DNA of 64,000 nucleotides, taken from NCBI RefSeq assembly GCF_963665445.1, contig NZ_OY762276.1, forward strand, positions 4,334,601 to 4,398,600, in the 5' to 3' direction. The DNA comes from an uncultured Desulfobulbus sp. (GTDB lineage: Bacteria; Desulfobacterota; Desulfobulbia; Desulfobulbales; Desulfobulbaceae). How positions within the stretch are numbered: position 1 is the first letter of the stretch; every line of letters starts with the position of its first letter. This document shows, piece after piece, positions 1-64,000 of this stretch. Under the pieces are notes generated by a model, which did no database searches, had not been told where the DNA came from, and saw only the letters and a program-made list of their open reading frames with translations. The position numbers and the translations under genes are program-made.

Positions 1-307
1 TGCGGTCCTTTTCATCATTGAGAAAGGCATCCAGCTCAGCCAGCTGATGGGGACTGAGGTCGCCCCGGCCGGCCCTGGCCTGGAGGTTTTTATAATAGTT
101 GGAGTCGGCCAGGGTGATGGCGAGATCGACCTCGGTCCGGGCGCCTTCGACCGCCACCTGAAATTCGTTTTCCACCCCAACGGTGGTATCACCACCGGTA
201 AACGGCAGGTCGTTTTGCTGAACCAGGAATTGCCGGCGAAACAGCTGCGCGGTTTCGTCGGGCGACCGACGAAGGGAGTGGTCAAAGGTTGGCGGAAGAA
301 GGGTCAT
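1..307 (-). CDS. Unknown protein, C-terminus cut by window edge
   Basis: A minus-strand reading frame starts at the ATG whose complement is at 305-307 and stays open for 102 codons to the left edge. The visible part begins MTLLPPTFDHSLRRSP and continues with a stretch rich in Asp, Glu and Leu (for example NDEKDR at the edge). The codon use looks like that of neighbouring genes, with GC-rich third positions, and no stop interrupts it. The opposite-strand ORF over the same bases looks like a shadow. I do not recognise the family. A 10-base inverted repeat lies immediately upstream of the start. Confidence 0.6.
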   Translation of the reverse strand, partial: MTLLPPTFDHSLRRSPDETAQLFRRQFLVQQNDLPFTGGDTTVGVENEFQVAVEGARTEVDLAITLADSNYYKNLQARAGRGDLSPHQLAELDAFLNDEKDR

Positions 308-364
308 AATCGCTCGGGGTAAAGGGCCATTGTCGCTGTATGACCCCGGATATACCGAGCGATT
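308..364. repeat. Inverted repeat upstream of the edge gene
   Basis: The arms AATCGCTCGG (308-317) and CCGAGCGATT (355-364) are perfect reverse complements. Inside them GGGGT (316-320) can pair with ACCCC (342-346). The element lies directly upstream of the minus-strand start at 307, so it could fold as a leader hairpin or serve as an operator. No T-run follows on either strand, so it is not a typical terminator. Confidence 0.4.
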
Positions 365-420
365 GTTAGAATGGGGCTATGAAGTGGTCAGCATTGCATC
401 AAGAGCCTGTTGCCATTCGA

Positions 421-855
421 TTAAAGAAATGCAGGCGGTTTCCCGTCGAGGAATTCCGCTCCGGCCCGGTTGCTGAGGATACTGGTGATGCGGATCTTAC
501 GCACCGTGGCGATTCCGGCACCGGCACGGTATTTGATGCGCAGATCGTGGCCCGCGGCAACAGTCCGCGTATACTGTGGAGGAATATTGAAGCCGATGCC
601 GCCGATGGAGATGTCGCAGAGATAGATGGGGCACTCCCTGCCGTTGGGCAGAAGAACAAAGGCCTTGCCCCAGGTGGACTCACGCTGGTAGAGGCGATGG
701 TTGAGGGTGTACATGGTGGACAGGCCACAGGAACAGCGGATATTTTTTTTACGGATTTTTGTGGCGACCGCCACGTAACGGGTCTTGTTGCAGCGGGGAC
801 AGGTTATACGGATTCGTCCATCTTTGACGGTACAGGTCTGTGTTCGGCCACGCAT
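421..855 (-). CDS. PilZ-domain protein with N-terminal zinc-ribbon-like segment
   Basis: Probably a c-di-GMP-responsive protein. With the ATG at 855 the product has 144 residues. The N-terminal part has a CPRC pair (residues 19-22) and an RCSC segment (about 40-43) that together resemble a small zinc ribbon. The PilZ domain follows, with the two c-di-GMP-binding signatures: RLYQR (RxxxR) near 54-58 and DISIGG (DxSxxG) near 81-86. The frame extends upstream to 936, but the ATG at 855 has a GGAG motif 6 bases before it and the extra residues look non-conserved. It stands alone, divergent from the SWIM gene. Which process it controls cannot be read from the context. Confidence 0.75.
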   Translation of the reverse strand: MRGRTQTCTVKDGRIRITCPRCNKTRYVAVATKIRKKNIRCSCGLSTMYTLNHRLYQRESTWGKAFVLLPNGRECPIYLCDISIGGIGFNIPPQYTRTVAAGHDLRIKYRAGAGIATVRKIRITSILSNRAGAEFLDGKPPAFL

Positions 856-1018
856 GGGCATCTCCCCCATGAAAAAGGTTGCACAATATATATCGACTAC
901 ATGTCTTCCAGGGGACTTGTCAATGAGAGGTTCCATTTTATTGGAAAAATAGCTATGTTATCTCAGTAAAAAAAACGTGTGGAAACCGTAAGTTGATATG
1001 AAAATTTAGGGAGCGAGG

Positions 1019-2956
1019 ATGAGAGAGATTACATCGATACTTGAACAGCTCACCTTTGCCGATTTGGAACAGTGGGCCGATGACAGGGTGGTTGATCGCG
1101 GTCGATCGTATCTGAAACGGGTTTCCGGGCTACGCCATACCCCAGAGGGGGAGCTGGTGGCCTGGGTCTCGGGGACCGAGGATTACGCCACTATGGTGCG
1201 GCTTGATGCCGATGGTATGCACAGCTGGTTCTGTACCTGCCCCTACAGCGGAGGACCGTGCAAGCATGCCGTGGCCGTCATTCTCTTGGCTGCACGTATG
1301 GTTAAAGAGGGGAGGAACATCCCTGAGCTCGATGAGGATGACGACCTCTCCTTGATCCTCTTTGCCGATGACGAGGAGCAATGGGAAGAGGACCCGGATC
1401 CCGATGAGCTGCCCTCTCAGGCTTCACCGCCATTGGCCAAGACCCCAGACTCCAAAATGCAAAAACTGCTGGCGGCAAAAAGCAAGGAAGAGCTTATCGA
1501 GCTCGTCATGCGTCTGATCAAGGATGATCCGCGAATCGCGCAATCTCTGCGGGAAGAGGAACAGTTGGTCCGTGGTCAGGTGGATCCCCTTGTCCGTGCC
1601 CTGCGCAAGGAGATTCATCGTTTGACCAATGAACCCGCCTGGCGCAACCATTGGAACCAGGAAGAGTCCGTGCCCGATTATTCCCATGTCGAGCGGCAGT
1701 TTCATGCCCTGTTCGACGCACAGTATTATGACCACCTGCTTGATCTGGGCGATGAACTGTGGCGTATGGGAACCGAGCAGGTCGAAGCCTCCGACGATGA
1801 CGGAGAGACCGCCTCGACCATCATTGATTGCCTGAAGATCGTGTTGAAGGCGGTTCCCCTCTCCTCCCTTCCCCGCCACCGGCAGTTGGCCTGGGTCATG
1901 GAACGATTGCTGGTTGATGAGTTCTCGCTTCTGGAACAGGGAGAGGAGATGATCAAAGAGAGCGTCTTCACCCCCGAGGATTGGCGGGAGGTGGCATCGA
2001 TCTTTGAAGCACGGCTGGCCGCTTTGGAGTCCCCTAAGGCAACGGATTATTCCTCCTCCTTTCGGCGTGGAGCGGTGGTTGATCGCTTGATCGATATCTA
2101 CCAGCGCGCGGGGCTGGCGGAAAACATCGTGCCACTTCTGGAGCAGGAGGTGGAGAAGTGTCATTGTTACCAGGAGTTGGTGACCCATTTATTGAACAGC
2201 GGCGATCGAGACAATGCCCGCCAGTGGTGCATCCTTGGCTTTACCAAAACGCTCCAGGAATCACCGGGATTGGCTGCCGGTCTGCAGGACCGGCTGTTGG
2301 CCATGGCCGAGGAGGAGAAACGCTCTGATCTGGTTGCCGCCCACCGTGCCCAGAAATTTTTTCGTCACCCCTCGATCGACACCTACCGTGAACTGCGTAA
2401 GTCGTGCGAGAAAATAAAGCTGTGGCCCGAGGTTCGGGAGCGGGTGCTGCTCTTTCTCGAGACCGGTTCCAGGCCCGATCTGCCGGCAAAAACGGGGGAG
2501 GCCGGCGACTGGCCTCTGGTGGCCGCAGAGGTTTCGTATCCCGTAGAGAAAAAGGGTGTACTTTCCTTTCCCCTGTATTCGCCCCTTTTGGATATTGCCA
2601 TCCTGGAAAGGCGCATGGATGATGTGGTCAGTCTCTATGAGCGGGCAAAGAAGGGCCGATTTACCTGGGGACTCGAGGAAAAGGTGGCCGATGCGGTGGC
2701 CAAGACCCATCCCGATCTCTCCCTTTCCCTTTGGCGGGGAAAGGTGGACCGGCTGATCGCCGAGGTCAAGCCAAAGGCCTACCGGGAGGCTGCGGGCTAT
2801 CTGCGCAAGATGTGCAAGGTCTATGAGGCAAATGGTAGGCAGCTGGAGTGGACGGCCCTGCTTGCTGAGTTGCGCCGGCAACACAAGGCGAAGCGTCGCC
2901 TTGTCGAGATCCTGGACTCGCTTGCCGGCGGGGGGAAAAAAATCGTCTCCCTGTGA
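1019..2956 (+). CDS. SWIM zinc-finger family protein
   Basis: 645 residues. A SWIM zinc finger lies near the N-terminus: C72-x-C74-x6-C81-x-H83 (FCTCPYSGGPCKHAVAV). SWIM domains bind DNA or proteins. In bacteria, proteins of this layout (SWIM plus a long alpha-helical tail) often accompany SNF2 helicases, but none is nearby here. An acidic, low-complexity stretch rich in Asp and Glu follows at about 100-135. The rest is helical, with leucine-rich repeats reminiscent of TPR-like solenoids. A GGGAGCGAGG purine stretch sits just before the ATG. The cellular role is unknown. Confidence 0.75.
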   Translation: MREITSILEQLTFADLEQWADDRVVDRGRSYLKRVSGLRHTPEGELVAWVSGTEDYATMVRLDADGMHSWFCTCPYSGGPCKHAVAVILLAARMVKEGRNIPELDEDDDLSLILFADDEEQWEEDPDPDELPSQASPPLAKTPDSKMQKLLAAKSKEELIELVMRLIKDDPRIAQSLREEEQLVRGQVDPLVRALRKEIHRLTNEPAWRNHWNQEESVPDYSHVERQFHALFDAQYYDHLLDLGDELWRMGTEQVEASDDDGETASTIIDCLKIVLKAVPLSSLPRHRQLAWVMERLLVDEFSLLEQGEEMIKESVFTPEDWREVASIFEARLAALESPKATDYSSSFRRGAVVDRLIDIYQRAGLAENIVPLLEQEVEKCHCYQELVTHLLNSGDRDNARQWCILGFTKTLQESPGLAAGLQDRLLAMAEEEKRSDLVAAHRAQKFFRHPSIDTYRELRKSCEKIKLWPEVRERVLLFLETGSRPDLPAKTGEAGDWPLVAAEVSYPVEKKGVLSFPLYSPLLDIAILERRMDDVVSLYERAKKGRFTWGLEEKVADAVAKTHPDLSLSLWRGKVDRLIAEVKPKAYREAAGYLRKMCKVYEANGRQLEWTALLAELRRQHKAKRRLVEILDSLAGGGKKIVSL

Positions 2957-3066
2957 GGTTTGTCGTTCTTGTAAAAAGGCCCGAGAACGACGTTTCGAGC
3001 TTCGTAAGCTGCTCGATTTCACGATGCGTGACATTCAGATTTTGACTTTTTACGAGGCTGTCAGGT

Positions 3067-3957
3067 TCAATACTCCGCCATGTTGACCTGCTGCACCGTT
3101 GCCCAGAACGCCTGAATCACCGGATGGGCCAGATGGCGGGTGAGGGTGCAGGCTCCGATGATGAACGGGTCCAGTTCCGGTGCAATCGAGGTCACCCGGA
3201 CCCGATCGCGCAACTGGCTCTTCTGCAGCACCAGTTCCGGGACGACGCCAACCCCGCACCCCAGGCCGACCATGGCCAGCAGGGCCTCGTTGCCCGCCAC
3301 CTCGGCATAGATGTTGGGCTGGATATGCTTTTGGCGGAACCAGCGGTCAATACGGATGCGGCTGAGCCCCTGTTCGGCCATGATTACCGGGGTGCGCGGC
3401 CAGTCGATTTCGCCCTGGCTGTCCAGCAGCGGCAAGTCCCCTTCCTTGGGCGTGATGAACAGCAGCGGCGTGCGTGCCAACTCGACAAAGATGACCGAAT
3501 CCGGAAGATGCTCGGGCAGGGCGGCGATGGTCACCTGGGCATCGCGGTTGTTGAGCCGGTCCAGGGCCTCGGCGGCGTCACCGGTCTGCAGCTTGATCTG
3601 CACCCCAGGGTGATTCTGGCGAAAGGCCCCGAGAATACGCGGCAGGATCGAGGTGGCCGCGGTCACCGAGCAGTAGAGCGAAATTTCGCCATGCAGGCTC
3701 GAATCTTCTGCCAACTCCTGCAGCAGCCGTTGCCAGCGTTGTTCCATCTCCTCGGCGTAGCGTCTGAAGATGTGCCCTGCCGGCGTCAGGATGACCTTGC
3801 GGTTGTCGCGCTGGAACAACGGTTTGCCCAGTTCGTCTTCGATGCGCTGGATGGTCCGGGTCAGGGCCGAAGGGCTGAGGTTGCAGGCCCTGCTGGTGCG
3901 ACCGAAGTGGAGCGAATGGGCCAAGTGATTGAAAATTTTGATGGCGCGGATATCCAT
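3067..3957 (-). CDS. ilvY: IlvY, LysR-type activator of ilvC
   Basis: LysR-type regulator of 296 residues. It has an N-terminal winged HTH (MDIRAIKIFNHLAHSLHFGR) and a periplasmic-binding-protein-like effector domain. In enterobacteria IlvY senses acetolactate/acetohydroxybutyrate and activates ilvC. The match to E. coli IlvY is visible along the whole length, for example CSVTAATSILPRIL and GLGCGVGVVPELVL. It is divergent from ilvC across a 237-base gap, the classical arrangement. The frame opens at a TTG at 3963, but the ATG at 3957 (MDIRA) aligns with the known start. It probably represses its own transcription. Confidence 0.92.
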   Translation of the reverse strand: MDIRAIKIFNHLAHSLHFGRTSRACNLSPSALTRTIQRIEDELGKPLFQRDNRKVILTPAGHIFRRYAEEMEQRWQRLLQELAEDSSLHGEISLYCSVTAATSILPRILGAFRQNHPGVQIKLQTGDAAEALDRLNNRDAQVTIAALPEHLPDSVIFVELARTPLLFITPKEGDLPLLDSQGEIDWPRTPVIMAEQGLSRIRIDRWFRQKHIQPNIYAEVAGNEALLAMVGLGCGVGVVPELVLQKSQLRDRVRVTSIAPELDPFIIGACTLTRHLAHPVIQAFWATVQQVNMAEY

Positions 3958-4030
3958 AAACAAGCGGGAAAAGAAAGCGATCCATGGTAAGAGGCGGCCT
4001 GCCGCTCATACTTGCAGCTTTGTTGCGTAT

Positions 4031-4051
4031 TTTGCAATGTCGAATTGCAAA
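4031..4051. promoter_or_regulatory. Probable IlvY operator
   Basis: A perfect palindrome with arms TTTGCAAT (4031-4038) and ATTGCAAA (4044-4051) and a 5-base spacer lies between ilvY and ilvC. A further half-site-like CGCAATG follows at about 4064. Palindromes of the TTGCAAT type fit what is known of IlvY operators. The gap is AT-rich compared with its flanks, as expected for a divergent promoter. Confidence 0.65.
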
Positions 4052-4194
4052 TTTATCACTTTTCGCAATGAAAATTTCGAGTATGGTGGATCACGATAAA
4101 AAAAGTATCTCCCCATGGGTCCGGCTTTTTGCCCAGCCAGAGGGAGTTCTCTTATCTCTTTCCCCATCACCCATAACCACAGAGAGGAACAATC

Positions 4195-5670
4195 ATGGGA
4201 CAGAACTATTTCAACACCCTGCCGCTGCGCCTGCAGCTTGAGGAGCTGGGTAAATGCCGTTTCATGGACGCCAGCGAGTTTGCCGACGGCGTTGACAAAC
4301 TTAAAGGCAAGAAGATCGTCATCGTCGGTTGCGGCGCCCAGGGCCTGCATCAGGGACTCAACCTCCGTGACTCGGGCCTGGATGTGAGCTACGCCCTGCG
4401 CGATTCCGCGATCAGCGAGCAGCGCCAGAGCTGGAAAAACGCCAGCGGCAATGGCTTTGCCGTGGGCAACTACGAGCAGATGATCCCCACTGCCGACCTG
4501 GTGATCAATCTCACCCCGGACAAACAGCATTCCAAGGTGGTTGCCGCGGTCATGCCGCTGATGAAAAAAGGCGCCTGCCTGTCCTACTCCCATGGGTTCA
4601 ACATCGTTGAGGAGGGCATGAAGATCCGTGAGGATCTCACCGTCGTCATGGTCGCCCCCAAATCTCCCGGAACCGAGGTCCGCGAGGAGTACAAGCGTGG
4701 TTTCGGCGTTCCCACCCTGATCGCGGTCCATCGCGAGAATGACCCCAACGGCGAGGGCTGGGATATTGCCAAGGCCTATGCCGCCGGTACCGGTGGTCAT
4801 CGCGCCGGTGTCCTCCAGTCGTCCTTTGTCGCCGAGGTCAAGTCCGATCTCATGGGCGAGCAGACCATCCTCTGCGGTATGCTCCAGGCCGGCTCCCTGC
4901 TCTGCTTCGACAAGATGGTCAGCGAGGGCATCGATGCCGGCTACGCCTCCAAGCTGATCCAGTACGGCTGGGAGACCGTCACCGAAGCGCTCAAGCATGG
5001 CGGTATCACCAACATGCTGGATCGTCTGTCCAACCCGGCCAAGCTGCGTGCCTTTGAGCTCTCCGAGGAGATCAAGGAAATCCTCACTCCGCTGTTCGAG
5101 AAGCACATGGACGACATCATGAGCGGTGAATTCTCCCGCACCATGATGGAGGACTGGGCCAACGACGACAAAAACCTGCTCACCTGGCGTGCGGCGACCG
5201 CTGAGACCGGTTTTGAAAAGGCCACCTCCACCGATGCCGAGATCAGCGAGCAGGAGTATTTCGACAAAGGTATCCTCATGATCGCCATGGTCAAGGCCGG
5301 GGTCGAGCTCGCCTTTGACACCATGGTCTCCGCCGGTATCAAGGAGGAGTCAGCCTACTACGAGAGCCTGCACGAGGTCCCGCTGATCGCCAACACCATC
5401 GCCCGCAAGAAGCTCTACGAGATGAACGTGGTTATCTCCGACACCGCCGAGTACGGCAACTATCTGTTCGCCCACAAGGCCGTGCCCATGCTGGCCGATT
5501 TCATGAAGACCGTGGGAACCGACGTCATCGGCAAGGGGCTGGAGAGTGCGGACAACACCGTGGACAACGTCGAGCTGATCGGTGTCAACGCCGCCATCCG
5601 CTACACCGTTGTCGAGCAGGTCGGCGAGGAGCTGCGCTCCTACATGAGCGCGATGAAGCCGATCATCTGA
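4195..5670 (+). CDS. ilvC: Ketol-acid reductoisomerase, class II (long form)
   Basis: Second step of branched-chain amino-acid synthesis: converts acetolactate or acetohydroxybutyrate to the dihydroxy acid, using NADPH and Mg2+. The 491 residues match the length of the enterobacterial long (class II) enzyme with its duplicated knotted C-terminal domain. The dinucleotide-binding loop GCGAQG is at 45-50. A GAGAGG ribosome-binding site lies just upstream of the ATG. It stands alone, divergent from ilvY, and is followed by a hairpin terminator. Expression is presumably IlvY-dependent and substrate-induced. Confidence 0.96.
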
Positions 5671-5703
5671 TCCGCATTCGCGCCTGATAGCCTCTGTATT
5701 ACA

Positions 5704-5738
5704 TCCCCCCTGGCCGAAAGCCTCGGGGGATTTTTTTT
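5704..5738 (+). terminator. Rho-independent terminator of ilvC
   Basis: CCCCC (5706-5710) pairs with GGGGG (5725-5729), with additional GGC/GCC pairing inside, and is followed by a run of eight T (5731-5738). It begins about 35 bases after the ilvC stop and overlaps the last bases of argP on the other strand. Confidence 0.8.
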
Positions 5739-6630
5739 ATTCGCTGATCAGGGCGCGGGCGGCCTCGGTTTCGAGGTGTGCACTCAGTTTTTTCAGGGAG
5801 ATGGAGCCGATGTTCCAGCAGTGCCAGTAGAGATGAACCGGTACGAAGTGGCCCGGGGCCAGATCGACGATACGTCCTTGGCGCACCATGGGCTCACTCT
5901 GTTGATCCGGCAGCATGCCGTAGCCCATGCCGGCTGCGATGAAATCGGCAAACCGTTCCGAGGAGGGCAGGTAATGGGTGGGTAAGGGAAGGGGAATTTC
6001 CCCCAGTACCTGCTGAAAGAGGTGGTGATGGACCTCGTCCTTGCGGTTGAAGAGGATAAAGGGGGCACGCCGGCAGGCCTGCAGGCTGAGGCCTGCATCC
6101 TTGAACCAGCGCCGTTTAAAATCCGAGCAGGCAAAGACCCGGTAGGGCATGCAACCCAGTTCAGTAACCGTGCACCCCTGCATGGCCGTTGCCTGGGTGC
6201 TGATGCACCCCACGACCTCGCCGTTTTTCAACATGCGCTGGGTCTGATCCTGATCATCGACTCTCAGATCGAGGAGAACCCCCTCGCGATTGACAAAGGA
6301 CGGCATGATCTCGCCAAACCAGGTGGCCAGACTGTCGGCATTGATGCCGATGGCCAGGGTCGTTGCCTCCTGCTCCTTGCCGCCGATTCTCGCCTGCACC
6401 TCCTTTTCCAACTGCTGAACCTGGAGAAAATGTTTGAGCAGGATACGCCCCCCCTCGGTGGGCTGGGGCGGCGTGGTCCGGGACAGGAGAATCTGGCCGC
6501 AAAGGTCTTCAAGCTGTTTGATCCGCTGGGAAATAGCGGATTGGGTCAGGTGGAGCGTCCGGGACGCCCGGTCAAACCCGCCCTCCTGGAGCACGGCGGC
6601 CAGCGCCGAAAGCAGTTTGTAATCGAGCAT
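5737..6630 (-). CDS. argP: ArgP/LysG-type LysR regulator
   Basis: LysR-type transcription factor that in known systems senses Arg/Lys and controls the basic-amino-acid exporter ArgO/LysE. From the ATG at 6630 (MLDYKLLSALAAVLQEGGF) it has 297 residues, the same length as E. coli ArgP. The HTH contains TLHLTQSAISQRIKQLED and is followed by the effector-binding domain. The open frame extends upstream to 6891, but that part overlaps the divergent exporter gene and is not protein-like. Its position next to a LysE-family gene supports the assignment. The ligand in this organism is inferred. Confidence 0.88.
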   Translation of the reverse strand: MLDYKLLSALAAVLQEGGFDRASRTLHLTQSAISQRIKQLEDLCGQILLSRTTPPQPTEGGRILLKHFLQVQQLEKEVQARIGGKEQEATTLAIGINADSLATWFGEIMPSFVNREGVLLDLRVDDQDQTQRMLKNGEVVGCISTQATAMQGCTVTELGCMPYRVFACSDFKRRWFKDAGLSLQACRRAPFILFNRKDEVHHHLFQQVLGEIPLPLPTHYLPSSERFADFIAAGMGYGMLPDQQSEPMVRQGRIVDLAPGHFVPVHLYWHCWNIGSISLKKLSAHLETEAARALISE

Positions 6631-6673
6631 AACATTGCTCCAGGTGGTTGCAGGGGAAGATGGACCCTTTGTT

Positions 6674-6706
6674 ATTAGCAAAACTAATGGATCATTGAAA
6701 CAATGA
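6674..6706. promoter_or_regulatory. Candidate ArgP operator in the argP/argO gap
   Basis: Two adjacent palindromes lie in the divergent gap. ATTAG-CAAAA-CTAAT (6674-6688) has the size of a LysR-type box. TCATTG-AAA-CAATGA (6692-6706) is perfect on 6-base arms. Their location suggests binding of the neighbouring LysR regulator to control the exporter. Confidence 0.5.
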
Positions 6707-6765
6707 ATTTTACTTAATTTGGTCGTGTTTCTATGGTGGCGCTCTACACTTTTGGAGGCGCACAT

Positions 6766-7392
6766 ATGCTCAGTACACCAGCAGAACTCGCTATCATCGG
6801 ACAGGGATTTGCCACCGGCATGGGGCTCATTGTCGTCATCGGAGCCCAGAACAGTTTTGTCCTTTCCCAGGGGATTCGGCGCAACCATCACCTGCTGATC
6901 GCCGTGATCTGCAGCGCCTGCGACGCCCTGTTGATCAGCGCCGGTATCGGCGGCATGGGCGGGATCGTGGCCCGGGCACCGCGAATCGGAGGTTGGCTGA
7001 GCTTGATCGGTGCACTGTTCCTGGTGAGCTACGGCCTACTCGCCCTGCGTTCGGCATGTGCCAGCGTCCAACTTACCGGCGAAGAGCGACCGCTGCTCAG
7101 CCGGCGGGCAGCCATCGCAACCACCCTGTCCTTGACCCTGCTCAATCCCCATGTCTATCTGGACACCCTGGTCCTCATGGGGGCACTCGCCAGCGGCTAC
7201 CAGGGGATGGGCCGTGCCCTGTTTGCTGCCGGGGCGATGGGCGCATCCCTGTTCTGGTTTTTCTCTCTGAGCCTGGGCGGCAGAATGCTGGCCCCCCTCT
7301 TTTCCCGCCCCCTGTCGTGGAAGATCCTCGATACCCTGGTCTGCATCACCATGTGGGGTGTGGCCTGGTCGCTGCTCAAGCCATTGCTGTGA
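6766..7392 (+). CDS. argO: LysE/ArgO family amino-acid exporter
   Basis: Integral inner-membrane exporter of basic amino acids (Arg/Lys in known members). 208 residues with about six hydrophobic segments and the family's early motif [20 protein letters not shown], then [10 protein letters not shown] in the centre. The ATG at 6766 is preferred over the upstream in-frame ATG at 6733 because GGAGG (6754-6758) is well spaced from it and the product then starts like the family. It is divergent from the ArgP-like gene that presumably controls it. Which amino acid is exported is inferred from the family. Confidence 0.88.
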
Positions 7393-7588
7393 AAGGAAGG
7401 GACCCCAAATACTCTCAATATCCGGGTACACCGCCGATGTCATTGCCCATCACGGAGTACTCGATGAAGGCGTGCATTTCCTGCAAAAACCCTTTACCTT
7501 GGAAACACTCACCTGCAGGGTTCGCGAAGCCCTCGACAATACCAAGGCTCCGGACGACGGGGCACTGCCCGAACAACAGTCATCATGA
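7393..7588 (+). pseudogene. Orphan C-terminal fragment of a response-regulator receiver domain
   Basis: Right after the exporter stop, an open frame encodes [20 protein letters not shown] and goes on to [12 protein letters not shown] and REALDN. This is the beta4-alpha5 part of a receiver domain as found at the end of hybrid histidine kinases, including the conserved Lys in QKPF. The phospho-acceptor Asp and everything upstream are missing, replaced by the exporter gene. The frame has no proper start; it reads through part of the exporter in another frame. Its TGA overlaps the ATG of the next gene (ATGA). It is best read as the remnant of a kinase gene after deletion or rearrangement. Confidence 0.7.
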
Positions 7589-8085
7589 CCAAGCAAACGC
7601 TCTGCCCCTGTGAATCCGGACTGCCCTTTGCCACCTGCTGCGGCCCTCTGTTGGCTGGCGATCAGCAGGCAGCCACCGCCGAAGCCCTGATGCGGTCGCG
7701 CTACACTGCCTACACCCGTGCAGCCATGGCCTATCTGTTGGATACCTGGCATGCGACGACTCGCCCGGAATCCATTGATATCGACGCCATCCCCCACTGG
7801 TGCGGTCTGGAGATCATCAGCTGCGAACAGGGGCAGGCGGAAGACAGCGAGGGATGGGTCGAATTTAGGGCTACGGCACTTGCTCAGGAGCGATTGATCG
7901 TGTTGCGAGAGCGCAGCCGTTTCGTGCGAGAAGACGGACAGTGGCTCTATGTGGACGGCGAGTTTATCGAGGAAGAACAACCGACTGTTTCGGCTGAACC
8001 CGCGGTCAAACGGAAAAAGGTCGGCCGTAACGACCCCTGCCCCTGTGGTAGCGGCAAGAAATTCAAGAAGTGCTGCGGCAGCTGA
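7585..8085 (+). CDS. ychJ: YchJ family protein with two SEC-C motifs
   Basis: 166 residues. An N-terminal SEC-C-like zinc motif ([14 protein letters not shown], about 7-20) is followed by an NTF2-like middle domain with the family motif [14 protein letters not shown] canonical C-terminal SEC-C motif closes the protein ([17 protein letters not shown]). This is the UPF0225/YchJ layout. Its function is not established; SEC-C motifs bind zinc and in SecA contact SecB and ribosomes. Its ATG overlaps the stop of the preceding receiver fragment, suggesting it was once co-transcribed with that gene. A small hairpin (8074-8096) straddles its stop codon but has no T-run. Confidence 0.85.
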
Positions 8086-8405
8086 GCCCTGCCGCACAAT
8101 CCCCTCAATGTCCTACGTTCCTGGTCGTTTCCTTTCCTCTCTCCCTTTATTGGGTGGATATATTTACTACCTAATTCATCCCTATTCTTTAGCCAGATAA
8201 AGATCTGGTTCTCCGCTCGGGATTCCCTTAAAGTTTTGTATCAAAGTGTAACCGCTGTTTTCGCCTCGATTTTTCCTCCCCTGAGCTTGGGATGAGGGTT
8301 CGATTGTGGGTCATGACGGGTACACAGGGGACTCGCTTGTGTTTTCCAGCCCCTGCAGCCGGGCTATGGCCTGAAAATCTTTTTATCACGAGAGGATAGA
8401 CACCT
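8086..8405 (+). other. 320-base gap upstream of the eCIS operon
   Basis: No protein-like frame is seen. The segment is AT-richer than both flanks around 8140-8260 and holds a small hairpin, CCAGAT-AAAG-ATCTGG (8193-8208). As the only sizeable gap before 18 co-directional genes it should hold the main eCIS promoter, but I cannot point to a convincing -35/-10 pair. AGAGG (8391-8395) is the ribosome-binding site of the sheath gene. Confidence 0.5.
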
Positions 8406-10277
8406 ATGGCCACCTATCTGCATCCCGGCGTGTACATCGAAGAAATTCCCAGCGGCGCCAAACCCATTGAAGGCGTTTCCACCAGTGTGGCGGCGCTGAT
8501 CGGTTACGCCACCCAAGGTGCGATCGCTACTCCGACCCTGGTCCACAGTTGGGACGAGTACAAGGCGGAGTTCGGCGAAATTCAATCGGAGACCGATACC
8601 CTGGCGCTCGCCGCCTTCTACTTTTTCTTGAACGGCGGCCGCGATGCCTATATCGGCCGTCTGGCCAAGGACACCCAGGCGGCGACCCTGGCAGCGGGCA
8701 CCATCCTGGGCCGGGGGGCGGCATCGGCTGCCGATGTGCTGAAGGTGAGCGCCCGCAATCAGGGGAAAAGCGGCAACTCCCTCAAGGTGCGGGCCGAGGC
8801 GGCAACTGATGGCTATCGTTTTTCCCTGCAGGTGCAGAGCGGCGACGAGCTTGTGGAGTTCTTTGCCGGCCTGTCCATGGATCCCAGCGATGCGTCCTAT
8901 GCCCTGGCCCAGGTCAACAGCAACTCCAAGTACATTCGCCTGGCCCTGCCCCTTGGCTTGAACGGCTATTTCAAACAGGCCACCTCCGTTTCAGGCGACC
9001 TGAGCGGGATTTCCTGGGCCAGCGTGGTTGCCGGCATGACCCTGACGCTCAACATCGACAACCTCGGCGCCCGCACCATCACCCTCGGGGCACCCGAGGA
9101 CGGCAGTTACGACGGCACCAAGGTGGCGGCGGAAATCCAGCAGCAGGTCCTGGCCCTTGGACCCGACTATGTCGGCTTTACCTGCGGCTTTGCCAGCGAT
9201 GCCCTGACTCTGACCTCGGGCAAGGGGGCCGCCTCCTCCATGGTGGCGGTTCGTCCCGGTGCCCTGGCCACCACCTTGAAACTCGGGGCGACCCTGGGCA
9301 CCGAGAAGCACGGCAGCGAGGATGTGGTTCCGGTGACCATGGCCTCGGCAGTCGGCCTGACCAACGGCGACGACGGCGTCGCCCCCGGCCTGGAGGATTA
9401 CAACGACTTTTTCGCTCAGCTCAAGAAGGTGCGCGATGTCAACATCGTCCTTCTTCCGGGCCAGTACCTGCCCGCAGACGGCATGGGCAACCCGATCATC
9501 GACGCCGCCGAGTCCCACTGTATCGCCATGGGCAGCCGCATGCTGCTGGTCGATCCCCCTCCGGGCACGGAGCTGGATCAGGGCGGGAAAGTCAGTGATC
9601 TGCAACCGCCATCCTCCACCTACAGCGTGCTCTACTACCCCTGGGTCAAGGTTAAAAATCCGCTGTACAACCAGGTGACCAACGCCACCGCACCCACGAC
9701 CATCACCCTTGCCCCATCGGCCTTTGCCGCCGGCATCTGGGCCCGGACCGACGGCACCCGCGGGGTGTGGAAGGCGCCGGCCGGCGTCGAAGCCTCGGTC
9801 AGCGGGGTGGCGGCCTTGGAGTATGTGGTGGAAGACGGCGATCAGGATCAGCTCAACCCGATGGGGGTCAACTGCCTGCGCAAGATGCCCGGTTATGGCC
9901 ACGTGGTCTGGGGAACCCGCACCCTGGCCACCAAGTCCAACCCGGAGTGGCGCTATGTCCCGGTCCGGCGGACCGCGCTCTACATCGAGAGCAGTATCCG
10001 CAACGGCATTCAGTGGGCGGTGTTCGAGCCCAACGACCACCGGCTCTGGTCATCGCTGCGCGCCAATATCGGCGCCTTCATGGACGGCATGTTCCGCGCC
10101 GGTGCCTTCCAGGGCCAGAAGGCCTCGGACGCCTACTTTGTCCGCTGCGGCCTGGGCGACACCATGACCCAGGATGATGTCGATCGTGGACAGGTCATTG
10201 CCGTGGTCGGCTTTGCCCCGCTGAAACCGGCCGAATTCGTCATCGTTCGCATTCAGCAGAAAGTCGGTCAATCGTGA
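8406..10277 (+). CDS. eCIS contractile sheath protein (Afp2-4/Pvc2-4 family)
   Basis: 623 residues. It begins with the classical sheath start MATYLHPGVYIEEIPSGAKP and ends with the conserved C-terminal sheath domain (GTRTLA, WRYVPVRRTALYIE, then VRCG near the end). Copies assemble into the extended sheath that contracts and drives the inner tube through the target membrane. An insertion of roughly 250 residues sits in the middle (about 120-320), likely surface-exposed. Only one sheath gene is present, unlike the three of Afp/PVC, which places this locus among single-sheath eCIS. First gene of the operon. Confidence 0.95.
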   Translation: MATYLHPGVYIEEIPSGAKPIEGVSTSVAALIGYATQGAIATPTLVHSWDEYKAEFGEIQSETDTLALAAFYFFLNGGRDAYIGRLAKDTQAATLAAGTILGRGAASAADVLKVSARNQGKSGNSLKVRAEAATDGYRFSLQVQSGDELVEFFAGLSMDPSDASYALAQVNSNSKYIRLALPLGLNGYFKQATSVSGDLSGISWASVVAGMTLTLNIDNLGARTITLGAPEDGSYDGTKVAAEIQQQVLALGPDYVGFTCGFASDALTLTSGKGAASSMVAVRPGALATTLKLGATLGTEKHGSEDVVPVTMASAVGLTNGDDGVAPGLEDYNDFFAQLKKVRDVNIVLLPGQYLPADGMGNPIIDAAESHCIAMGSRMLLVDPPPGTELDQGGKVSDLQPPSSTYSVLYYPWVKVKNPLYNQVTNATAPTTITLAPSAFAAGIWARTDGTRGVWKAPAGVEASVSGVAALEYVVEDGDQDQLNPMGVNCLRKMPGYGHVVWGTRTLATKSNPEWRYVPVRRTALYIESSIRNGIQWAVFEPNDHRLWSSLRANIGAFMDGMFRAGAFQGQKASDAYFVRCGLGDTMTQDDVDRGQVIAVVGFAPLKPAEFVIVRIQQKVGQS

Positions 10278-10364
10278 TGGCGTCGGGAAACAAGTGAACG
10301 TACCGACCCTGACCCTGTAACCCGAGAGCTAGGAAGCACGAAAGCTACCTAAGGAGACATAGCA

Positions 10365-10874
10365 ATGGCTGCTCCCACATTTCCTGTCAACGCCCATCGC
10401 CACGATCCGTACCGGACCTTCAAATTTCAGATCCTCATTGACGGCAAGCCGGTGGCCGGGCTGAAAAAAATGGGTGCGCTCAAGCGCAAGACCGAAGCCA
10501 TCAAATGGCGTTCGGCCGGTGACCCGAGTTCTGAACGGATTCTTCCCGGAGGCACCAGCTACGAGCCCGTGACCCTGGAGCAGGGGCTTTCCCATGATCC
10601 GGTCTTTGAAAGCTGGGCCAACCTGGTCAACAACGTCGAGGGCGATGCGGCGATGTCGCTCAAAAATTTCCGCAAGGATATCGTGATCAACGTGCTCAAC
10701 CTGCAGGGAACGGTGGCCATCTCCTACCGACTGTACCGCGCCTGGGTTTCCGAATACCAGGCCCTGCCGGAGATGGATGCCGGGGCGATGAACGCGGTCG
10801 GCATTCAGACCATCACCCTCCAGCACGAGGGCTGGCAGCGCGATACCGCGGTGGTTGAGCCCACGGAGAGTTGA
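10365..10874 (+). CDS. eCIS inner tube protein (Afp1/Pvc1, gp19-like)
   Basis: 169 residues of the T4 gp19/Hcp-fold tail-tube family. Typical features are the early YRTFKFQILIDGKPVAG strand pair, the middle segment EPVTLEQGLSHDPVFESWAN, and the late YRLYRAWVSEYQALPEMDA. Hexamers stack to form the tube propelled by the sheath. A strong AAGGAG ribosome-binding site sits 8 bases before the ATG, in keeping with high expression. Only this canonical tube gene is seen; the Afp7-like gene further down is a second, diverged tube or adaptor protein. Confidence 0.93.
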   Translation: MAAPTFPVNAHRHDPYRTFKFQILIDGKPVAGLKKMGALKRKTEAIKWRSAGDPSSERILPGGTSYEPVTLEQGLSHDPVFESWANLVNNVEGDAAMSLKNFRKDIVINVLNLQGTVAISYRLYRAWVSEYQALPEMDAGAMNAVGIQTITLQHEGWQRDTAVVEPTES

Positions 10875-10960
10875 TGATCTGGAACTAATCGGTCACACCA
10901 AAATTGAAACGTCGTTCAGGTGGCTTTTCAGAGGAACGACAAAGTTGACAAGGAGCGCAT

Positions 10961-11752
10961 GTGCGGCTACCGGGCGGATTGATTGAGCAGGAAACCCGTT
11001 CTCGCGACTGGTCGTTTCAACCGGTCAGCGGTGCCCTGGAAATGGCCCTGAGCGAGGTCGCCCAAGCGGCTGCGAGTATGCCCTGGGCCGTCACCCGTGT
11101 TCTTTCCCTGGCCCTGGAGCGGCTCGGCAACCAGCCGGCAACCGAGGAGCGGGTTGCCGGCCTCTGCGTGGGCGATCGCCAGTTTCTCATGCGCGAGCTG
11201 GAGCTCCATCTGGGCGTCCAGGGGGGGTGGTTCCACGCCGAGTGCAGCGGTTGCGGCAGCCGCTTTGATTTTCAGGTGCAGTACGCCGAGCTGCCGGTGG
11301 AGGAAGCGGGGCCGACCTACCCCCAGGCCCGGGTGCAGTGGCAGGGGCGGCAGATGTGTTTTCGCCTGCCCACCGGGGAAGATCAGGAGCGCCTCTTGAC
11401 GATCCCCCCGGAATCGGCGCAGGCCTGGTTGTTCTCGCAGGTGCACCTGGAGGGCGATTTGCCCCAGGAATGGGATTCCGATCTGCTCCAGGTGGTTGAC
11501 GAGGCCCTGGAGGCGGTTGCCCCCGGAATCGTCACCAGGATCCAGGCCAACTGTCCGGAATGTGGAGCCGGCAACGAAGTGGAACTTGATCCCTACCGGG
11601 TATTATCGTTGAACAGCGATACCCTGCTGCGGGAGGTCCATCAGCTGGCCAGCCATTATCACTGGAGCGAGGCTGAAATCCTCGGGTTACCCAGAACCCG
11701 GCGGCTCCGCTATCTGGAGCTGATCGATCGCAGCCGGGGCATGACGAGATAA
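10961..11752 (+). CDS. Zinc-ribbon baseplate hub assembly protein (T4 gp26-like)
   Basis: 263 residues, starting at a GTG with AGGAG 5 bases upstream. The first ~90 residues contain the helical region seen in T4 gp26-like assembly chaperones, including RVAGLCVGDRQFLMRELELH. Two CxxC pairs (CSGCG about 101-105 and CPECG about 195-199) probably form one zinc site. Genes of this type commonly lie between the tube and the cap gene in eCIS operons. The assigned role, helping baseplate or hub assembly, is family knowledge and not tested for eCIS of this kind. Confidence 0.7.
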   Translation: MRLPGGLIEQETRSRDWSFQPVSGALEMALSEVAQAAASMPWAVTRVLSLALERLGNQPATEERVAGLCVGDRQFLMRELELHLGVQGGWFHAECSGCGSRFDFQVQYAELPVEEAGPTYPQARVQWQGRQMCFRLPTGEDQERLLTIPPESAQAWLFSQVHLEGDLPQEWDSDLLQVVDEALEAVAPGIVTRIQANCPECGAGNEVELDPYRVLSLNSDTLLREVHQLASHYHWSEAEILGLPRTRRLRYLELIDRSRGMTR

Positions 11753-11754
11753 AC

Positions 11755-12750
11755 ATGAGTTTACTTGGCGACACCATACGCGATGCACATCGACCTCTGC
11801 CCGGCAGGGGAGGCGAGGTGCTGCGGCGGATACCGCTTGAGGAATACGCGGAGAGCGGCCCGGAGGAGGAGTACGCCTCCTCCGGGCTGCAGACCGTGTT
11901 CAGGTTTCAGAAGGAGGGGCCGTCGCCACCGATGACTGCGCCCCGAGAGGCGTCCTTCCGGTCGGGGAGCAGGGGAACTGATCTTCCGGCCGGTGACCCT
12001 TTGTCAGTGGAGAGCAAGGTTGAAAGGCCAAACTTATCTGCCAGCAAAGTCGACGGCAACGAAGACTTTTTTTCCGTAACGGGCGAAAATCGAGGGAACG
12101 AACTGGCAACAGGACAGATGAATCACGGAAGTCCAGGTTGGACAACGGCAGCCGAGATGAGCTCCGAGACGAGTACGCATCAGTCAGTAGTTGGGTCTGA
12201 GCCGAATGAATCGGATTCTGCACATCAACAGCAGAAGTCCCGCGAACAACAGGGCAGTGTGGAATTTGTTAGTGAACAAGAGGAAACGTACCAGAGTCGG
12301 ATACCGGGTCAGGGCGCCCCTTCTGAATCTTTTTTCACCGCACCGATCCCCCCCCTGAGATCGGTTACACCGGGACCGACTTCAGCCGAGCGGCCGCATC
12401 TCCCTGGCCAGATTTCTTGGCCGGCTGAAGCGGTTCCCGGTCAAGCGGTGGAGAACCCCCCATGGGGGCAAGGGGAGAACGATCCCGACCGGGAACCGCT
12501 CGCCTCTTCTGCGAGCCGGCCGCATACGACTGGTGCCGCAGTGCTGCAATGGCCTGCTGGCTATGCGGAAGCCCCATCGGAGGCGCTCTTTACGCCAAGC
12601 GCGTCTGTTCCCCCTGAAGCAGCGCAGCTGGTTATCGGCAGGATCGATGTCGTGGTCGTGTCCACAGCGGAACAAAAACGCACGCAATCGATTCCCACCC
12701 GGCAATCAGATTCCGGCTTTGTCAGCCGCAACTATCTCAAACGGCTCTGA
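11755..12750 (+). CDS. Disordered eCIS protein with short conserved C-terminus
   Basis: 331 residues dominated by Ser, Pro, Gly, Glu and Gln, with no predicted fold or membrane segment. Only two parts look ordered: the first ~50 residues and a C-terminal stretch (about 290-331) with LVIGRIDVVVV and ending FVSRNYLKRL. Proteins with a variable, disordered body and this kind of tail occur at the same position in other phage-tail-like operons. The ATG follows the previous stop by 2 bases and the next gene's ATG follows its own stop by 1 base, so translation is coupled. Function unknown; an assembly linker or a tail-lumen protein is possible. Confidence 0.65.
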   Translation: MSLLGDTIRDAHRPLPGRGGEVLRRIPLEEYAESGPEEEYASSGLQTVFRFQKEGPSPPMTAPREASFRSGSRGTDLPAGDPLSVESKVERPNLSASKVDGNEDFFSVTGENRGNELATGQMNHGSPGWTTAAEMSSETSTHQSVVGSEPNESDSAHQQQKSREQQGSVEFVSEQEETYQSRIPGQGAPSESFFTAPIPPLRSVTPGPTSAERPHLPGQISWPAEAVPGQAVENPPWGQGENDPDREPLASSASRPHTTGAAVLQWPAGYAEAPSEALFTPSASVPPEAAQLVIGRIDVVVVSTAEQKRTQSIPTRQSDSGFVSRNYLKRL

Positions 12751-12751
12751 T

Positions 12752-13771
12752 ATGGCTCTGGTCTCCTCACCCCTTTCCCAGGTCTGCAAAGGCATCCGCA
12801 CCTATCTCGATGGCGCCATCAACGGGCCTGATCGGAGCAAGGTCAGCGTGGTCCTGTCCACCCCGGCGGAAACCGCGTCGACCGGGGCGGGTGATTCCGA
12901 TCATCGGCTCAACCTCTTTTTTTTCCGTTTCGAGCCTGTTGGCCTCTTTCCCGATATTCTGCCCGGTGAGACCAGCTGGATGCGCGCCTTCTGCCTCATC
13001 ACCCCCTTCGCCGGCGAGGAGGAGACTGTCGGTCCGGGGGAGAACGATTTACGCCTGGTCGGCGAGGTCAGCCGCATTTTCCACGAGCAACCGGTTTTTC
13101 ACCTCGATGTCGACGGCGAACGCTACCATCTGCAGGTGATCCTCCAACCCATGGGCCTTGACCAGCTCAACCAGCTCTGGTCCACCCAGGGCGATACCAT
13201 CTATCGGCCATCGCTCCTTTATGAAATTTCCCTGATGCCGGTGGTGCCGGTGGACAAGGTTGTTCCCGCACCGTTCACCGGCGCCCTTGGGCTGCAGGTC
13301 CAGGCGGGGCTGGCCGCGCAGCCGGTGAGCACCGGAGCAACCCCGCCCCAGGTGGCCCCCATGATGCCGGATACCCGCCAGCCCGATTGGGTACCTGCGG
13401 TGGCCCTGGTGTATGAGGACAGCTGCAGTGTCAGCCTGCTTTTTCGTGTGGGCAGTCCCGAGTTGGCGGCCTTTGTCCCCCAGGTCTGGCTGGCCGGGGA
13501 GGTCGGCACTTCCGTGCGGCTTGTCTGGGAAACCTGGGAGGCGGGCAGGGGATGGCAGCGGGTGGAACCGGCGATATCGGGCCTGGTGGCCAACCGCTCC
13601 ATCGATCCGGAAAGCGTGGCCGAGGCAAGCCTGATCCCGGCACCGCTGCCGTTTAATGATCGGCCCGGGCAGATGCTGCTCTATGCCGAGCGCAGTCTGG
13701 TGCGTGCGGTGGATGGCGTCCTGCTGGAGCTACGCTCCAATCCCCTTTTGATCACCCTCTACACCGGTTGA
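12752..13771 (+). CDS. eCIS cap/tail terminator (Pvc16, DUF4255)
   Basis: 339 residues. The N-terminal ~190 residues form the DUF4255/Pvc16-N domain (LNLFFFRFEPVG, then YRPSLLYEISLMPVVP), which in Afp and PVC forms the hexameric cap ending the sheath and tube. The rest is a Pro-rich linker and a beta-rich Ig-like domain at the C-terminus. The start is set at the ATG at 12752, one base after the previous stop. The open frame continues upstream to 12533 only as an overlap with the preceding gene. Confidence 0.9.
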   Translation: MALVSSPLSQVCKGIRTYLDGAINGPDRSKVSVVLSTPAETASTGAGDSDHRLNLFFFRFEPVGLFPDILPGETSWMRAFCLITPFAGEEETVGPGENDLRLVGEVSRIFHEQPVFHLDVDGERYHLQVILQPMGLDQLNQLWSTQGDTIYRPSLLYEISLMPVVPVDKVVPAPFTGALGLQVQAGLAAQPVSTGATPPQVAPMMPDTRQPDWVPAVALVYEDSCSVSLLFRVGSPELAAFVPQVWLAGEVGTSVRLVWETWEAGRGWQRVEPAISGLVANRSIDPESVAEASLIPAPLPFNDRPGQMLLYAERSLVRAVDGVLLELRSNPLLITLYTG

Positions 13772-13775
13772 CCCC

Positions 13776-15122
13776 ATGAATGCGCCCCAGGCCGAATGCC
13801 AGATCCTCTCCCGACTCGATGCCGAATGGCGTCGTCTGGAGTTGCTCTGTTGGTGTCTGGCCAAGGGCAGACGGGGGGAGAGCCTGGGAGAGGACGAGTT
13901 GGAGCAGCTCCGCCAACTCCAGGCCGAGGTGCATGGCCTGAGGGAGGCGGATGGTGTCTGGGAAGAGGCCCTGGGGCTGTGCTTGTCTCACCTGGAATAC
14001 GATATTCTCGCCGCTGTGCTGGCCCCGGAGGTGGAGCCCAGGCTCGGCTGGAGTTTCCAGTCCCTCCAGGCCGGGGGCAGTCAGCCCTGGGCAACGCGCA
14101 GCCTGATTCAGGAACTCTTTGCCCTGGACGGCAACCAAGCCCATCAGCTGCGCCAGGCCCTGGGGCCTCAGGGGGAGTTGCGGCGAAGGCGCCTTATTCG
14201 GGTGCAGGAGGAGGGGCCCTACCATCCCATCCAGCCCGAACCCTGGCTGCTTGGCCGGATCAGCGGCCGGGACATGGAACTGCCGCCTCCGCCCGGCGCC
14301 ACACCGGTGCGCCAGCGAGCCCAATGGCGGGATCTGGTGCTGCCGCCCGGCAGGCTGGCCATGCTGCACGAATTTCTTCTCTGGATCCAGCAGCGGGACA
14401 TCGTGGTCAATGCCTGGCAGGGACAGAGCGTGGGCGGTCCGGTGGCCCTGTTCACCGGTCCTTCCGGCACGGGCAAGACCTTTGCGGCCTCGGTGCTGGC
14501 CACTGCCCTTGGCTGGCAGCTTTTTCGGGTCGATCTCGGTCGCTTGGTGAGCAAGTATGTGGGCGAGACCGAGGAAAATCTCAACCGCCTTTTCGATGCG
14601 GCCCACGACCAACCCATGGTGCTCCAGTTCGACGAGGCCGACGCCCTTTTTGCCAAGCGGGGCGAGGTCAAGGAGGCCCGCGACCGCTACGCCAACATGG
14701 AGGTCAGCCACCTGCTGACCCGGATCGAGGTCCATAGCGGCCCCTGCATTCTCACCACCAACCTGCGCAAGCAGCTGGATGGCGCCTTTACCCGCCGCTT
14801 CCAGATGGTGGTCGATTTTCCCCGGCCGGATGCAGAGGCCAGGGCCGCCCTGTGGCAGCGATTGCTGCCGCCCAAGGCGCCCATTGCCCTTGAGGTGGAG
14901 CATGATTTTCTCGGCGCGGCCGTGGCCCTGACCGGGGGCTCCATTCGCAACGCCGCCCTGCATGCGGCCTACCTGGCCGCAGGGAGCGGATCACCGATCA
15001 GCCTGGGCCATATTGCCCATGCCATCTGGCGCGAACTGGGCAAGGAGGGCAGGGAGATCAATCCCCAGGACCTTGGCCCCCTGTCCGCATACCTGCCCGA
15101 GGAGCTCGTCGATGAACACTGA
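13776..15122 (+). CDS. eCIS AAA+ ATPase (Afp15/Pvc15)
   Basis: 448 residues. A variable helical N-terminal half of ~210 residues precedes an AAA+ module. The Walker A motif GPSGTGKT is at 228-235 and the Walker B motif MVLQFDEAD has its Asp/Glu pair at 286-287. The sensor-1 region LTTNLRKQLD and an arginine-finger-like FTRRFQ follow. This ATPase is a hallmark of eCIS and separates them from R-type pyocins and T6SS. It is thought to help assembly or cargo loading. It overlaps the next small gene by 11 bases. Confidence 0.95.
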   Translation: MNAPQAECQILSRLDAEWRRLELLCWCLAKGRRGESLGEDELEQLRQLQAEVHGLREADGVWEEALGLCLSHLEYDILAAVLAPEVEPRLGWSFQSLQAGGSQPWATRSLIQELFALDGNQAHQLRQALGPQGELRRRRLIRVQEEGPYHPIQPEPWLLGRISGRDMELPPPPGATPVRQRAQWRDLVLPPGRLAMLHEFLLWIQQRDIVVNAWQGQSVGGPVALFTGPSGTGKTFAASVLATALGWQLFRVDLGRLVSKYVGETEENLNRLFDAAHDQPMVLQFDEADALFAKRGEVKEARDRYANMEVSHLLTRIEVHSGPCILTTNLRKQLDGAFTRRFQMVVDFPRPDAEARAALWQRLLPPKAPIALEVEHDFLGAAVALTGGSIRNAALHAAYLAAGSGSPISLGHIAHAIWRELGKEGREINPQDLGPLSAYLPEELVDEH

Positions 15123-15348
15123 AATCGGTCATCTCCACCTGCAGCTGCCAGCCGGATTTGAAAAGAGGGCCCAGCGCATTGGCCGTCTGGTTGGCGAGGC
15201 CCTGGCCGGTTCCACCACCTTGCCCGCCGGGCAGATCGCGCATCTGCGGGTGGGACCGGTGGAGGTCGGAGTCCATTTTTCCGACCAGCGGGTCGCGCAA
15301 ACGATTGCCGATTCCATTCATGCCGCCATCCAGCGCGGTCTCAGCTAA
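15112..15348 (+). CDS. Small conserved-looking eCIS protein
   Basis: 78 residues starting MNTEIGHLHLQLPAGFEKRA. The ATG has GAGGAG nearby and lies inside the end of the ATPase gene, so translation is coupled. It has an amphipathic helical N-terminal half, a beta-hairpin-like LRVGPVEVGVHFS, and a C-terminal helix. I do not recognise a family. Its conserved spacing within the operon and good codon use argue that it is real; it may be a small assembly factor. Confidence 0.65.
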   Translation: MNTEIGHLHLQLPAGFEKRAQRIGRLVGEALAGSTTLPAGQIAHLRVGPVEVGVHFSDQRVAQTIADSIHAAIQRGLS

Positions 15349-15363
15349 GAGGAGAGGGAAAGC

Positions 15364-16014
15364 ATGCTGTCACCCTTACGCGGATTTCTGGTGGAATACG
15401 GGACGAGCATCCCGCCGTTGATGCTCTCCTTCCACTTCAATCCCCAGAGCCTGACCCGCAACCGCAGCGTCACCCTGACCCTGGGGAGCACGCCCGCCAC
15501 CCGCGGCGGCTATGATTTTGCCCTGCCCTCGGAGACCTCACGGGTTGCCCAGGGGGTGTCGGTGGAGCCGGAATCCTTTGATCTTGAGATCCTGATCGAT
15601 GCCACCGACCGGATGAACGACAGCGATCCCATTGCCCAGTCCCTTGGGATCCAGCCGGAGCTGGACACCCTGCGCTCCATGGTCGAGCCCAAGGTCCAGG
15701 GGCCGGGTGGGGTTCAGGCCTTGGCCGGCCTCGGATTCGGCGGCAGCCGCGCCTTTCAGCGCAGCCAGTCGGCCTCGGTGCTGCTGCTTGTCTGGGGGGT
15801 CCACGTACTGCCGGTCTTCCTCAAGAGCGTGGAGGTGGCTGAATCCGCCCACCTGCCCACCCTGACCCCCTACCGGGCCACGGTAAAGCTGAGCCTGCAG
15901 GTGATCGAGGGCAACAACCCCTTTTACACGGTGGAAAAGGTACGCCAGGTGATCGGCTCCAAACTCAACTCGGCCAAAACCGTGGTCAGTGGCGCGGTGG
16001 AGGGATTTTTCTGA
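15364..16014 (+). CDS. eCIS Afp7-like tube/adaptor protein
   Basis: 216 residues. The N-terminus (LSFHFNPQSLTRNRSVTLTL) is typical of the CIS tube/Afp7-type protein that joins tube to baseplate. A beta-rich core (ESFDLEILIDATDRMND) and a late region typical of this family (VHVLPVFLKSVEV) follow. The C-terminus is helical. A strong GAGGAGAGGG ribosome-binding site lies upstream. The stop overlaps the start of the LysM-like gene (TGATG). Afp7 is gp53-like and carries a LysM; here the LysM is on the separate downstream gene. Confidence 0.85.
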   Translation: MLSPLRGFLVEYGTSIPPLMLSFHFNPQSLTRNRSVTLTLGSTPATRGGYDFALPSETSRVAQGVSVEPESFDLEILIDATDRMNDSDPIAQSLGIQPELDTLRSMVEPKVQGPGGVQALAGLGFGGSRAFQRSQSASVLLLVWGVHVLPVFLKSVEVAESAHLPTLTPYRATVKLSLQVIEGNNPFYTVEKVRQVIGSKLNSAKTVVSGAVEGFF

Positions 16015-16304
16015 TGTTGCTGAACAATTCCCGCTATAAAAACGGGCGGCGATTCGAGGCCGACGAGCAGGGCCTGGTTCGCTGCAAGGGGCTTCGTGAA
16101 AGGGAGATCGGGCCAGCGGTCGGCGTGGTCGAGCATGTGATCGAGGCCGGCGATCGTCTGGATCTCCTGGCCCATCACTTTTACAACGATGCCCGCCTCT
16201 GGTGGCGGATACTCGACGCCAACCCGGATCTGTCGAGCGGGGTCGAGTTGTCGCTGGCGGACAGGGCCGGCGAGGTGATCCTCATTCCCAAGGCCAAGGA
16301 GTAA
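16014..16304 (+). CDS. eCIS LysM-like baseplate protein (gp53/tail X type)
   Basis: 96 residues with a C-terminal LysM-like domain (VIEAGDRLDLLAHHFYNDAR, then LWWRILDANPDL and VILIPK). Such domains occur in T4 gp53 and P2 gpX, where they clamp wedges to the hub. The ATG overlaps the previous stop. In many eCIS this domain is fused to the Afp7-like protein; here the two are split but remain overlapping and adjacent. Confidence 0.87.
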   Translation: MLLNNSRYKNGRRFEADEQGLVRCKGLREREIGPAVGVVEHVIEAGDRLDLLAHHFYNDARLWWRILDANPDLSSGVELSLADRAGEVILIPKAKE

Positions 16305-16307
16305 ATC

Positions 16308-17459
16308 ATGCTGCTGGATCTTTTTTCCCAGCGGGACCGTGATCCCGCCGAATGCGTCATCACCGTCGACGGCGCGGAGATCGAGGAACTCTATCCCTTC
16401 CTCCAAGAGGTACGGGTGGATTGCAGCCGGACCGAGGCGGCCACCGCCACCCTCAGCTTTGAAACCCGGCGCAACGAGTTGGGCAGCTGGACGGTCCAGG
16501 ACGCGGGTATTCTCGAACCCTGGGCGCGGATCGTCATCACCGCGGCCTTCGGCAGCCGGGAAGAGGAGGTGATGCGCGGCTATATCCGCGAGGTGCGCCT
16601 GGAAACGCCGGAAGACGCGGGAGCTGCCCAGGTGGTGGTGGAATGTCAGGACGATTCCCTGCGCCTAGATCGCACCCACCGGCGCCGCACCTGGGGGACC
16701 TCGGATTTGCCGACCAGCGATACCCTGATTCTTGCCGAAATTCTCACCACCTACGGCTTGCTGCCGCAGAGGGACAATGAATCGGGACAGGAGCGGTTGG
16801 TGGGCATCGCCCAGGACGACACCGATATCAAGTTTCTCAAGTCCCGGGCCGAATTTAACGGCTATGAGCTTATTTTTCGCGAAGGGCGGGTCTATTTCGG
16901 CCCCATGCGGCTGGAGGGTGATCCCCAGAGCACGATTTTGGTCTATGCCGGTGAGGACAGCAACTGTCTGTCCCTGTCCGTCCGCGCCAACGGGCATCAG
17001 CCCGATGCGGTCACCTTCGATGCCCCGGCCGAGAGCGGCGACAGTGTCGAATCGGCGGAGCCGGTGCGCTCCGACCTCTTTCTCCTCGGCACCACCAGGG
17101 CCGACAGCAGCAACGCCGGATTGGAGGATTTTGTCTGGCGGATGTCGGCCGAGGCCGGTGCCGATGGTCAGCGTCTCCAGGCCCTGGCGCAGATGAAGGC
17201 CAACGATCTCGATATCCACCGCATTCAGGGCGAAGGCGAACTCGATGGTGCCCTCTACGGTCATGTGCTCGAGGTCGGACGACCGGTGCCGGTGGATGGC
17301 CTGGGCGAGCGCATGTCCGGTGTCTATTACGTGGACAGCGTCAGCCACAGCTTTTCCGCCCTTGGGTATCGCCAACGATTTCGCCTGCTGCGCAACGGCT
17401 ACGGCGATACGCTCGATACGGTCGGCGGCCTCTTACGTTCTCTTGCCGGAGTGATCTGA
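16308..17459 (+). CDS. eCIS baseplate hub protein (gpD/gp27-like)
   Basis: 383 residues of the phage late-control D/gp27-like hub family. It has a beta-barrel N-terminal half (CVITVDGAEIEELYPFLQEV), the middle segment DDTDIKFLKSRAEFNGYELIFREGRVYFG typical of gpD, and a C-terminal domain ending LGYRQRFRLLRNGYG. As a trimer it joins the tube to the spike. In Afp8/Pvc8 hub and spike are fused; here the spike is the next gene, overlapping by one base (TGATG). Confidence 0.9.
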   Translation: MLLDLFSQRDRDPAECVITVDGAEIEELYPFLQEVRVDCSRTEAATATLSFETRRNELGSWTVQDAGILEPWARIVITAAFGSREEEVMRGYIREVRLETPEDAGAAQVVVECQDDSLRLDRTHRRRTWGTSDLPTSDTLILAEILTTYGLLPQRDNESGQERLVGIAQDDTDIKFLKSRAEFNGYELIFREGRVYFGPMRLEGDPQSTILVYAGEDSNCLSLSVRANGHQPDAVTFDAPAESGDSVESAEPVRSDLFLLGTTRADSSNAGLEDFVWRMSAEAGADGQRLQALAQMKANDLDIHRIQGEGELDGALYGHVLEVGRPVPVDGLGERMSGVYYVDSVSHSFSALGYRQRFRLLRNGYGDTLDTVGGLLRSLAGVI

Positions 17460-18277
17460 TGGCCGATGATCTCAGCCAACAACTCACGCAAACCTTGCGG
17501 GAGCGCCGTGCCTACGGCAAATACCGCGGCTTCGTGGTCGACAACGAGGATCCCGAGCGGCGGGCACGGGTCCGGCTGCGGGTCCCGGCCCTGTTGGGCG
17601 AGGCGGAAACCGATTGGGCGCTGCCCTGTCTGCCCTGCGGCGGACTGAACAATCTTGGCCTGTTCACCGTTCCCGCGCTTGGGGCCCAGGTCTGGGTGGA
17701 GTTCGAGGGCGGCAATCTCGATTTTCCCATCTGGACCGGCACCTTCTGGCAGGAGGCGGACGATATTCCCGAGGAGGTCCAGGATCAGCAGACGACCAAG
17801 GTGTTGCGCACCGCTCGCGGGCATGTGCTGCTGTTTGAGGAGAAGGACGGGGAGGAGACCGTGAGCCTGGAGCATGCGGACGGGGCAAAGTTGACGATGA
17901 ATGTTGAGGGCAGTGTCGAGTTGTGCAACAAGGATGGGGAGAAGCTGATGCTCGATGCCGACGGCGACAGTCTGAGCCTGGAAGACCAGCACGGCAACAC
18001 CCTGACCATGGACAGCAACGGCATCACCCTGCAGGACATGAACGGCAACCAGGTGAAAATGGAGGCCTCCGGTATCACCGTGCAGGCCTCGGCCACCCTG
18101 ACCCTGGAGGGAAGCCTCGTGCAGCTCGGCGGCAGCGGCGGGGAACCGGTGATCAAGGGGACCAGCCTGCTCTCCAAGCTGATCCTCCATACCCATCCCA
18201 CCAGCATGGGCCCAACTGGGCCGCCCATCCCCCAGGGAGAGATGGGCAGTCTCTCCACCAAGGTCATGAGTTCATAA
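17459..18277 (+). CDS. eCIS spike protein (gp5/gpV-like)
   Basis: 272 residues. An OB-fold region (YRGFVVDNEDPERRARVRLR) and the motif LGAQVWVEFEGGNLDFPIWTG are typical of baseplate assembly protein V and VgrG/gp5. A beta-helical needle with short repeats (ENLTM-like units such as GNTLTMDSNGITLQ) follows at about 140-225. The C-terminus contains LHTHPTSMGPTGPPIP. No PAAR repeat or separate PAAR gene is visible, so this tail may form the tip itself. Confidence 0.9.
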   Translation: MADDLSQQLTQTLRERRAYGKYRGFVVDNEDPERRARVRLRVPALLGEAETDWALPCLPCGGLNNLGLFTVPALGAQVWVEFEGGNLDFPIWTGTFWQEADDIPEEVQDQQTTKVLRTARGHVLLFEEKDGEETVSLEHADGAKLTMNVEGSVELCNKDGEKLMLDADGDSLSLEDQHGNTLTMDSNGITLQDMNGNQVKMEASGITVQASATLTLEGSLVQLGGSGGEPVIKGTSLLSKLILHTHPTSMGPTGPPIPQGEMGSLSTKVMSS

Positions 18278-18286
18278 GGAGCAGCC

Positions 18287-18673
18287 ATGGCGCGTCGACT
18301 CATCGATCCCCCCTATCTTCGTTTTCCCCTGACCATCGATGCGGGCGGCCCGAGTCTTGCCAGCCGCTCCGAGCATATCCGCGGACAGATCGAGCAGGTG
18401 CTCTTTACCTTGCCCGGTGAACGGGTCTTTCGCCCCGATTTCGGGGCCGGGGTCAAGGCTCTGGTGTTTGAACCCAACAGCACACCCCTGTGGCAGATCA
18501 CCAAGCGCCGTCTGCTCGCCAGCCTGGCCGATGCCCTTCAAGGAGAGGTGGATCCCAAGAGTATTGAGGTCGAGGTCAGCGGTGAGGAAGCTACCCTCAC
18601 CATTACCATTGGGTACACCCTGGCGGCCATCGGCCTTCGCGAGAGCCAGATCTTTACCGTGGGAGGGGGATGA
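18287..18673 (+). CDS. eCIS baseplate wedge protein (gp25/GPW-like)
   Basis: 128 residues of the gp25-like family (Afp9/Pvc9). The key features are the EHIRGQIEQVLFTLPGERVF helix-turn, then RPDFGAGVKALVFEPN and a beta hairpin ending in IGYTLA. gp25 initiates sheath polymerisation at the baseplate. The EPR motif of this family appears as GERVFRPDFG. AAGGAG lies upstream of the ATG. Overlaps the next gene by 4 bases (ATGA). Confidence 0.92.
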   Translation: MARRLIDPPYLRFPLTIDAGGPSLASRSEHIRGQIEQVLFTLPGERVFRPDFGAGVKALVFEPNSTPLWQITKRRLLASLADALQGEVDPKSIEVEVSGEEATLTITIGYTLAAIGLRESQIFTVGGG

Positions 18674-19872
18674 TGGCTGTTGATCCTGTTGCCCAACTGC
18701 TGTTTGACGTTGCCTGTCCCGACTGCGGCCGACGCCTGATCGATCTGCCGGATATCCTGCCCGAGGTGGGCGATGACTTTGATTGGGATCAGCGCGATTA
18801 CGACGGTTTTCGCCTGTTCATGCTCCAGGAACTGGCTGCCCGTTTTCCCGAGCGACGCCGCTGGACCCCGGCCGATGTCGAGGTGGCCCTGGTGGAGGTC
18901 CTGGCCTACGCGCTGGATCAGTTGTCCGATGGGCTGGATCGGGCCATGGCCGAACGGTTTCTCGAGACCGCCCGTCGCCCCGAATCCCTGCGCCGATTGC
19001 TGCTGCTGATCGGCTACGATGCCGCTGCCCTTGCCAAGCGGTTGCAGCAGGGACCCTTTACAGGGCTCGACGCGGATCAGGCGGCCGCCCCCTTAAGCGG
19101 TGAGGATCGGTTGCGCTTTGACGACTGGTGGCTCGATCATCCCGAGCAGATGGAGCAGGCGCGTATCGACGGTCCGCGTTCCATCCATGACCAGCACCGC
19201 ATGGTCACCCTGGAGGATTTCGAACAGCAGCTGCAGCGCCATCCTTTGGTATTGCGGGCCCATGCCTGGGAGCGCTGGGACGGTTCCTGGTCCACAGTCC
19301 ATGTGGCGGTGATCAACTGGCGACGTTTGGGGCTGGACAGTCCCTGCGACGACTTCAGCGACGGTATCTGGGCGCAAACCCAGGCCTTTCACGCCGAACG
19401 GGGGCTGCATCTGCCCGAGAGAACAGATGCCCCCAACGTGCGCTCGATCCTCTACCCCTTTTTGGAGGCCTACCGCATGGTAGGCCAGGAGGTGGTGCTT
19501 GAGGAGGCGGTCGAGGTGGGGATCGTGCTCAGCCTCTCCATTCAGGTGAACCGGGAATATTTTCAATCCGAGATTCGTCATGCGGTGGAGCGGGCCCTGG
19601 GTACGGGACCGGGCGGATTCTTCGCCCCCGGCCGCCTTCGTTTTGGCGAGGATCTCTGGGCAAGCGATCTTTACCAGTTGCTCATGGGGCTTTCCGGAGT
19701 GGACAATGTCTGCCTCAACCGTTTCAAGCGGCTGGGCGACCGATTCCGCGATCAGGCGGCCAGCGGCCAGATCGTCCTTGAAGGATTGGAGGTGGCGATC
19801 TGCGATAACGATCAGGCCCAGCCGGAACGGGGCTACTACACCCTGACCCTGCACGGAGGACGCAAAGGATGA
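18670..19872 (+). CDS. eCIS baseplate J-like wedge protein, short form
   Basis: 400 residues. A CPDCGRR motif opens the protein and could bind zinc. The central part (MVTLEDFEQQLQRHPLVLRAH, then VHVAVINW) matches the core of gpJ/gp6-like wedge proteins, in which a segment reading D-F-E...P-V-R is followed by a strand. In Afp/PVC two gp6-like proteins form the wedge; here this gene and the next one play that role. It overlaps the next gene by 4 bases. Confidence 0.75.
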   Translation: MMAVDPVAQLLFDVACPDCGRRLIDLPDILPEVGDDFDWDQRDYDGFRLFMLQELAARFPERRRWTPADVEVALVEVLAYALDQLSDGLDRAMAERFLETARRPESLRRLLLLIGYDAAALAKRLQQGPFTGLDADQAAAPLSGEDRLRFDDWWLDHPEQMEQARIDGPRSIHDQHRMVTLEDFEQQLQRHPLVLRAHAWERWDGSWSTVHVAVINWRRLGLDSPCDDFSDGIWAQTQAFHAERGLHLPERTDAPNVRSILYPFLEAYRMVGQEVVLEEAVEVGIVLSLSIQVNREYFQSEIRHAVERALGTGPGGFFAPGRLRFGEDLWASDLYQLLMGLSGVDNVCLNRFKRLGDRFRDQAASGQIVLEGLEVAICDNDQAQPERGYYTLTLHGGRKG

Positions 19873-22817
19873 GCGATCTGACCCGGTGGAATCGGGCCGG
19901 CCTATCCCGGTTCGGCTATGTGGACGGCAATGCGGCGGTTTTTCTCGAGCGGTTGCGTGCCGGCCTGGCTACACGTTTTCCCCAGTGGCAGCCGATTCCC
20001 GGGGCGGAGCCGCCGTCTGCATCCGAGGGCGAAGAGGCCAAGAAATCGCGGCTCGAGACCCTGTATAGGGCCGATCCGGGTGACATGCTCTGGCAGCTGA
20101 CCCGGCAGTTTGCCCGCTCCAGCCACGTGCTCGGTGGCCATATCGACGCCTTTGCCAACGAGGGGACCCTGGAAACCGCCAGCCAGTGGGAAAACCTGCG
20201 CCGGTTGGTGGCCCTGCTCAACTACGCGCCCCTGCCGCCGGCCTCGGCCGGAACCCCTTTGGCACTTCAGATCAAGAGCGGCAAAAGCGGCACCATAGCC
20301 GCCGGGTTCCAGATCAAACACGCACCGGCTGCGGGCAAACCAATCATCTTTGAAACCCTGGAAGAGATCGAGGTGGACTGGGCCTACAACAGCCTCCGCT
20401 CCCAGGGGTATCAGTGCAATCCGCTTCAACTCAGCGGGACGGAACTCCTCCTCGAGGGGCAGCTGGACAAGGTTCGTATCGGCGATGCCCTGGTGCTGGA
20501 AAATCAGGGAAATGGCAAACTCTCCGCCCATCTTATCGACGGCGTCGTCCTTGCTCAAAACGAGACGCAGCTGACGCTCACCCCGGCCATCCCCAGCGGA
20601 TTCATCAAGGGAACCACCGTGGTCCACTGCTGTCCCAAGGAACGGCTCAAGCCGCTTGGCCCGGCCACCAAGGGGGTGGAGACCGTGGGCCACAGCCTGC
20701 AGCTGGCCACGGGCAGCAAGGGGTTGGCCCCGGGCGATATCGTGGTCATCCGCTCGGCAGACAACAAGCCGCTTTATCGACGGATCAAGGCGGTCCATGA
20801 CGACCGCCTGGTGTTGTACCGGCCGATCCACCAGCTGACCTTGCATGGGGCCACCGTGGCCAGGCCCGACATCCTGCCGATCAGCAATCTCGGCAGCCCG
20901 CCTGCCGGGCGCGACATCCCGGAGACGGCTCCCGAGACCGTGGTCCAGGTGGTCTACGCTGCCGGTGACTGGTCCCGCCTCATCAATCAATGGGTCGCCG
21001 ACAGGGTCGATCGCGGCAAGGGAGCGGCAAAACGGGAGTATATCCCCGTCTATTACTGCCTCCATGCCAAGTATGTACCGGTGGACACCGACTGTAAGGA
21101 GATCGATGCCGGTGATCGCCCCGGCTACACCACCCTCACCCTGACCTGGAACAAGGACACTGACGGCATTCCCGGCGATACGGACCTGAGGCTGCGCAAT
21201 CCCCAATCCTTGATGGTGGCGCCGACCGAGCTGGGTTCGTGGAAGGTGGACACCTTTCTCAACAAGAGCGAGGCCGGGCGCCTGACCCAGGATCTGGTCA
21301 CGGAGGTCAGCAAACAGGCGGTCGCCGGTGACTTGGCGGTGGTGGTGAAAGGCGGGCAGCTGGCCTGGACCCGTCTGGCCACGGTGAGCCAGGACCGCGA
21401 ACACGAGGAAACCACCCTCAGCGCCGATCCCCAGTGGCAGGACCGTGGCGGCGGACCGTTTTTTCTCAGCCGCACGCGGGTGCAGCTCCATTTCACCCAA
21501 CAGGTGCGGGTAGTCGGCTGGCAGGAGAACACCACCGCGATCACCAGCCGTCGCATCTACCTGCAGTCGCCGCTGGCAGGCATCAAGGCCGGGCGTCCGC
21601 TGCTGGTCAGCAACGGCGCCACCGTGATCCAGACACGGGCCGAGGAGGTAGCGGCCAACGGCGGCTGGCTCTTGCTCAGTGAACCTCCTCCCAGCGGAAC
21701 CACCATCGGTAATCTGGAAATCATGGCCAACGTGGTCCAGGCCGGGCACGGCGAGGCACGCCCCTGGCGGGTGCTGGGCAGCGGCGACGGTTCCCGCAAC
21801 AACCAGAGCTTCACCGTCGAGGTGGAGGATCTCAGTTTTGTCGCCGATACGGCCATGGCCAGCGGTGTGCGCGCGGCCCTTGAGGTGGTGATCGGTTCTG
21901 AGACCTGGACCCAGGTGGACAATCTCAAGGACTCCAGCGCCAGTGATGCCCACTACCAGGTGCGGAGCAACGAGGATGGCTACGCGGTGGTGGAGTTCGG
22001 GGACGGCCGCCATGGTCGCAGACTGCCCTCGGGCAGCAACAATATCCGCGCGCGTTTGCGCCAGGGCGTGGGTATGAGCGGCAATCTCGATCCCGGTTCC
22101 CTGGTGAAGCCGGTGCAGCCCCATCCATTGATTGCCGCCGTTCTCCAACCCATGGCCAGCAGCGGCGGCAACGACCGGGAAGACAATGCCGACCTACGGC
22201 GCAACGCTCCGGCCAGTCTGCTCGCTTTGAACCGGGCGGTCTCGATCGAGGATGCGGCCCAACTGGCGCGCAGTCACCCCAGTGTCTGGCAGGCGGCCGC
22301 CTTCCGCCTCAAACCCGGCCTGGGCAGACGGGAGCGACTTGAGGTGGTGGTCATGGCCGCAGGCGGCGGTTTCCTCTCCACCTCGCTCAAGCAGACAGTG
22401 CAGAGCTGGCTCGTTGCCCGCTGCCAACCGGGGATGCAGGTCCTGCTCAGCGATTATGTCCCGGTCCGCTTTCAATTGGAGCTGACCATACGCATCCGCA
22501 CAACCATGGACAGTCGAAGCGTGCAGGAGGCGGTGGCATCCCGGTTGAACGATGCTTTGGCCCTTTCACGGCGTCAGCTGGGTCAACCTCTCTATCGCGG
22601 GGAGATCTACAGTCTGGTTGATGCGGTCAGCGGCGTGGAAAACAGTTCCTGTGCACTGATCCTGCCCTGGCCGCAGTCGGGCGTTTCCCTTGACGACCGG
22701 CCCCAGGTGGCCCTCAGCGGCACCACGGTAATGTCGATTCTGCCCAGCCAGCGGCAGTGCCTGGTCCTGGAGAGTTCCACCCTGAACATCAGGGTGGAGG
22801 CGGCTGAGGAGGTTTGA
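19869..22817 (+). CDS. eCIS large baseplate assembly protein (gpJ/gp6-like, Afp11-type)
   Basis: 982 residues. A long N-terminal region contains several beta domains. The central motif VEFGDGRHGRRLPSGSNNIRARLRQGVGMSGN is characteristic of 'putative baseplate assembly proteins', and the core gpJ segment follows (RAVSIEDAAQLARSHPSVWQAAAFRLK). The N-terminal LLNYAPLPPASAGTPL segment is also typical of this family. It is the largest wedge component and forms most of the baseplate ring. A 748-codon open frame on the opposite strand is a GC-driven shadow. Confidence 0.88.
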   Translation: MSDLTRWNRAGLSRFGYVDGNAAVFLERLRAGLATRFPQWQPIPGAEPPSASEGEEAKKSRLETLYRADPGDMLWQLTRQFARSSHVLGGHIDAFANEGTLETASQWENLRRLVALLNYAPLPPASAGTPLALQIKSGKSGTIAAGFQIKHAPAAGKPIIFETLEEIEVDWAYNSLRSQGYQCNPLQLSGTELLLEGQLDKVRIGDALVLENQGNGKLSAHLIDGVVLAQNETQLTLTPAIPSGFIKGTTVVHCCPKERLKPLGPATKGVETVGHSLQLATGSKGLAPGDIVVIRSADNKPLYRRIKAVHDDRLVLYRPIHQLTLHGATVARPDILPISNLGSPPAGRDIPETAPETVVQVVYAAGDWSRLINQWVADRVDRGKGAAKREYIPVYYCLHAKYVPVDTDCKEIDAGDRPGYTTLTLTWNKDTDGIPGDTDLRLRNPQSLMVAPTELGSWKVDTFLNKSEAGRLTQDLVTEVSKQAVAGDLAVVVKGGQLAWTRLATVSQDREHEETTLSADPQWQDRGGGPFFLSRTRVQLHFTQQVRVVGWQENTTAITSRRIYLQSPLAGIKAGRPLLVSNGATVIQTRAEEVAANGGWLLLSEPPPSGTTIGNLEIMANVVQAGHGEARPWRVLGSGDGSRNNQSFTVEVEDLSFVADTAMASGVRAALEVVIGSETWTQVDNLKDSSASDAHYQVRSNEDGYAVVEFGDGRHGRRLPSGSNNIRARLRQGVGMSGNLDPGSLVKPVQPHPLIAAVLQPMASSGGNDREDNADLRRNAPASLLALNRAVSIEDAAQLARSHPSVWQAAAFRLKPGLGRRERLEVVVMAAGGGFLSTSLKQTVQSWLVARCQPGMQVLLSDYVPVRFQLELTIRIRTTMDSRSVQEAVASRLNDALALSRRQLGQPLYRGEIYSLVDAVSGVENSSCALILPWPQSGVSLDDRPQVALSGTTVMSILPSQRQCLVLESSTLNIRVEAAEEV

Positions 22818-22818
22818 G

Positions 22819-24483
22819 ATGAGTGGAGCGTACACTACACCTGGATATGGCGAACGGCTGCTGGAATGGCTGCCCAACCACTGGAAGGTCCGTGATGGCG
22901 GTGACCTTACCGCTCTGCTTGCGGTCTATGGTGAGTTGCTGGACGCGATCCATGCCACCATCCACCAGCATCTCTATGACGGCTTTCCCGACAGGGACGA
23001 GCACGGCAACCACTGCCAGGACTGGCTCATTCCCTACTTTGCCCGTCTGCTCGATGTAGATCTGGTTTCACCGGATGCCGATGGCCGCCGGGACGAGGTC
23101 TCCAAGGCGGTCTACTGGCGCCAGCGCAAGGGCACCCGCGTCAGTGTGGAGGGCATTGCCGAGGCAGTGGGCCAGTTTGAGGTCGAGGTCCATGAGGGCT
23201 GGAAGCGGGTGGCCATGACCCCACGGGTCGATCGTCCGCTGCTGCCGGAGCAGGCCTATGGCGAGGAGCCGATCAAGGGCAAGAAGACACCGGCCCTCTC
23301 TGCACGGCATCCCGGTTTGCCCACCTCGACCCTGGATTTTCGCTTCTGTTCGCGGGCGGTGCAATGCGGGATCAGTAACGATGGTGCCGCCAGCACCAGC
23401 TTTCCCGGCCTGGATGAGCCGGTCATCTGGCGGCAGATCAACCGCTCCGGCCTCCCCTGCGCGCCGGATAGTTATCAGGACGTCTCCCGCAGAACCGTTG
23501 ACCTGCGCACACCGGGCAGCCTTCGCGGTCGCTACCATCCCCGGCGACTGATCCTCCATCTGCCGCCGCCGGAAGGGTTCTTTGCCCGCGATCACGCCAG
23601 CCTGCAGTGGCAGCAGATTCTGCCCCTGGTCGAGGCGGCCCTGGCCACCGGAACCGGTGCGGTCCATCAGGATCTGATCGAGGTCAGCGCAACGCTCGTT
23701 CGCATTGATGGCCAGGAGCTGCCGATGATCACCCTGCGCGGACTCACCAAGGCACCGGTGCGGATCCGCGGCGTGGTCGCCCTGGAGGCAGAGGCGGTCT
23801 TTCGCTTTGCCAACCTCTGGTTCGACAACCGGGTCGATATTCGTCGGGGCGTTATCCAGTGCGTCGGCTGCGCCCTGCGCCATCTTCGCTCCACGGTGAT
23901 CGATCGCACAAGGCCGGTGATCGTGGCCGTCAGCTCGCTCTTCAAGCGGGTCGAGGCCGCCCGTGGTCTGATGCGGCTGGAGTATGTGACCGTGCTGGAA
24001 ACCTTGCTCGCTGAGGCCCTCCAGGCCAGCGATTGCATTCTTCTTGCCCCCCTGCGCAAGGATCGGGTGGATGAGGATGTGCCCGGCAGCGGTTGCCTGC
24101 GTTACAGCCGTATCCCCTTTTTCCCCAAAGATGCCAAAGGACTGAAACCATGGGAACTGGTCAGCGGCCATCTCTCGGATTGGCTGAGCCAGGGCAAGCG
24201 CTCGGAGTTGCGTTGCTTGGCAGCCAACTGCACCACCCAGCTGCCGCTCTTCTGCAGCGAGGTCTTTGGCGAACCGGGATGCGGCGTGCTCCACCCTCAG
24301 TGCATCTCCAGCATTGCAGCCGGCGCCGAGGACGGTGGGGAAATGGGGGCCTACCACGGCCATCGTCTTGTCCTGCGGCGCGCGGCCGTGCTGGAAAAGC
24401 TGCGTGAGTTTCTACCGGTGGGCATGGAGGCGGTGCTGGTCATGGATCCGAGCCTTGCCTGCGTACCGCCGAAAGCAACCTGA
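22819..24483 (+). CDS. eCIS tail protein I-like (gpI/Afp12-type)
   Basis: 554 residues. The N-terminus (GERLLEWLPNHWKVRD, then LLAVYGELLDAIHATIHQHLYDGFPD, then CQDWLIPYFARLLDVDL) is the phage tail I signature: a wedge protein at the baseplate periphery that anchors fibres. The C-terminal half is beta-rich and variable, with Cys-rich parts (CLAANCTTQLPLFCSEVFGEPGCG) that might bind metal or form disulphides outside the cell. Its position directly before the DUF6519 protein supports a fibre-anchoring role. Confidence 0.82.
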   Translation: MSGAYTTPGYGERLLEWLPNHWKVRDGGDLTALLAVYGELLDAIHATIHQHLYDGFPDRDEHGNHCQDWLIPYFARLLDVDLVSPDADGRRDEVSKAVYWRQRKGTRVSVEGIAEAVGQFEVEVHEGWKRVAMTPRVDRPLLPEQAYGEEPIKGKKTPALSARHPGLPTSTLDFRFCSRAVQCGISNDGAASTSFPGLDEPVIWRQINRSGLPCAPDSYQDVSRRTVDLRTPGSLRGRYHPRRLILHLPPPEGFFARDHASLQWQQILPLVEAALATGTGAVHQDLIEVSATLVRIDGQELPMITLRGLTKAPVRIRGVVALEAEAVFRFANLWFDNRVDIRRGVIQCVGCALRHLRSTVIDRTRPVIVAVSSLFKRVEAARGLMRLEYVTVLETLLAEALQASDCILLAPLRKDRVDEDVPGSGCLRYSRIPFFPKDAKGLKPWELVSGHLSDWLSQGKRSELRCLAANCTTQLPLFCSEVFGEPGCGVLHPQCISSIAAGAEDGGEMGAYHGHRLVLRRAAVLEKLREFLPVGMEAVLVMDPSLACVPPKAT

Positions 24484-24547
24484 AGTCGACCTGCCCGCAT
24501 GGGGCAATCGTTTTTTCTTTAATGTCTAACCTGAAAGGGTAGCATCC

Positions 24548-27433
24548 ATGAAAACCCAAATTTCGAGAAACTCGCTTCAACCCGAGAAACACTATTCAGG
24601 TCTCTACCTGCAACAGGGGCGGATGATCACCGATGCGGATTGGAACGAGCTCACCGATATTGAGAAAGAGCGGCTGGTCGCGGCCCTGGCAGATGTGGTG
24701 TCCAGTGGTGCGCCGCGAACAGGGGGGCTGAGGCTCATCGCCGTACCGTCAGGTTCGACCAATGTGCGCATTGCGCCCGGCGTTATTTACGTCGAAGGCG
24801 TGCCGGCCCGGCTTGAAGCCGAGTACAACCTGGCTATCAATACCCAGCCCGACTATCCGCTTCAGGCCGATTACAGCGGCCAGAGCCTCTGCCTCTATGC
24901 CGATGTCTGGGAGCGGACGGTGACTGCCCTGGAGGATGCCGCCCTCATGGATCCGGCCCTGCACGGGGCCGACACCGCCAGTCGCAGCCAGACCATGGTG
25001 CAGGTGAAGTGGTGCCCAACCACCGGCACCACCCCGGTTGACCTGATGGACGACCAGGTCAATCCCCCTCAGGGGACGGCCGAACTCAGCCTCCGCCTGG
25101 CCCTGATCACCGGTTCCGCCGACAGCTGCGATCCCTGCGCAAGTCAGGTGGATGTGGATGAGCGCATCGGCAACTCTCTCTTTCGGGTTGAAGTGCACGA
25201 CTTTGACCGCGACGCCCAGATCCTGACCCTGAAGTGGTCGCGCGATAACGGTGCCGAGGCCTGCCGTGTCGCGGAGATGCCCGCCGGGTTCAACCAGGGC
25301 CCCTGGGTGTGGGAGTTCTACGACGACAACACCGAGCGCCTTTTAGGCAATCATTTTGCACCCAACGCCAAAAACTTGCGCGGCCTGCTGCGCACGACCT
25401 GCACCGAGCCGACCGGCGCCGCAGAACCCAAGACCTATGTGCGCCAGTGGGATGGCTACCTGACCATCGACCTCAAGACCCTGTCCGGCTCCACCCTGGT
25501 TTTCAGCGGGGTCGACCGCGGTGTACCTCTTGCCCAGGGCGCGGCCGGCTCGGCCAGTCATGGCCGGGTCGCAGCCAGCGACGGCAAGATCAGCATCAAC
25601 CTGGAGCGGATGGAGCTCCACCTGGACACTAAGGAAAAACTTTTTGTTCCCGGAGACTTCTGGCTGGCCACGGTGCGCGAGTCTGTCCAGGTGTCCGGCC
25701 AGTACATTCTTCCGCCCACGGAGGGTTTGGCTGTCCCTGCCCGGGGGGCAACCCCCTGTGGCATTCGCCACCACTACTTGGTCCTGGGGGAAATCGGCAT
25801 CAACAAAAAGTTGGTTGCCGGGGATGATCCCTTCATCCGGCAAATGCACTTTCCACCGCTGAGCGATATCCAGGCCGGAGATGTGGGCTACGCGATCCCG
25901 GTCTGCGAAAATCAGCAGAACACCCTCAAGGACCTGCTCGCTCCGGATCTTGATCTCAATGGGGATGGGCAGGTGAACCTGCGCCATGTCCTGGACACCC
26001 TCCTGTGTCGTCTGCGGGCGGATCGCCTGCCGCTCAACAAGCAGGACACCGCCCTGTGCAGCGAACTGCAGGGGAATGCGGTGGTCACGGTGCAGGATGC
26101 GCTTCGTGTGCTCTGCGATAAATCCACCATCAGCTGCTCGGTGGTGGCGACATCTTCCGCCCAACTTGCAGTGCTGCTGCAGGAGTTTGCCGCCGACAGC
26201 TCAGCCCTGGATCTGTGGATCTGCCTGCCTGCTGGCACCTATCCCATCGCAACCGAGGTCTCCCTCAGCGGCAAGCGCAGCCTGCGCATCAGCGGCCAGG
26301 GGCCACGGGCGGTTCGCATCACCTGCAGTGCCGCTCAATTGAATCTGGAAGCGGATGAAATCGTGTTGGAAAACCTGACCCTGAGCTTTGCCACCGGCAG
26401 CGGTCAGCTGGCCATTCGTGCCGGCGAATCGCGAACGAGCAACTGCCGTTTCAGCCGTACCACCACCGTCAAGGGGCCGCCGATGGTCAGCGTTGGCGGC
26501 CAAGGCAGCGCAGATTGCACCTTGGCTTGGGAAAACAACCGTCTGGACGCCATCGTGAAAAAGGTCACCGCCAGCAATAGCGCCTGGATCGAGGCCATAG
26601 GGGCGGGCAACGACAAGCTCAAGGAAAGTCTTGCCGCCCTGACCGGTGCCGAACTTTTAGCCAACAGGGATGCCTACGATGCGGCAATCAGGCAAGTGGT
26701 TGCCACGATTATCGCCCTGCCGAAGACCACTCGAGCGGCCTGGAGCACAAACTTGCAGGAGATCGCCGCTCCGACGCGGATTCCCGTGTTTGCGGTTCGC
26801 AGGGTGGGCTCCGCTGCCTTGGTTGAAGCGCTGTCCAAGGAGAAGCCAAACGCGCTTGAGCTGGCTGCGGCGCTGGAGGAGATCGTTGCTGTCGGCGTGA
26901 GCCGTGAACCGGATTATGCCCTGCGCCTGGAAACGGCCAAGGTGGGCGGTGTGCTGGCGAAAAACCGGGTCAGCGGCTGGGTGCTGTTGGCAAACGGGGT
27001 GAGCGGTTATCGCCATCCCACTGTGGCGGTGATCGGATCCACCCTCGATGGTGCGGTTGTCAAGAGCGGCGGCAATGACTTACGCCTGGTTGAAAACAGC
27101 TTTGAGGGGCTCAAGGCCAACTTGCCCGCAGGCAGTGTCAACGACGAAAACCGGCTCACCGTACAAGTCAGCGGCTATGCACGCCTGATTGCCAGCGGCA
27201 ATACGATTGAGCAGGGACTCAATTCGCTGGTTACGGCGCACTTCGTCGGCCAGGGCAACACCTGGAGCCGGGAAGGGACCGATCCGCTTGGTTCGGTGAT
27301 CGGTGATCGGGGCGTTTTTACCGGCAACCTGCTCGATACCGGCACCGCGACCCTCCAGATCACCAGCACCATGGGCAAGGATCAACTACGCTCAGGGGGC
27401 AATCTGGAGGTGGATTTGGTCAGCGCAACCTGA
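24548..27433 (+). CDS. DUF6519 beta-helix protein, candidate fibre/receptor-binding protein
   Basis: 961 residues. The N-terminus has the DUF6519 signature (ISRNSLQPEKHYSGLYLQQG, then DADWNE at 29-34). A beta-rich region to about 460 follows. A dockerin-like or EF-hand-like calcium motif LDLNGDGQVNL lies near 467-480. The C-terminal half looks like a right-handed parallel beta-helix (LPAGTYPIATEVSLSGKRSL and later short GN/SG-rich turns). Proteins with this N-terminus are frequent in phage-tail-like loci. No separate Afp13-type fibre gene exists here, so this is the best candidate for target recognition. The role is inferred. Confidence 0.72.
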   Translation: MKTQISRNSLQPEKHYSGLYLQQGRMITDADWNELTDIEKERLVAALADVVSSGAPRTGGLRLIAVPSGSTNVRIAPGVIYVEGVPARLEAEYNLAINTQPDYPLQADYSGQSLCLYADVWERTVTALEDAALMDPALHGADTASRSQTMVQVKWCPTTGTTPVDLMDDQVNPPQGTAELSLRLALITGSADSCDPCASQVDVDERIGNSLFRVEVHDFDRDAQILTLKWSRDNGAEACRVAEMPAGFNQGPWVWEFYDDNTERLLGNHFAPNAKNLRGLLRTTCTEPTGAAEPKTYVRQWDGYLTIDLKTLSGSTLVFSGVDRGVPLAQGAAGSASHGRVAASDGKISINLERMELHLDTKEKLFVPGDFWLATVRESVQVSGQYILPPTEGLAVPARGATPCGIRHHYLVLGEIGINKKLVAGDDPFIRQMHFPPLSDIQAGDVGYAIPVCENQQNTLKDLLAPDLDLNGDGQVNLRHVLDTLLCRLRADRLPLNKQDTALCSELQGNAVVTVQDALRVLCDKSTISCSVVATSSAQLAVLLQEFAADSSALDLWICLPAGTYPIATEVSLSGKRSLRISGQGPRAVRITCSAAQLNLEADEIVLENLTLSFATGSGQLAIRAGESRTSNCRFSRTTTVKGPPMVSVGGQGSADCTLAWENNRLDAIVKKVTASNSAWIEAIGAGNDKLKESLAALTGAELLANRDAYDAAIRQVVATIIALPKTTRAAWSTNLQEIAAPTRIPVFAVRRVGSAALVEALSKEKPNALELAAALEEIVAVGVSREPDYALRLETAKVGGVLAKNRVSGWVLLANGVSGYRHPTVAVIGSTLDGAVVKSGGNDLRLVENSFEGLKANLPAGSVNDENRLTVQVSGYARLIASGNTIEQGLNSLVTAHFVGQGNTWSREGTDPLGSVIGDRGVFTGNLLDTGTATLQITSTMGKDQLRSGGNLEVDLVSAT

Positions 27434-27456
27434 GAAAATATTTTGGGGGAGGTGCC

Positions 27457-28593
27457 ATGAAAACGTTGCAACAGAGTCGACGTCTGATGCGCGCTCGCGG
27501 TATTGCGGTGTTGAAACCGATGCGGATGGACAAGAGCCGTCAGTCACTGCGAGAGGTTTTTGATGCCCCCATCCAGACCAAGTTGCGGGTGGGCTCCCCT
27601 GATGACGCCTTTGAGCGTGAGGCCGATAGTCTGGCCGAGCGGATGCTTTCCATGCCGCAACCGCGGGTGCAGCGCGAGTCCGAGGATGAGGAAAAACCGA
27701 GACCCGTGGACGATGAGCGGGAAGAGGAGGTTCAGGCCAAGGCGATTGATCCTACGGCCCCACCGACACTCACCAGTCTGCCTGCAACGGGGGGCGGCAA
27801 GCCCTTGGCCCCGGGGGAGCGCACTTTTTTTGAATCGCGTTTAGGGGCACATCTCGGTTCGGTCAGGGTCCATAGCGATATTGAGGCGGATCGGCTGGCC
27901 AGCGGGCTGTCGGCCCGTGCCTTTACCCTGGGCCGGGACATCTATTTCGGCGAGGGCGAATACCAACCGGGAACCCTGGAAGGCCGCCGTCTGCTTGGCC
28001 ATGAGTTGGCGCACGTGCTCCAGCAGGGCAGGGGCCAGGAGGACCTGCAGCGCAAGATTGACCGGGTGAAGATCAGCAAGAAGGGGATCGACCTCTACTT
28101 CAGTCTCGGCATTTATGGGCCCAATGCCAGTGCCAATCTGGCCTCCACCTGGGCAACCAACATCGAAAACAAGTGGAGTCAACAACTCAAGGTCAAGGGG
28201 ACGACCATAGATGCCAAGGTCCATGTCACCGCCAAGGCATACCCCCTCCTCCCCGATGTCGATATGATGCAGATGGCGGTGCCTGAATCCAATGCGGTGT
28301 ATGTGGAGAAAAACGGATTCCGTTCTCATGTCGCCTATTCGGGCTGGGGCCATGACAAGTGGAGCACCGGCCGCTGGGCCTTGGATGCCAAGCCGCTCGT
28401 GGTTGCCCATGAGGCGGGTCACATGATGGGACTTAAAGACAAGTATGTCGATCTCCCCTTCCTCGGCAGCGTTGATCTGCCGGGATACGAAAAAGACATC
28501 ATGGCCAATTTCTGGAATGATAACGGCAAGACCGACTTTACCCGCGGCTGGTGCGGTATTCTTCTTTATCATTTCTTCGGGTATCGTTCCTGA
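27457..28593 (+). CDS. DUF4157 eCIS cargo with a second zincin site
   Basis: 378 residues. A short N-terminal leader is followed by the DUF4157 domain (GSVRVHSDIEADRLASGLSA, then the zinc motif HELAH at 182-186). DUF4157 is strongly associated with eCIS cargo and is thought to mark effectors for loading. The C-terminal ~190 residues are different and hold a second, metzincin-like motif HEAGHMMGLKD (H318, E319, H322, D328), i.e. HExxHxxGxxD, with a following Met-containing segment (DIMANFW) that could be the Met-turn. This suggests a secreted protease effector. GGGGGAGG precedes the ATG. The protease call is from motif only. Confidence 0.8.
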   Translation: MKTLQQSRRLMRARGIAVLKPMRMDKSRQSLREVFDAPIQTKLRVGSPDDAFEREADSLAERMLSMPQPRVQRESEDEEKPRPVDDEREEEVQAKAIDPTAPPTLTSLPATGGGKPLAPGERTFFESRLGAHLGSVRVHSDIEADRLASGLSARAFTLGRDIYFGEGEYQPGTLEGRRLLGHELAHVLQQGRGQEDLQRKIDRVKISKKGIDLYFSLGIYGPNASANLASTWATNIENKWSQQLKVKGTTIDAKVHVTAKAYPLLPDVDMMQMAVPESNAVYVEKNGFRSHVAYSGWGHDKWSTGRWALDAKPLVVAHEAGHMMGLKDKYVDLPFLGSVDLPGYEKDIMANFWNDNGKTDFTRGWCGILLYHFFGYRS

Positions 28594-28611
28594 ACCTTTT
28601 TCGGGCGCATT

Positions 28612-31600
28612 ATGCTGACAGCCGCGCTCACCCATAAACAGCCCCTTAACCAGGGAAGGCTTGTTGTCCGTCCGGTTCTCCGTCCCAGGCTCAAGCTCGG
28701 CGCTGTCGTTGATGAGGCCGAGCAGCAGGCGGATCGGATCGCGGCCCGGGTCCTGCAGGGAAAATCCGCCCCAGGGACCGATCAATCCTCGGGTGCTTCA
28801 CAAGGCGATCATCGATCCGCCATTCGCCGTATCCTCACCCCGCAGGCAGCAACCGCGCTGGAACAGCCCGTCGAGGAGGAGCAGGTCCTTCCCGAGACGC
28901 TGGAGCATGAGGTGGCCGTGTTGCAGAGCGGCGGTCGTCCTCTGCCACCTCCGCTGCGGGCGGAGATGGAGGGCCGTTTTGGTATGGATTGGGGCTCGGT
29001 GCGGATCCATACCGATGCAAATGCGGCGCGGCTAAGCGAGATCCTCCACGCCCGGGCCTTCACCGTTGGCGAGCATATCGCCTTCAACGACGGCAGTTTT
29101 CAGCCGGAGACCGGATCCGGTCGATTTCTTTTGGCCCATGAGCTGGCCCATGTGGCCCAGCATCGCGGCGCAGCCGAATCCGCGGTCAACCAGCCGGTTC
29201 GCCGGGGATTCTGGAGCGATCTCTACAATTCGGCCGCTGAAACCCTGGGGGATATCGCCGATTGGGCCATGGACCAGGTCGAGGAATTCGGCTGGCGTCT
29301 TATCGAGAGCATTTCGCCCGAATTTGCCCGCACGGTCCGCGCCATCGCCGACGAGGGCGTCGTCCACTGGCTGAGTCGCCAAGTGTCCCATGCCTTGGAT
29401 GGTTTTATCAACACCCTGCGCAGCCTGGTGCCCTTTGATGCGCCACAGCAGCTCATCGCCTTTTTTTCCGGGTTGGTGGAACGGGCCGCCGGGATCGCGG
29501 GCGCCCTGGCCTCGGGACGCTGCGAACCCCTGATGCAGGCCATCACCGCGATCAAGACCTTTGTGGTGGAAACCGCCGGTGTGGCCTGGGACCGGTTGAC
29601 CGAGTTTCTCCAGCCTGTGGCCACCTTTTTCAGCGACCTCTGGAGTCAGTTCGGCACGCCGGCTGTGCAGTGGCTGCAGGATTTCGGTGGCGAGGTCTGG
29701 CAGGGAATTCAGGACCTGGGCCGTCGTTTCTGGGATTGGATCCGCCCGGTGCGCGAGGCAGCGTCCCGGGTGTGGAACTGGTTTTCCGGCAGGCTGTTCG
29801 GTTCCTCCGGAGGAGAGGGGGACGGCTCGAGCCAGGGCGGCATTCTCGGATGGATCACGCAAAAGGCCGGCGAGGCCTGGGACTGGGTGCGCGAGCAGAC
29901 GCGTCCGGTCTGGCAGCCTGTGGCCAACCTGGCCGGCCAGGTGGCGGAGCTGCTGCCGCCGGCCTTTGTCCGTGAGCTGGGCGAGCGGGCGCAACAGCTC
30001 TCGACCGAGCTTGAGCCTGCGACCGCGGGTATGGATGGGGGCGCAGGCGTACCGGAGGCGCGCAACAACCTGGCCTCCTCCCTGCCTTCGATCCTCAATG
30101 TTATCGGTACGATCCGCAGTGTTATCGTGCATATCAGCCAGTGGCTGTCAACCCGCATAACCGCAGTGGCAAGCCTGATCACCGGTCTGGTGAATCGCCT
30201 GCGGGCCAGCGCGCTCCTTTCCTGGCTTTCCAGCCCCTTCAGTGCCCTTGAACAGGCGCTGAGCTTTCTCGCCAATTGGGCCAGCAACGCGGTAGCCAGC
30301 CTTTTTGCCACCCTGCTGCAGGCCTTTGATGCGCTCTCGCCTTTTTTTGAGCTGGTGCTCGAGACCGTGCGCAAGGTGATCACCATCTTTGGCGACCTGT
30401 TGCAGTTGCCGTTGTTGGTGCTCAACGGAATCTGGCAGCGGGTACCGCGCTGTATCCGCGAACCCATTGAAAATTTCATCAAGAACCAGATTCTTGCCCG
30501 CATCCCCGTTTTTGGCCAGTTTTTCTCCGATCCCGAACTCTGGCCGCGGGTGCAGCAGACCGCCCTGGGGATTCTCCGTCGTATCTTTGTCGATGGAGAC
30601 ATCGGTGGCGCGGCCTGGGCCTTTTTCCAGACGATTTTAGGTATTCTCGGCGTTCCCGCCCAGCTGGTGGTGCAGATTCTTGCCAGAGCGGCGCGGGCGA
30701 TCGGCGATATCCTCACCAACCCCATCGGCTTTCTCGGCAACCTCCTCCGGGCCATGGGCAGGGGATTCACCCAGTTTTTTGCCAATATCGGCACCCATCT
30801 GCTCAGCGGCCTCACCAACTGGCTCTTTGCCACTGTCCGTGATGCGGGCATCAACCCGCCCACGGATTTCTCCCTGCGCTCGGTGCTGGGTTTTGTCCTC
30901 GAGATCCTGGGGGTGAGTGCTGAAAATATCTTCCGCCGTCTCGGGCGGCGAATCAGCCCGGCCATCGTTGCCCGGTTGCGGTCCATGCTCTCTCTGGCCA
31001 CCGGGGTCTGGTCCTTTATCGCCACCCTGATCAACGAGGGGCCGGCCGGGTTGTGGCGAGAGTTGAGCGAGCGGCTCACCAGCCTCTGGGACAGTGTGGT
31101 CGAGGGCGTGGTCGGATTCATCACCGAGCGGGTGATCGGCTGGGCGGCCCGCTGGCTTGTGTCGCTTCTCGACGTGACCGGAATCATGCCGGTGATCAAC
31201 GCCCTGATCGCCATTTACCGCGCCATCGAATCCTTTATGCAGTATCTGCGGCAGATGCTTGAGATTGTTGCCCAGGTGCTGGATGGCATTGCCGGGATTG
31301 CCCGCGGAGCGATCGGCAAGGCCGCCGGCTTTGTCGAGCGCGCCCTGGCCGGTGCCCTGCCCATTGCCATCGGCTTTCTCGCCAACCAGGCTGGGCTGGG
31401 TAGACTGTCGCAGCGGCTGCGGGAAATTCTCGGCGGACTGCGTGGCCGGGTGGACCGGGCCATCGACTGGCTCATCGATCGCGCCCTGCGTCTGGGCCGG
31501 TCGATCCTGGATCTGGTGCGCAGGGGAACCGCCGCTGTGGGGCGGGGCATTGGCCGCTTGCGCGATTGGTGGCGGGCCCGCCGCAATTTTCAAGCCGGCG

Positions 31601-32733
31601 GCAGTCGGCACAGTGTCTACATTCAGGGCAGCGGTCGCAGCGCCCGCATCATGATCGCCTCGCCCCCCACCCCCTATGCCGATTTTATCCGCAGCGTGAC
31701 TGTCGCCCCTGACAAACAGTCCGACAAGAATCAGGCGGTCGAGATCGCGACCCAGGTCGATACCGCCATCGCCACCGCCAGCCGGGACAATGCCACACCC
31801 GGTGCGGCCGGGAGCACGCCGACCACCGTCAACCACGCCGATATCATCGACGGCCTGCTCGGACGCCTGGCCGACGCAACCGCCCGCTTCATGCCCATGG
31901 ATATCACCCGCTCCACCGATCCGGTCTATGGCAGCCAGGTGAACGGTTTCGGCGCTTCGGCCAGCGTGGTGCGCCTCACCCCGCTGCACAACAACGGCAG
32001 TTCGCCCTCCAGCGGCGAGATGGGCAATCCCCTCTGGGGCAAGGTGAGCAAGCGCAAGCAGGGGCAGGGGGTGTATTACATCAAGGGGCACCTGCTCAAC
32101 GATAACCTCGGCGGGCCGGGCAGTACCTGGAACAACCTGACACCGCTGACCCAGGCGGCCAACAGCGATCACAAAAATAGGTTTGAGAAATTTGTGAAAT
32201 TGGCGGTCAACGGCAGCGAGGGGCCGTACAATGAGCCCACCCCTGACCAGGCGCGCGCAAGGAACCTGAAGACGGTCAACTTTGTGGTAACCGCCCGTTA
32301 CGGGCAGCAGGCTCGAGCTGCCGATATCGCCTATTTTCGCGATCAGGGAGGTCAGGACGCCACGGATAAGGCGGATATCATCGAGGGCGAACAGGCCATC
32401 CCGGTGGCCCTGGACTGCGCGGCCCATGAGATCCGGTCCGATGGAACGGCCGGCGGTCCGGTGGCGCGGCATACGGTGGACAATCGAATCGACACGACGC
32501 TTGATCATTACGCCACCCGTCCCATCCCCAAACGGATTGTCTATCTCAACGAAATGTCGCGCAGCGAATTGCTGACCCTCTCTGGAATAGGGGAAGCCCT
32601 GGCCGATGCCATTGTCGAACAGCGTCCCTTCCGCACCCGCGCGGAAATGCAGGCCAAGGTCCATATTGCCCAGGGGCGCTGGAATCAGCTGCAGAACACC
32701 CCGGGGCTGGAGGTGCGGATCTATCGCCGCTGA
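28612..32733 (+). CDS. Giant DUF4157 protein with C-terminal nuclease and HhH domains
   Basis: 1373 residues. DUF4157 comes first (LRAEMEGRFGMDWGSVRIHT, with HELAH at 176-180). Residues ~200-990 are a long array of Trp- and Leu-rich amphipathic helices without transmembrane character (for example GRRFWDWIRPVREAASRVWN). A basic, Arg-rich segment follows (~960-1010). The C-terminal domain has the GH motif of beta-beta-alpha-metal nucleases: YYIKGHLLNDNLGGPG (H1160), then NLTPLTQAANSDHKNRF. A ComEA-like helix-hairpin-helix (LLTLSGIGEALADAIVEQRPF) closes it. This is probably a nuclease effector with DNA-binding tail. It is the last gene, convergent with radA. Its start has no strong ribosome-binding site. 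Confidence 0.78.
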   Translation: MLTAALTHKQPLNQGRLVVRPVLRPRLKLGAVVDEAEQQADRIAARVLQGKSAPGTDQSSGASQGDHRSAIRRILTPQAATALEQPVEEEQVLPETLEHEVAVLQSGGRPLPPPLRAEMEGRFGMDWGSVRIHTDANAARLSEILHARAFTVGEHIAFNDGSFQPETGSGRFLLAHELAHVAQHRGAAESAVNQPVRRGFWSDLYNSAAETLGDIADWAMDQVEEFGWRLIESISPEFARTVRAIADEGVVHWLSRQVSHALDGFINTLRSLVPFDAPQQLIAFFSGLVERAAGIAGALASGRCEPLMQAITAIKTFVVETAGVAWDRLTEFLQPVATFFSDLWSQFGTPAVQWLQDFGGEVWQGIQDLGRRFWDWIRPVREAASRVWNWFSGRLFGSSGGEGDGSSQGGILGWITQKAGEAWDWVREQTRPVWQPVANLAGQVAELLPPAFVRELGERAQQLSTELEPATAGMDGGAGVPEARNNLASSLPSILNVIGTIRSVIVHISQWLSTRITAVASLITGLVNRLRASALLSWLSSPFSALEQALSFLANWASNAVASLFATLLQAFDALSPFFELVLETVRKVITIFGDLLQLPLLVLNGIWQRVPRCIREPIENFIKNQILARIPVFGQFFSDPELWPRVQQTALGILRRIFVDGDIGGAAWAFFQTILGILGVPAQLVVQILARAARAIGDILTNPIGFLGNLLRAMGRGFTQFFANIGTHLLSGLTNWLFATVRDAGINPPTDFSLRSVLGFVLEILGVSAENIFRRLGRRISPAIVARLRSMLSLATGVWSFIATLINEGPAGLWRELSERLTSLWDSVVEGVVGFITERVIGWAARWLVSLLDVTGIMPVINALIAIYRAIESFMQYLRQMLEIVAQVLDGIAGIARGAIGKAAGFVERALAGALPIAIGFLANQAGLGRLSQRLREILGGLRGRVDRAIDWLIDRALRLGRSILDLVRRGTAAVGRGIGRLRDWWRARRNFQAGGSRHSVYIQGSGRSARIMIASPPTPYADFIRSVTVAPDKQSDKNQAVEIATQVDTAIATASRDNATPGAAGSTPTTVNHADIIDGLLGRLADATARFMPMDITRSTDPVYGSQVNGFGASASVVRLTPLHNNGSSPSSGEMGNPLWGKVSKRKQGQGVYYIKGHLLNDNLGGPGSTWNNLTPLTQAANSDHKNRFEKFVKLAVNGSEGPYNEPTPDQARARNLKTVNFVVTARYGQQARAADIAYFRDQGGQDATDKADIIEGEQAIPVALDCAAHEIRSDGTAGGPVARHTVDNRIDTTLDHYATRPIPKRIVYLNEMSRSELLTLSGIGEALADAIVEQRPFRTRAEMQAKVHIAQGRWNQLQNTPGLEVRIYRR

Positions 32734-32739
32734 GTCCGC

Positions 32740-34098
32740 TCAGGGACGAAAGAGCTGCTCTGCCAGGTCGGCAACCGTGCGGATGGGGAGCAGTTGAATA
32801 TCCTTTCCCGCCTTCTTCTGCAGCTGTTTGCTGGAGGACTCGGGCATAAGAAAGGTGGTAAAGCCGAGACGTGCAGCCTCGCGCAGCCGTAACTCCGTCT
32901 GGCCCACGGCACGGACCTCGCCTGCCAGGCCGACCTCGCCGCAGACAACGGTCGAAGGATTGATCGGTTTTTCAAGGAAGCTGGACAACAGGGCCGCCAC
33001 CACGCCCAGATCCAGCGCCGGTTCCACGATGCGGATGCCTCCGGCAATATTGAGAAAGATATCGTGATCAAAGAGGGTCACCCCCAGTTTTTTTTCCAGA
33101 ACCGCGGTGAGCAGGGCAAGGCGCTGTGGATCGGCGCCAATGGCGGTTCTTCGTGCCGTTCCCAGGCTGGAACGGCTCACCAATGCCTGCACCTCGACCA
33201 GGATCGGCCGGGTGCCCTCGACGCTGGGCAGCACCACCGACCCCGGCACATTCACCGGACGCTCGGCAAGAAACAGGGCCGAGGGGTTGTCCACCCCTGC
33301 CAGACCGCTCTCCTTCATCTCAAAGACACCGATCTCGTTGGTGGAGCCAAAACGGTTCTTCACCGTCCGTAATATACGAAAGACCTGGCCACGATCGCCC
33401 TCGAAGTAGAGCACCGTATCCACCATGTGCTCAAGCACACGTGGACCGGCAATGGCGCCGTCTTTGGTTACATGGCCGATGAGGACAATGGGCAGGTGAT
33501 TGGCCTTGGCCAGGGTGAGCAAGCGGGCGGTGGATTCGCGCACCTGGGTCACCGAACCCGGGGCCGAGCCGACCTCCTCGCTGTAGACCGTCTGGATCGA
33601 ATCCACCGCCAAGAGGGCAGGCCGCATCGAAAGGGCAAGATCGACGATGGCCTCGACGCAGTTTTCGGTGGAGACCGAGATGGCCTCCTCATGGATACCC
33701 AGCCGGTCGGCGCGCATTCGGATCTGCCGCACCGACTCCTCGCCGGTGACGTAGAGGGTGGATTGTTGCTGCGCCGCCAGTGAGGAGAGCAACTGCAGGA
33801 TCAGGGTCGATTTGCCGATCCCCGGATCGCCGCCGATCAGGACCAGGGATCCCGGAACGATGCCGCCGCCGAGCACCCGGTCCATCTCGCTGATATTGGT
33901 AAGCAAACGGGTGTTTTCTTCCGCAACTGCGGCGGTCAGCGGCTGCGCGCTGGCCGCCTTGCGCCCAAGGCGTGTTGGTTGCAGTTGTTGCTGCTCGCTC
34001 AGGCTGTCCCAGGCTCCGCAGTCGGGACAGCGGCCCAGCCATTTGCGGCTCTCAAAACCGCATTGTCCACAGACAAAGATTCGTTGTTCTTTTTTCAC
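32740..34098 (-). CDS. radA: DNA repair protein RadA (Sms)
   Basis: RecA-related helicase/ATPase that promotes branch migration in recombination. 452 residues from a GTG at 34098. N-terminal C4 zinc finger (CGQCGFESRKWLGRCPDCG), Walker A in GGDPGIGKSTLI, the RadA-specific KNRFG motif, and a C-terminal Lon-like domain. The frame runs upstream to 34218, but RadA proteins begin directly before the zinc finger, which supports the GTG. Its stop is only 6 bases from the eCIS stop on the other strand, with no clear terminator between them. Confidence 0.94.
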   Translation of the reverse strand: MKKEQRIFVCGQCGFESRKWLGRCPDCGAWDSLSEQQQLQPTRLGRKAASAQPLTAAVAEENTRLLTNISEMDRVLGGGIVPGSLVLIGGDPGIGKSTLILQLLSSLAAQQQSTLYVTGEESVRQIRMRADRLGIHEEAISVSTENCVEAIVDLALSMRPALLAVDSIQTVYSEEVGSAPGSVTQVRESTARLLTLAKANHLPIVLIGHVTKDGAIAGPRVLEHMVDTVLYFEGDRGQVFRILRTVKNRFGSTNEIGVFEMKESGLAGVDNPSALFLAERPVNVPGSVVLPSVEGTRPILVEVQALVSRSSLGTARRTAIGADPQRLALLTAVLEKKLGVTLFDHDIFLNIAGGIRIVEPALDLGVVAALLSSFLEKPINPSTVVCGEVGLAGEVRAVGQTELRLREAARLGFTTFLMPESSSKQLQKKAGKDIQLLPIRTVADLAEQLFRP

Positions 34099-34302
34099 CG
34101 GTTGCCTATTTGTGCTAGGATGAGAATGATTTGCATCAATGGTGTCCCCTGTGCGCAGATGATACCCTGCACCACCGAGCAGTGCAACATGCTGCCCGTT
34201 ATCACGCAACAGGGACAATCCTTATCAAAGGAAAACCGTTTGCCAATATCCAGCAGGTAGAGTGAGAATGTTGGATCAAACCTTCAAGAGAGGAGCTGCT
34301 CC

Positions 34303-34716
34303 ATGCACTACGTGGCCACCAAGATTTGTCGAACCAGTGAAATAGGCCTGAACGGAAACCTGTTTGGCGGGACCATGCTCTCCTGGCTGGATGAGGCGGG
34401 AGCGGCTTTTGCCGGCTATCTCTGCCGCGCGCCGGCCATGGTGACCCTCAAGATGGAAGAGGTCCTGTTCAGACGCCCGGTGAAAATCAGCCACCATGTA
34501 CGGATTTACGCCCGGGTCTACAAGGTGGGCAGGACCTCGATTACCCTCGATGTCGAGGCGAGACGGTTTGATTTTGAAAAAGAGTTGGAAGAAACCGTCT
34601 GTTCGACCCGCATGGTCTACGTCAAGATCGATGGCGAGGGCAATGCCGTGCCGATCGACGAACGACTTCGCGACAATATGGATCAATCGATCAGTGATCT
34701 CATGCAACGCTTGTAA
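34303..34716 (+). CDS. Acyl-CoA thioesterase, hotdog fold (YciA-like)
   Basis: 137 residues. The hotdog motif GNLFGGTMLSWLDEAGAAFAG is that of the YciA/BACH acyl-CoA thioesterases, with the catalytic Asp in LDEAG. It hydrolyses acyl-CoA to free acid and CoA. GAGAGGAG lies just before the ATG. It is followed after 27 bases by pyk and is probably co-transcribed. Substrate chain length cannot be read from sequence. Confidence 0.85.
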   Translation: MHYVATKICRTSEIGLNGNLFGGTMLSWLDEAGAAFAGYLCRAPAMVTLKMEEVLFRRPVKISHHVRIYARVYKVGRTSITLDVEARRFDFEKELEETVCSTRMVYVKIDGEGNAVPIDERLRDNMDQSISDLMQRL

Positions 34717-34743
34717 AGGCAACATTTTCCATGTGGTGAACCT

Positions 34744-36189
34744 ATGTTCAATGCTCCTGTTTTGCCTAAATGTAAAACCAAGATTGTCTGTACCATCGGC
34801 CCTGCCTCCGACTCTCCGGAAATGCTCGAAAAGATGCTCGAGGCCGGGATGACCATTGCCCGGCTCAACTTTTCCCACGGCGATTTTCGCGATCACGGTG
34901 AGGTGATTGGCCGCATTCGTGCCGCGGTCGAGAAAGTGGGCCGACCGGTGGCGATCATGGCCGATCTGCCGGGGCCGAAAATCCGCATCGGCTCGCTGGA
35001 AGAGGAACCGGTCGAGCTGAAGATCGGCGATCCGTTCAGCCTGACCACAGACGAGGTGATAGGCACCAAGGAGCTGGTTTCGGTCACTTTAAAGGAGCTG
35101 CCCAAGGCGGTACGACCGGGTGATCTGCTTTTTATCAACGACGGACTCATCCAGGTGCAGGTGGAGGCCATAGATGGGGTGCAGGTGCACTGCCGGGTGG
35201 TGGTGGGCGGTCGCCTACGCTCCAAGAAGGGGCTGAATCTGCCGGGTATTGATTTGGGGATCTCCGCCTTTACCGCGCATGACCGGGAGTGTATGCGTTT
35301 TGCCCTGGAACAGGGCGTGGATGCGATCAGCCAGTCCTTTGTCAACAGCGCCGACGATATCCATGCCGTGCGCCGGGCGGCAGAGGAGATGGGCTATCAC
35401 CCTTTTGTCATTGCCAAGATCGAACGGGCTTCGATCCTCGACAAGATCGACGAGATCATGGAGGCTGCCGACGGGGTGATGGTTGCCCGCGGCGATCTGG
35501 GCGTGGAGTTGCCAATCGAGGAGATTGCGGTGATGCAGAAGATGATCACTGCCCGCGCCAACCTTTTTGGCAAACCGGTGATCACCGCCACCCAGATGTT
35601 GGAGTCGATGATCAACAACCGCAGGCCGACCCGGGCCGAGGCCACCGACGTGGCCAATGCCATCCTCGACGGCACTGACTGCGTGATGCTTTCCGAGGAG
35701 TCCGCTCTGGGCCGCTATCCGCTGGAGGCGGTCAAGATGCTGGTGCAGATTGCCCTGGCCACCGAGCCGCACCGGACCAAGCACAGCTACACCAAGATGC
35801 CGGAACATCCGATTTTTTGTGAGATCCGCGAAGTCGATTATATCGCCTCCAGCGTGAGTGCCATTGTCAGCCAGAACGACACCGTGGCTGCCATCTTGAC
35901 CCCCACCGACAGCGGACTGACTGCGCGACGCCTGGCCCGTTACAAGCTGCCCACCTGGATTGTGGCGGTGAGTTCCAACAAACAGACTTGCCGGGAACTC
36001 CTTTTTTCCTCCGGGGTCTTTCCCCTGTATGAGATCCATCATCCCACCGATTGGACCGATGTCGCCCGGGAGTATGCGGTGCGTTTTCAGCTCAAGGGGA
36101 GCTGTATCATCCAGACCGAGGGGCCGTCACCGGAAAATCCCGATAGAAATCACAAAATGGAAATAATCGATCTTCGCGATATCCGCTAA
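34744..36189 (+). CDS. pyk: Pyruvate kinase
   Basis: Final step of glycolysis: PEP plus ADP to pyruvate plus ATP. 481 residues with KTKIVCTIGPASDSPE at the start, the substrate/metal site VMVARGDLGVELP, the family signature MEAADG just before, and the K-site region FVIAKIERA. The C-terminal allosteric domain is present. Encoded directly after the thioesterase and before the PEPCK gene, so enzymes acting on the PEP-pyruvate node in opposite directions are neighbours. Confidence 0.95.
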   Translation: MFNAPVLPKCKTKIVCTIGPASDSPEMLEKMLEAGMTIARLNFSHGDFRDHGEVIGRIRAAVEKVGRPVAIMADLPGPKIRIGSLEEEPVELKIGDPFSLTTDEVIGTKELVSVTLKELPKAVRPGDLLFINDGLIQVQVEAIDGVQVHCRVVVGGRLRSKKGLNLPGIDLGISAFTAHDRECMRFALEQGVDAISQSFVNSADDIHAVRRAAEEMGYHPFVIAKIERASILDKIDEIMEAADGVMVARGDLGVELPIEEIAVMQKMITARANLFGKPVITATQMLESMINNRRPTRAEATDVANAILDGTDCVMLSEESALGRYPLEAVKMLVQIALATEPHRTKHSYTKMPEHPIFCEIREVDYIASSVSAIVSQNDTVAAILTPTDSGLTARRLARYKLPTWIVAVSSNKQTCRELLFSSGVFPLYEIHHPTDWTDVAREYAVRFQLKGSCIIQTEGPSPENPDRNHKMEIIDLRDIR

Positions 36190-36509
36190 ACCGTTTGCGT
36201 GTATGCTCTTCCGTGCCCCGATCCAAGGAGGGGATTGCTCCCATGGATCGGGGGCTCAAAGAGGCACAGAATAGATCGACATATCTGCTATAATTTCGTG
36301 CCCCACCGTTTCATTCTCCTATCCTTCCCTTGTTTTTTTCCTCTGTTTTTCTTTTAATCGAGAAAAAAATGAATAATTGTTCATTCCTGTTTGCCAATTC
36401 TCAAAAATCGAGCTAAATAACGTAGTTTACAAACTTGTAAACAACTGTCCTTGACAGTTCCCCATAAAAATTATTCAGTGCAGAGAGAGAGATTTTCCAC
36501 GGAGGCAGG
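36190..36509 (+). other. 320-base gap between pyk and pckG
   Basis: No protein-like frame. A strong hairpin lies at 36216-36253 (arms CCCCGATCCA and TGGATCGGGG, with GGAG/CTCC pairing inside). It has no T-run, so it may act as a weak terminator of pyk or a processed 3' end. The remainder (36290-36480) is AT-rich and holds the tandem palindromes of the pckG promoter. Confidence 0.65.
36425..36459. promoter_or_regulatory. Two tandem palindromes upstream of pckG
   Basis: GTTTACAA-AC-TTGTAAAC (36425-36442) and AACTGTC-CTT-GACAGTT (36443-36459) are perfect inverted repeats that directly abut. The second includes a TTGACA that could be a -35 element, so a protein bound here would sit on the promoter. 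The pckG ATG is 51 bases downstream. The regulator is unknown. Confidence 0.6.
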
Positions 36510-38444
36510 ATGTTGGAGTTTAAGAAGGGCGTTGATATTTTATCAGCGGTTGGCGGTGTAAGGACCATCGGCGAAGCCAGCCAGCTGTTCGAGCAGCGGT
36601 TGACCGGCGAGCATCGTGCTCGTCTTGCCAAGATCACCAACGAAGAGGCGCTGCTGAAAGTTGCAAACGCCATTGCCATGTGTGAGCCGGAGGTTGTCTA
36701 TATTCACACAGGTAGTGAAGAGGACAAAGCCTTTGTCCGTCAATTGAGCCTGGAAAAGGGTGAAGAGAAGAAACTGGCCATTGACGGGCATACCGTCCAT
36801 TTTGATCTTCCGGAAGACCAGGGCCGCATGGTCAAACAGACGCTCTACATCGCCAATGAGGGAGAGCAGGTTTCCTCCCTGGCCAAAAAAGAGTTGCGTG
36901 ACCAGTCGCATGCCTACATGCAGGAAAATATGCGCGGCATCATGAAGGGGCTGACCATGTTCGTTGGCTTTTACAGCCGTGGGCCGGTCGGCGCCAAGGC
37001 ATCCATCCCGGCGATTGAAATATCCAGCTCCACCTACGTCATGCATTCGGCAGAGCTGTTGTATCGCAACTGTTATGCCGATTTCGATGCCGAGGTCATT
37101 CGTCGGGGCGAGTTCTTCACCAACGTCCATTCCGAAGGCACCAACCGTTCGGAAGACATTCCCAAAGCACGCATCTACATGGATCGCAGCTGGCAGACCA
37201 CCTTTTCCACCTTCTGCACCTATGCCGGCAACACCCTGTTGATGAAAAAGGGCAACCATCGTTTTGCCTCGGACTGCGCTATGTACAAATACAATGGCGA
37301 GGAACTTTCCGAGCATATGTTCATCACCGGAATGACCGGTCCCGGAGGCCGTAAGACCTTTTTTGCCGGTGCGGCCCCCTCTGGTTGCGGCAAAACCACA
37401 ACGGCCATGGTGGGCAGCGATTTTGTCGGTGATGACCTGGCCCAGATGTGGATCGGCGATGATGGCACCCTTCGGGCCGTTAATCCGGAGATCGGCATCT
37501 TCGGAATCATCGAGGACGTGAACCAGGAGGGAGACCCCTACCTGATGAAATGTCTGCGCCAGCCGGGATCAGAGGTCATCTTCTCCAATATCCTGGTTGA
37601 TGGACAGGGCAAACCGCGCTGGGTAGGCGACGGCGATCCCGTGCCGGAAAAAGGGGTGAACTTTCAGGGAGAATGGACCCCGGACATGCCCAAAGTCCCC
37701 ATGTCCCACCCCAACTCGCGCTGTACTCTGCGCGCGGAGAATATCGCCAATCACAACAAGGCTGCCAATGGTGATCCCAATGGCTTGGTGATTGAGGTCA
37801 TCACCTATTCCGGACGTGACAGCAACACCATGCCGCCGATCTGGGTGGCCAAGAACATGGATGCCGGTGTGGCCATTGGCGCGTCCATCGTCTCCAAGGC
37901 GACCGCGGCCGAGATCGGCGCCACCGGGGTCAACCGTCAACCCTGGGCCAACACCCCCTTTGTTGCCGGAAATCTGGCCGACTATCTCGATGCCCAGCTC
38001 AACTTTTACGGCAACTCCCGCATGAGCCATAAACCGATCATGTCCGGGTTGAATTACTTTCTCACCCATGAGGCCCGTGGAGGAAGCGGCAGCGGCCTGC
38101 TTGGCGAGAAGCGCGATGTCCACGTCTGGTTGGGGTGGCTTGAGCTCTATACCCATGGCGATGTCGAGGCCATCGAGACCCCCATCGGCATGATTCCCAA
38201 ATATGCGGATCTGAAAAAGCTGTTTAACGAGAAGATCAATAAAGAATATCCGGAATCCCTCTACACCATGCAGTTTTCCCTCTATATCGACAACGTGATA
38301 GCACGGATCGATCTCCAGGAAGAGGCGTGGCGCAAGGAAGCGGGGACATCTGAGCGACTCTTTGCCGTGTATGCGGAACAGAAGGAAGCCTTACTTAAAC
38401 TCAAGGCGGAGAAGGGGGAGATCGTCAGGCCCCAGGATCTGTAA
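36510..38444 (+). CDS. pckG: Phosphoenolpyruvate carboxykinase (GTP)
   Basis: Converts oxaloacetate plus GTP to PEP, CO2 and GDP; can also run toward oxaloacetate in anaerobes. 644 residues. The nucleotide-binding P-loop FAGAAPSGCGKTTTAM with the hyper-reactive Cys is characteristic of the GTP class, followed by the metal-binding GDDLAQMWIGDDG. GGAGGCAGG precedes the ATG. Monocistronic, with its own palindromic promoter region and a shared bidirectional terminator. Confidence 0.95.
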   Translation: MLEFKKGVDILSAVGGVRTIGEASQLFEQRLTGEHRARLAKITNEEALLKVANAIAMCEPEVVYIHTGSEEDKAFVRQLSLEKGEEKKLAIDGHTVHFDLPEDQGRMVKQTLYIANEGEQVSSLAKKELRDQSHAYMQENMRGIMKGLTMFVGFYSRGPVGAKASIPAIEISSSTYVMHSAELLYRNCYADFDAEVIRRGEFFTNVHSEGTNRSEDIPKARIYMDRSWQTTFSTFCTYAGNTLLMKKGNHRFASDCAMYKYNGEELSEHMFITGMTGPGGRKTFFAGAAPSGCGKTTTAMVGSDFVGDDLAQMWIGDDGTLRAVNPEIGIFGIIEDVNQEGDPYLMKCLRQPGSEVIFSNILVDGQGKPRWVGDGDPVPEKGVNFQGEWTPDMPKVPMSHPNSRCTLRAENIANHNKAANGDPNGLVIEVITYSGRDSNTMPPIWVAKNMDAGVAIGASIVSKATAAEIGATGVNRQPWANTPFVAGNLADYLDAQLNFYGNSRMSHKPIMSGLNYFLTHEARGGSGSGLLGEKRDVHVWLGWLELYTHGDVEAIETPIGMIPKYADLKKLFNEKINKEYPESLYTMQFSLYIDNVIARIDLQEEAWRKEAGTSERLFAVYAEQKEALLKLKAEKGEIVRPQDL

Positions 38445-38495
38445 GCATATCTGCAGTCATTCGCCTCAGCCGTTGATGGGAGGCGAACACGACAT

Positions 38496-38537
38496 AAAAA
38501 AAACCGGAGCGCTGGAAGGCTGCTCCGGTTTTTTTTT
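38496..38537. terminator. Bidirectional terminator between pckG and transketolase
   Basis: ACCGGAGC (38503-38510) and GCTCCGGT (38522-38529) form a perfect stem, with an A-run before and a T-run after it. Both convergent genes (pckG on plus, transketolase on minus) end beside it. Confidence 0.92.
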
Positions 38538-38557
38538 GCCGTGGCGAAGAGACTGGC

Positions 38558-40450
38558 TTACTTGCCAAGCAGCAGTTTCACTTTTTCCTGAATGGCTTCG
38601 GAACTCATTCCTTGGTAGGGGATCTGTTCGGAGAGCCCGCCCATGCCGTCTTTCCAGGTGCCCATGGAGCCGAATTTCGGGGTAAAGCCGCGTTCGAGCA
38701 GCCAGCTGCCGTACCGGATGCCCAAGCCGGTCTTGCTGTTTTGGGTTTCCACCACCAGGGCCATAGGGCTTGCCCCGACTTTGGCCAGGGTGGCTTCGTC
38801 AATCACGTTCAGTACCGGTTTGTTGATCAGGCCGAGGTTGATTCCCTGCTCCTTGAGCAACTCGACCACGTGGAGGCAGCGATAGAGCATCTCACCGTAG
38901 CTGATGATATAGCCGTCCTTGCCCTCACGAATGACCTCGTCCTGATCCCGTTTGAAGGTGTAGCCCTCGCCATAAAACTTCTCACCCTGCTCGTTGAGGA
39001 TGAAGGGGGTGCCGGAGCGGGTGGAAAAGACGAAGCGGAGGCCCGGATCATGAAAAATTTTAGTCAATACAGCCTTTAATTGCAAAGCATCGGCCGGAAA
39101 ATAGAGCTTTGTTTGATCGTGCTCGGCCAGGCCGTTGTCGGCAAAGAAGTTGTTGATCCCGAAATGGCAGGTGTTGTCGGCCATGTCATCCACTCCCGAG
39201 TGGGAGAAGTGGGCCAGGACATTGGCCTGGTTGAGCCGCGCCATGGTGATTTCGGAGATCACCATCTCCTGAAAGGCGGCAAAGGTGCCAAAGATGCCCT
39301 GTTTGCCGGGGACGGAACCGAAACCGGCGGCAACGGAGTAGTTGTTGCGTTCCATGATGCCGCCATGGACGTAGACAGCGGGGAAATTCTTGCGGATGTG
39401 GTGCAGCCCGCAGGAGCCTTCAAGGTCTGAATCAACCACGATGACCTTATCTTCCGGTTTTTCCATGCCCTGGAGGATTTCACAGATGATTTTGCCGAAC
39501 TCATCGCGATTTTTCGCCTGCTCGGGAGTACTGCCCTTGTAGTCGGTCTTGGCTGCTTTTTCGGGTTTCTGCTCCAGCATGGCCACCGCAGCGGCGTGCC
39601 CCTTGGCGGTCAGGTAATCGACAGCAAGGTTGACCGGAATGACGTCATGCCCCTTGGGCAAGCCTTCAATACCGGCAACGCCAACAGCCATCTTGCGGCG
39701 GATGACAACCGCTGCCGGGCCCTCGGTGGTGATCGCCTGACGGATGCAGCGATAGAGGGCATCGATATCCTCACCGTTGCAGCTTTGCACCGCAAGTCCC
39801 TGTCCGGAAAGGGTGTTGACCAGGTCATAACCCTGCATGTATTCGGTGGGGTGTCCGGCTATGGTCACATCGTTGTCGTCAAGCAGCAGGGTCTGGTTGA
39901 GTTTGCGGGCAACCGCATAGCGGGCGGCCTCGGCATCGTCGCCCTCCTGCTGGGATCCATCGCTGCCGAACATAAAGACGGTCTTGCCGGGATTGGCTTC
40001 GGCGACGCCGTTGACATAACTCCACATATGGCCTAATCGTCCGGAGCTGAAGAAAACACCCTCTTCTTCGTGCCGTTCGGGATGTCCGTACAATCCCTGT
40101 TTGAACTCGCGGTAGTGGAGCAGTGTTTCCGGTTGCTTGTACCCGTTGAGCACGGCCATGATGTATTGGATGGCAACACGATGGCCGGCCTCGTCGAAGT
40201 ACACCGGGACAGTGGAATCGCTGCCCTTCATGAAACCATCGGCTATGAGCAGTTCGGGAACGATGTCGTAGGCGCCACCGGTATGACCGCCCAACCCCTT
40301 GGTATTGGCGAGAGCTGTGAAAAAAACAATGGAGTCACGCACCAGGTTGATGTTTTTTTGTAGGATAGCCTTTTGCTCGGCATCCAGGGTCTCTTGGTCA
40401 AGAGAGAAGCGAAGCGGCTGGTAGGCGGATAAATCGATTGGAAAATTCAT
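38558..40450 (-). CDS. tkt: Transketolase
   Basis: Thiamine-diphosphate enzyme of the pentose-phosphate pathway that moves two-carbon units between sugar phosphates. 630 residues. The early segment TKGLGGHTGGAYD and the ThDP-binding motif GSDGSQQEGDDAEAARYA...N are visible. The central pyrimidine-binding domain begins KVIVVDSDLEGSCG. The C-terminal domain is present. It diverges from the best-known E. coli TktA type, so a related two-carbon-transfer role cannot be excluded. Confidence 0.85.
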   Translation of the reverse strand: MNFPIDLSAYQPLRFSLDQETLDAEQKAILQKNINLVRDSIVFFTALANTKGLGGHTGGAYDIVPELLIADGFMKGSDSTVPVYFDEAGHRVAIQYIMAVLNGYKQPETLLHYREFKQGLYGHPERHEEEGVFFSSGRLGHMWSYVNGVAEANPGKTVFMFGSDGSQQEGDDAEAARYAVARKLNQTLLLDDNDVTIAGHPTEYMQGYDLVNTLSGQGLAVQSCNGEDIDALYRCIRQAITTEGPAAVVIRRKMAVGVAGIEGLPKGHDVIPVNLAVDYLTAKGHAAAVAMLEQKPEKAAKTDYKGSTPEQAKNRDEFGKIICEILQGMEKPEDKVIVVDSDLEGSCGLHHIRKNFPAVYVHGGIMERNNYSVAAGFGSVPGKQGIFGTFAAFQEMVISEITMARLNQANVLAHFSHSGVDDMADNTCHFGINNFFADNGLAEHDQTKLYFPADALQLKAVLTKIFHDPGLRFVFSTRSGTPFILNEQGEKFYGEGYTFKRDQDEVIREGKDGYIISYGEMLYRCLHVVELLKEQGINLGLINKPVLNVIDEATLAKVGASPMALVVETQNSKTGLGIRYGSWLLERGFTPKFGSMGTWKDGMGGLSEQIPYQGMSSEAIQEKVKLLLGK

Positions 40451-40715
40451 AAGTTATCCTGATATAAAGAAAATCTGGGAACGGAAGGCGCAAAAAAAAG
40501 AAGAACCGTTCTTGGGAGACGAAAAAAACTTACGCAGAGATAACAGAATATTCAAATTCTGCAAGCCAGATCTCGGTAATTTGCTGGCATTGTCGTGCGT
40601 CGATACGGGAGAAGTTGCGCCAGAGAGAGATCGACGGTAAAAGAGTCGTGTTTCCCCAACAAACTGAAATTGTTTGCAGAGATCGATTGATAACAGAAGC
40701 GACAAGGAGTGGCCG

Positions 40716-41018
40716 ATGAAAACTATTTGGAAATTTGAACTCACCCCCAATCGTCTCCAGTCGGTGCAGATCCCCTTTGGCGGGCAGATTCTTAGCGTGC
40801 ACGCCAATGCCGACAATGCCCCGATGCTCTGGGTCCTGGTAGACCCTGATATGCCGCCACGCGAGAGATATCTTGGCATTTACACGACCAACACCGAGCT
40901 CCCCGATGATCCTGGCCGATACATAGGCAGCTTTTTCATCTACGAAGCCAGTTTGGAGTTTCATCTCTTTGAAATGGAAGCGCCGTCTGCTGGTGCGGAA
41001 ATGGCAGACATGCACTAA
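40716..41018 (+). CDS. Small DUF7352-like protein
   Basis: 100 residues beginning MKTIWKFELTPNRLQSVQIP, with AAGGAG 7 bases upstream. Beta-rich, with LWVLVDPDMPPRERYLGIYTT in the middle. Small proteins with this start (MKTIWKFEL) are widespread in phages, plasmids and chromosomes and have no known function. The upstream in-frame ATG at 40674 is less likely because it lacks a ribosome-binding site. It converges with purU, the stop codons abutting. Confidence 0.75.
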   Translation: MKTIWKFELTPNRLQSVQIPFGGQILSVHANADNAPMLWVLVDPDMPPRERYLGIYTTNTELPDDPGRYIGSFFIYEASLEFHLFEMEAPSAGAEMADMH

Positions 41019-41900
41019 TCAGGTGAAGACGATGGTTCGATTTTGAAAGACAAGAATTTGCCGTTGCAGATGATGCCAGATCGAACGGGAGAGGATGACT
41101 TTTTCCAGGTCCCGTCCCTTGCGAATGAGATCCGCGATGGAGTCGGCATGGCTGACGCGAATAATGTCCTGGGCGATGATCGGGCCGGCATCCAGTTCGG
41201 CGGTCACGTAATGGCTGGTGGCGCCTATCACCTTGACGCCCCGTTCAAAGGCGGAATGATAAGGTTTGGCCCCGGGAAAGGCAGGGAGGAACGAGTGATG
41301 AATATTGATGATTTTATTGCTGTAATACTGAATGAAATCATCCGATAAAATCTGCATGTACCGGGCGAGCACGATGAATTCCACATTGTGCTCGGCTAGG
41401 AGTTGCAGTTGCGCCTGCTCCTGTTCAGCCTTGTTGCTCCGATTGATCTCAAAGTGATAAAAATCGATGCCAAACTGTTGGGCGACCGGTTCGAGATCCT
41501 TGTGATTGCTGATGATAAGCGGAATATCGACTTCTAATTCATTTGATTTCCAGCGGGAGAGGATATCATAGAGGCAGTGTGGCATTTTGGAGACGAAAAT
41601 AGCCATTCGCGGCAACTCGTGGGAAAAATGCAGTTGCCATTTCATGTCATATTTTCTGGCGATGAGGATTTCGAAATACTCTCCAATTTTTTCATCGGGG
41701 ATGGTGAAGTCGACCAGTTCCCATTCGATGCGCATGAAAAACACTTTTCGGTGGGTGTCGACATGCTGGTCGAGGTAGGTGATGTTGCCATTGTTTTTGT
41801 AAATAAATTCACTGACGTTGGCGATAATACCCTTGTTGTCCGGGCAATGAATAAGCAGGATGGCTGATGCGGTATTGGACTGAGAAATTGATGCACTCAT
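41019..41900 (-). CDS. purU: Formyltetrahydrofolate deformylase
   Basis: Hydrolyses 10-formyl-THF to formate and THF. About 293 residues from the ATG at 41900 (an in-frame ATG 21 bases upstream is also possible). An N-terminal ACT domain (LLIHCPDNKGIIANVSEFIY) precedes the formyltransferase-like domain with the catalytic N-H-D set (NIHHSFLPAFPGAKPYH and then TAELDAGPII). In E. coli it supplies formate and balances one-carbon units. Confidence 0.94.
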   Translation of the reverse strand: MSASISQSNTASAILLIHCPDNKGIIANVSEFIYKNNGNITYLDQHVDTHRKVFFMRIEWELVDFTIPDEKIGEYFEILIARKYDMKWQLHFSHELPRMAIFVSKMPHCLYDILSRWKSNELEVDIPLIISNHKDLEPVAQQFGIDFYHFEINRSNKAEQEQAQLQLLAEHNVEFIVLARYMQILSDDFIQYYSNKIINIHHSFLPAFPGAKPYHSAFERGVKVIGATSHYVTAELDAGPIIAQDIIRVSHADSIADLIRKGRDLEKVILSRSIWHHLQRQILVFQNRTIVFT

Positions 41901-42221
41901 AAGACGTTTACGCTGGAGCAATAGTTGGACGAAGCCTGAACATGAAATTAATCACACATTTCCTAACTTTTTTGGTGGCTTTTGGCAAGTTGGTAAAGTG
42001 AGAGCAATCTCCAAAAGAGGCGGCGGGGGAAAAAACGTTCCCACCGGGAACCGTAAACAAAACTAGGGGATGACCGATAAGATGATAAATATCAGGGGAA
42101 AACAGTTCGTGGCTTGACAAAGGGTTTAATTTATGTGCTTAATAGTAGCCAGGTGGAAAAAGTCGTATAATTTTTACTAGTTCCCCTTCATCGCCGCATC
42201 TTACCCAAAAAAAGACGAACA
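41901..42221 (+). other. AT-rich gap upstream of the pilus operon
   Basis: No protein-like frame. Contains the start region of purU on the minus strand and the promoter region of the pil genes. TTGACA (42114-42119) and TTAATA (42139-42144) could be promoter elements, though the 19-base spacing is longer than ideal. The start of the AT-rich tract that runs into pilMNO lies here. Confidence 0.4.
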
Positions 42222-43268
42222 ATGGCAAAAAAAGATCACCTCATAGTCGGTGTTGACATTGGTTCCCATGCCGTAAAAATCTGTCAACTTCAAAAAACAG
42301 GCCTCAGTTATAAACTCTTAGCCTTGGGGAGTGCAAATCTTCCACCAGGAGCAGTGGAAGATGGTGTTTTGCAGGAACCTGATGAGGTTAAAAATGCAAT
42401 CTCAGGTTTGTTTAAAAATCTTAAAATTAAAAATTATCGAATAGGAATATCTATTTCGGGATATTCTGTCATTGTAAAAAAAATAAGTTTAGAAAAAATG
42501 GATGATACTGCATTGGATGCATATATAAAATCTGAAGCTGAGCAGTATATCCCTTTTGATATTGATGAAGTTTATCTTGACTATCAGCAGCTTCCATCGA
42601 GAAAGGAGGCTTCTGATCGTATCGATATTATGCTTGTTGCCGCAAAAAAAGAAGTCATCAATGATTATCTTGGCATGCTTGCCGAGCTTAAGTTGAAGAC
42701 CGTTCTTGTCGATGTCGATGGATTTGCCTTGGAAAATATTTGGGAAACAATTTCCGGGGGGCTTGAAAATGTGGCGCTTGTTGATATTGGTGCCTCGAAA
42801 ATGAATATCAACATTATCTCGGAGGGCGTGTCGGTACTTGCAAGGGATATTGTTGTTGGCAGTGATCAGCTGACAGAGCAGTTGGCCAATTCTTTGGATG
42901 TTGAGTTTGATGTTGCTGAAAAAATTAAGATCGGAGCCGTTCCCGCTCCTGAAGATAATGAGAATGTATTCAGGATTTTCAACCAAACCTGTACCCAGTG
43001 GGTATTGGAGATAAAAAAAGCGATTGACCTCTATTTTGCAAATAATCCTGATAAACCCTTGCAATCACTCGTTCTCAGTGGTGGCGGTTCCAAGGTGAAC
43101 GGTTTGGTCGACTACATTCACCAAGAGACGGGGCTGAAGGTGTACTCGTTCAATCCTTTTGAGAAGATGACATACGATCACAATAAATTCGATCCATCGT
43201 ATATTCAATTGATTGGCCCTGAAATGGCGATTGCTGCCGGGCTGGCTATCCGTCAATCAACTATCTGA
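42222..43268 (+). CDS. pilM: Type IV pilus assembly protein PilM
   Basis: Actin-like cytoplasmic ATPase of the pilus alignment complex. 348 residues with the phosphate-binding signature VGVDIGSHAVKICQL at the start, the segment AEQYIPFDIDEVYLDYQ typical of PilM, ALVDIGASKMNINI as second phosphate loop, and LVLSGGGSKVNGL as adenosine motif. It binds the cytoplasmic N-terminus of PilN. First gene of the pil operon. AT-rich codons compared with the flanking genes. Confidence 0.93.
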   Translation: MAKKDHLIVGVDIGSHAVKICQLQKTGLSYKLLALGSANLPPGAVEDGVLQEPDEVKNAISGLFKNLKIKNYRIGISISGYSVIVKKISLEKMDDTALDAYIKSEAEQYIPFDIDEVYLDYQQLPSRKEASDRIDIMLVAAKKEVINDYLGMLAELKLKTVLVDVDGFALENIWETISGGLENVALVDIGASKMNINIISEGVSVLARDIVVGSDQLTEQLANSLDVEFDVAEKIKIGAVPAPEDNENVFRIFNQTCTQWVLEIKKAIDLYFANNPDKPLQSLVLSGGGSKVNGLVDYIHQETGLKVYSFNPFEKMTYDHNKFDPSYIQLIGPEMAIAAGLAIRQSTI

Positions 43269-43275
43269 CAATACT

Positions 43276-43851
43276 ATGATACAGATCAATTTACTTCCTG
43301 TACGGGAAATACGAAAAAGAGCCCAGGCAAAGAAGCAGATCGCTCTCTCTTCCTTTGCCTTTTTGGGGCTTTTATTCATTTTGAGTGCAATTGCTTGGTA
43401 TCAAGGGAGTATAATCTCAGACTTGAATGGACAAAATAGTCAAATTCAAAATGAAAAGAAAAGATATCAAAACATTGTCAATCAAATCAACAAGATCGAT
43501 GAAGAGAGAAAAGTTCTTGAAACAAGAATATCGGTCATAAAAAAGCTCAAGCAGGAATCCTCGCTCACTGTTCACGTCCTGGATGAAATAGCCCTAAATA
43601 CACCTTCCAATCGTCTTTGGTTGAAATCTCTGAGTCAGTCCTCTTCACAGTTATCGTTAGCAGGGATGGCGTTAGATGATCAGACCATTGCCAAATATAT
43701 GGATGATCTTGAATTGTCTGACTTCATCAAAAATGTTCATTTGGTCAATACCACAATGGATAGATATGCAGAGAGAAATCTAAAATCATTTAGTATTTCC
43801 TGTGTCGTCGGATTCGATGATAAAAAAGATACTGCCTCTGATAAAAAGTAA
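43276..43851 (+). CDS. pilN: Type IV pilus assembly protein PilN
   Basis: 191 residues. The N-terminus MIQINLLPVREIRKRAQ carries the INLLP motif that binds PilM. A single membrane helix lies at about 24-45 (IALSSFAFLGLLFILSAIAW). A coiled coil (about 45-95) and a periplasmic ferredoxin-like domain follow. The ATG at 43276, 7 bases after the pilM stop, gives the motif its usual place. Confidence 0.92.
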   Translation: MIQINLLPVREIRKRAQAKKQIALSSFAFLGLLFILSAIAWYQGSIISDLNGQNSQIQNEKKRYQNIVNQINKIDEERKVLETRISVIKKLKQESSLTVHVLDEIALNTPSNRLWLKSLSQSSSQLSLAGMALDDQTIAKYMDDLELSDFIKNVHLVNTTMDRYAERNLKSFSISCVVGFDDKKDTASDKK

Positions 43852-43868
43852 TTTATAAGGTCTTTCTC

Positions 43869-44507
43869 ATGGTTGCAGGAGTGCAAAAAACAAAGTTTGA
43901 CCAATTTATAGACGAGAAGTTTATTCCATTTGAAAAGAAGAATAAATTGATCGTTCTTGGCGTTATCTTTTTACTCCCCATTGTGCTTTTTTATTTTTTT
44001 CTCTTCCGCCCCAACATGGAGCAGGTGGATAAACTGAAAGTCGAGATTGAAAAGTCCTCTACCGAGTTAAAGCGGGTGAGAAAAATAGCCCGTGATCTCC
44101 CCAAGCATCAGGAGGAATTAAAAAAGGCAAAAGAGGCTTTTGAATTGACTGCAGTGCTTCTCCCCAAAAGCCAGGAAATCCCGGACCTGCTCCGAAATAT
44201 CTCTGACTTAGGCAAGCATTCTGGTTTGGATTTTCTCTCGTTTGTTCCCGGCGGCGAGGTTCCGAAAGATTTTTACGCTGAAATCCCAATAGATATAAAA
44301 ATTAGAGGGCCCTATCATAACTTGGGGTTGTTTTTAGACCGGGTCAGCAAATTGGAGCGTATTGTCACTGTGAACAATATACGAACAGAGCAAGTCAACC
44401 TCGACGGCGGAGAGATATTGCTCACTTCTTCCTGTCGCTTACTGACCTATCGCTTCACCAACAAAAAGCTCGAACCGCCGAAGCAGAATACAAAAAAGCG
44501 GCGTTGA
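43869..44507 (+). CDS. pilO: Type IV pilus assembly protein PilO
   Basis: 212 residues with one membrane helix near 30-52 (LIVLGVIFLLPIVLFYFFLF), a coiled coil and a ferredoxin-like periplasmic domain (FLSFVPGGEVPKDFYAEIPI, then GPYHNLGLFLDRVSKLERIV). Forms heterodimers with PilN and links the inner membrane complex to PilP and the secretin. Ends in a basic tail. Next gene 44 bases away. Confidence 0.92.
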   Translation: MVAGVQKTKFDQFIDEKFIPFEKKNKLIVLGVIFLLPIVLFYFFLFRPNMEQVDKLKVEIEKSSTELKRVRKIARDLPKHQEELKKAKEAFELTAVLLPKSQEIPDLLRNISDLGKHSGLDFLSFVPGGEVPKDFYAEIPIDIKIRGPYHNLGLFLDRVSKLERIVTVNNIRTEQVNLDGGEILLTSSCRLLTYRFTNKKLEPPKQNTKKRR

Positions 44508-44551
44508 GCCGGTGATATGAACGATCTCTTCACCTTTCACTGTAGCTGATT

Positions 44552-45061
44552 ATGCGGAACAAATTATTGAACACGTGTTTGCTCGTTTCGGCATTTTTCT
44601 CCTTCTGTTTAGCCAGTATGAGCTGTGCGGAGATTTCTGATACAGAGCGCCTTATTCAAGCGGGAATCCTTGAACGATCAGATTCGTACGCCTATTCTGT
44701 TGAGGGGCGTGCTGATCCGTTTAAGCCGTTCGTGTCCAAGCAGGCCGCAACAACGGCCGCAGGTCCTGACCCCAATGAAATAGTGGACGAAAATACAGGC
44801 CTGTCGGGAATGCAACTGTTTGAACCCGGGCAGCTCAATTTGGTGGGAATTTTGCACTCATCCGTCGAAGAACTCGCCTTCGTGGAGGATCAGTCAAGAA
44901 AGGGGTATGTGCTCAAGGTCGGAACGTTGATTGGAAAAAGAGGCATTGTAACCCAGATCACCCCAGATCAGGTCCTTATTGAAGAAACAGCGAGGACTCG
45001 TTCCGGGAAAGAGATTAAAACCACTGTGGCGATGAGATTGAATAAAGAGGGGGACAGGTAA
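44552..45061 (+). CDS. pilP: Pilus assembly lipoprotein PilP
   Basis: 169 residues. A signal peptide with a possible lipobox ends at the Cys of SMSCAEIS (about 25). The protein then has a linker containing GRADPFKPF, the PilP motif that precedes the folded domain, and a beta-sandwich with LNLVGILHSSVEELAFVEDQ. It connects PilNO to the secretin. The stop is 2 bases from the next ATG. Confidence 0.88.
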   Translation: MRNKLLNTCLLVSAFFSFCLASMSCAEISDTERLIQAGILERSDSYAYSVEGRADPFKPFVSKQAATTAAGPDPNEIVDENTGLSGMQLFEPGQLNLVGILHSSVEELAFVEDQSRKGYVLKVGTLIGKRGIVTQITPDQVLIEETARTRSGKEIKTTVAMRLNKEGDR

Positions 45062-45063
45062 TC

Positions 45064-46929
45064 ATGCTTCATCCTTTTTCAACCAATGGTTCAAAAAAAT
45101 CACCGGTATCCTCAGGGATTATCCTGTTTCTTGTTTTCTGTTTGATTTCCATGCACGCGGCCTCTGCCGCAGCTGAAGTCAATCAACTTGTCTCCCTGGA
45201 GTCACAGGTAAACGGAAAGCAGACCGAGGTCCGGTTGAAGGGGGCTCAACCCTTTGTTTCTTCAGTGTATGAGTTGCCCAAACCCCAACGTGTGGTCGTC
45301 GATGTTGCCGACGCCGTTGTTGCCGACAACTTCATTGTCCCGGGGAATATGCCGTTTCGGGTAGCCACCACCAAGGTGGCGGGGACCAACCCGGTCATTA
45401 CCCGTTTTGAACTGTACGTGCCAGACCTGGTTTCCTTTTCCTCCAAGCAGGAAGGTGTTGAAACCGTCATCTCCATCGAAAGTAAAGACGAACTGAGTGT
45501 TCCTGCTGGCTCCACCCTCACCTCCACGGTCGCTCCCCAGGCGCAGTTCACCGGCATAAACGTTCGCAAATCGAAAAACCAGACCAGCATTCAGCTGGGG
45601 TTCGATCAGAAGATCAGCGGTTTTCACAAGGAGACCACGGCAAAGAATGCGATGCAGAACCCGCAGTTGATTGTCGATGTCGATCAGGCCGGGGCCAGTG
45701 AGCAACTGTTAACAGCCAAATCAGTCGATTCAGCCGTGGCTCAGGTTCTGGTCGCCCGAAGAGGCACCGGATTACGCTTTACATTCGCTTCAGCAAGCGA
45801 CACGCTGTTTCCGTATTCGATCAGCGAAAAGGACAATGGCCTGGAAGTTACGGTCAAAGAGGCTGCGGGGAAGGACCAGGTTTCCAAGATTATCGGTCAA
45901 CACCGTGACATCGAAAGCCAACTGCCGGAAATCAATCCCCTGGAAGCAAAAATTTCCCCCCAGGCCCGTGAACAGCAGATGCAGGATGCCTTTAATTTCT
46001 CTGGATACAATAAAGAGCGTATTTCGGTAGAATTTCAAAAGATGGATCTGCACAATGTGTTCAACTTTCTGCGCCAGGTCAGCGGTGTCAATATCGTGGT
46101 CGATGAATCGGTTCAGGGGGCTCTTACTCTTGTGCTCGAGGATGTTCCCTGGGATTTTGCCCTCGACATTATTCTCAATCTCAAAGGATTGGAAAAGGAA
46201 GAGCGGTTTAATACCCTTGTCATCTACCCCAAGGGCAAAGGTTTCAAATGGCCGGAGCAGGCGGAGAATAACCTGAGTTTCGAGGCCGATTCCGCGGTCA
46301 TCGAAAAGGAGTCCCTGGTCATTCAACAGCAGGAGCGGCAATCGGCAGAGGTTGTCGAGGCAAAGGGATTTATCGCCAAGGGCCAGCAGGCGGAAAAACG
46401 CGAGGATTTCGAAACCGCGGCAGCACTGTACGAGAAGGCGCTGGACAAGTGGCCGGATAATGTGCGACTTGCCAACAAAATTTCTGCGCTCTACCTGGTT
46501 CGACTGCAGCAGAATGCCAAAGCCATGTACTTTGCCCAGCGGACACTGAAAGTGGACTCGAAAAATCAGGTTGCACTGTTACATGCCGGTATAGCCTCTG
46601 CCAACATGCAGGATACCTCCCAGGCGGACCAGTTTTTTGCCCGCAGTGTTCAGGGCGCAAAACCCATGGAGGAGGCACTGTTGAATTATGCGGCCTTCAA
46701 GGAAGAGCATAGAGCCTATGCCAAGGCGCTTTCGTTGTTAAGTCAACACGACCGTCTGTACGGGAAAAATCTTGATTCCATGATCGCCGCGGCACGAATT
46801 TCCGACAAGATGGGGAATACGAGCGAGGCGAACAGGCTGTATCGGGCGATTATGACCTCTGGTTTCAGAGTTCCGCCCGATTTGGCCAAATACATTCAAG
46901 GACGGGTACCACTGAAATCCAATTATTAA
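45064..46929 (+). CDS. PilQ-like protein without secretin pore: AMIN, secretin-N, TPR
   Basis: 621 residues. Signal peptide at the start (IILFLVFCLISMHAASAAA). Two AMIN-like domains (~45-130 and ~165-255; the first with KPQRVVVDVADAVV), which in PilQ bind peptidoglycan. A secretin short N-domain follows (ISVEFQKMDLHNVFNFLRQV, then GVNIVVDESVQGALTLVLEDVPW). The pore-forming domain of PilQ is missing. Instead a TPR region (~430-605; FETAAALYEKALDKWPDNVR) ends the protein. It resembles the front half of PilQ fused to a TPR tail, with the pore supplied by the next gene. Confidence 0.82.
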   Translation: MLHPFSTNGSKKSPVSSGIILFLVFCLISMHAASAAAEVNQLVSLESQVNGKQTEVRLKGAQPFVSSVYELPKPQRVVVDVADAVVADNFIVPGNMPFRVATTKVAGTNPVITRFELYVPDLVSFSSKQEGVETVISIESKDELSVPAGSTLTSTVAPQAQFTGINVRKSKNQTSIQLGFDQKISGFHKETTAKNAMQNPQLIVDVDQAGASEQLLTAKSVDSAVAQVLVARRGTGLRFTFASASDTLFPYSISEKDNGLEVTVKEAAGKDQVSKIIGQHRDIESQLPEINPLEAKISPQAREQQMQDAFNFSGYNKERISVEFQKMDLHNVFNFLRQVSGVNIVVDESVQGALTLVLEDVPWDFALDIILNLKGLEKEERFNTLVIYPKGKGFKWPEQAENNLSFEADSAVIEKESLVIQQQERQSAEVVEAKGFIAKGQQAEKREDFETAAALYEKALDKWPDNVRLANKISALYLVRLQQNAKAMYFAQRTLKVDSKNQVALLHAGIASANMQDTSQADQFFARSVQGAKPMEEALLNYAAFKEEHRAYAKALSLLSQHDRLYGKNLDSMIAAARISDKMGNTSEANRLYRAIMTSGFRVPPDLAKYIQGRVPLKSNY

Positions 46930-46965
46930 AATCTATGCTCTAAAGAACCGTTTGAGGAATAGTCT

Positions 46966-48705
46966 ATGAGAATAAATAAGTTTTTTGGAGTCATCTGTCT
47001 CGCCCTAACGGTGCCGGCTCTCGTTTCTTGTGGTGCCAAGAAAGGGGCACATTCGGATGGAGACGCCTCAAAAAAATCCGTGGTCACGCCGATTGCGGCG
47101 GCTCCTCCGGTAAAGCCTGCCCAATTGCCGGTACGGTTTCAGTCGCCCAGCTATGTTGCCGCCCTGGATACAAAGAGCGCCCCCCTTCTTGGTGAGGAGG
47201 GGGAAGACTACCAGATCAAGGTCGGTGCCACCATTCGTTCAACCGGCGGACCGTTGATGCTCGTGGAAGTCATGAAGCGTTTGGCAAGTCTCAAAGGGAT
47301 GACAGTGAGTTGGGCCAGTGATGTTGACCAGACAACCCTGGTCGATGTCGACATAGCGGCCTCCGACAATTTCTTTGACGCCATTGCCAACCTCCTGCGT
47401 CAGGCCGACTATTTCCACGAGATCAACGGTAAGACGATCGTTATCCGCAACAAGGCGACCAAGGTGTATCAGATCGGTATTCCGGCGATGAAAGGCGGCT
47501 ATTCCACCAACGTGGGCGGTAACTTCCTCTCCAACAAGGACGCAGCCTCAGGAGCCGAAGGTACGGTGAAAATCACCAGCCCGGAAAATAATTTCAATGT
47601 CTGGGAAAGCATTGAGACCAACTTAAAGAAAATCCTGCAGATAGCGGCCGAGGAACGCCAGGAAATACAAGCTTCAGTGGAAGCTGCAAACGCTGCCCGC
47701 ACTGCCGCTACGCCTGACGTAGCCGCCAAGGGGGCAAATGCCCCAGCGCCCGCCCCAGCGGCCGCCTCTTCGAGAAAAGGCCCCCATACCTCTGCCGCCA
47801 ACTATGCCAAGGACGGCGGATACTATGTCATCGATAAAAATATTGGCCTTATAACGGTTACCGCCAAGCCAAGTCTGTTAAGGACCGTGGATAATTACAT
47901 CAGTAATCTGAAAAGATCCATGTACCAGCAGGTCAATATCGAGGCCAAAATTATCGAGGTCTATCTTCAGGATAACTCCAAGATCGGTTTGAATTGGGAT
48001 GATCTCTTAGGTGGCGATAAATCGCTTTCTACCACCTTCTCCTTCGGTGATGCCGGTCAGGTCTATCCCCACGCCAACACGCCCGGCACCTATGCCAGCA
48101 CCTTTGTCAGCCGTGTCTCCATCAGCGACCTGGGCTTTGACGTGTTCCTCAACGCCCTCAAGCAGCAGGGCGATACCCATGTTCTCGCCAACCCGAAAAT
48201 TACCGTCCTCAACGGCCAACCGGCCTTGATCAGTGTCGGCAAGGATGTGGCCTACATCAAGTCGGTAACCCGGGAAAAAGACGGCGATACCGGTGATATT
48301 ACCTACACGGCCGAAACAGGCAACGTTGTCCAGGGAATTGCCCTGGGAGTCATGGCCTCGGTTCTGGATGACCAGCGGGTCATCTTGCATCTCACCCCGA
48401 TAACCACCGACCTGGAAAACCTCGATAGTGACGGTGATATTCCCATGACGACCATTGGCGAAGGCGATACCGCGATGTCCCTCGGCTTGCCCAAGGTCAA
48501 GGTGCGCGAGATGTCGACCATGGTTGAAGTCCACAACGGCGAGATGCTGATTATCGGCGGTCTGATCGACAGTACCGAAGGACAGACCGGGAGTTTTGCC
48601 CCCGTTGTAGGCGACATACCGGTGCTGAAATACCTCTTTGGCTATGAAGAGAAAACCATCCAGAAGCGTGAGTTGGTCATCCTGCTTACGCCGAGAATCA
48701 TTTAA
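46966..48705 (+). CDS. MshL-like lipoprotein secretin of the pilus
   Basis: 579 residues. A lipoprotein signal ends at Cys22 (ALVSC). A secretin/TonB short domain (GMTVSWASDVDQTTLVDVDI) is followed by a Pro/Ala-rich linker (~245-275), an N1-like domain and the pore domain with LKQQGDTHVLANPKITVLNG, and the terminal LPKVKVREMSTMVEVHNGEM and RELVILLTPRII. This is the layout of MSHA-type MshL rather than PilQ. It forms the outer membrane channel of the pilus. Confidence 0.88.
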   Translation: MRINKFFGVICLALTVPALVSCGAKKGAHSDGDASKKSVVTPIAAAPPVKPAQLPVRFQSPSYVAALDTKSAPLLGEEGEDYQIKVGATIRSTGGPLMLVEVMKRLASLKGMTVSWASDVDQTTLVDVDIAASDNFFDAIANLLRQADYFHEINGKTIVIRNKATKVYQIGIPAMKGGYSTNVGGNFLSNKDAASGAEGTVKITSPENNFNVWESIETNLKKILQIAAEERQEIQASVEAANAARTAATPDVAAKGANAPAPAPAAASSRKGPHTSAANYAKDGGYYVIDKNIGLITVTAKPSLLRTVDNYISNLKRSMYQQVNIEAKIIEVYLQDNSKIGLNWDDLLGGDKSLSTTFSFGDAGQVYPHANTPGTYASTFVSRVSISDLGFDVFLNALKQQGDTHVLANPKITVLNGQPALISVGKDVAYIKSVTREKDGDTGDITYTAETGNVVQGIALGVMASVLDDQRVILHLTPITTDLENLDSDGDIPMTTIGEGDTAMSLGLPKVKVREMSTMVEVHNGEMLIIGGLIDSTEGQTGSFAPVVGDIPVLKYLFGYEEKTIQKRELVILLTPRII

Positions 48706-48843
48706 CCCACAAAAGTATCATCCTCGTTATACGGACAGGAATGATGTTGCGAGCTTCGTCAGTAGCCGCGGATGAAAAACTTGCTGATCAGTGTTCTTGC
48801 TGCGAAGCCCTCAAAACATGCGGATCAATCTAGGAGAAAGAGT

Positions 48844-49776
48844 ATGAAATTCTGGCGCCATTTACTGATTTGCGCATTAGCTCTCACTTTCAGTGGTTGT
48901 GGAACGACGGTGAACAAGTCTCTGAAGGTGCCCCCCGAGTCAAGACTGATGGTTGGCAAGGAGAGTACAGCGGTCATTTTGCCTTTTGCCGATTACACCC
49001 ACGCCAACAATCTTGAGTCAGCGTTTCGCAGAAATATGTTTGTCAATGAGAGCATCATTGATCATTTTGTCGAGTTAGGGTTCCAGCTGCCTGTACAGGA
49101 AGATGTGTTTCAGTATCTGGCGCAGCAGGGCATCATTAACGTCGTCGCCTACAATCCTCAACGTACCAAATCGTTGGAATATGAGATGGGGAAGGAGTGG
49201 TCTCCGGCGATGAAGGCAACCCTGCAAGAGTACATCGATTATGCGCAACGCTCCGATATGAGTTCGGATGAGGGTGACGATGCGCTCACCCATGGTCTGA
49301 ATAGTCAGGAAATTGTCAAAATTGGCCGTCATTTTTCAGCAGACTATATCGTGCGCGGCCGTATCATTCAGTACAAGGATCGTCTGGATCCCTCGGGGGC
49401 AATCTGGAAGAAAGGGGTTCTGCCTTTCTTTGTCGGTGGAACGAAAAATGTCCTGCTTGGAAAGGCCATGCCTCAGAACTACGACAGGACGGAATCCCTG
49501 GATTCCGATTGGCAGAGTATGATGAACTTTGGTGATAGCCCTCAGGCCGTGGTGCAGTTACGGATCTGGGTGCAGGATGCCTATACCGGCAACGTGGTCT
49601 GGACCAACCGGGTGAACGTTCAGGTTGCACCGAAATCCTTCTTTGCCGACTACCAGTATGATGCCCTGTTTGAAACGGCCATTGAAAAGGCTGTTGGTTC
49701 GCTCATGGATGATTTCGCCTACACCGTCTACCATGTGCCGCTTCCCGTGGAAAAACCGGTGCAGGCAGCCAAGTAG
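48844..49776 (+). CDS. Lipoprotein at the end of the pilus operon
   Basis: 310 residues from the ATG at 48844, which has AGGAG 8 bases upstream; an earlier in-frame ATG at 48772 lacks this and would bury the signal peptide. A lipobox ends at Cys19 (LTFSGC). The rest is soluble, with SADYIVRGRIIQYKD and VVQLRIWVQDAYTGNVVWTN, reminiscent of curli CsgG/LpoB-like lipoproteins that show the same strand pattern (VVEGSI, LRLVDVKTGEIVW). Probably outer-membrane-associated. Function unknown; by position it may help secretin insertion. Confidence 0.65.
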   Translation: MKFWRHLLICALALTFSGCGTTVNKSLKVPPESRLMVGKESTAVILPFADYTHANNLESAFRRNMFVNESIIDHFVELGFQLPVQEDVFQYLAQQGIINVVAYNPQRTKSLEYEMGKEWSPAMKATLQEYIDYAQRSDMSSDEGDDALTHGLNSQEIVKIGRHFSADYIVRGRIIQYKDRLDPSGAIWKKGVLPFFVGGTKNVLLGKAMPQNYDRTESLDSDWQSMMNFGDSPQAVVQLRIWVQDAYTGNVVWTNRVNVQVAPKSFFADYQYDALFETAIEKAVGSLMDDFAYTVYHVPLPVEKPVQAAK

Positions 49777-49804
49777 CCGAACCACCGCTTCTTCTTTCTC
49801 CCAG

Positions 49805-49838
49805 CCCCCGGCATCCCAGATGTCGGGGGTTTTATTTT
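49805..49838 (+). terminator. Terminator of the pilus operon
   Basis: CCCCCGGCATC (49805-49815) pairs with GATGTCGGGGG (49819-49829), with one G-T pair, and is followed by TTTTATTTT. It lies 30 bases after the last lipoprotein stop and touches the stop of the convergent EamA gene. Confidence 0.88.
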
Positions 49839-50719
49839 GTCCGCTGGACTCCGTACGACTGGTACAGAATGGAGCCGATAATGACGCTGAGGCCGATAAA
49901 GGTTGCCTGCTGAATCTGCTCACCAATAAAAAAATGGAGGCAGAGCAGGGAAAGAAAAGGGGTGAGATACATCAGGTTGCCGATTGAGGCGGTGGAGTTG
50001 GTGTGTTGCAGGGCTGTCAGCCAAAGGATAAAGCTCAGGCTCATCTCGAAGAGGGCGATATAGATAAGCGGAATCCAGGCAGGCATCGGCGGCCACGGGA
50101 TCGGACCGGCCAGGAGTGAAAAGATCAGGATACAGAGCAACCCGGAGCAAAAGCTGAGAAAGAGCTTGATTGCCGGATCAGAACCATCTCGGGCATTGAA
50201 CAGCCAGAACAGGGCCCAGATAAGGGTCGAGAAAGCGGCAAGCATTACCCCATATTGGCTCACATCACCAATATGGGTCATTTTTCCCTGGGTGGCGATC
50301 ATCACCGCCCCGAAGAAACTGAGGAGCAACGCCAGCAGTTGCCTGCCGCTCAAGCGCTGTTTCATAAGGGGCACCGAGAGGAGGGTCAGCACCAGAGGCC
50401 AGCCATAGTTGAGCGCCATGGCAATTTGTCCCGGGAGGAGCGCGTAGGCCTTGAACAAGATCAGGTAATACAAAAAGGGGTTGATGATCCCCAGAACAAG
50501 CGAGCGCAGCAGGCTTTTTGGGGGAATCTGCGGGATATGCCGTACCTTCCCCTGGACCAGGAGGACGAGGAGTAAGACCAGGGTGGAAATGGCGCTGGCA
50601 AAGAGCAGCAGAGTATGCGGAGCAACCGTTTGCAGAGCACATTTAAAGGCGGAGGCCGCAGTGCTCCAAAAGGTAACCGCGAGGAGGGTACAGAGATAGG
50701 CTTTTGCTTGGCGGGACAT
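49832..50719 (-). CDS. EamA/DMT superfamily transporter
   Basis: 295 residues with about ten hydrophobic segments, arranged as two EamA repeats; conserved points include FWSTAASAFK early, NPFLYYLILFKAYALLPGQIA and SIGNLMYLTPFLSLLCL. Such proteins export metabolites or amino acids. It lies 27 bases downstream of putA on the same strand, so a role in amino-acid handling is possible. Substrate unknown. Confidence 0.85.
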   Translation of the reverse strand: MSRQAKAYLCTLLAVTFWSTAASAFKCALQTVAPHTLLLFASAISTLVLLLVLLVQGKVRHIPQIPPKSLLRSLVLGIINPFLYYLILFKAYALLPGQIAMALNYGWPLVLTLLSVPLMKQRLSGRQLLALLLSFFGAVMIATQGKMTHIGDVSQYGVMLAAFSTLIWALFWLFNARDGSDPAIKLFLSFCSGLLCILIFSLLAGPIPWPPMPAWIPLIYIALFEMSLSFILWLTALQHTNSTASIGNLMYLTPFLSLLCLHFFIGEQIQQATFIGLSVIIGSILYQSYGVQRTK

Positions 50720-50746
50720 AAGCTGCCGTTCATTCCAGGGGAGTTG

Positions 50747-53700
50747 TCAGGGTCCATCCAGTGCCCGTTTGCCAAGATTGCCGTAGCGATGGTAATTGTG
50801 GCAGACGGTCTGTTGCCGAAGATAATGGAGAAGTTCAAGTCGCCCCTCCATATACACCGGACTTCGCTGGATTGTGACTCCTTTTTGCGCGGCTGCCTGC
50901 AAAATGGTTGTCGAGACCCGATCAGCGCCCGCGTAGCGAATCCGCTCGGAGAATGTCAGGCGATTAGCCAGGGTTTGCTCATCTTCGTCCACCAAGGCAA
51001 TGTCGCCAAGGAGTTGTCGGCCTTGATGGCCTCTGAGAAACTGCACCAGAGGGTTTTTTAATTCCTGCGGTATGGAGAGAACCGCATGACAACCAGCCAT
51101 GGTTGCCGCGATGATACGGGCCAGGGTCTCAAAGCAAGTGTCTGCTTCATGGAGACGAATGATGCAGTTATCCACCGGAAGAAAGCGAATGCGGTTATCC
51201 TGGCCGCGGAGGCAAAAATAATCGTGCTCCACGCCAAAATAGGTCTCCATCTGATGCAAATAACTGTGAGCGGCAGAGAGAAGCGGCTTAAGTGCAGCAG
51301 CCACCTCGGAGGCAATCTTCCCATGGGGGAGTAGGCGCCATTCAGCAAGCAGGATGAGGATTCGGTGCTGGCCTTGCAGGGGCCACTGTTGCGGTGGCTC
51401 TACCTCTTCGAAATGGAGGAATTGGGAGACATACTCCGGGCTTCCCGCTTTGATGCCGCTGCCAAGCGAGGATTTGCCGAATCCGCCGAAAGGCTGCCGA
51501 AGGACGACCGCCCCGGTGGTGCCGCGATTGATGTAGAGGTTGCCGGCGAAAATCTTCTCTTTCCAATGGAGTTGTTCCCGTTCATCCAGACTTTCCAGGC
51601 CGCTGGTCAGTCCATAGCCGCTGTGGTTGGCCAACTCGATGGCATGGTTCAGGTTGTTGGCCGGCATGACGCCGAGAAGGGGACCAAAGAATTCGGTCAA
51701 GTGAGTGCTGGAGCCGGGCTGTACGCCATATTTGATTCCCGGTGTCCAGCAATGGGGATTGTCGGGCAGGGCGCGGGGCTGCAGGGCCCATTCTTCACCG
51801 GGTTCCAGGCTGGTCAGTGCCTGCAGCAGTTCACCCGATGGCGGCCGGATGAGTGGGCCTATTTTGTTGGTAAAGTTCCAGGCGGAGCCAACCGCAAGGC
51901 TTTGGGCGGCATCGATGAGCTGCCGTCTGAACTGTTGATCCTGGTACACCGACTGTTCCAGGATGAGCAGCGAGGTGGCGCTGCATTTCTGGCCGCCATT
52001 GCTGAAGGCGGAGAGGAGAACGTTTTTGATCGCCTGATCGCGATCCGCCATTTCGGTGACGATGGTCGCGTTTTTCCCGCCGGTCTCGGCCGCGAGAAAT
52101 ACCCCTGGGGATTCTTGAAGGATACGCAGGCCGGTCTCGGTGCCTCCGGTGAGAATGACGTTGTCCACCTGCGGACTAGCGGTCAGCAAGGGGCCGACGT
52201 CGCTTCCCGAGCAGGGCATGAATTGCAGTGTCCTTTGCGAAACACCGGCTCGCCAGAAACATTGGCACAGCATCCAGGCGGTGAGGACCGCATCCGATGA
52301 TGGCTTGAAGATGACGGTGTTGCCGGCGGCCAAAGCGGCGGTGATGCCGCCGCAGGGAATGGCGATGGGGAAGTTCCAGGGTGCGATCACCACAACCACG
52401 CCTCGCCCGCTGATGCACAGATTGGCCATCTGCGCATAGTGCCGGGTTGCATGCGGATAAAATTCTGCAAAATCAATGGACTCGGAGACCTCGACATCGG
52501 CCTCGGTAAAGATCTTGCCGGTATTGGCGGCGGCCGCACCGATGAGATCTCCTCGGCTTTTGCGCAGCTCCACAGCCACCTGGGAAAGAACCGCCTGGCG
52601 ATCACGGGCGGATGAGCTTCGCCATCCATCACCATCCGCCGTTGCCGCGACCAGCGCCTGGCGCGCATCTTCCTCGTTGGCCAGGGCGTAGCGGCCGACT
52701 ATCACCCCCTGCTGGTTGGGATCCTTGCAGATCACGGTTTCGCGGTCCTGGAAGGTACGTATTCCATCGATGACCAGCGGTATTTCGAGCGGGGCATCTC
52801 CTTGATTTTTCATCCAAGTGCGGCGGATCTGTTCCGCCCATTGGCGGTTGGCCGGCAGGGACCAGTCGGTGTCCGCCTCGTTGATAAACAGATTGCTGCT
52901 CGCCGGTGACAGGTTTTCTGAACAGTGCTCGTTTGCTCTGTCCTGGCTGCGATGGGGCAGGGAGGAAAGACTGTGCTGCAGTGTGCAGGAGCGGAGAAAT
53001 CCAGCTTTGAGCATCTGCCATTCGCTGGATCCGACCGAGAGTTCCGGGGCATGGCGGAGAAAATTCTCCGCTGCCGTGTTTTCGTCAAGCCTGCGAATCA
53101 GGTAGGCGATGGCGTTGATGAATTCATCCTTGCAGGCAACCGGCGCATACAGCAACACATCGCCTCCATCCTCCTGCAATGCCCGCCGGATATGATCGGC
53201 CATCCCCTCGAGCATCTCGAAGCAGAAAAAAGGGGTTACCTCCCGGGCTTTGGCCAGGGTGGCGGCGTAGGCGAGCTCAAAAAGGTTGTGCGAGGCAATG
53301 CCGAGATGGACAGCGGTGATGTGTTCCGGCCGCATGCCATACTCCACCATCCGTTTGTAGTTGGCATCCACCGCCTCCTTGGTGTCAAAGGGAGCCAGAG
53401 GCCAATTGTTCAAGATGGAGTCCAGTTTCTCCATCTCCATGTTCGCCCCTTTGACGATTCGCAGTTTGATCGGCGCACCGCCGCTGGCCAGGCGTTCCCT
53501 GGCCCACTTGGTGAGTTGTTGCTGGATGGCGTAACTCTCCGGAAGGTAGGCCTGGAGCACGATTCCGGCGGAACAGTTGCGGAACTCCTCTTGGCCGAGT
53601 GTTTCGACAAAGGCCTGAAAGGTAATGGCGAGATCGCGGAACTCCTCCATATCGAGATTGATGAATTTGGGGACAGTTTCCCCATCCGGGCGAACAAAGA

Positions 53701-54343
53701 CGTGTTCTTGGGCAACACGATAAAGGGTGGAGAGCCGATCTTTGAGGGTAGACACTGTCTCGGCAAAGGCAAGAGAGTTGATCTGCGAGGAAAGCGTTGA
53801 GATTTTAATCGAGATATACTCGATATCCGGATCCTGCAGATCCTTGCTATAGGTTGCCAGCCGATGAGCAGCCTCCTGTTCGCCTAACACCGACTCTCCC
53901 AGGTGGTTGATGTTCATGCGAACCCCTTGAGAACGGCGTTGTTGCAGGTGGCGATGCAAGGGTTCTGTTTCCCCGGCAATGATGAGCCTGCTGCTCAATC
54001 GACGCATCTGATCGATTAGTAAAGGGATGAGGGGGGCCGACAACCGTTTGTCCACTGTTTGCAACAGAGCAAGAAAAACGCGTTCGACTCGATTGAGGAA
54101 TTCCGGAGCCCCATACTCCCTCAGCAGTGCCCGCAGCTGATCGGCAACCCGGCGGGAGTTGTGCGAACGAAAGCTTTGATCAATCAACTGGCTCAGGAGG
54201 ACCTTGTCCATGGGATGCACCAGTAACTGACGCAGTTGTCTTTGCAGTCTTCGTTCCTGCCTGGTCAGCAGTTCGTTGGCCCGGTTTTGCCATTTTTCAG
54301 CAAGAGTAATGGACTGTTCGATCAATTCCTGCTCGTGTTCCAT
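50747..54343 (-). CDS. putA: Bifunctional proline dehydrogenase / P5C dehydrogenase PutA
   Basis: Oxidises proline to glutamate in two steps (FAD, then NAD). 1198 residues. The N-terminus is a helical arm without the ribbon-helix-helix domain of E. coli PutA, so it is not a self-repressor. The PRODH barrel (~130-460) includes LRIVKGANMEME. The P5CDH domain (~510-1000) has VVVIAPWNFPIAIPCGG, the glutamate in LAAETGGKN and the catalytic Cys787 in GGQKCSA. About 170 further residues end the protein. AGGAG lies 6 bases from the ATG. Followed by the EamA gene and preceded by the IS481-like gene. Confidence 0.94.
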   Translation of the reverse strand: MEHEQELIEQSITLAEKWQNRANELLTRQERRLQRQLRQLLVHPMDKVLLSQLIDQSFRSHNSRRVADQLRALLREYGAPEFLNRVERVFLALLQTVDKRLSAPLIPLLIDQMRRLSSRLIIAGETEPLHRHLQQRRSQGVRMNINHLGESVLGEQEAAHRLATYSKDLQDPDIEYISIKISTLSSQINSLAFAETVSTLKDRLSTLYRVAQEHVFVRPDGETVPKFINLDMEEFRDLAITFQAFVETLGQEEFRNCSAGIVLQAYLPESYAIQQQLTKWARERLASGGAPIKLRIVKGANMEMEKLDSILNNWPLAPFDTKEAVDANYKRMVEYGMRPEHITAVHLGIASHNLFELAYAATLAKAREVTPFFCFEMLEGMADHIRRALQEDGGDVLLYAPVACKDEFINAIAYLIRRLDENTAAENFLRHAPELSVGSSEWQMLKAGFLRSCTLQHSLSSLPHRSQDRANEHCSENLSPASSNLFINEADTDWSLPANRQWAEQIRRTWMKNQGDAPLEIPLVIDGIRTFQDRETVICKDPNQQGVIVGRYALANEEDARQALVAATADGDGWRSSSARDRQAVLSQVAVELRKSRGDLIGAAAANTGKIFTEADVEVSESIDFAEFYPHATRHYAQMANLCISGRGVVVVIAPWNFPIAIPCGGITAALAAGNTVIFKPSSDAVLTAWMLCQCFWRAGVSQRTLQFMPCSGSDVGPLLTASPQVDNVILTGGTETGLRILQESPGVFLAAETGGKNATIVTEMADRDQAIKNVLLSAFSNGGQKCSATSLLILEQSVYQDQQFRRQLIDAAQSLAVGSAWNFTNKIGPLIRPPSGELLQALTSLEPGEEWALQPRALPDNPHCWTPGIKYGVQPGSSTHLTEFFGPLLGVMPANNLNHAIELANHSGYGLTSGLESLDEREQLHWKEKIFAGNLYINRGTTGAVVLRQPFGGFGKSSLGSGIKAGSPEYVSQFLHFEEVEPPQQWPLQGQHRILILLAEWRLLPHGKIASEVAAALKPLLSAAHSYLHQMETYFGVEHDYFCLRGQDNRIRFLPVDNCIIRLHEADTCFETLARIIAATMAGCHAVLSIPQELKNPLVQFLRGHQGRQLLGDIALVDEDEQTLANRLTFSERIRYAGADRVSTTILQAAAQKGVTIQRSPVYMEGRLELLHYLRQQTVCHNYHRYGNLGKRALDGP

Positions 54344-54376
54344 AGGGATCTCCTCTGTGGTTCGGGTGGCTCTTCG

Positions 54377-55441
54377 TCAGTTCGTCCTGCCTGCCTTGAG
54401 TAGTGCCTGTTCCAGGCGGAGACAGTGATTTGCATGGCGCAGTCGAAACAGCTCTTCCGCTTCAGAACTGCGGTGCAGATTGCGAGACGAGGGATGTTGC
54501 TCAGCCGACGGGGCTGAGAGCGTTTGTTCCCCGCAGTTGGACAACGCGGTCTGCCAATCGTGGAGGGTCTGCAAGGGGGAGCGGTGGTGGAGACATTTGA
54601 GAGGAAGCTCGGCGTTAAAGAATGCGCAGAAATCCGCCACTATTTCCCGGACCTGGCCGAGGGAGCCATGATATGGGGAGGCGCGGAGGGTTTCAAGGAA
54701 TGAAGGGCAGTTTTCAAGGAGCGTTGCTGCCTGGTGGGGATCGTGCAAGTGATGCACAAGGTGGTAGTGATTGCAGAGAAGGTCAAAGGGATGTTGCCCC
54801 TCTCCGCTTTGCTGCGGCTGATGTTCGGACCCTGGAATGCTGAACTCCGGTGTTGCCGGCGTATGGATGGTATGGACGGTAAAGGGGATTTTTTTGAGCA
54901 GGTTGTGCAGGAAAGCGGTTGCTGTGTGGGAAGATCGTATTTCTGCATAGAGCCAGCGCGTGGGCAGATCAACGGCAAGGTACAGAATATGGGGTTGGGC
55001 AGCCTTCAGCAGAGGGGACAGGTCGATGGCTGCTATGCTCAAGACTCCGGGAGGGGGCGGGGAGTGGCGGTATTGACCGCATTGCTGCACCATGCCGGAG
55101 AGTTTGGAGATACCGTATCGTCTGAGGCAGCGATCAAGGGCGGAGCGGGAAATGGCTGGTTGCACAAAGACACGCGTCACCAGGAGAAGATCGTCCAAGG
55201 GCAGAAAAAGCAGCAGGCGCAGAGCGACCACCGCCAGTTCGTCCCCAGGTTTGAGCACCGTGTGTATGGTCAGAGGACGGTGGGAGTTGTCCTCCACGGA
55301 TTGGCGATTTTTCCATTTACGCACCGTGGAACGGCTTATGCCGTATTTTTCCGCCAAAACCCGTTCGGAAAGATCGGATGACTGAATCTCCGCACGAATT
55401 GCCGGGGTGGTTCGGGCCTGTTTGTGGAGTCGAATTTTCAT
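54377..55441 (-). CDS. IS481-like transposase relative lacking catalytic residues
   Basis: 354 residues from MKIRLHKQARTTPAIRAEIQ. The HTH half is well preserved (LAEKYGISRSTVRKWKNRQS and LPLDDLLLVTRVFVQPAISRSALDRCLRRYGIS), as in IS481 transposases. The integrase-like half is still recognisable (AAIDLSPLLK, LYLAVDLPTRWLYAEIRSSH), but where IS481 enzymes have TDNG this protein has TPAT, so the second catalytic Asp is missing. The frame is nonetheless intact, and no terminal inverted repeats were seen. It ends 33 bases before putA, same strand. Either a decaying insertion or a protein kept for DNA binding. Confidence 0.72.
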   Translation of the reverse strand: MKIRLHKQARTTPAIRAEIQSSDLSERVLAEKYGISRSTVRKWKNRQSVEDNSHRPLTIHTVLKPGDELAVVALRLLLFLPLDDLLLVTRVFVQPAISRSALDRCLRRYGISKLSGMVQQCGQYRHSPPPPGVLSIAAIDLSPLLKAAQPHILYLAVDLPTRWLYAEIRSSHTATAFLHNLLKKIPFTVHTIHTPATPEFSIPGSEHQPQQSGEGQHPFDLLCNHYHLVHHLHDPHQAATLLENCPSFLETLRASPYHGSLGQVREIVADFCAFFNAELPLKCLHHRSPLQTLHDWQTALSNCGEQTLSAPSAEQHPSSRNLHRSSEAEELFRLRHANHCLRLEQALLKAGRTN

Positions 55442-55544
55442 GAACAGCGTATCCCCCAATCAATCGGTTCGTTATTCACTGTAAAGCAAAGCCATTCTCC
55501 GGTCCACCGCCTTTCCGTTTCTGAGCATGGATAGTGCCCTTTTG

Positions 55545-55581
55545 CAAAAGTAAAGCCGCGGCAGGAGGTCCCGCCGCGGCT
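55545..55581 (-). terminator. Terminator of the TauE/SafE operon
   Basis: AGCCGCGGC (55554-55562) and GCCGCGGCT (55573-55581) form a perfect 9-base stem. Reading the minus strand it is followed by TTTACTTTTG. It lies 25 bases after the stop of the 55607-56311 gene. Confidence 0.82.
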
Positions 55582-55606
55582 CAAGATGGTATTCAGGATG
55601 GATGGC

Positions 55607-56311
55607 TCAGTGCTCCAGACGAATACCGATGCCCTCGAAGAGGAAGAGCACACCAAACCCGTACCAGACGGTGTAGATCACGTAGAAGGCCAGGGCAAAG
55701 ACCAGCAACAGGACCTCGCTTTTCACCGGTTTGGCCTGAACGCCGTAGTAGTTGTAGGCGGGCTCGATGGCCTTGGTCATGGCGTTTTTGACCGCCTTGG
55801 CCTTTTCAAACTCCTTGGCTTTGTTCAGGTCTTTTTCCATTGCTCCCAGTGACTTATACCAACTGTTCATCACCTTGCGCTCATTGATCCCATATTTTTG
55901 GGCAATGGCCGCACCATCGTTTTTGTACATCAGGTCAGCATCTTCGAGCATCACGGTGAGCATGGCCCCGAAATCGCCACTCACGGAAACCTTGGTGCCC
56001 TCGATTGTGGCCGGAATCTTGTTGGTGTTGAACAGGTTCGCAGTGGTGGCCGCTTCGTCCTCGGATTTCATGGACATGGTGTTTGCAAAATTCTGGCCGT
56101 TGTACTTGGCCACCTTCTCTTTTTGCCGATCAACATAGTAGGCCGAGCCCTTGGACAGTTCGTTGAAGAAGTTGTCCAGATAATCCAGGCCGTTTACCTT
56201 GCCGCCTTTGGCCCCCGGATACCAGGGCATAAAGATCGCTGCGAAGACCAGGAAAAAGGGGATGAGCAAAAGGATTGCGCGTGTGCGATATTGTGCGGAT
56301 GTAGTAGCCAT
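55607..56311 (-). CDS. Unknown membrane-anchored protein next to TauE/SafE permease
   Basis: 234 residues. One membrane helix near the N-terminus (AILLLIPFFLVFAAIFMPWYPG) and a second at the C-terminus (VLLLVFALAFYVIYTVWYGFGVLFLF) enclose a soluble, probably periplasmic domain of ~150 residues rich in Lys, Asp and Asn. I do not recognise a family. Its ATG lies one base after the permease stop, so the two are almost certainly translated together and may form one transport complex. Confidence 0.75.
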   Translation of the reverse strand: MATTSAQYRTRAILLLIPFFLVFAAIFMPWYPGAKGGKVNGLDYLDNFFNELSKGSAYYVDRQKEKVAKYNGQNFANTMSMKSEDEAATTANLFNTNKIPATIEGTKVSVSGDFGAMLTVMLEDADLMYKNDGAAIAQKYGINERKVMNSWYKSLGAMEKDLNKAKEFEKAKAVKNAMTKAIEPAYNYYGVQAKPVKSEVLLLVFALAFYVIYTVWYGFGVLFLFEGIGIRLEH

Positions 56312-56312
56312 A

Positions 56313-57599
56313 TCAGTGTGCCTCCTCTGTACGCAGAACGTTGAGGTTTGAGAAAAAGCTGTAGAAGACCCAGGTGGCGAAGATGATGATGATCACGAAG
56401 AAGCCGATGGTGCCGATGGTGTCCAAAATTTTGAGGGTATCGGGACCAATCTTCATGTAGCCCATCTTGGTCAGTTTGGCGGGCAGGGCGCAGGCACGGT
56501 TGAAGAAACCGGCACTGACGGTGACCGCATAAAAGGCGCGGATGGTAGTGCCATGCACGACCTTGGTGACGATGGAACCGATCTGGATACCGATCAGTGA
56601 ACCAAGCAGCATACCCATGGCCAGGGTATAGAAGATAAAGCCGTAGATCGCATACTGGCTGATCGAGGCATACCCTGCGGTGAACACGATCTGGAAGATA
56701 TCGGTACCAACGGTGGTCATGGAGGAAACGCCCAGACCGTAGACGAACATGGGGAAGGTGAGGAAGCCGCCTCCCACACCCATGATGGCGGCGGTCAGGC
56801 CGACGATGAAACCACAGATCACGAGGAAGATGGCGGAAATGCGGCGGCCACCGGGGGTAACGCCCTCGTCAAAGGTGAGCATCGGCGGGATGTTGATCTT
56901 CTGCAGGGCCTGACCGACGGGGGGGATCTCTTCGGCCAATTTCTTTGCACCGGCCTCCTTGGCGGGGGCGGTGTTCTTGCGGGCGGTCTTGGCCCAGTCG
57001 GCCAGGGCGTAAAAGGCCAGGAAACCGAGCATGATTACATAGATGGTGGTGATGAAGGCATCACTGAGCACCGGGTTTTTGTCATAGAGGTAACGGTTGA
57101 TATATCCGCCCACGGTGGAACCGGAGATGGCGCCGACGAGAAAGGTAACCGCCAACCCTACGGAGATGTTGCCCATCTTGCGATGGAGCACCGAGCCCAT
57201 GATGGCCTTGGCAAAGATGTGGAACAGGTCGGTACCGACCGCGAGAATACCCTTGACGCCGACACTCATCAGGGCGGGAGCGATGATGAAACCGCCACCG
57301 GCGCCGATACAGCCGGTGATCAGACCGGCGCAGAGTCCGACCAGGATGGAGGCGCCGAAGACCATGTTTGAGTAATGTGAGGGGCCATAGGCCGATTTAC
57401 CACCCAAGAAGTTGGGCAGTCCATTGCCGATATCCTCGGCAAAACAGATGCCGCCGATAATGACCGGCAACAACAGCAGACCGAGTACCAGCAGTCTTTT
57501 ACGACTTTTGAGGATATTGGTAGACATCTCCAATTCCCATTGTGCCTGGGCCTTGGCCCCGGCGACCATGAATTGGTTCAGCTGACGGAAGAATTTCAT
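56313..57599 (-). CDS. Sulfite exporter TauE/SafE family permease
   Basis: 428 residues with eight to ten membrane helices in two related halves; each has the family's G-rich motif (GLITGCIGAGGGFIIAPALM and GLTAAIMGVGGGFLTFPMFV). Members move sulfite, sulfoacetate or other organosulfur anions. The start at 57599 (MKFFRQLNQF) has AAAGGAG nearby; the upstream extension to 57665 is not protein-like. A large cytoplasmic insert lies between the halves (~215-255). It is downstream of a sensor kinase and a receiver on the same strand, suggesting regulated anion export or uptake. Confidence 0.9.
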   Translation of the reverse strand: MKFFRQLNQFMVAGAKAQAQWELEMSTNILKSRKRLLVLGLLLLPVIIGGICFAEDIGNGLPNFLGGKSAYGPSHYSNMVFGASILVGLCAGLITGCIGAGGGFIIAPALMSVGVKGILAVGTDLFHIFAKAIMGSVLHRKMGNISVGLAVTFLVGAISGSTVGGYINRYLYDKNPVLSDAFITTIYVIMLGFLAFYALADWAKTARKNTAPAKEAGAKKLAEEIPPVGQALQKINIPPMLTFDEGVTPGGRRISAIFLVICGFIVGLTAAIMGVGGGFLTFPMFVYGLGVSSMTTVGTDIFQIVFTAGYASISQYAIYGFIFYTLAMGMLLGSLIGIQIGSIVTKVVHGTTIRAFYAVTVSAGFFNRACALPAKLTKMGYMKIGPDTLKILDTIGTIGFFVIIIIFATWVFYSFFSNLNVLRTEEAH

Positions 57600-57661
57600 T
57601 GTGATCTCCTTTTTTTGAAATAACCCTCGATTCTCTCGATGTTCAAAACGACGCGGCCCCC

Positions 57662-58090
57662 TCAACTCGGCAGCGCCATATCCCTCTTGATCTGTGCCGT
57701 CTCAATTTTTTCCTGCTGAATCCGCTTGCGCTCGTAGGCGGCATCGAGCTTTTCCATCAGCGGTTCCGTGTCTATGGGCTTCATCAGGTAATCAAAGGCG
57801 CCGAATTTGATCCCATTGATCCCTGATTCCACCGAGGCGTGGCCGGTGAGCATGACCACTTCGGTGAGCGGCGCGAGTTTTTTGATTTCCCGCAGGGTCT
57901 CGATGCCGTCCATGCCGGGCATCTTCACATCCAACAGAACCACGTCGTAGGCCTTGGCCTTGATCTTCTCCAGGGCAGTGGCGCCGTCCTGGGCACTGTC
58001 GCAGCTGAGGTCACGCTTGCTGAGTTTTTTGACCATGATCTCGCGAAAGTCCTGTTCGTCATCCACCAGTAAAATGTCATAACGGGTCAT
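57662..58090 (-). CDS. Single-domain response regulator
   Basis: 142 residues, one receiver domain: acidic pocket D10/D11, phospho-acceptor D54 (VVLLDVKMPGMDG), T82 and K104 (LMKPID). No output domain; a helical tail follows. It lies 11 bases downstream of the sensor kinase. It probably acts by protein contact. The receiver at 61556 shares LTGHASVxSGI and GAFDYxxKPID with it, so the two are paralogues. Confidence 0.92.
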   Translation of the reverse strand: MTRYDILLVDDEQDFREIMVKKLSKRDLSCDSAQDGATALEKIKAKAYDVVLLDVKMPGMDGIETLREIKKLAPLTEVVMLTGHASVESGINGIKFGAFDYLMKPIDTEPLMEKLDAAYERKRIQQEKIETAQIKRDMALPS

Positions 58091-58101
58091 GCCTTCTCTC
58101 C

Positions 58102-59757
58102 TTATCCTTCCTGTTTGACTGAGCGAATGGGCAGGGTAACGGTAAAAACGGTTCCTCCCCCTTGTCGATTCTCTGCTTCAATAGTCCCTCCCAGTGTGCG
58201 AATTATGTTTTGGCTGATGGACAGGCCCAGGCCGGTCCCCTTGCCTTGTTCCTTGGTGGTGAAAAAGGGATCCCAGATTTTCTTCATCACCTCCGGGGGG
58301 ATCCCGGGCCCGTTGTCCGCGACTTGAACGGAGATCTGCTGAGGGGTGCAGGAGGTGATAATCTCCACCGTGCCGTCGTGGCCGACGGCATCGAGAGCGT
58401 TGTCGATCAGGTTCAACAGGATCTGCTGCAGGCGGTGGCCCTCGGTCATGGTGGGGGGGAGCTGCGGATCGAGTTGGAGATCGATTTTGATGTTGTTGTG
58501 CTTGGCTTCCTTTTCAAGGAAAGAGAGCGTTTCATGGACGATGTCGTTGATCTGAACCTGTTCCTGTTCGGCGCTGATCTTGCGCGCGAAGCCGAGCAAG
58601 CGGTGGGTGATGGTGGCGGCACGCTGCACGTGGTGTTTGATCTTCTTGATCGTCTGCTGGTACTCCTCCAGATTCTTGAGCGTGGCCGGGTCTTCCTCGG
58701 TCAGCAGTTCTTCGATCCAGCCCGCCTGGGCGAGGATCATCTGCAGGGGATTGTTGATTTCGTGAGCCACTCCAGCTGCCAGCCGGCCGATGTTAGCCAT
58801 CTTTTCGATATGGGCCATCTGCTGGTCCATGGCGGCAGCCTCACGGTCGGCCTTGGCCACATGGGCGACGATGAAGCGGCTGAGAAAGACGGCGATGATG
58901 AAGAACAGGGTGGCGGTGATGACGATGATTATCAGGGTCCGGTTGAGATGCTGGTAATAGGGGCCGAGCATGTCCGGGATACGCACCTTGAGCATCAGCA
59001 TCCAGGTCCCGTTGTTGAGCCAGGTGGTGGCGTAGAGGGTGTCCCCCTCATGGACCAGTTCCGGGGGGGAGTGATGGCGGACCAGCCGCATCTCCTGCTC
59101 CGACAGGACGGTCAGGTTGCCCTGGAGGCTCGGGGTTTGCAGTTCGCCCGATTTGTTGACGATGAAAACGTCGCCGTGTTCGCCGATCTGGGCACTGTGC
59201 AGAAGCGAGTTGAACACGCTGGAATTAATGGTGGTGCGTAGCACATAGCGTTTGAGTGGATCGGTCAGGGCCACCACGAAGTGGGGGAGCTTGCGGTAGC
59301 CGCTGAAGATGTCGCTGACGTGTGCGCCACGCACCAACACTTCCGAAAACCAGGGTTGATTCCTGTAATTTTTGCCGGTGACCTGTTCCCGATAGGGACC
59401 GACATAGGCCCTTTGTTCACCGTTGGTATCGATCAGCTGCAGATCGACCATGCCTCCGGAACCGCTGATGGCCAGGAACAACTGATTGAGGTGGCTTTGA
59501 TCCTCGAGGTATGCCTGGGGATAAAGACTGATCAGGGTGGTGAGGAGATCGACCTGGTGTTTGAGGAAATTGTTGATCACATCCTGGCGATGCTGCGCCA
59601 CCTGGCTGGCGGTCAGCTCCAGGTCCTTGATCGCGACCTGCTTGGAGTTGTAGATCGAGGTGGTGGCGATAATGAGGATGGGAATGATGCCGCAGATAAA
59701 GAATCCCAGGGCCAGCAGTTTGGTGAGGTTCTGATAGTGTTGATGTTTATCGGCCAT
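58102..59757 (-). CDS. Sensor histidine kinase with periplasmic Cache-like domain
   Basis: 551 residues. Membrane helix near 13-35, an extracytoplasmic Cache-like sensor domain (~40-270; AYVGPYREQVTGKNYRNQPW is typical), a second helix (~272-297), then HisKA with H332 (GVAHEINNPLQMIL) and the HATPase domain (NLIDNALDAVG, DNGPGIPP, DPFFTTKEQGKGTGLGLSIS). It should phosphorylate the receiver encoded next. The ligand is unknown; the adjacent TauE/SafE gene hints at a small anion. Confidence 0.92.
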   Translation of the reverse strand: MADKHQHYQNLTKLLALGFFICGIIPILIIATTSIYNSKQVAIKDLELTASQVAQHRQDVINNFLKHQVDLLTTLISLYPQAYLEDQSHLNQLFLAISGSGGMVDLQLIDTNGEQRAYVGPYREQVTGKNYRNQPWFSEVLVRGAHVSDIFSGYRKLPHFVVALTDPLKRYVLRTTINSSVFNSLLHSAQIGEHGDVFIVNKSGELQTPSLQGNLTVLSEQEMRLVRHHSPPELVHEGDTLYATTWLNNGTWMLMLKVRIPDMLGPYYQHLNRTLIIIVITATLFFIIAVFLSRFIVAHVAKADREAAAMDQQMAHIEKMANIGRLAAGVAHEINNPLQMILAQAGWIEELLTEEDPATLKNLEEYQQTIKKIKHHVQRAATITHRLLGFARKISAEQEQVQINDIVHETLSFLEKEAKHNNIKIDLQLDPQLPPTMTEGHRLQQILLNLIDNALDAVGHDGTVEIITSCTPQQISVQVADNGPGIPPEVMKKIWDPFFTTKEQGKGTGLGLSISQNIIRTLGGTIEAENRQGGGTVFTVTLPIRSVKQEG

Positions 59758-59768
59758 GGTCCACGTCC

Positions 59769-60305
59769 TCAGGGATTGAGCAGGGTTTCGATGTCGATGG
59801 CCTGATCCACCGGAAACCAGTGGACCGGGATTGTACGTTCTAACAGGGCATTGATGCAGTGCTGGATCTCGCTTGTCGGGACACTGCTGTTTTGCAGGAG
59901 AAAGATGGCATCCGGATCAAAGGTGATGATCTTCAACTCCGTGTTTGCATCGTTCTGGATGAAGTCGAAGATATAGTCTGAGTGCTCCCGTTGCCGATAG
60001 AGGGCCCAGATGATGTCGCGGGTCATCTCCGGAGAAACCTCTGCCTCCATGAGAATGAACAGAATTTTTTTGATGGTGCCTTGGAGCAGCCGATCCGGGA
60101 TACGGATGTTATGGCGGATGAGATGCTGGATCAGGTCCTGGGAGCGTATCAGCAAGGTAGCATTGGCCGAAATCACCGGGAGCATGCCTTTGTCGACCCA
60201 GCGTGCAAGTCGCTCCTCGGATATCGAACAGATCGCGGCTGCCTGCGCAAAATTCAGATATTCGAGATCTTCGGGATGAAGATGTGTTTTCAGCTCGTCT
60301 GCCAT
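59769..60305 (-). CDS. HTH protein, first gene of the kinase/permease operon
   Basis: 178 residues from the ATG at 60305, which has GGAGAGG upstream (in-frame ATGs also exist at 60317 and 60338). N-terminal MerR/excisionase-like HTH (YLNFAQAAAICSISEERLAR, then WVDKGMLPVISANATLLIRSQDL). The C-terminal ~100 residues start KKILFILMEAEVSPEMTRDI and have an alternating strand-helix pattern like a receiver domain, but without the acidic pocket. Probably the transcription regulator of this operon, possibly via a degenerate receiver. 11 bases precede the kinase. Confidence 0.65.
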   Translation of the reverse strand: MADELKTHLHPEDLEYLNFAQAAAICSISEERLARWVDKGMLPVISANATLLIRSQDLIQHLIRHNIRIPDRLLQGTIKKILFILMEAEVSPEMTRDIIWALYRQREHSDYIFDFIQNDANTELKIITFDPDAIFLLQNSSVPTSEIQHCINALLERTIPVHWFPVDQAIDIETLLNP

Positions 60306-61150
60306 GGTCCTCTCCATTGACGCGAAACGCTTGTGCAACCTTTGCCTTTAATTAGGCAAAAATGGGTCCGGTTCGGCGATGACCTGAAGGGCTTTATTAC
60401 TTTTTCTTTTATTTCAAGATCTTAAAATGTATGCTGTTGAGGGGCTGCTCTGGATGTGCCGAGATCAATTGAGAGGTGATGTATGCTCTGGGTAACAGAT
60501 GAGAATGATTTTTCAGTTTAAGTTGCTGAAAATAGGTGTTTATGTGGCTTGTGAGGATGGGGGATGACGTGCCACAATTAATCGTCTCTGGTGATTGTAT
60601 ACCACGAAATTGTGGTACCTCACGCCAGCGGAAAAACATGTTCAGCTACGCTTAACCCGCGTTTGTTCCTCTAAGAAATAATGGTTGCCGCAGGTGTTCG
60701 GCGCCAGAATGCAAGCAAGATTTGAGAGGCTTGTAAATACTGTCGTCCAAGGACGGACCAGTGTTCTATGATCACTCCATTTTTTTTGATATATTGGTAA
60801 TATGCTGTTGAAGATATTTCTTACATACATAATTTTCCCTCAACAAAAACTCGGTTGAGAAAACCTCCTTTCCAAGAGTCTCTTGCTTCCCGTCGGACAG
60901 GAGCGGTTGTGTCAGCAAAGTGGAAAAAATTGGGATTTGGTGTATCGGGAAAATGTTGCCCTAGCCGAGAGGAATGGACGTACGAAGGGGGAAGTATTGG
61001 TATGTGATCAACCGGGATAGTTCATATATGGAACAGATTATTGTGAAGCAGAGGTAACACTGCCAAACGTAGTGTGCATGAGGGGGCATACAATAGGCAG
61101 TGCAGGACGAAATTGGTCAGTTGGAGAGCGAGAAAGAAGGGCGGGGAAAG
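60306..61150. other. About 850 bases of AT-rich non-coding DNA
   Basis: Short frames on both strands lack ribosome-binding sites and normal codon use, so none is called. Visible elements are TTTGCCT-TTAATT-AGGCAAA (60341-60360), just upstream of the HTH gene and a likely operator or promoter feature, and TACCAC-GAAATT-GTGGTA (60600-60617). The middle part (60620-60790) has scraps of protein-like sequence broken by stops and may be an old gene remnant, which I could not identify. Confidence 0.55.
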
Positions 61151-61154
61151 GGAG

Positions 61155-61190
61155 GAAAAGGGGCGGAAACAGGAGCATCCTGTTTCCCCC
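61155..61190 (-). terminator. Probable terminator of the lipoprotein gene
   Basis: GGAAACAGG (61165-61173) and CCTGTTTCC (61179-61187) form a perfect 9-base stem with a 5-base loop, 14 bases after the minus-strand stop at 61201. On that strand it is followed by GCCCCTTTTCC, a weak pyrimidine tract. Confidence 0.6.
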
Positions 61191-61200
61191 CTGCGATGCA

Positions 61201-61530
61201 TTACAGCTGTTGATCCTCAGGATAATTCGAGTTGAACGTGTAGGAAGCGACCGTCCCGTCAACGTCGAAGCGAATCACCAGATCTCGGCTCAGGGTGTCG
61301 CCGAGGCCGGTTTTATAGGTGCCATAGCTCCAGGTCGGGCGACCATCCTCCACTCCGGTACGCCAGGGTCGTCCGAACATCTGTTCGATCTGGGCACGGG
61401 TGGTCTGGTGCAGTTGGATCTGCGGCACCATGTGGGTATTGAAATCCTTGCCGGCAGAAATACAGCCGGTCAACAGCAGACCGAAAAGAAAAGGAAGGAG
61501 AGATTTTTTCAGAAAAATAAAGTGTTGCAT
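61201..61530 (-). CDS. Small lipoprotein of the SmpA/BamE type
   Basis: 109 residues. Signal peptide with lipobox ending at Cys23 (LLTGC). The mature part has QIQLHQTTRAQIEQMFGRPW followed by SYGTYKT and a final strand segment (LVIRFDVDGTVASYTF), the SmpA/OmlA (BamE-like) fold. Such proteins stabilise outer-membrane assembly, but many short paralogues exist, so this need not be BamE itself. Downstream of a receiver gene, separated by 25 bases. Confidence 0.78.
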   Translation of the reverse strand: MQHFIFLKKSLLPFLFGLLLTGCISAGKDFNTHMVPQIQLHQTTRAQIEQMFGRPWRTGVEDGRPTWSYGTYKTGLGDTLSRDLVIRFDVDGTVASYTFNSNYPEDQQL

Positions 61531-61555
61531 AGATAAGTGTGCTTGGGTATTGGGA

Positions 61556-61978
61556 TTAGAGACTTTCTTTGTTAATCAGCGCCTTTTGTGCCGCGAGTTC
61601 GACTTTCTCGAGCAACTCAAGCACATCGATCGGCTTGAGACAGTAGTCAAAGGCGCCGCTCTGCATGCCCTCGATCCCGGATTTGACCGAGGCATGACCG
61701 GTGAGAATGATCACCTCCACCAGGGGCCAGCGCTCCTTGACCTTTTTCAGGCATTGGATACCGTCCAGGCCTGGCATGCTCACATCCATGATGATCACGT
61801 CGATCGGCTCCGTCTCCAGGGTTTCCAAAGCGCTCGCGCAGCAGTCGGCCAAACTGAGCTGTACCCCCATGCGGGTCATCCGTTTGAGAATGATCTCCTT
61901 GAATTCCGGTTCATCGTCGACCAACAGCAAGTGAATCTTCAGGGCCGCATCGAGTTTGAAGGCACGCTCATTTGTCAT
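61556..61978 (-). CDS. Single-domain response regulator coupled to PEP/pyruvate-binding protein
   Basis: 140 residues, one receiver domain: D21/D22, phospho-acceptor D65 (VIIMDVSMPGLDG), T93 and K115 (YCLKPID). No output domain. Its ATG lies 11 bases inside the end of the upstream PEP/pyruvate-binding gene, so translation is coupled and the two proteins probably act together. No kinase is adjacent; the one at 58102 could serve it. Confidence 0.9.
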   Translation of the reverse strand: MTNERAFKLDAALKIHLLLVDDEPEFKEIILKRMTRMGVQLSLADCCASALETLETEPIDVIIMDVSMPGLDGIQCLKKVKERWPLVEVIILTGHASVKSGIEGMQSGAFDYCLKPIDVLELLEKVELAAQKALINKESL

Positions 61979-64000
61979 GGCTCAACATTTCCTCAATTTC
62001 TTGGATGAATTTCTGTCGGTAGCGCTGGTATTGTTGGGGATCGGCCATCACCATGTCAATCTGGCGGGTGTGGATGGTCAGATACCCCAGCACCTTCAAC
62101 CGGCTGAAGAGAAATTTTTGCGTCCGTTTTTCCACCCGCGCCGCCAGAGCATCACCGGTAAGTTCCACCCGAAAATCAAACCGTGACAGGATCTCTGCGA
62201 GCAGTTCGATCCGACCGACGCGACGGGTTTCGTCCGCAGCCCCACCCTTGAAACGGAAGGTGACATACCGCTCGGTTCGCAGGCTGCTGATGAACGCCTC
62301 AATCATAGCATAGTGGTATCCAAGGCGCACACTGAGATTGCAGTAATTGCGGGAAACCAGGAAATAATTTTTCTGGTTCAGCGCCGAGGCCACCGCCGGA
62401 TCCAGGGCCGGATTCATGGCCGACTGAAAGACAATGGACCCCATGCCGCGCATGCTCACCGAAGGCGGTCCGTCCCAGGGATAAGCGTGCATCCCCTGCC
62501 AGATGGCGAGCATCGGCGTCGAGACCACCTCGCTGATGTTGATGAACTTGTTGACCGGGTCAAACTCGGGCGCAAAACCGTCGGAGAGGTTGATCACCCA
62601 CCACTCAAGCGGCATGTTGTCCACCAGCCGTTTAGCGGCCCCCTGGTCGAAATGATACCGTTTACCGAAATCGAACATCTCCACCACCGACTTCTCGTGG
62701 CAGAAGCGGGTGATGTCATGCATGGTGGCGCAATGACTGCCCCGGAAATAGACCGAGGCCGGGTCTGTCAGGGTTAGGGGGGAGATGAGTTTGAGCGCCT
62801 CAATCAAGGTCTGTTGTACCGGGCTGCCGTCCATGGGGTTGGGGCGTTTCTCGGCCTGCTGGGCAAGCAATTCTTCGATCCGACCTTTATAGATGGCGCG
62901 GTTGCGGGCATCCACGGTTACGATTTCCCCGTTACTGAGCGTTTGCACCGCGTTGTCCAGTGACAGCAGCGAGGGCAGGCTGAATTCACGGGAAATGGTG
63001 GCCAAATGCCCGGCCTCACTCCCGGTTTCCGCCACCATGGCTGCGGCCCGTTTCAACAGCGGTGCCCACTCGGGCAGGGGGTGCTCCACCACCAGGATCG
63101 ATTTTCGTGGAAAGTTGACCATGTCCTCATGGGTGCGGACGATGAAGACCGGGCCGCAGCCCACGCCGGTACAACCGGTCACCCCGCCCTGGAGGAGCAG
63201 CCGTTCGTCGGCAAAGACCTTGGCCTCGCCCTGTTCCCCGGTCGAGAGGTGGACCGAGATCGGTCGACTCTGCAGCACATAGATTTGGCCGGACGCATCG
63301 ATGGACCACTCGATATCCTGGGACGAGCCGAAATGGTGTTCCAGCTTCATGCTGATTGCGGCGAGCTCGGTGGCCTGTGGCTCGCTCAGCGGCGTTCCGA
63401 TTTGGTCCGGGGCAAAGCTCTGTTCGACGATGCGATGGGGAGCCTGGCGCTCCACGGTGTAATGATTGGTCTTTTTGGTCCCGTCGACAATGCCCTTAGC
63501 CATGCCTGAGGAGAAGAAGATATCGAGTGTGCCGATCCGGCCGCTGATGGACTGGGAGTAGCAGATGCCGCTGATCGTGGCCTCGATCATCGCCAGGCAG
63601 CCCACGCACATCACGATATCCTCGTGGCGATAGCCCTTGGCCAGACGGTAGGTCATGGCCTGGGGGGAATATTTGGAGGCCAGGACTTTCTTGTAGGCAT
63701 GGACAAGGTTTTCCCGGTCAACAAAAAGCTCGGTGTGGTAGAGACCGGCAAACGAGGCCCGGCCAAGGTCCTCGCCCAGGGCGCTGGAGCGGACCGCCAG
63801 CTTGACATCCCTGCCGGCGATTTCCAGCAGCTGGTCGAAATGGGCATAGAGCTGCCGTTCCAGTTCCGTGGGTAGAGGGCTGTTGATGATCAACTGCTGC
63901 ACCTCTGTGCTTTTGTTGAGCATATCCTCCAGATCCCGAGCATCCGTCTGCTGAAAAAGACGGTTGATCTCGGGATAGACGTTATTTTCCAGGTAAAAGA
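61968..64000 (-). CDS. Atypical PEP/pyruvate-binding (PEP synthase-like) protein, N-terminus cut by window edge
   Basis: At least 677 residues; the frame is open to the right edge (the ATG at 63923 is internal, preceded by in-frame YPEINRLFQQTDARDLED). Visible are the ATP-grasp pyruvate/PEP-binding domain (LAVRSSALGEDLGRASFAGL and later QDIEWSIDASGQIYVLQSRP) and the phosphohistidine swivel domain with GSEAGHLATISREF. After that, instead of the TIM-barrel PEP-binding domain of PEP synthase or PPDK, ~300 residues of unrelated sequence follow (for example GSHCATMHDITRFCHEKSV). So it could phosphorylate a different acceptor. Overlaps the downstream receiver. Confidence 0.8.
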   Translation of the reverse strand, partial: FYLENNVYPEINRLFQQTDARDLEDMLNKSTEVQQLIINSPLPTELERQLYAHFDQLLEIAGRDVKLAVRSSALGEDLGRASFAGLYHTELFVDRENLVHAYKKVLASKYSPQAMTYRLAKGYRHEDIVMCVGCLAMIEATISGICYSQSISGRIGTLDIFFSSGMAKGIVDGTKKTNHYTVERQAPHRIVEQSFAPDQIGTPLSEPQATELAAISMKLEHHFGSSQDIEWSIDASGQIYVLQSRPISVHLSTGEQGEAKVFADERLLLQGGVTGCTGVGCGPVFIVRTHEDMVNFPRKSILVVEHPLPEWAPLLKRAAAMVAETGSEAGHLATISREFSLPSLLSLDNAVQTLSNGEIVTVDARNRAIYKGRIEELLAQQAEKRPNPMDGSPVQQTLIEALKLISPLTLTDPASVYFRGSHCATMHDITRFCHEKSVVEMFDFGKRYHFDQGAAKRLVDNMPLEWWVINLSDGFAPEFDPVNKFINISEVVSTPMLAIWQGMHAYPWDGPPSVSMRGMGSIVFQSAMNPALDPAVASALNQKNYFLVSRNYCNLSVRLGYHYAMIEAFISSLRTERYVTFRFKGGAADETRRVGRIELLAEILSRFDFRVELTGDALAARVEKRTQKFLFSRLKVLGYLTIHTRQIDMVMADPQQYQRYRQKFIQEIEEMLSHDK

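Follow-up and report, generated by a model that had tools for sequence, protein, structure and literature searches.

A probable extracellular contractile injection system of the Tail_P2_I/DUF6519 type with two DUF4157 cargo candidates in a Desulfobulbus-like bacterium

Introduction

Extracellular contractile injection systems (eCIS) have been described in several architectures. In AlgoCIS a single sheath protein (Alg2) is described through all layers of the particle, which has two DUF4157 cargos, one of which (Cgo1) is predicted to be a metalloprotease at its C-terminus, and both DUF4157 proteins are said in the same account to fill the tube lumen (PMC8894135). The effector Tme of Streptomyces davawensis (BN159_7576) is described as combining DUF4157, a long linker likened to tape-measure proteins and, at its C-terminus, a DNA/RNA non-specific endonuclease that has H-N-N residues (PMC11126660). 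A role in effector loading has been reported for Pvc15 (PMC11495950). In fibre-bearing eCIS, DUF6519 (eBAP5) is the published fibre anchor and accompanies Tail_P2_I (PMC12923769).

We analysed a window of 64,000 nucleotides from a Desulfobulbus-like bacterium and propose, from its genes, that it probably encodes an eCIS that is intact, is of the Tail_P2_I/DUF6519 (eBAP5) type and would inject two DUF4157 cargos.

Results

The 18 same-strand genes proposed in an earlier note on this DNA are all present as intact open frames, and together they form one co-directional gene cluster at 8406..32733 (+ strand):

8406..10277, +, sheath, 623 aa, single copy (PF17482 8.1e-14; PF04984 1.1e-10)
10365..10874, +, inner tube, 169 aa (PF06841 2.3e-36)
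10961..11752, +, baseplate-associated protein with CxxC pairs and a DUF6760-like tail, 263 aa, GTG start
11755..12750, +, Pro/Ser-rich protein, 331 aa, C-terminal IGRIDVVVV...FVSRNYLKRL (profile kept in slot)
12752..13771, +, cap/terminator, Pvc16_N (DUF4255), 339 aa (PF14065 6.6e-16)
13776..15122, +, AAA+ ATPase with winged-helix domain in the Pvc15 position, 448 aa (PF00004 1.9e-24; PF22977 1.4e-8)
15115..15348, +, small conserved protein, 77 aa (homologues in G001 and G051)
15364..16014, +, CIS_tube/Afp7-like tube initiator, 216 aa (PF19266 5.2e-6, 26.7 against 27 bits, below cut-off)
16014..16304, +, LysM-like Phage_tail_X protein, 96 aa (PF05489 7.6e-5, 22.7 against a cut-off of 22 bits)
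16308..17459, +, hub, N-terminal half of VgrG, 383 aa (NF033848 E 1.3e-8, below cut-off)
17459..18277, +, spike, C-terminal half of VgrG, 272 aa (PF04717 3.8e-22)
18287..18673, +, gp25-like wedge protein, 128 aa (PF04965 1.4e-13)
18670..19872, +, baseplate wedge protein 1 (gpJ-like), 400 aa (TIGR02243 7.8e-22, below cut-off)
19869..22817, +, baseplate wedge protein 2 (gpJ), 982 aa (PF04865 5.7e-8)
22819..24483, +, Tail_P2_I (gpI) fibre adaptor, 554 aa (PF09684 1.8e-6, 28.3 against a cut-off of 20.6 bits)
24548..27433, +, tail fibre with DUF6519/eBAP5 N-terminus and variable C-terminal half, 961 aa (PF20129 5.7e-19)
27457..28593, +, cargo 1, DUF4157 and metzincin-like C-terminal domain, 378 aa (PF13699 1.3e-28)
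28612..32733, +, cargo 2, DUF4157, helical middle of ~815 aa, candidate nuclease and C-terminal HhH, 1373 aa (PF13699 6e-28)

The sheath, tube, cap, AAA, LysM-like, spike, gp25, larger gpJ, gpI and DUF6519 matches lie above the Pfam curated cut-offs, as do the matches of both cargo proteins to eCIS_core. That the genes mostly overlap was borne out in part, since five of the 17 junctions overlap but 12 are gapped by 1-87 bases, counts that depend on the chosen start codons; for the cap we chose ATG 12752 and set aside a longer GTG frame at 12533. Both flanks consist of chromosomal metabolic genes by Pfam. The absence of capsid, portal, terminase and lysis genes that had been claimed is consistent with the Pfam search, in which none was recognised in the locus or in 28 distinct flanking ORFs (30 entries, two scanned twice; a subset of all flanking ORFs). 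At 54380-55459, a protein weakly resembles a terminase small-subunit family, through an HTH-type match that stays below cut-off (E 0.018). A minus-strand ORF at 7450-8097, taken up as a candidate divergent regulator, was dropped, as it has no domain and shares its bases with a plus-strand ORF that carries repeated CPC motifs; a sigma-70 promoter scan of 8000-8500 found none.

The genes by which an eCIS is recognised, namely a sheath with a gp19-type tube, a Pvc16/DUF4255 cap and an AAA+ ATPase, are all in the cluster. The locus sheath and tube are the only PF17482 and PF06841 matches in the whole genome, in which TssM/IcmF (PF06744, IcmF_C) has no match, an E. coli control being positive. With the component profiles and the metabolic flanks, these results uphold the earlier assignment to an eCIS rather than to a T6SS, pyocin or prophage.

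Among the 80 best tube relatives, 36, from many phyla, keep 10 or all 11 of the 11 core genes in the same order, and so the features that had been called distinctive, one sheath, a split hub and spike and a CIS_tube gene separate from the LysM gene, are typical of this lineage; they do set the locus apart from Afp and PVC. Of the 77 loci that have a sheath, 76 show a single sheath ORF of at least 300 aa. Viral contigs contain 13 tube relatives, with 58% at best, and no match to the cargo-1 domain. The congener G001 keeps the entire locus, both cargos included, at the same chromosomal place, and the 17 genes compared with it (gp25 left out) have no stop codons. Their dN/dS is 0.04-0.18 for 15 of the 17 (0.10 for each cargo), 0.45 for the Pro/Ser-rich gene and 0.37 for the 77-aa gene, at a dS of 0.7-2.1 that is hence partly saturated. 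These comparisons indicate that the locus, including both cargos, is under purifying selection.

The proposed profile check of cap and ATPase gave a divided result: the cap matches Pvc16_N with 59 bits against a cut-off of 27, but no Pvc15-named family matched the ATPase, the best NCBIfam AAA model being IteA (97 against a cut-off of 510 bits). The ATPase is assigned the Pvc15 role because it has AAA and winged-helix domains and because its gene adjoins the cap gene in all 36 ordered clusters. The hub, for which Pfam gave no match, is placed by its alignment to positions 4-344 of NCBIfam VgrG_rel (NF033848), and the spike aligns to positions 370-516 of that profile, both below cut-off. Wedge protein 1 has a PHROG baseplate wedge match (2.5e-5), and wedge protein 2 matches TIGR02243 at 5.7e-44, just below cut-off (150.7 against 155.8 bits). 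The product of 10961..11752 matches DUF6760 below cut-off (E 1e-4, 22.7 against 27 bits) and, weakly, a PHROG baseplate hub (0.022). The 77-aa protein is 65% identical in G001 and 41% in G051, with no family match in Pfam, NCBIfam or PHROG. The Pro/Ser-rich protein likewise has no family match in the Pfam and PHROG searches; an ORF of 200 aa or more occupies its slot in every one of the 36 ordered clusters, and the protein's own profile finds a same-slot match in 24 of them (285-564 aa). This gene is also a candidate ruler of tube length, rival to cargo 2 (see Discussion).

The N-terminal 450 aa of the fibre match in all 465 pairs of the 31 fibres compared, and the region behind residue 480 in only 209. 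What had been a candidate fibre is made firmer by the PF20129/DUF6519 match and by the description of eBAP5 as a fibre anchor (PMC12923769); the DUF6519 fibre and the Tail_P2_I adaptor that mark this type of eCIS are both encoded.

Directly behind the fibre lie the two DUF4157 cargo genes that had been predicted there, and of 23 loci in which 5 kb or more was read behind the fibre, a set chosen partly for containing DUF4157, 20 have a DUF4157 gene in this position. An N-terminal motif common to both cargos, written after both had been seen, is present in 38 of 58 DUF4157 proteins (both cargos included, 5'-cut ORFs dropped), missing in 20, and present in 1 of 4217 other ORFs. Grouped at blastp E 1e-5, the C-termini of 35 DUF4157 proteins that lack the large middle give 27 clusters. 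In the large cargo the middle is constant and the nuclease mostly so, whereas in the small cargo a constant front is joined to a swapped C-terminus; cargo 1 occupies a swappable slot.

The metzincin signature comprises an HExxHxxGxxH/D zinc site and a Met-turn. Both parts of this short motif occur in cargo 1, as HE[AT]GHMMGL[KE]D and IMA in all three sequences (window, G001, L151). PDB profile matches to a metzincin fold were not significant (E 0.4-0.8), a TIGR03296 match (0.0035) is below cut-off, and the single-sequence AlphaFold model was unusable (pLDDT 38.3). We regard cargo 1 as a candidate injected protease, metzincin-like in its motif. For cargo 2, Endonuclea_NS_2 (DNA/RNA non-specific endonuclease) was matched by 13 of the 15 C-termini aligned, with E no higher than 0.01, including that of the window (0.0007 alone, below cut-off; best of the 15, 2.3e-10), and GH and the asparagines are invariant in the alignment. 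A PDB profile search with the 15 C-termini returned ComEA-type HhH and chance matches and no nuclease, and a single-sequence AlphaFold model of this end was unusable (pLDDT 36.2). Cargo 2 is described here as a candidate injected non-specific nuclease. Its middle has PHROG tape-measure matches to 2.8e-17, but a reversed-sequence control was about as strong: a reversed 421-aa stretch matched the same families at 9e-10 against 1.3e-9 forward, and three full shuffles and one local shuffle gave no match. Since forward and reversed sequences score alike, we read the match as one to a helix pattern and do not take it as a sign of tape-measure homology.

Discussion

We propose, by inference from studied systems, that the tube would assemble on a platform of hub and CIS_tube/LysM proteins, that the ATPase would help to load both DUF4157 proteins into the lumen via their N-terminal region, and that the cap would close the tube. 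The fibre would bind the target, and sheath contraction would then drive spike and tube through an envelope and free the metzincin-like protease and the non-specific nuclease. The length-conserved helical middle of cargo 2 probably packs along the tube and aids the nuclease in crossing a membrane. The least certain step is that the target would be another cell rather than the producer.

It is at this step that a cytoplasmic CIS of the CISSc/Tme kind would differ, firing inside the producer so that the cargos act on the producer itself (death, DNA release). The closest sheath of solved structure is indeed that of cytoplasmic CISSc (8BKY/8BL4; 3.3e-85), a system directed at the cell that makes it; the locus and the flanking ORFs scanned yielded no recognised lysis gene; and cargo 2 is organised like Tme, the loss of which is described as altering how its own producer releases DNA and sporulates (PMC11126660). 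However, sheath similarity is in our judgement a poor guide to mode of action, CISSc is described as having no conventional fibre (PMC10066040) while the C-terminal half of the window fibre varies between hosts, and the Tail_P2_I adaptor of fibre-bearing eCIS is present (PMC12923769), so that we consider firing within the producer unlikely, with some small chance of being correct. Far less probable is a membrane-anchored, T6SS-like or tCIS-like system fired by contact; a likeness to TssK/TssG has been reported for eBAP3 fibres accompanied by Tail_P2_I (PMC12923769), but the genome has no IcmF_C match, and where tCIS have an eBAP4 crown this fibre has an eBAP5 (DUF6519) N-terminus. A decaying prophage tail or tailocin remnant retained by chance could appeal to the distant phage-tail origin common to all such systems, but 18 intact frames, purifying selection, the cap and ATPase, the ordinary chromosomal neighbours and the lack of a recognised head gene in the 28 flanking ORFs leave it barely credible.

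Within the preferred reading, an eBAP5-type eCIS, cargo 2 might be both payload and ruler, its middle spanning the tube and setting its length, although we think this improbable. The distance from HExxH to the end of the middle is 801-821 aa in 14 of 15 nuclease-bearing homologues, even though these go down to 29% identity with the window protein; taken at 0.15 nm for each residue, the middle would span, by our arithmetic, about 122 nm, and eCIS particles are quoted at 110-120 nm (PMC8213781). The middle is 499 aa in L165, a large homologue with the nuclease, and only 472-482 aa in large homologues without it (L162, L163, L173), with L159 left out of the measurement, and in five further loci the DUF4157 protein behind the fibre is not of the large form. 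AlgoCIS mutants without either cargo are described as still forming particles (PMC8894135). As a universal ruler of the lineage cargo 2 is ruled out by Geobacter sp. GAC1 (L166) and Halomonas campaniensis (L167), which have full clusters and no DUF4157 match in the genome; Corallococcus exercitus (L174) has none behind the fibre, yet its contig L059 has a 1708-aa DUF4157 gene upstream of a sheath, and it was therefore not counted as lacking DUF4157. If the ruler reading were true, the particle would measure itself with its own warhead. Pfam, NCBIfam and PHROGs name no gene of the locus as an Afp14-type tape measure, bar the doubtful cargo 2 match, and the locus offers a way to test how tube length is set in eCIS that have no recognised gene of that type.

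The locus represents a clean, conserved eCIS in a lineage related to the sulfate reducer Desulfobulbus. It also makes the role of the DUF4157 domain a testable question. The effector pair is compact, a congener carries the same locus, and the modular pattern of the cargos provides a ready set for comparison.

Compared with known systems, Afp and PVC share the Pvc16-type cap, AAA+ ATPase, gp25, gpJ and contractile tail but have three sheaths (Afp2-4, Pvc2-4), where the window locus has one sheath and a split VgrG. The sheath matches 7adz, which we take to be the AlgoCIS sheath structure, more weakly (6.3e-44) than it does that of CISSc. One sheath protein with two DUF4157 cargos, one of them predicted to be metalloprotease-like, is already known from AlgoCIS of Algoriphagus machipongonensis as described (PMC8894135); the window locus differs in its Tail_P2_I and DUF6519 fibre. 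CISSc of Streptomyces coelicolor is described without a typical Afp14 tape measure, and has two tube genes where the window has one, along with its eBAP5 fibre (PMC10066040). Cargo 2 resembles Tme, as that protein is described, in its order of N-terminal DUF4157, long middle and C-terminal, putatively EndA-class nuclease (PMC11126660), but Tme extends to residue 2247 and its gene lies immediately before the baseplate genes, on their upstream side, whereas cargo 2 (1373 aa) is last in the operon, is paired with a small DUF4157 protein and is tailed by an HhH motif. The published eBAP5 fibre-bearing eCIS loci share the DUF6519 N-terminus, Tail_P2_I and a fibre placed after the baseplate genes (PMC12923769), and at this level no difference from the window locus was found. 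The locus thus belongs to a known, widespread kind of injection system, is well preserved, and looks like a further member of the eBAP5 fibre-bearing eCIS.

Gene Content and Chromosomal Setting

The window contains an intact and conserved extracellular contractile injection system (eCIS) locus with modular cargo and fibre genes. As the earlier note had claimed, it comprises 18 same-strand open frames at 8406-32733, and their order was identified from profile matches, some of them below curated cut-offs:

Genes 1-6: sheath, gp19-type tube, DUF6760-like, Pro/Ser-rich (no family), Pvc16_N cap, AAA+ ATPase with winged helix
Genes 7-11: 77-aa protein (no family), CIS_tube, Phage_tail_X (LysM-like), hub, spike
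Genes 12-16: gp25, two gpJ-type wedge proteins, Tail_P2_I, DUF6519 fibre
Genes 17-18, last in order, two eCIS_core (DUF4157) proteins:
27457-28593: cargo 1, DUF4157 and then a 178-aa domain
28612-32733: cargo 2, DUF4157, helical middle, nuclease

The hub matches one half of a VgrG-type profile (positions 4-344) and the spike matches the other (370-516). Describing the genes as mostly overlapping was too strong, as 5 of the 17 junctions overlap and 12 are gapped by 1-87 bases with the starts chosen here.

The chromosome is a single contig of 5.08 Mb with profile matches to one PF17482 sheath, one PF06841 tube, two DUF4157 proteins and one Pvc16_N cap, and none to IcmF_C. There is no sign of a prophage, a T6SS or a second contractile tail of the same families, which upholds the earlier assignment as an eCIS. 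Genes for ketol-acid reductoisomerase, LysR and LysE lie 5' of the locus, while a RadA-like gene (presumably RadA, from its domain mix) and genes for pyruvate kinase, PEPCK and a transketolase-like protein lie 3', with a PilM-N-O-P-secretin cluster farther on. GC content falls to 39% over pilM/pilN (42001-44000) versus 49-65% in the other 2-kb steps, and the window holds no Rfam family at gathering score and no tRNA by ARAGORN.

The Wider Lineage

A tube-profile search of genome contigs gave at least 372 relatives, and the best 80 of these, from hosts named under many phyla, were retained. Among these best 80 loci, 36 have the window's order with at least 10 of the 11 core genes, 42 have fewer core genes in unbroken order (L088 and L115 being tube alone), and two (L051 and L085) have the order broken. 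A single sheath ORF of at least 300 aa is present in 76 of the 77 that bear a sheath, and the cap adjoins the ATPase in all 36 ordered clusters. Hence the architecture of the window is usual for its lineage, and the traits thought to set it apart (a single sheath, a hub separate from the spike, CIS_tube separate from LysM) are not window-specific. The sole tandem pair of sheath ORFs among the 77 is in a SAR324 locus (L070). The closest solved sheath is that of CISSc from Streptomyces coelicolor (3.3e-85), then 9ezm (3.1e-79), with PVC, Afp, tCIS and 7adz (which we take to be AlgoCIS) ranking behind.

A sister cluster type, many from Nitrospirota (L089, L098-L101, L103-L105, L112 and L113), carries its DUF4157 genes, one to three in number, either between ATPase and CIS_tube or right after the ATPase, not behind the fibre. 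Four consecutive DUF4157 genes stand behind the fibre in one cluster from candidate division LCP-89 (L171/L172) and in one from Acidobacteriota (L182).

Relatives and Inheritance

Among named relatives, Desulfobulbus rhabdoformis DSM 8777 comes closest (tube 93%; mean DNA identity 77% over aligned pieces totalling 15.1 kb); it shares the upstream ketol-acid reductoisomerase gene, and its stretch stops within the second wedge gene, ahead of the cargo position. The congener G001 has the complete locus, both cargos included, with the same neighbours, and comparison of 17 locus genes (gp25, split between two stretches, was left out) revealed no stops. Their dN/dS is 0.04-0.18 for 15 genes (0.10 for each cargo), 0.45 for the Pro/Ser-rich gene and 0.37 for the 77-aa gene, with a dS of 0.7-2.1 that is partly saturated.

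Of 257 genomes in the order, the window's own counted, 9 have the first wedge protein, two of the nine being in the window's genus. G010, a genome that both flanking genes place close by, has other neighbours beside its RadA-like gene on the expected eCIS side, and its ketol-acid reductoisomerase gene sits on a different contig. A tree built from 33 wedge proteins (rows limited to 330-520 aa) groups the window with D. rhabdoformis and G001 (100/100). This clade is nested in a set that is mostly pseudomonadotal (11 rows, 96/95; 15 rows, 99/97) and lies apart from the five other Thermodesulfobacteriota rows and from G051 of the same order; the bootstrap is unsettled and phylum labels are barely more clustered than shuffles (equally low in 22 of 200). 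We read this placement, together with the distribution among relatives, as suggesting horizontal gain followed by vertical descent.

Pvc16_N matches reach 105-111 bits in five other genomes of the genus (G009, G011, G012, G015 and G019) versus 57-59 here, and in the G009 cluster (L018, L035) there are two ORFs each for sheath and tube, so that at least two different eCIS types exist within the genus.

Cargo and Fibre

Both cargo candidates proposed earlier match the eCIS_core profile. The 178-aa domain of cargo 1 has three carriers (the window, G001 and one MAG of the Gallionellaceae), all with HE[AT]GHMMGL[KE]D followed downstream by IMA, a motif that we take to be of the metzincin family, and the domain looks like a metzincin with the aspartate as third ligand. 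Matches to the TIGR03296 M6 domain (0.0035) are below cut-off, and those to gelatinase and small neutral zinc-protease chains in the PDB (E 0.4-0.8) are below significance. The 35 DUF4157 C-termini without the large middle are spread over 27 clusters (blastp E 1e-5). The cargo 1 gene looks like a swappable payload slot.

For cargo 2, Endonuclea_NS_2 matches 13 of 15 aligned C-termini, the window included (best 2.3e-10), and the window alone gives 0.0007, below cut-off. GH and asparagines are invariant in the cargo 2-type nuclease C-termini, for which a profile search of the PDB returned no nuclease. A ComEA-like HhH motif (32536-32691) ends the nuclease and is found in only 3 of the 15. The span between HExxH and the middle's end is 801-821 aa long in 14 of the 15 homologues that bear the nuclease (499 in L165), and the middles of all 15 are 25-80% identical to that of the window; of four full-length homologues without this nuclease type, three measure 472-482 aa and the fourth is not measurable. 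The middle was also located by tblastn on rhizobial and other plasmids (best 1e-62, 25% identity), none of the 90 records covering at least 80% of the query. A cargo 2 homologue from Desulfopila (L159, 2381-6646, minus strand) lacks the window's nuclease and by eye ends in a different ARGH-containing domain, possibly a nuclease of that class too.

Under a gap rule, 10 of 23 loci carry a small and a large DUF4157 gene as a pair behind the fibre (L157 and L158 have both genes, yet fall outside the rule); the large form is present in 15 and any DUF4157 in 20, counts that are descriptive since the loci were selected partly for containing DUF4157. Among the genomes searched, 33 of 39 have DUF4157.

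DUF6519 is eBAP5; five such N-terminal anchors have been published for eCIS fibres, and Tail_P2_I is reported for eBAP3/5 systems (PMC12923769). Among 31 fibres, the window's included (ORFs below 600 aa, 3'-cut ORFs and adaptor fusions were left out), the first 450 residues match in 465/465 pairs but the part past residue 480 in only 209/465. Such is the pattern of a constant anchor joined to a receptor-binding part that varies.

Candidate Rulers and Working Model

Among PHROGs, the cargo 2 middle hits tape-measure families (2.8e-17), and a similar resemblance has been reported for Tme, the Streptomyces davawensis effector (PMC11126660). A control removes the value of this match as evidence of homology: a reversed 421-aa stretch hits the same families (9e-10 vs 1.3e-9 forward); four shuffles of it gave no PHROG tape-measure match, and the similarity probably reflects an amphipathic-helix pattern. 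The large DUF4157 protein is still a candidate ruler in those members carrying it. The genomes of two complete clusters (Geobacter sp. GAC1, a MAG, and Halomonas campaniensis) have no DUF4157 match, and AlgoCIS particles are reported to assemble without cargo (PMC8894135). The other candidate is the Pro/Ser-rich gene beside the cap, whose slot is filled by an ORF of at least 200 aa in all 36 ordered clusters and matched by its profile in 24 of them (285-564 aa).

Close relatives of the Pro/Ser-rich protein (11755-12750) end in IGRI[DE]VxV...SRxYLxR, and a strict regex for this end gives hits in 19 of 65 clusters, including one or more spurious ones (L066 among them). Behind the Halomonas fibre, a 714-aa protein (L167, 11983-14124) without a DUF4157 match ends, by eye, like the 1290-aa DUF4157 protein of L164 (11068-14937).

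By analogy with AlgoCIS and Tme, both DUF4157 proteins would travel inside the tube or on the baseplate until contraction expels them. Their near-N-terminal region may be a loading tag; a motif there, defined after seeing both cargos, is present in 38 of 58 DUF4157 proteins versus 1 of 4217 other ORFs. The victim of firing may also be the producer itself, as is the case for CISSc and Tme.

Every part of the window system has a published precedent. An eCIS with DUF4157 effectors (PMC8213781) and DUF6519 fibres (PMC12923769) are reported, AlgoCIS is described with two DUF4157 cargos and one sheath protein as here (PMC8894135), and the DUF4157-linker-nuclease layout of Tme (PMC11126660) is a precedent for cargo 2. 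The window system is thus a further member of an established type.
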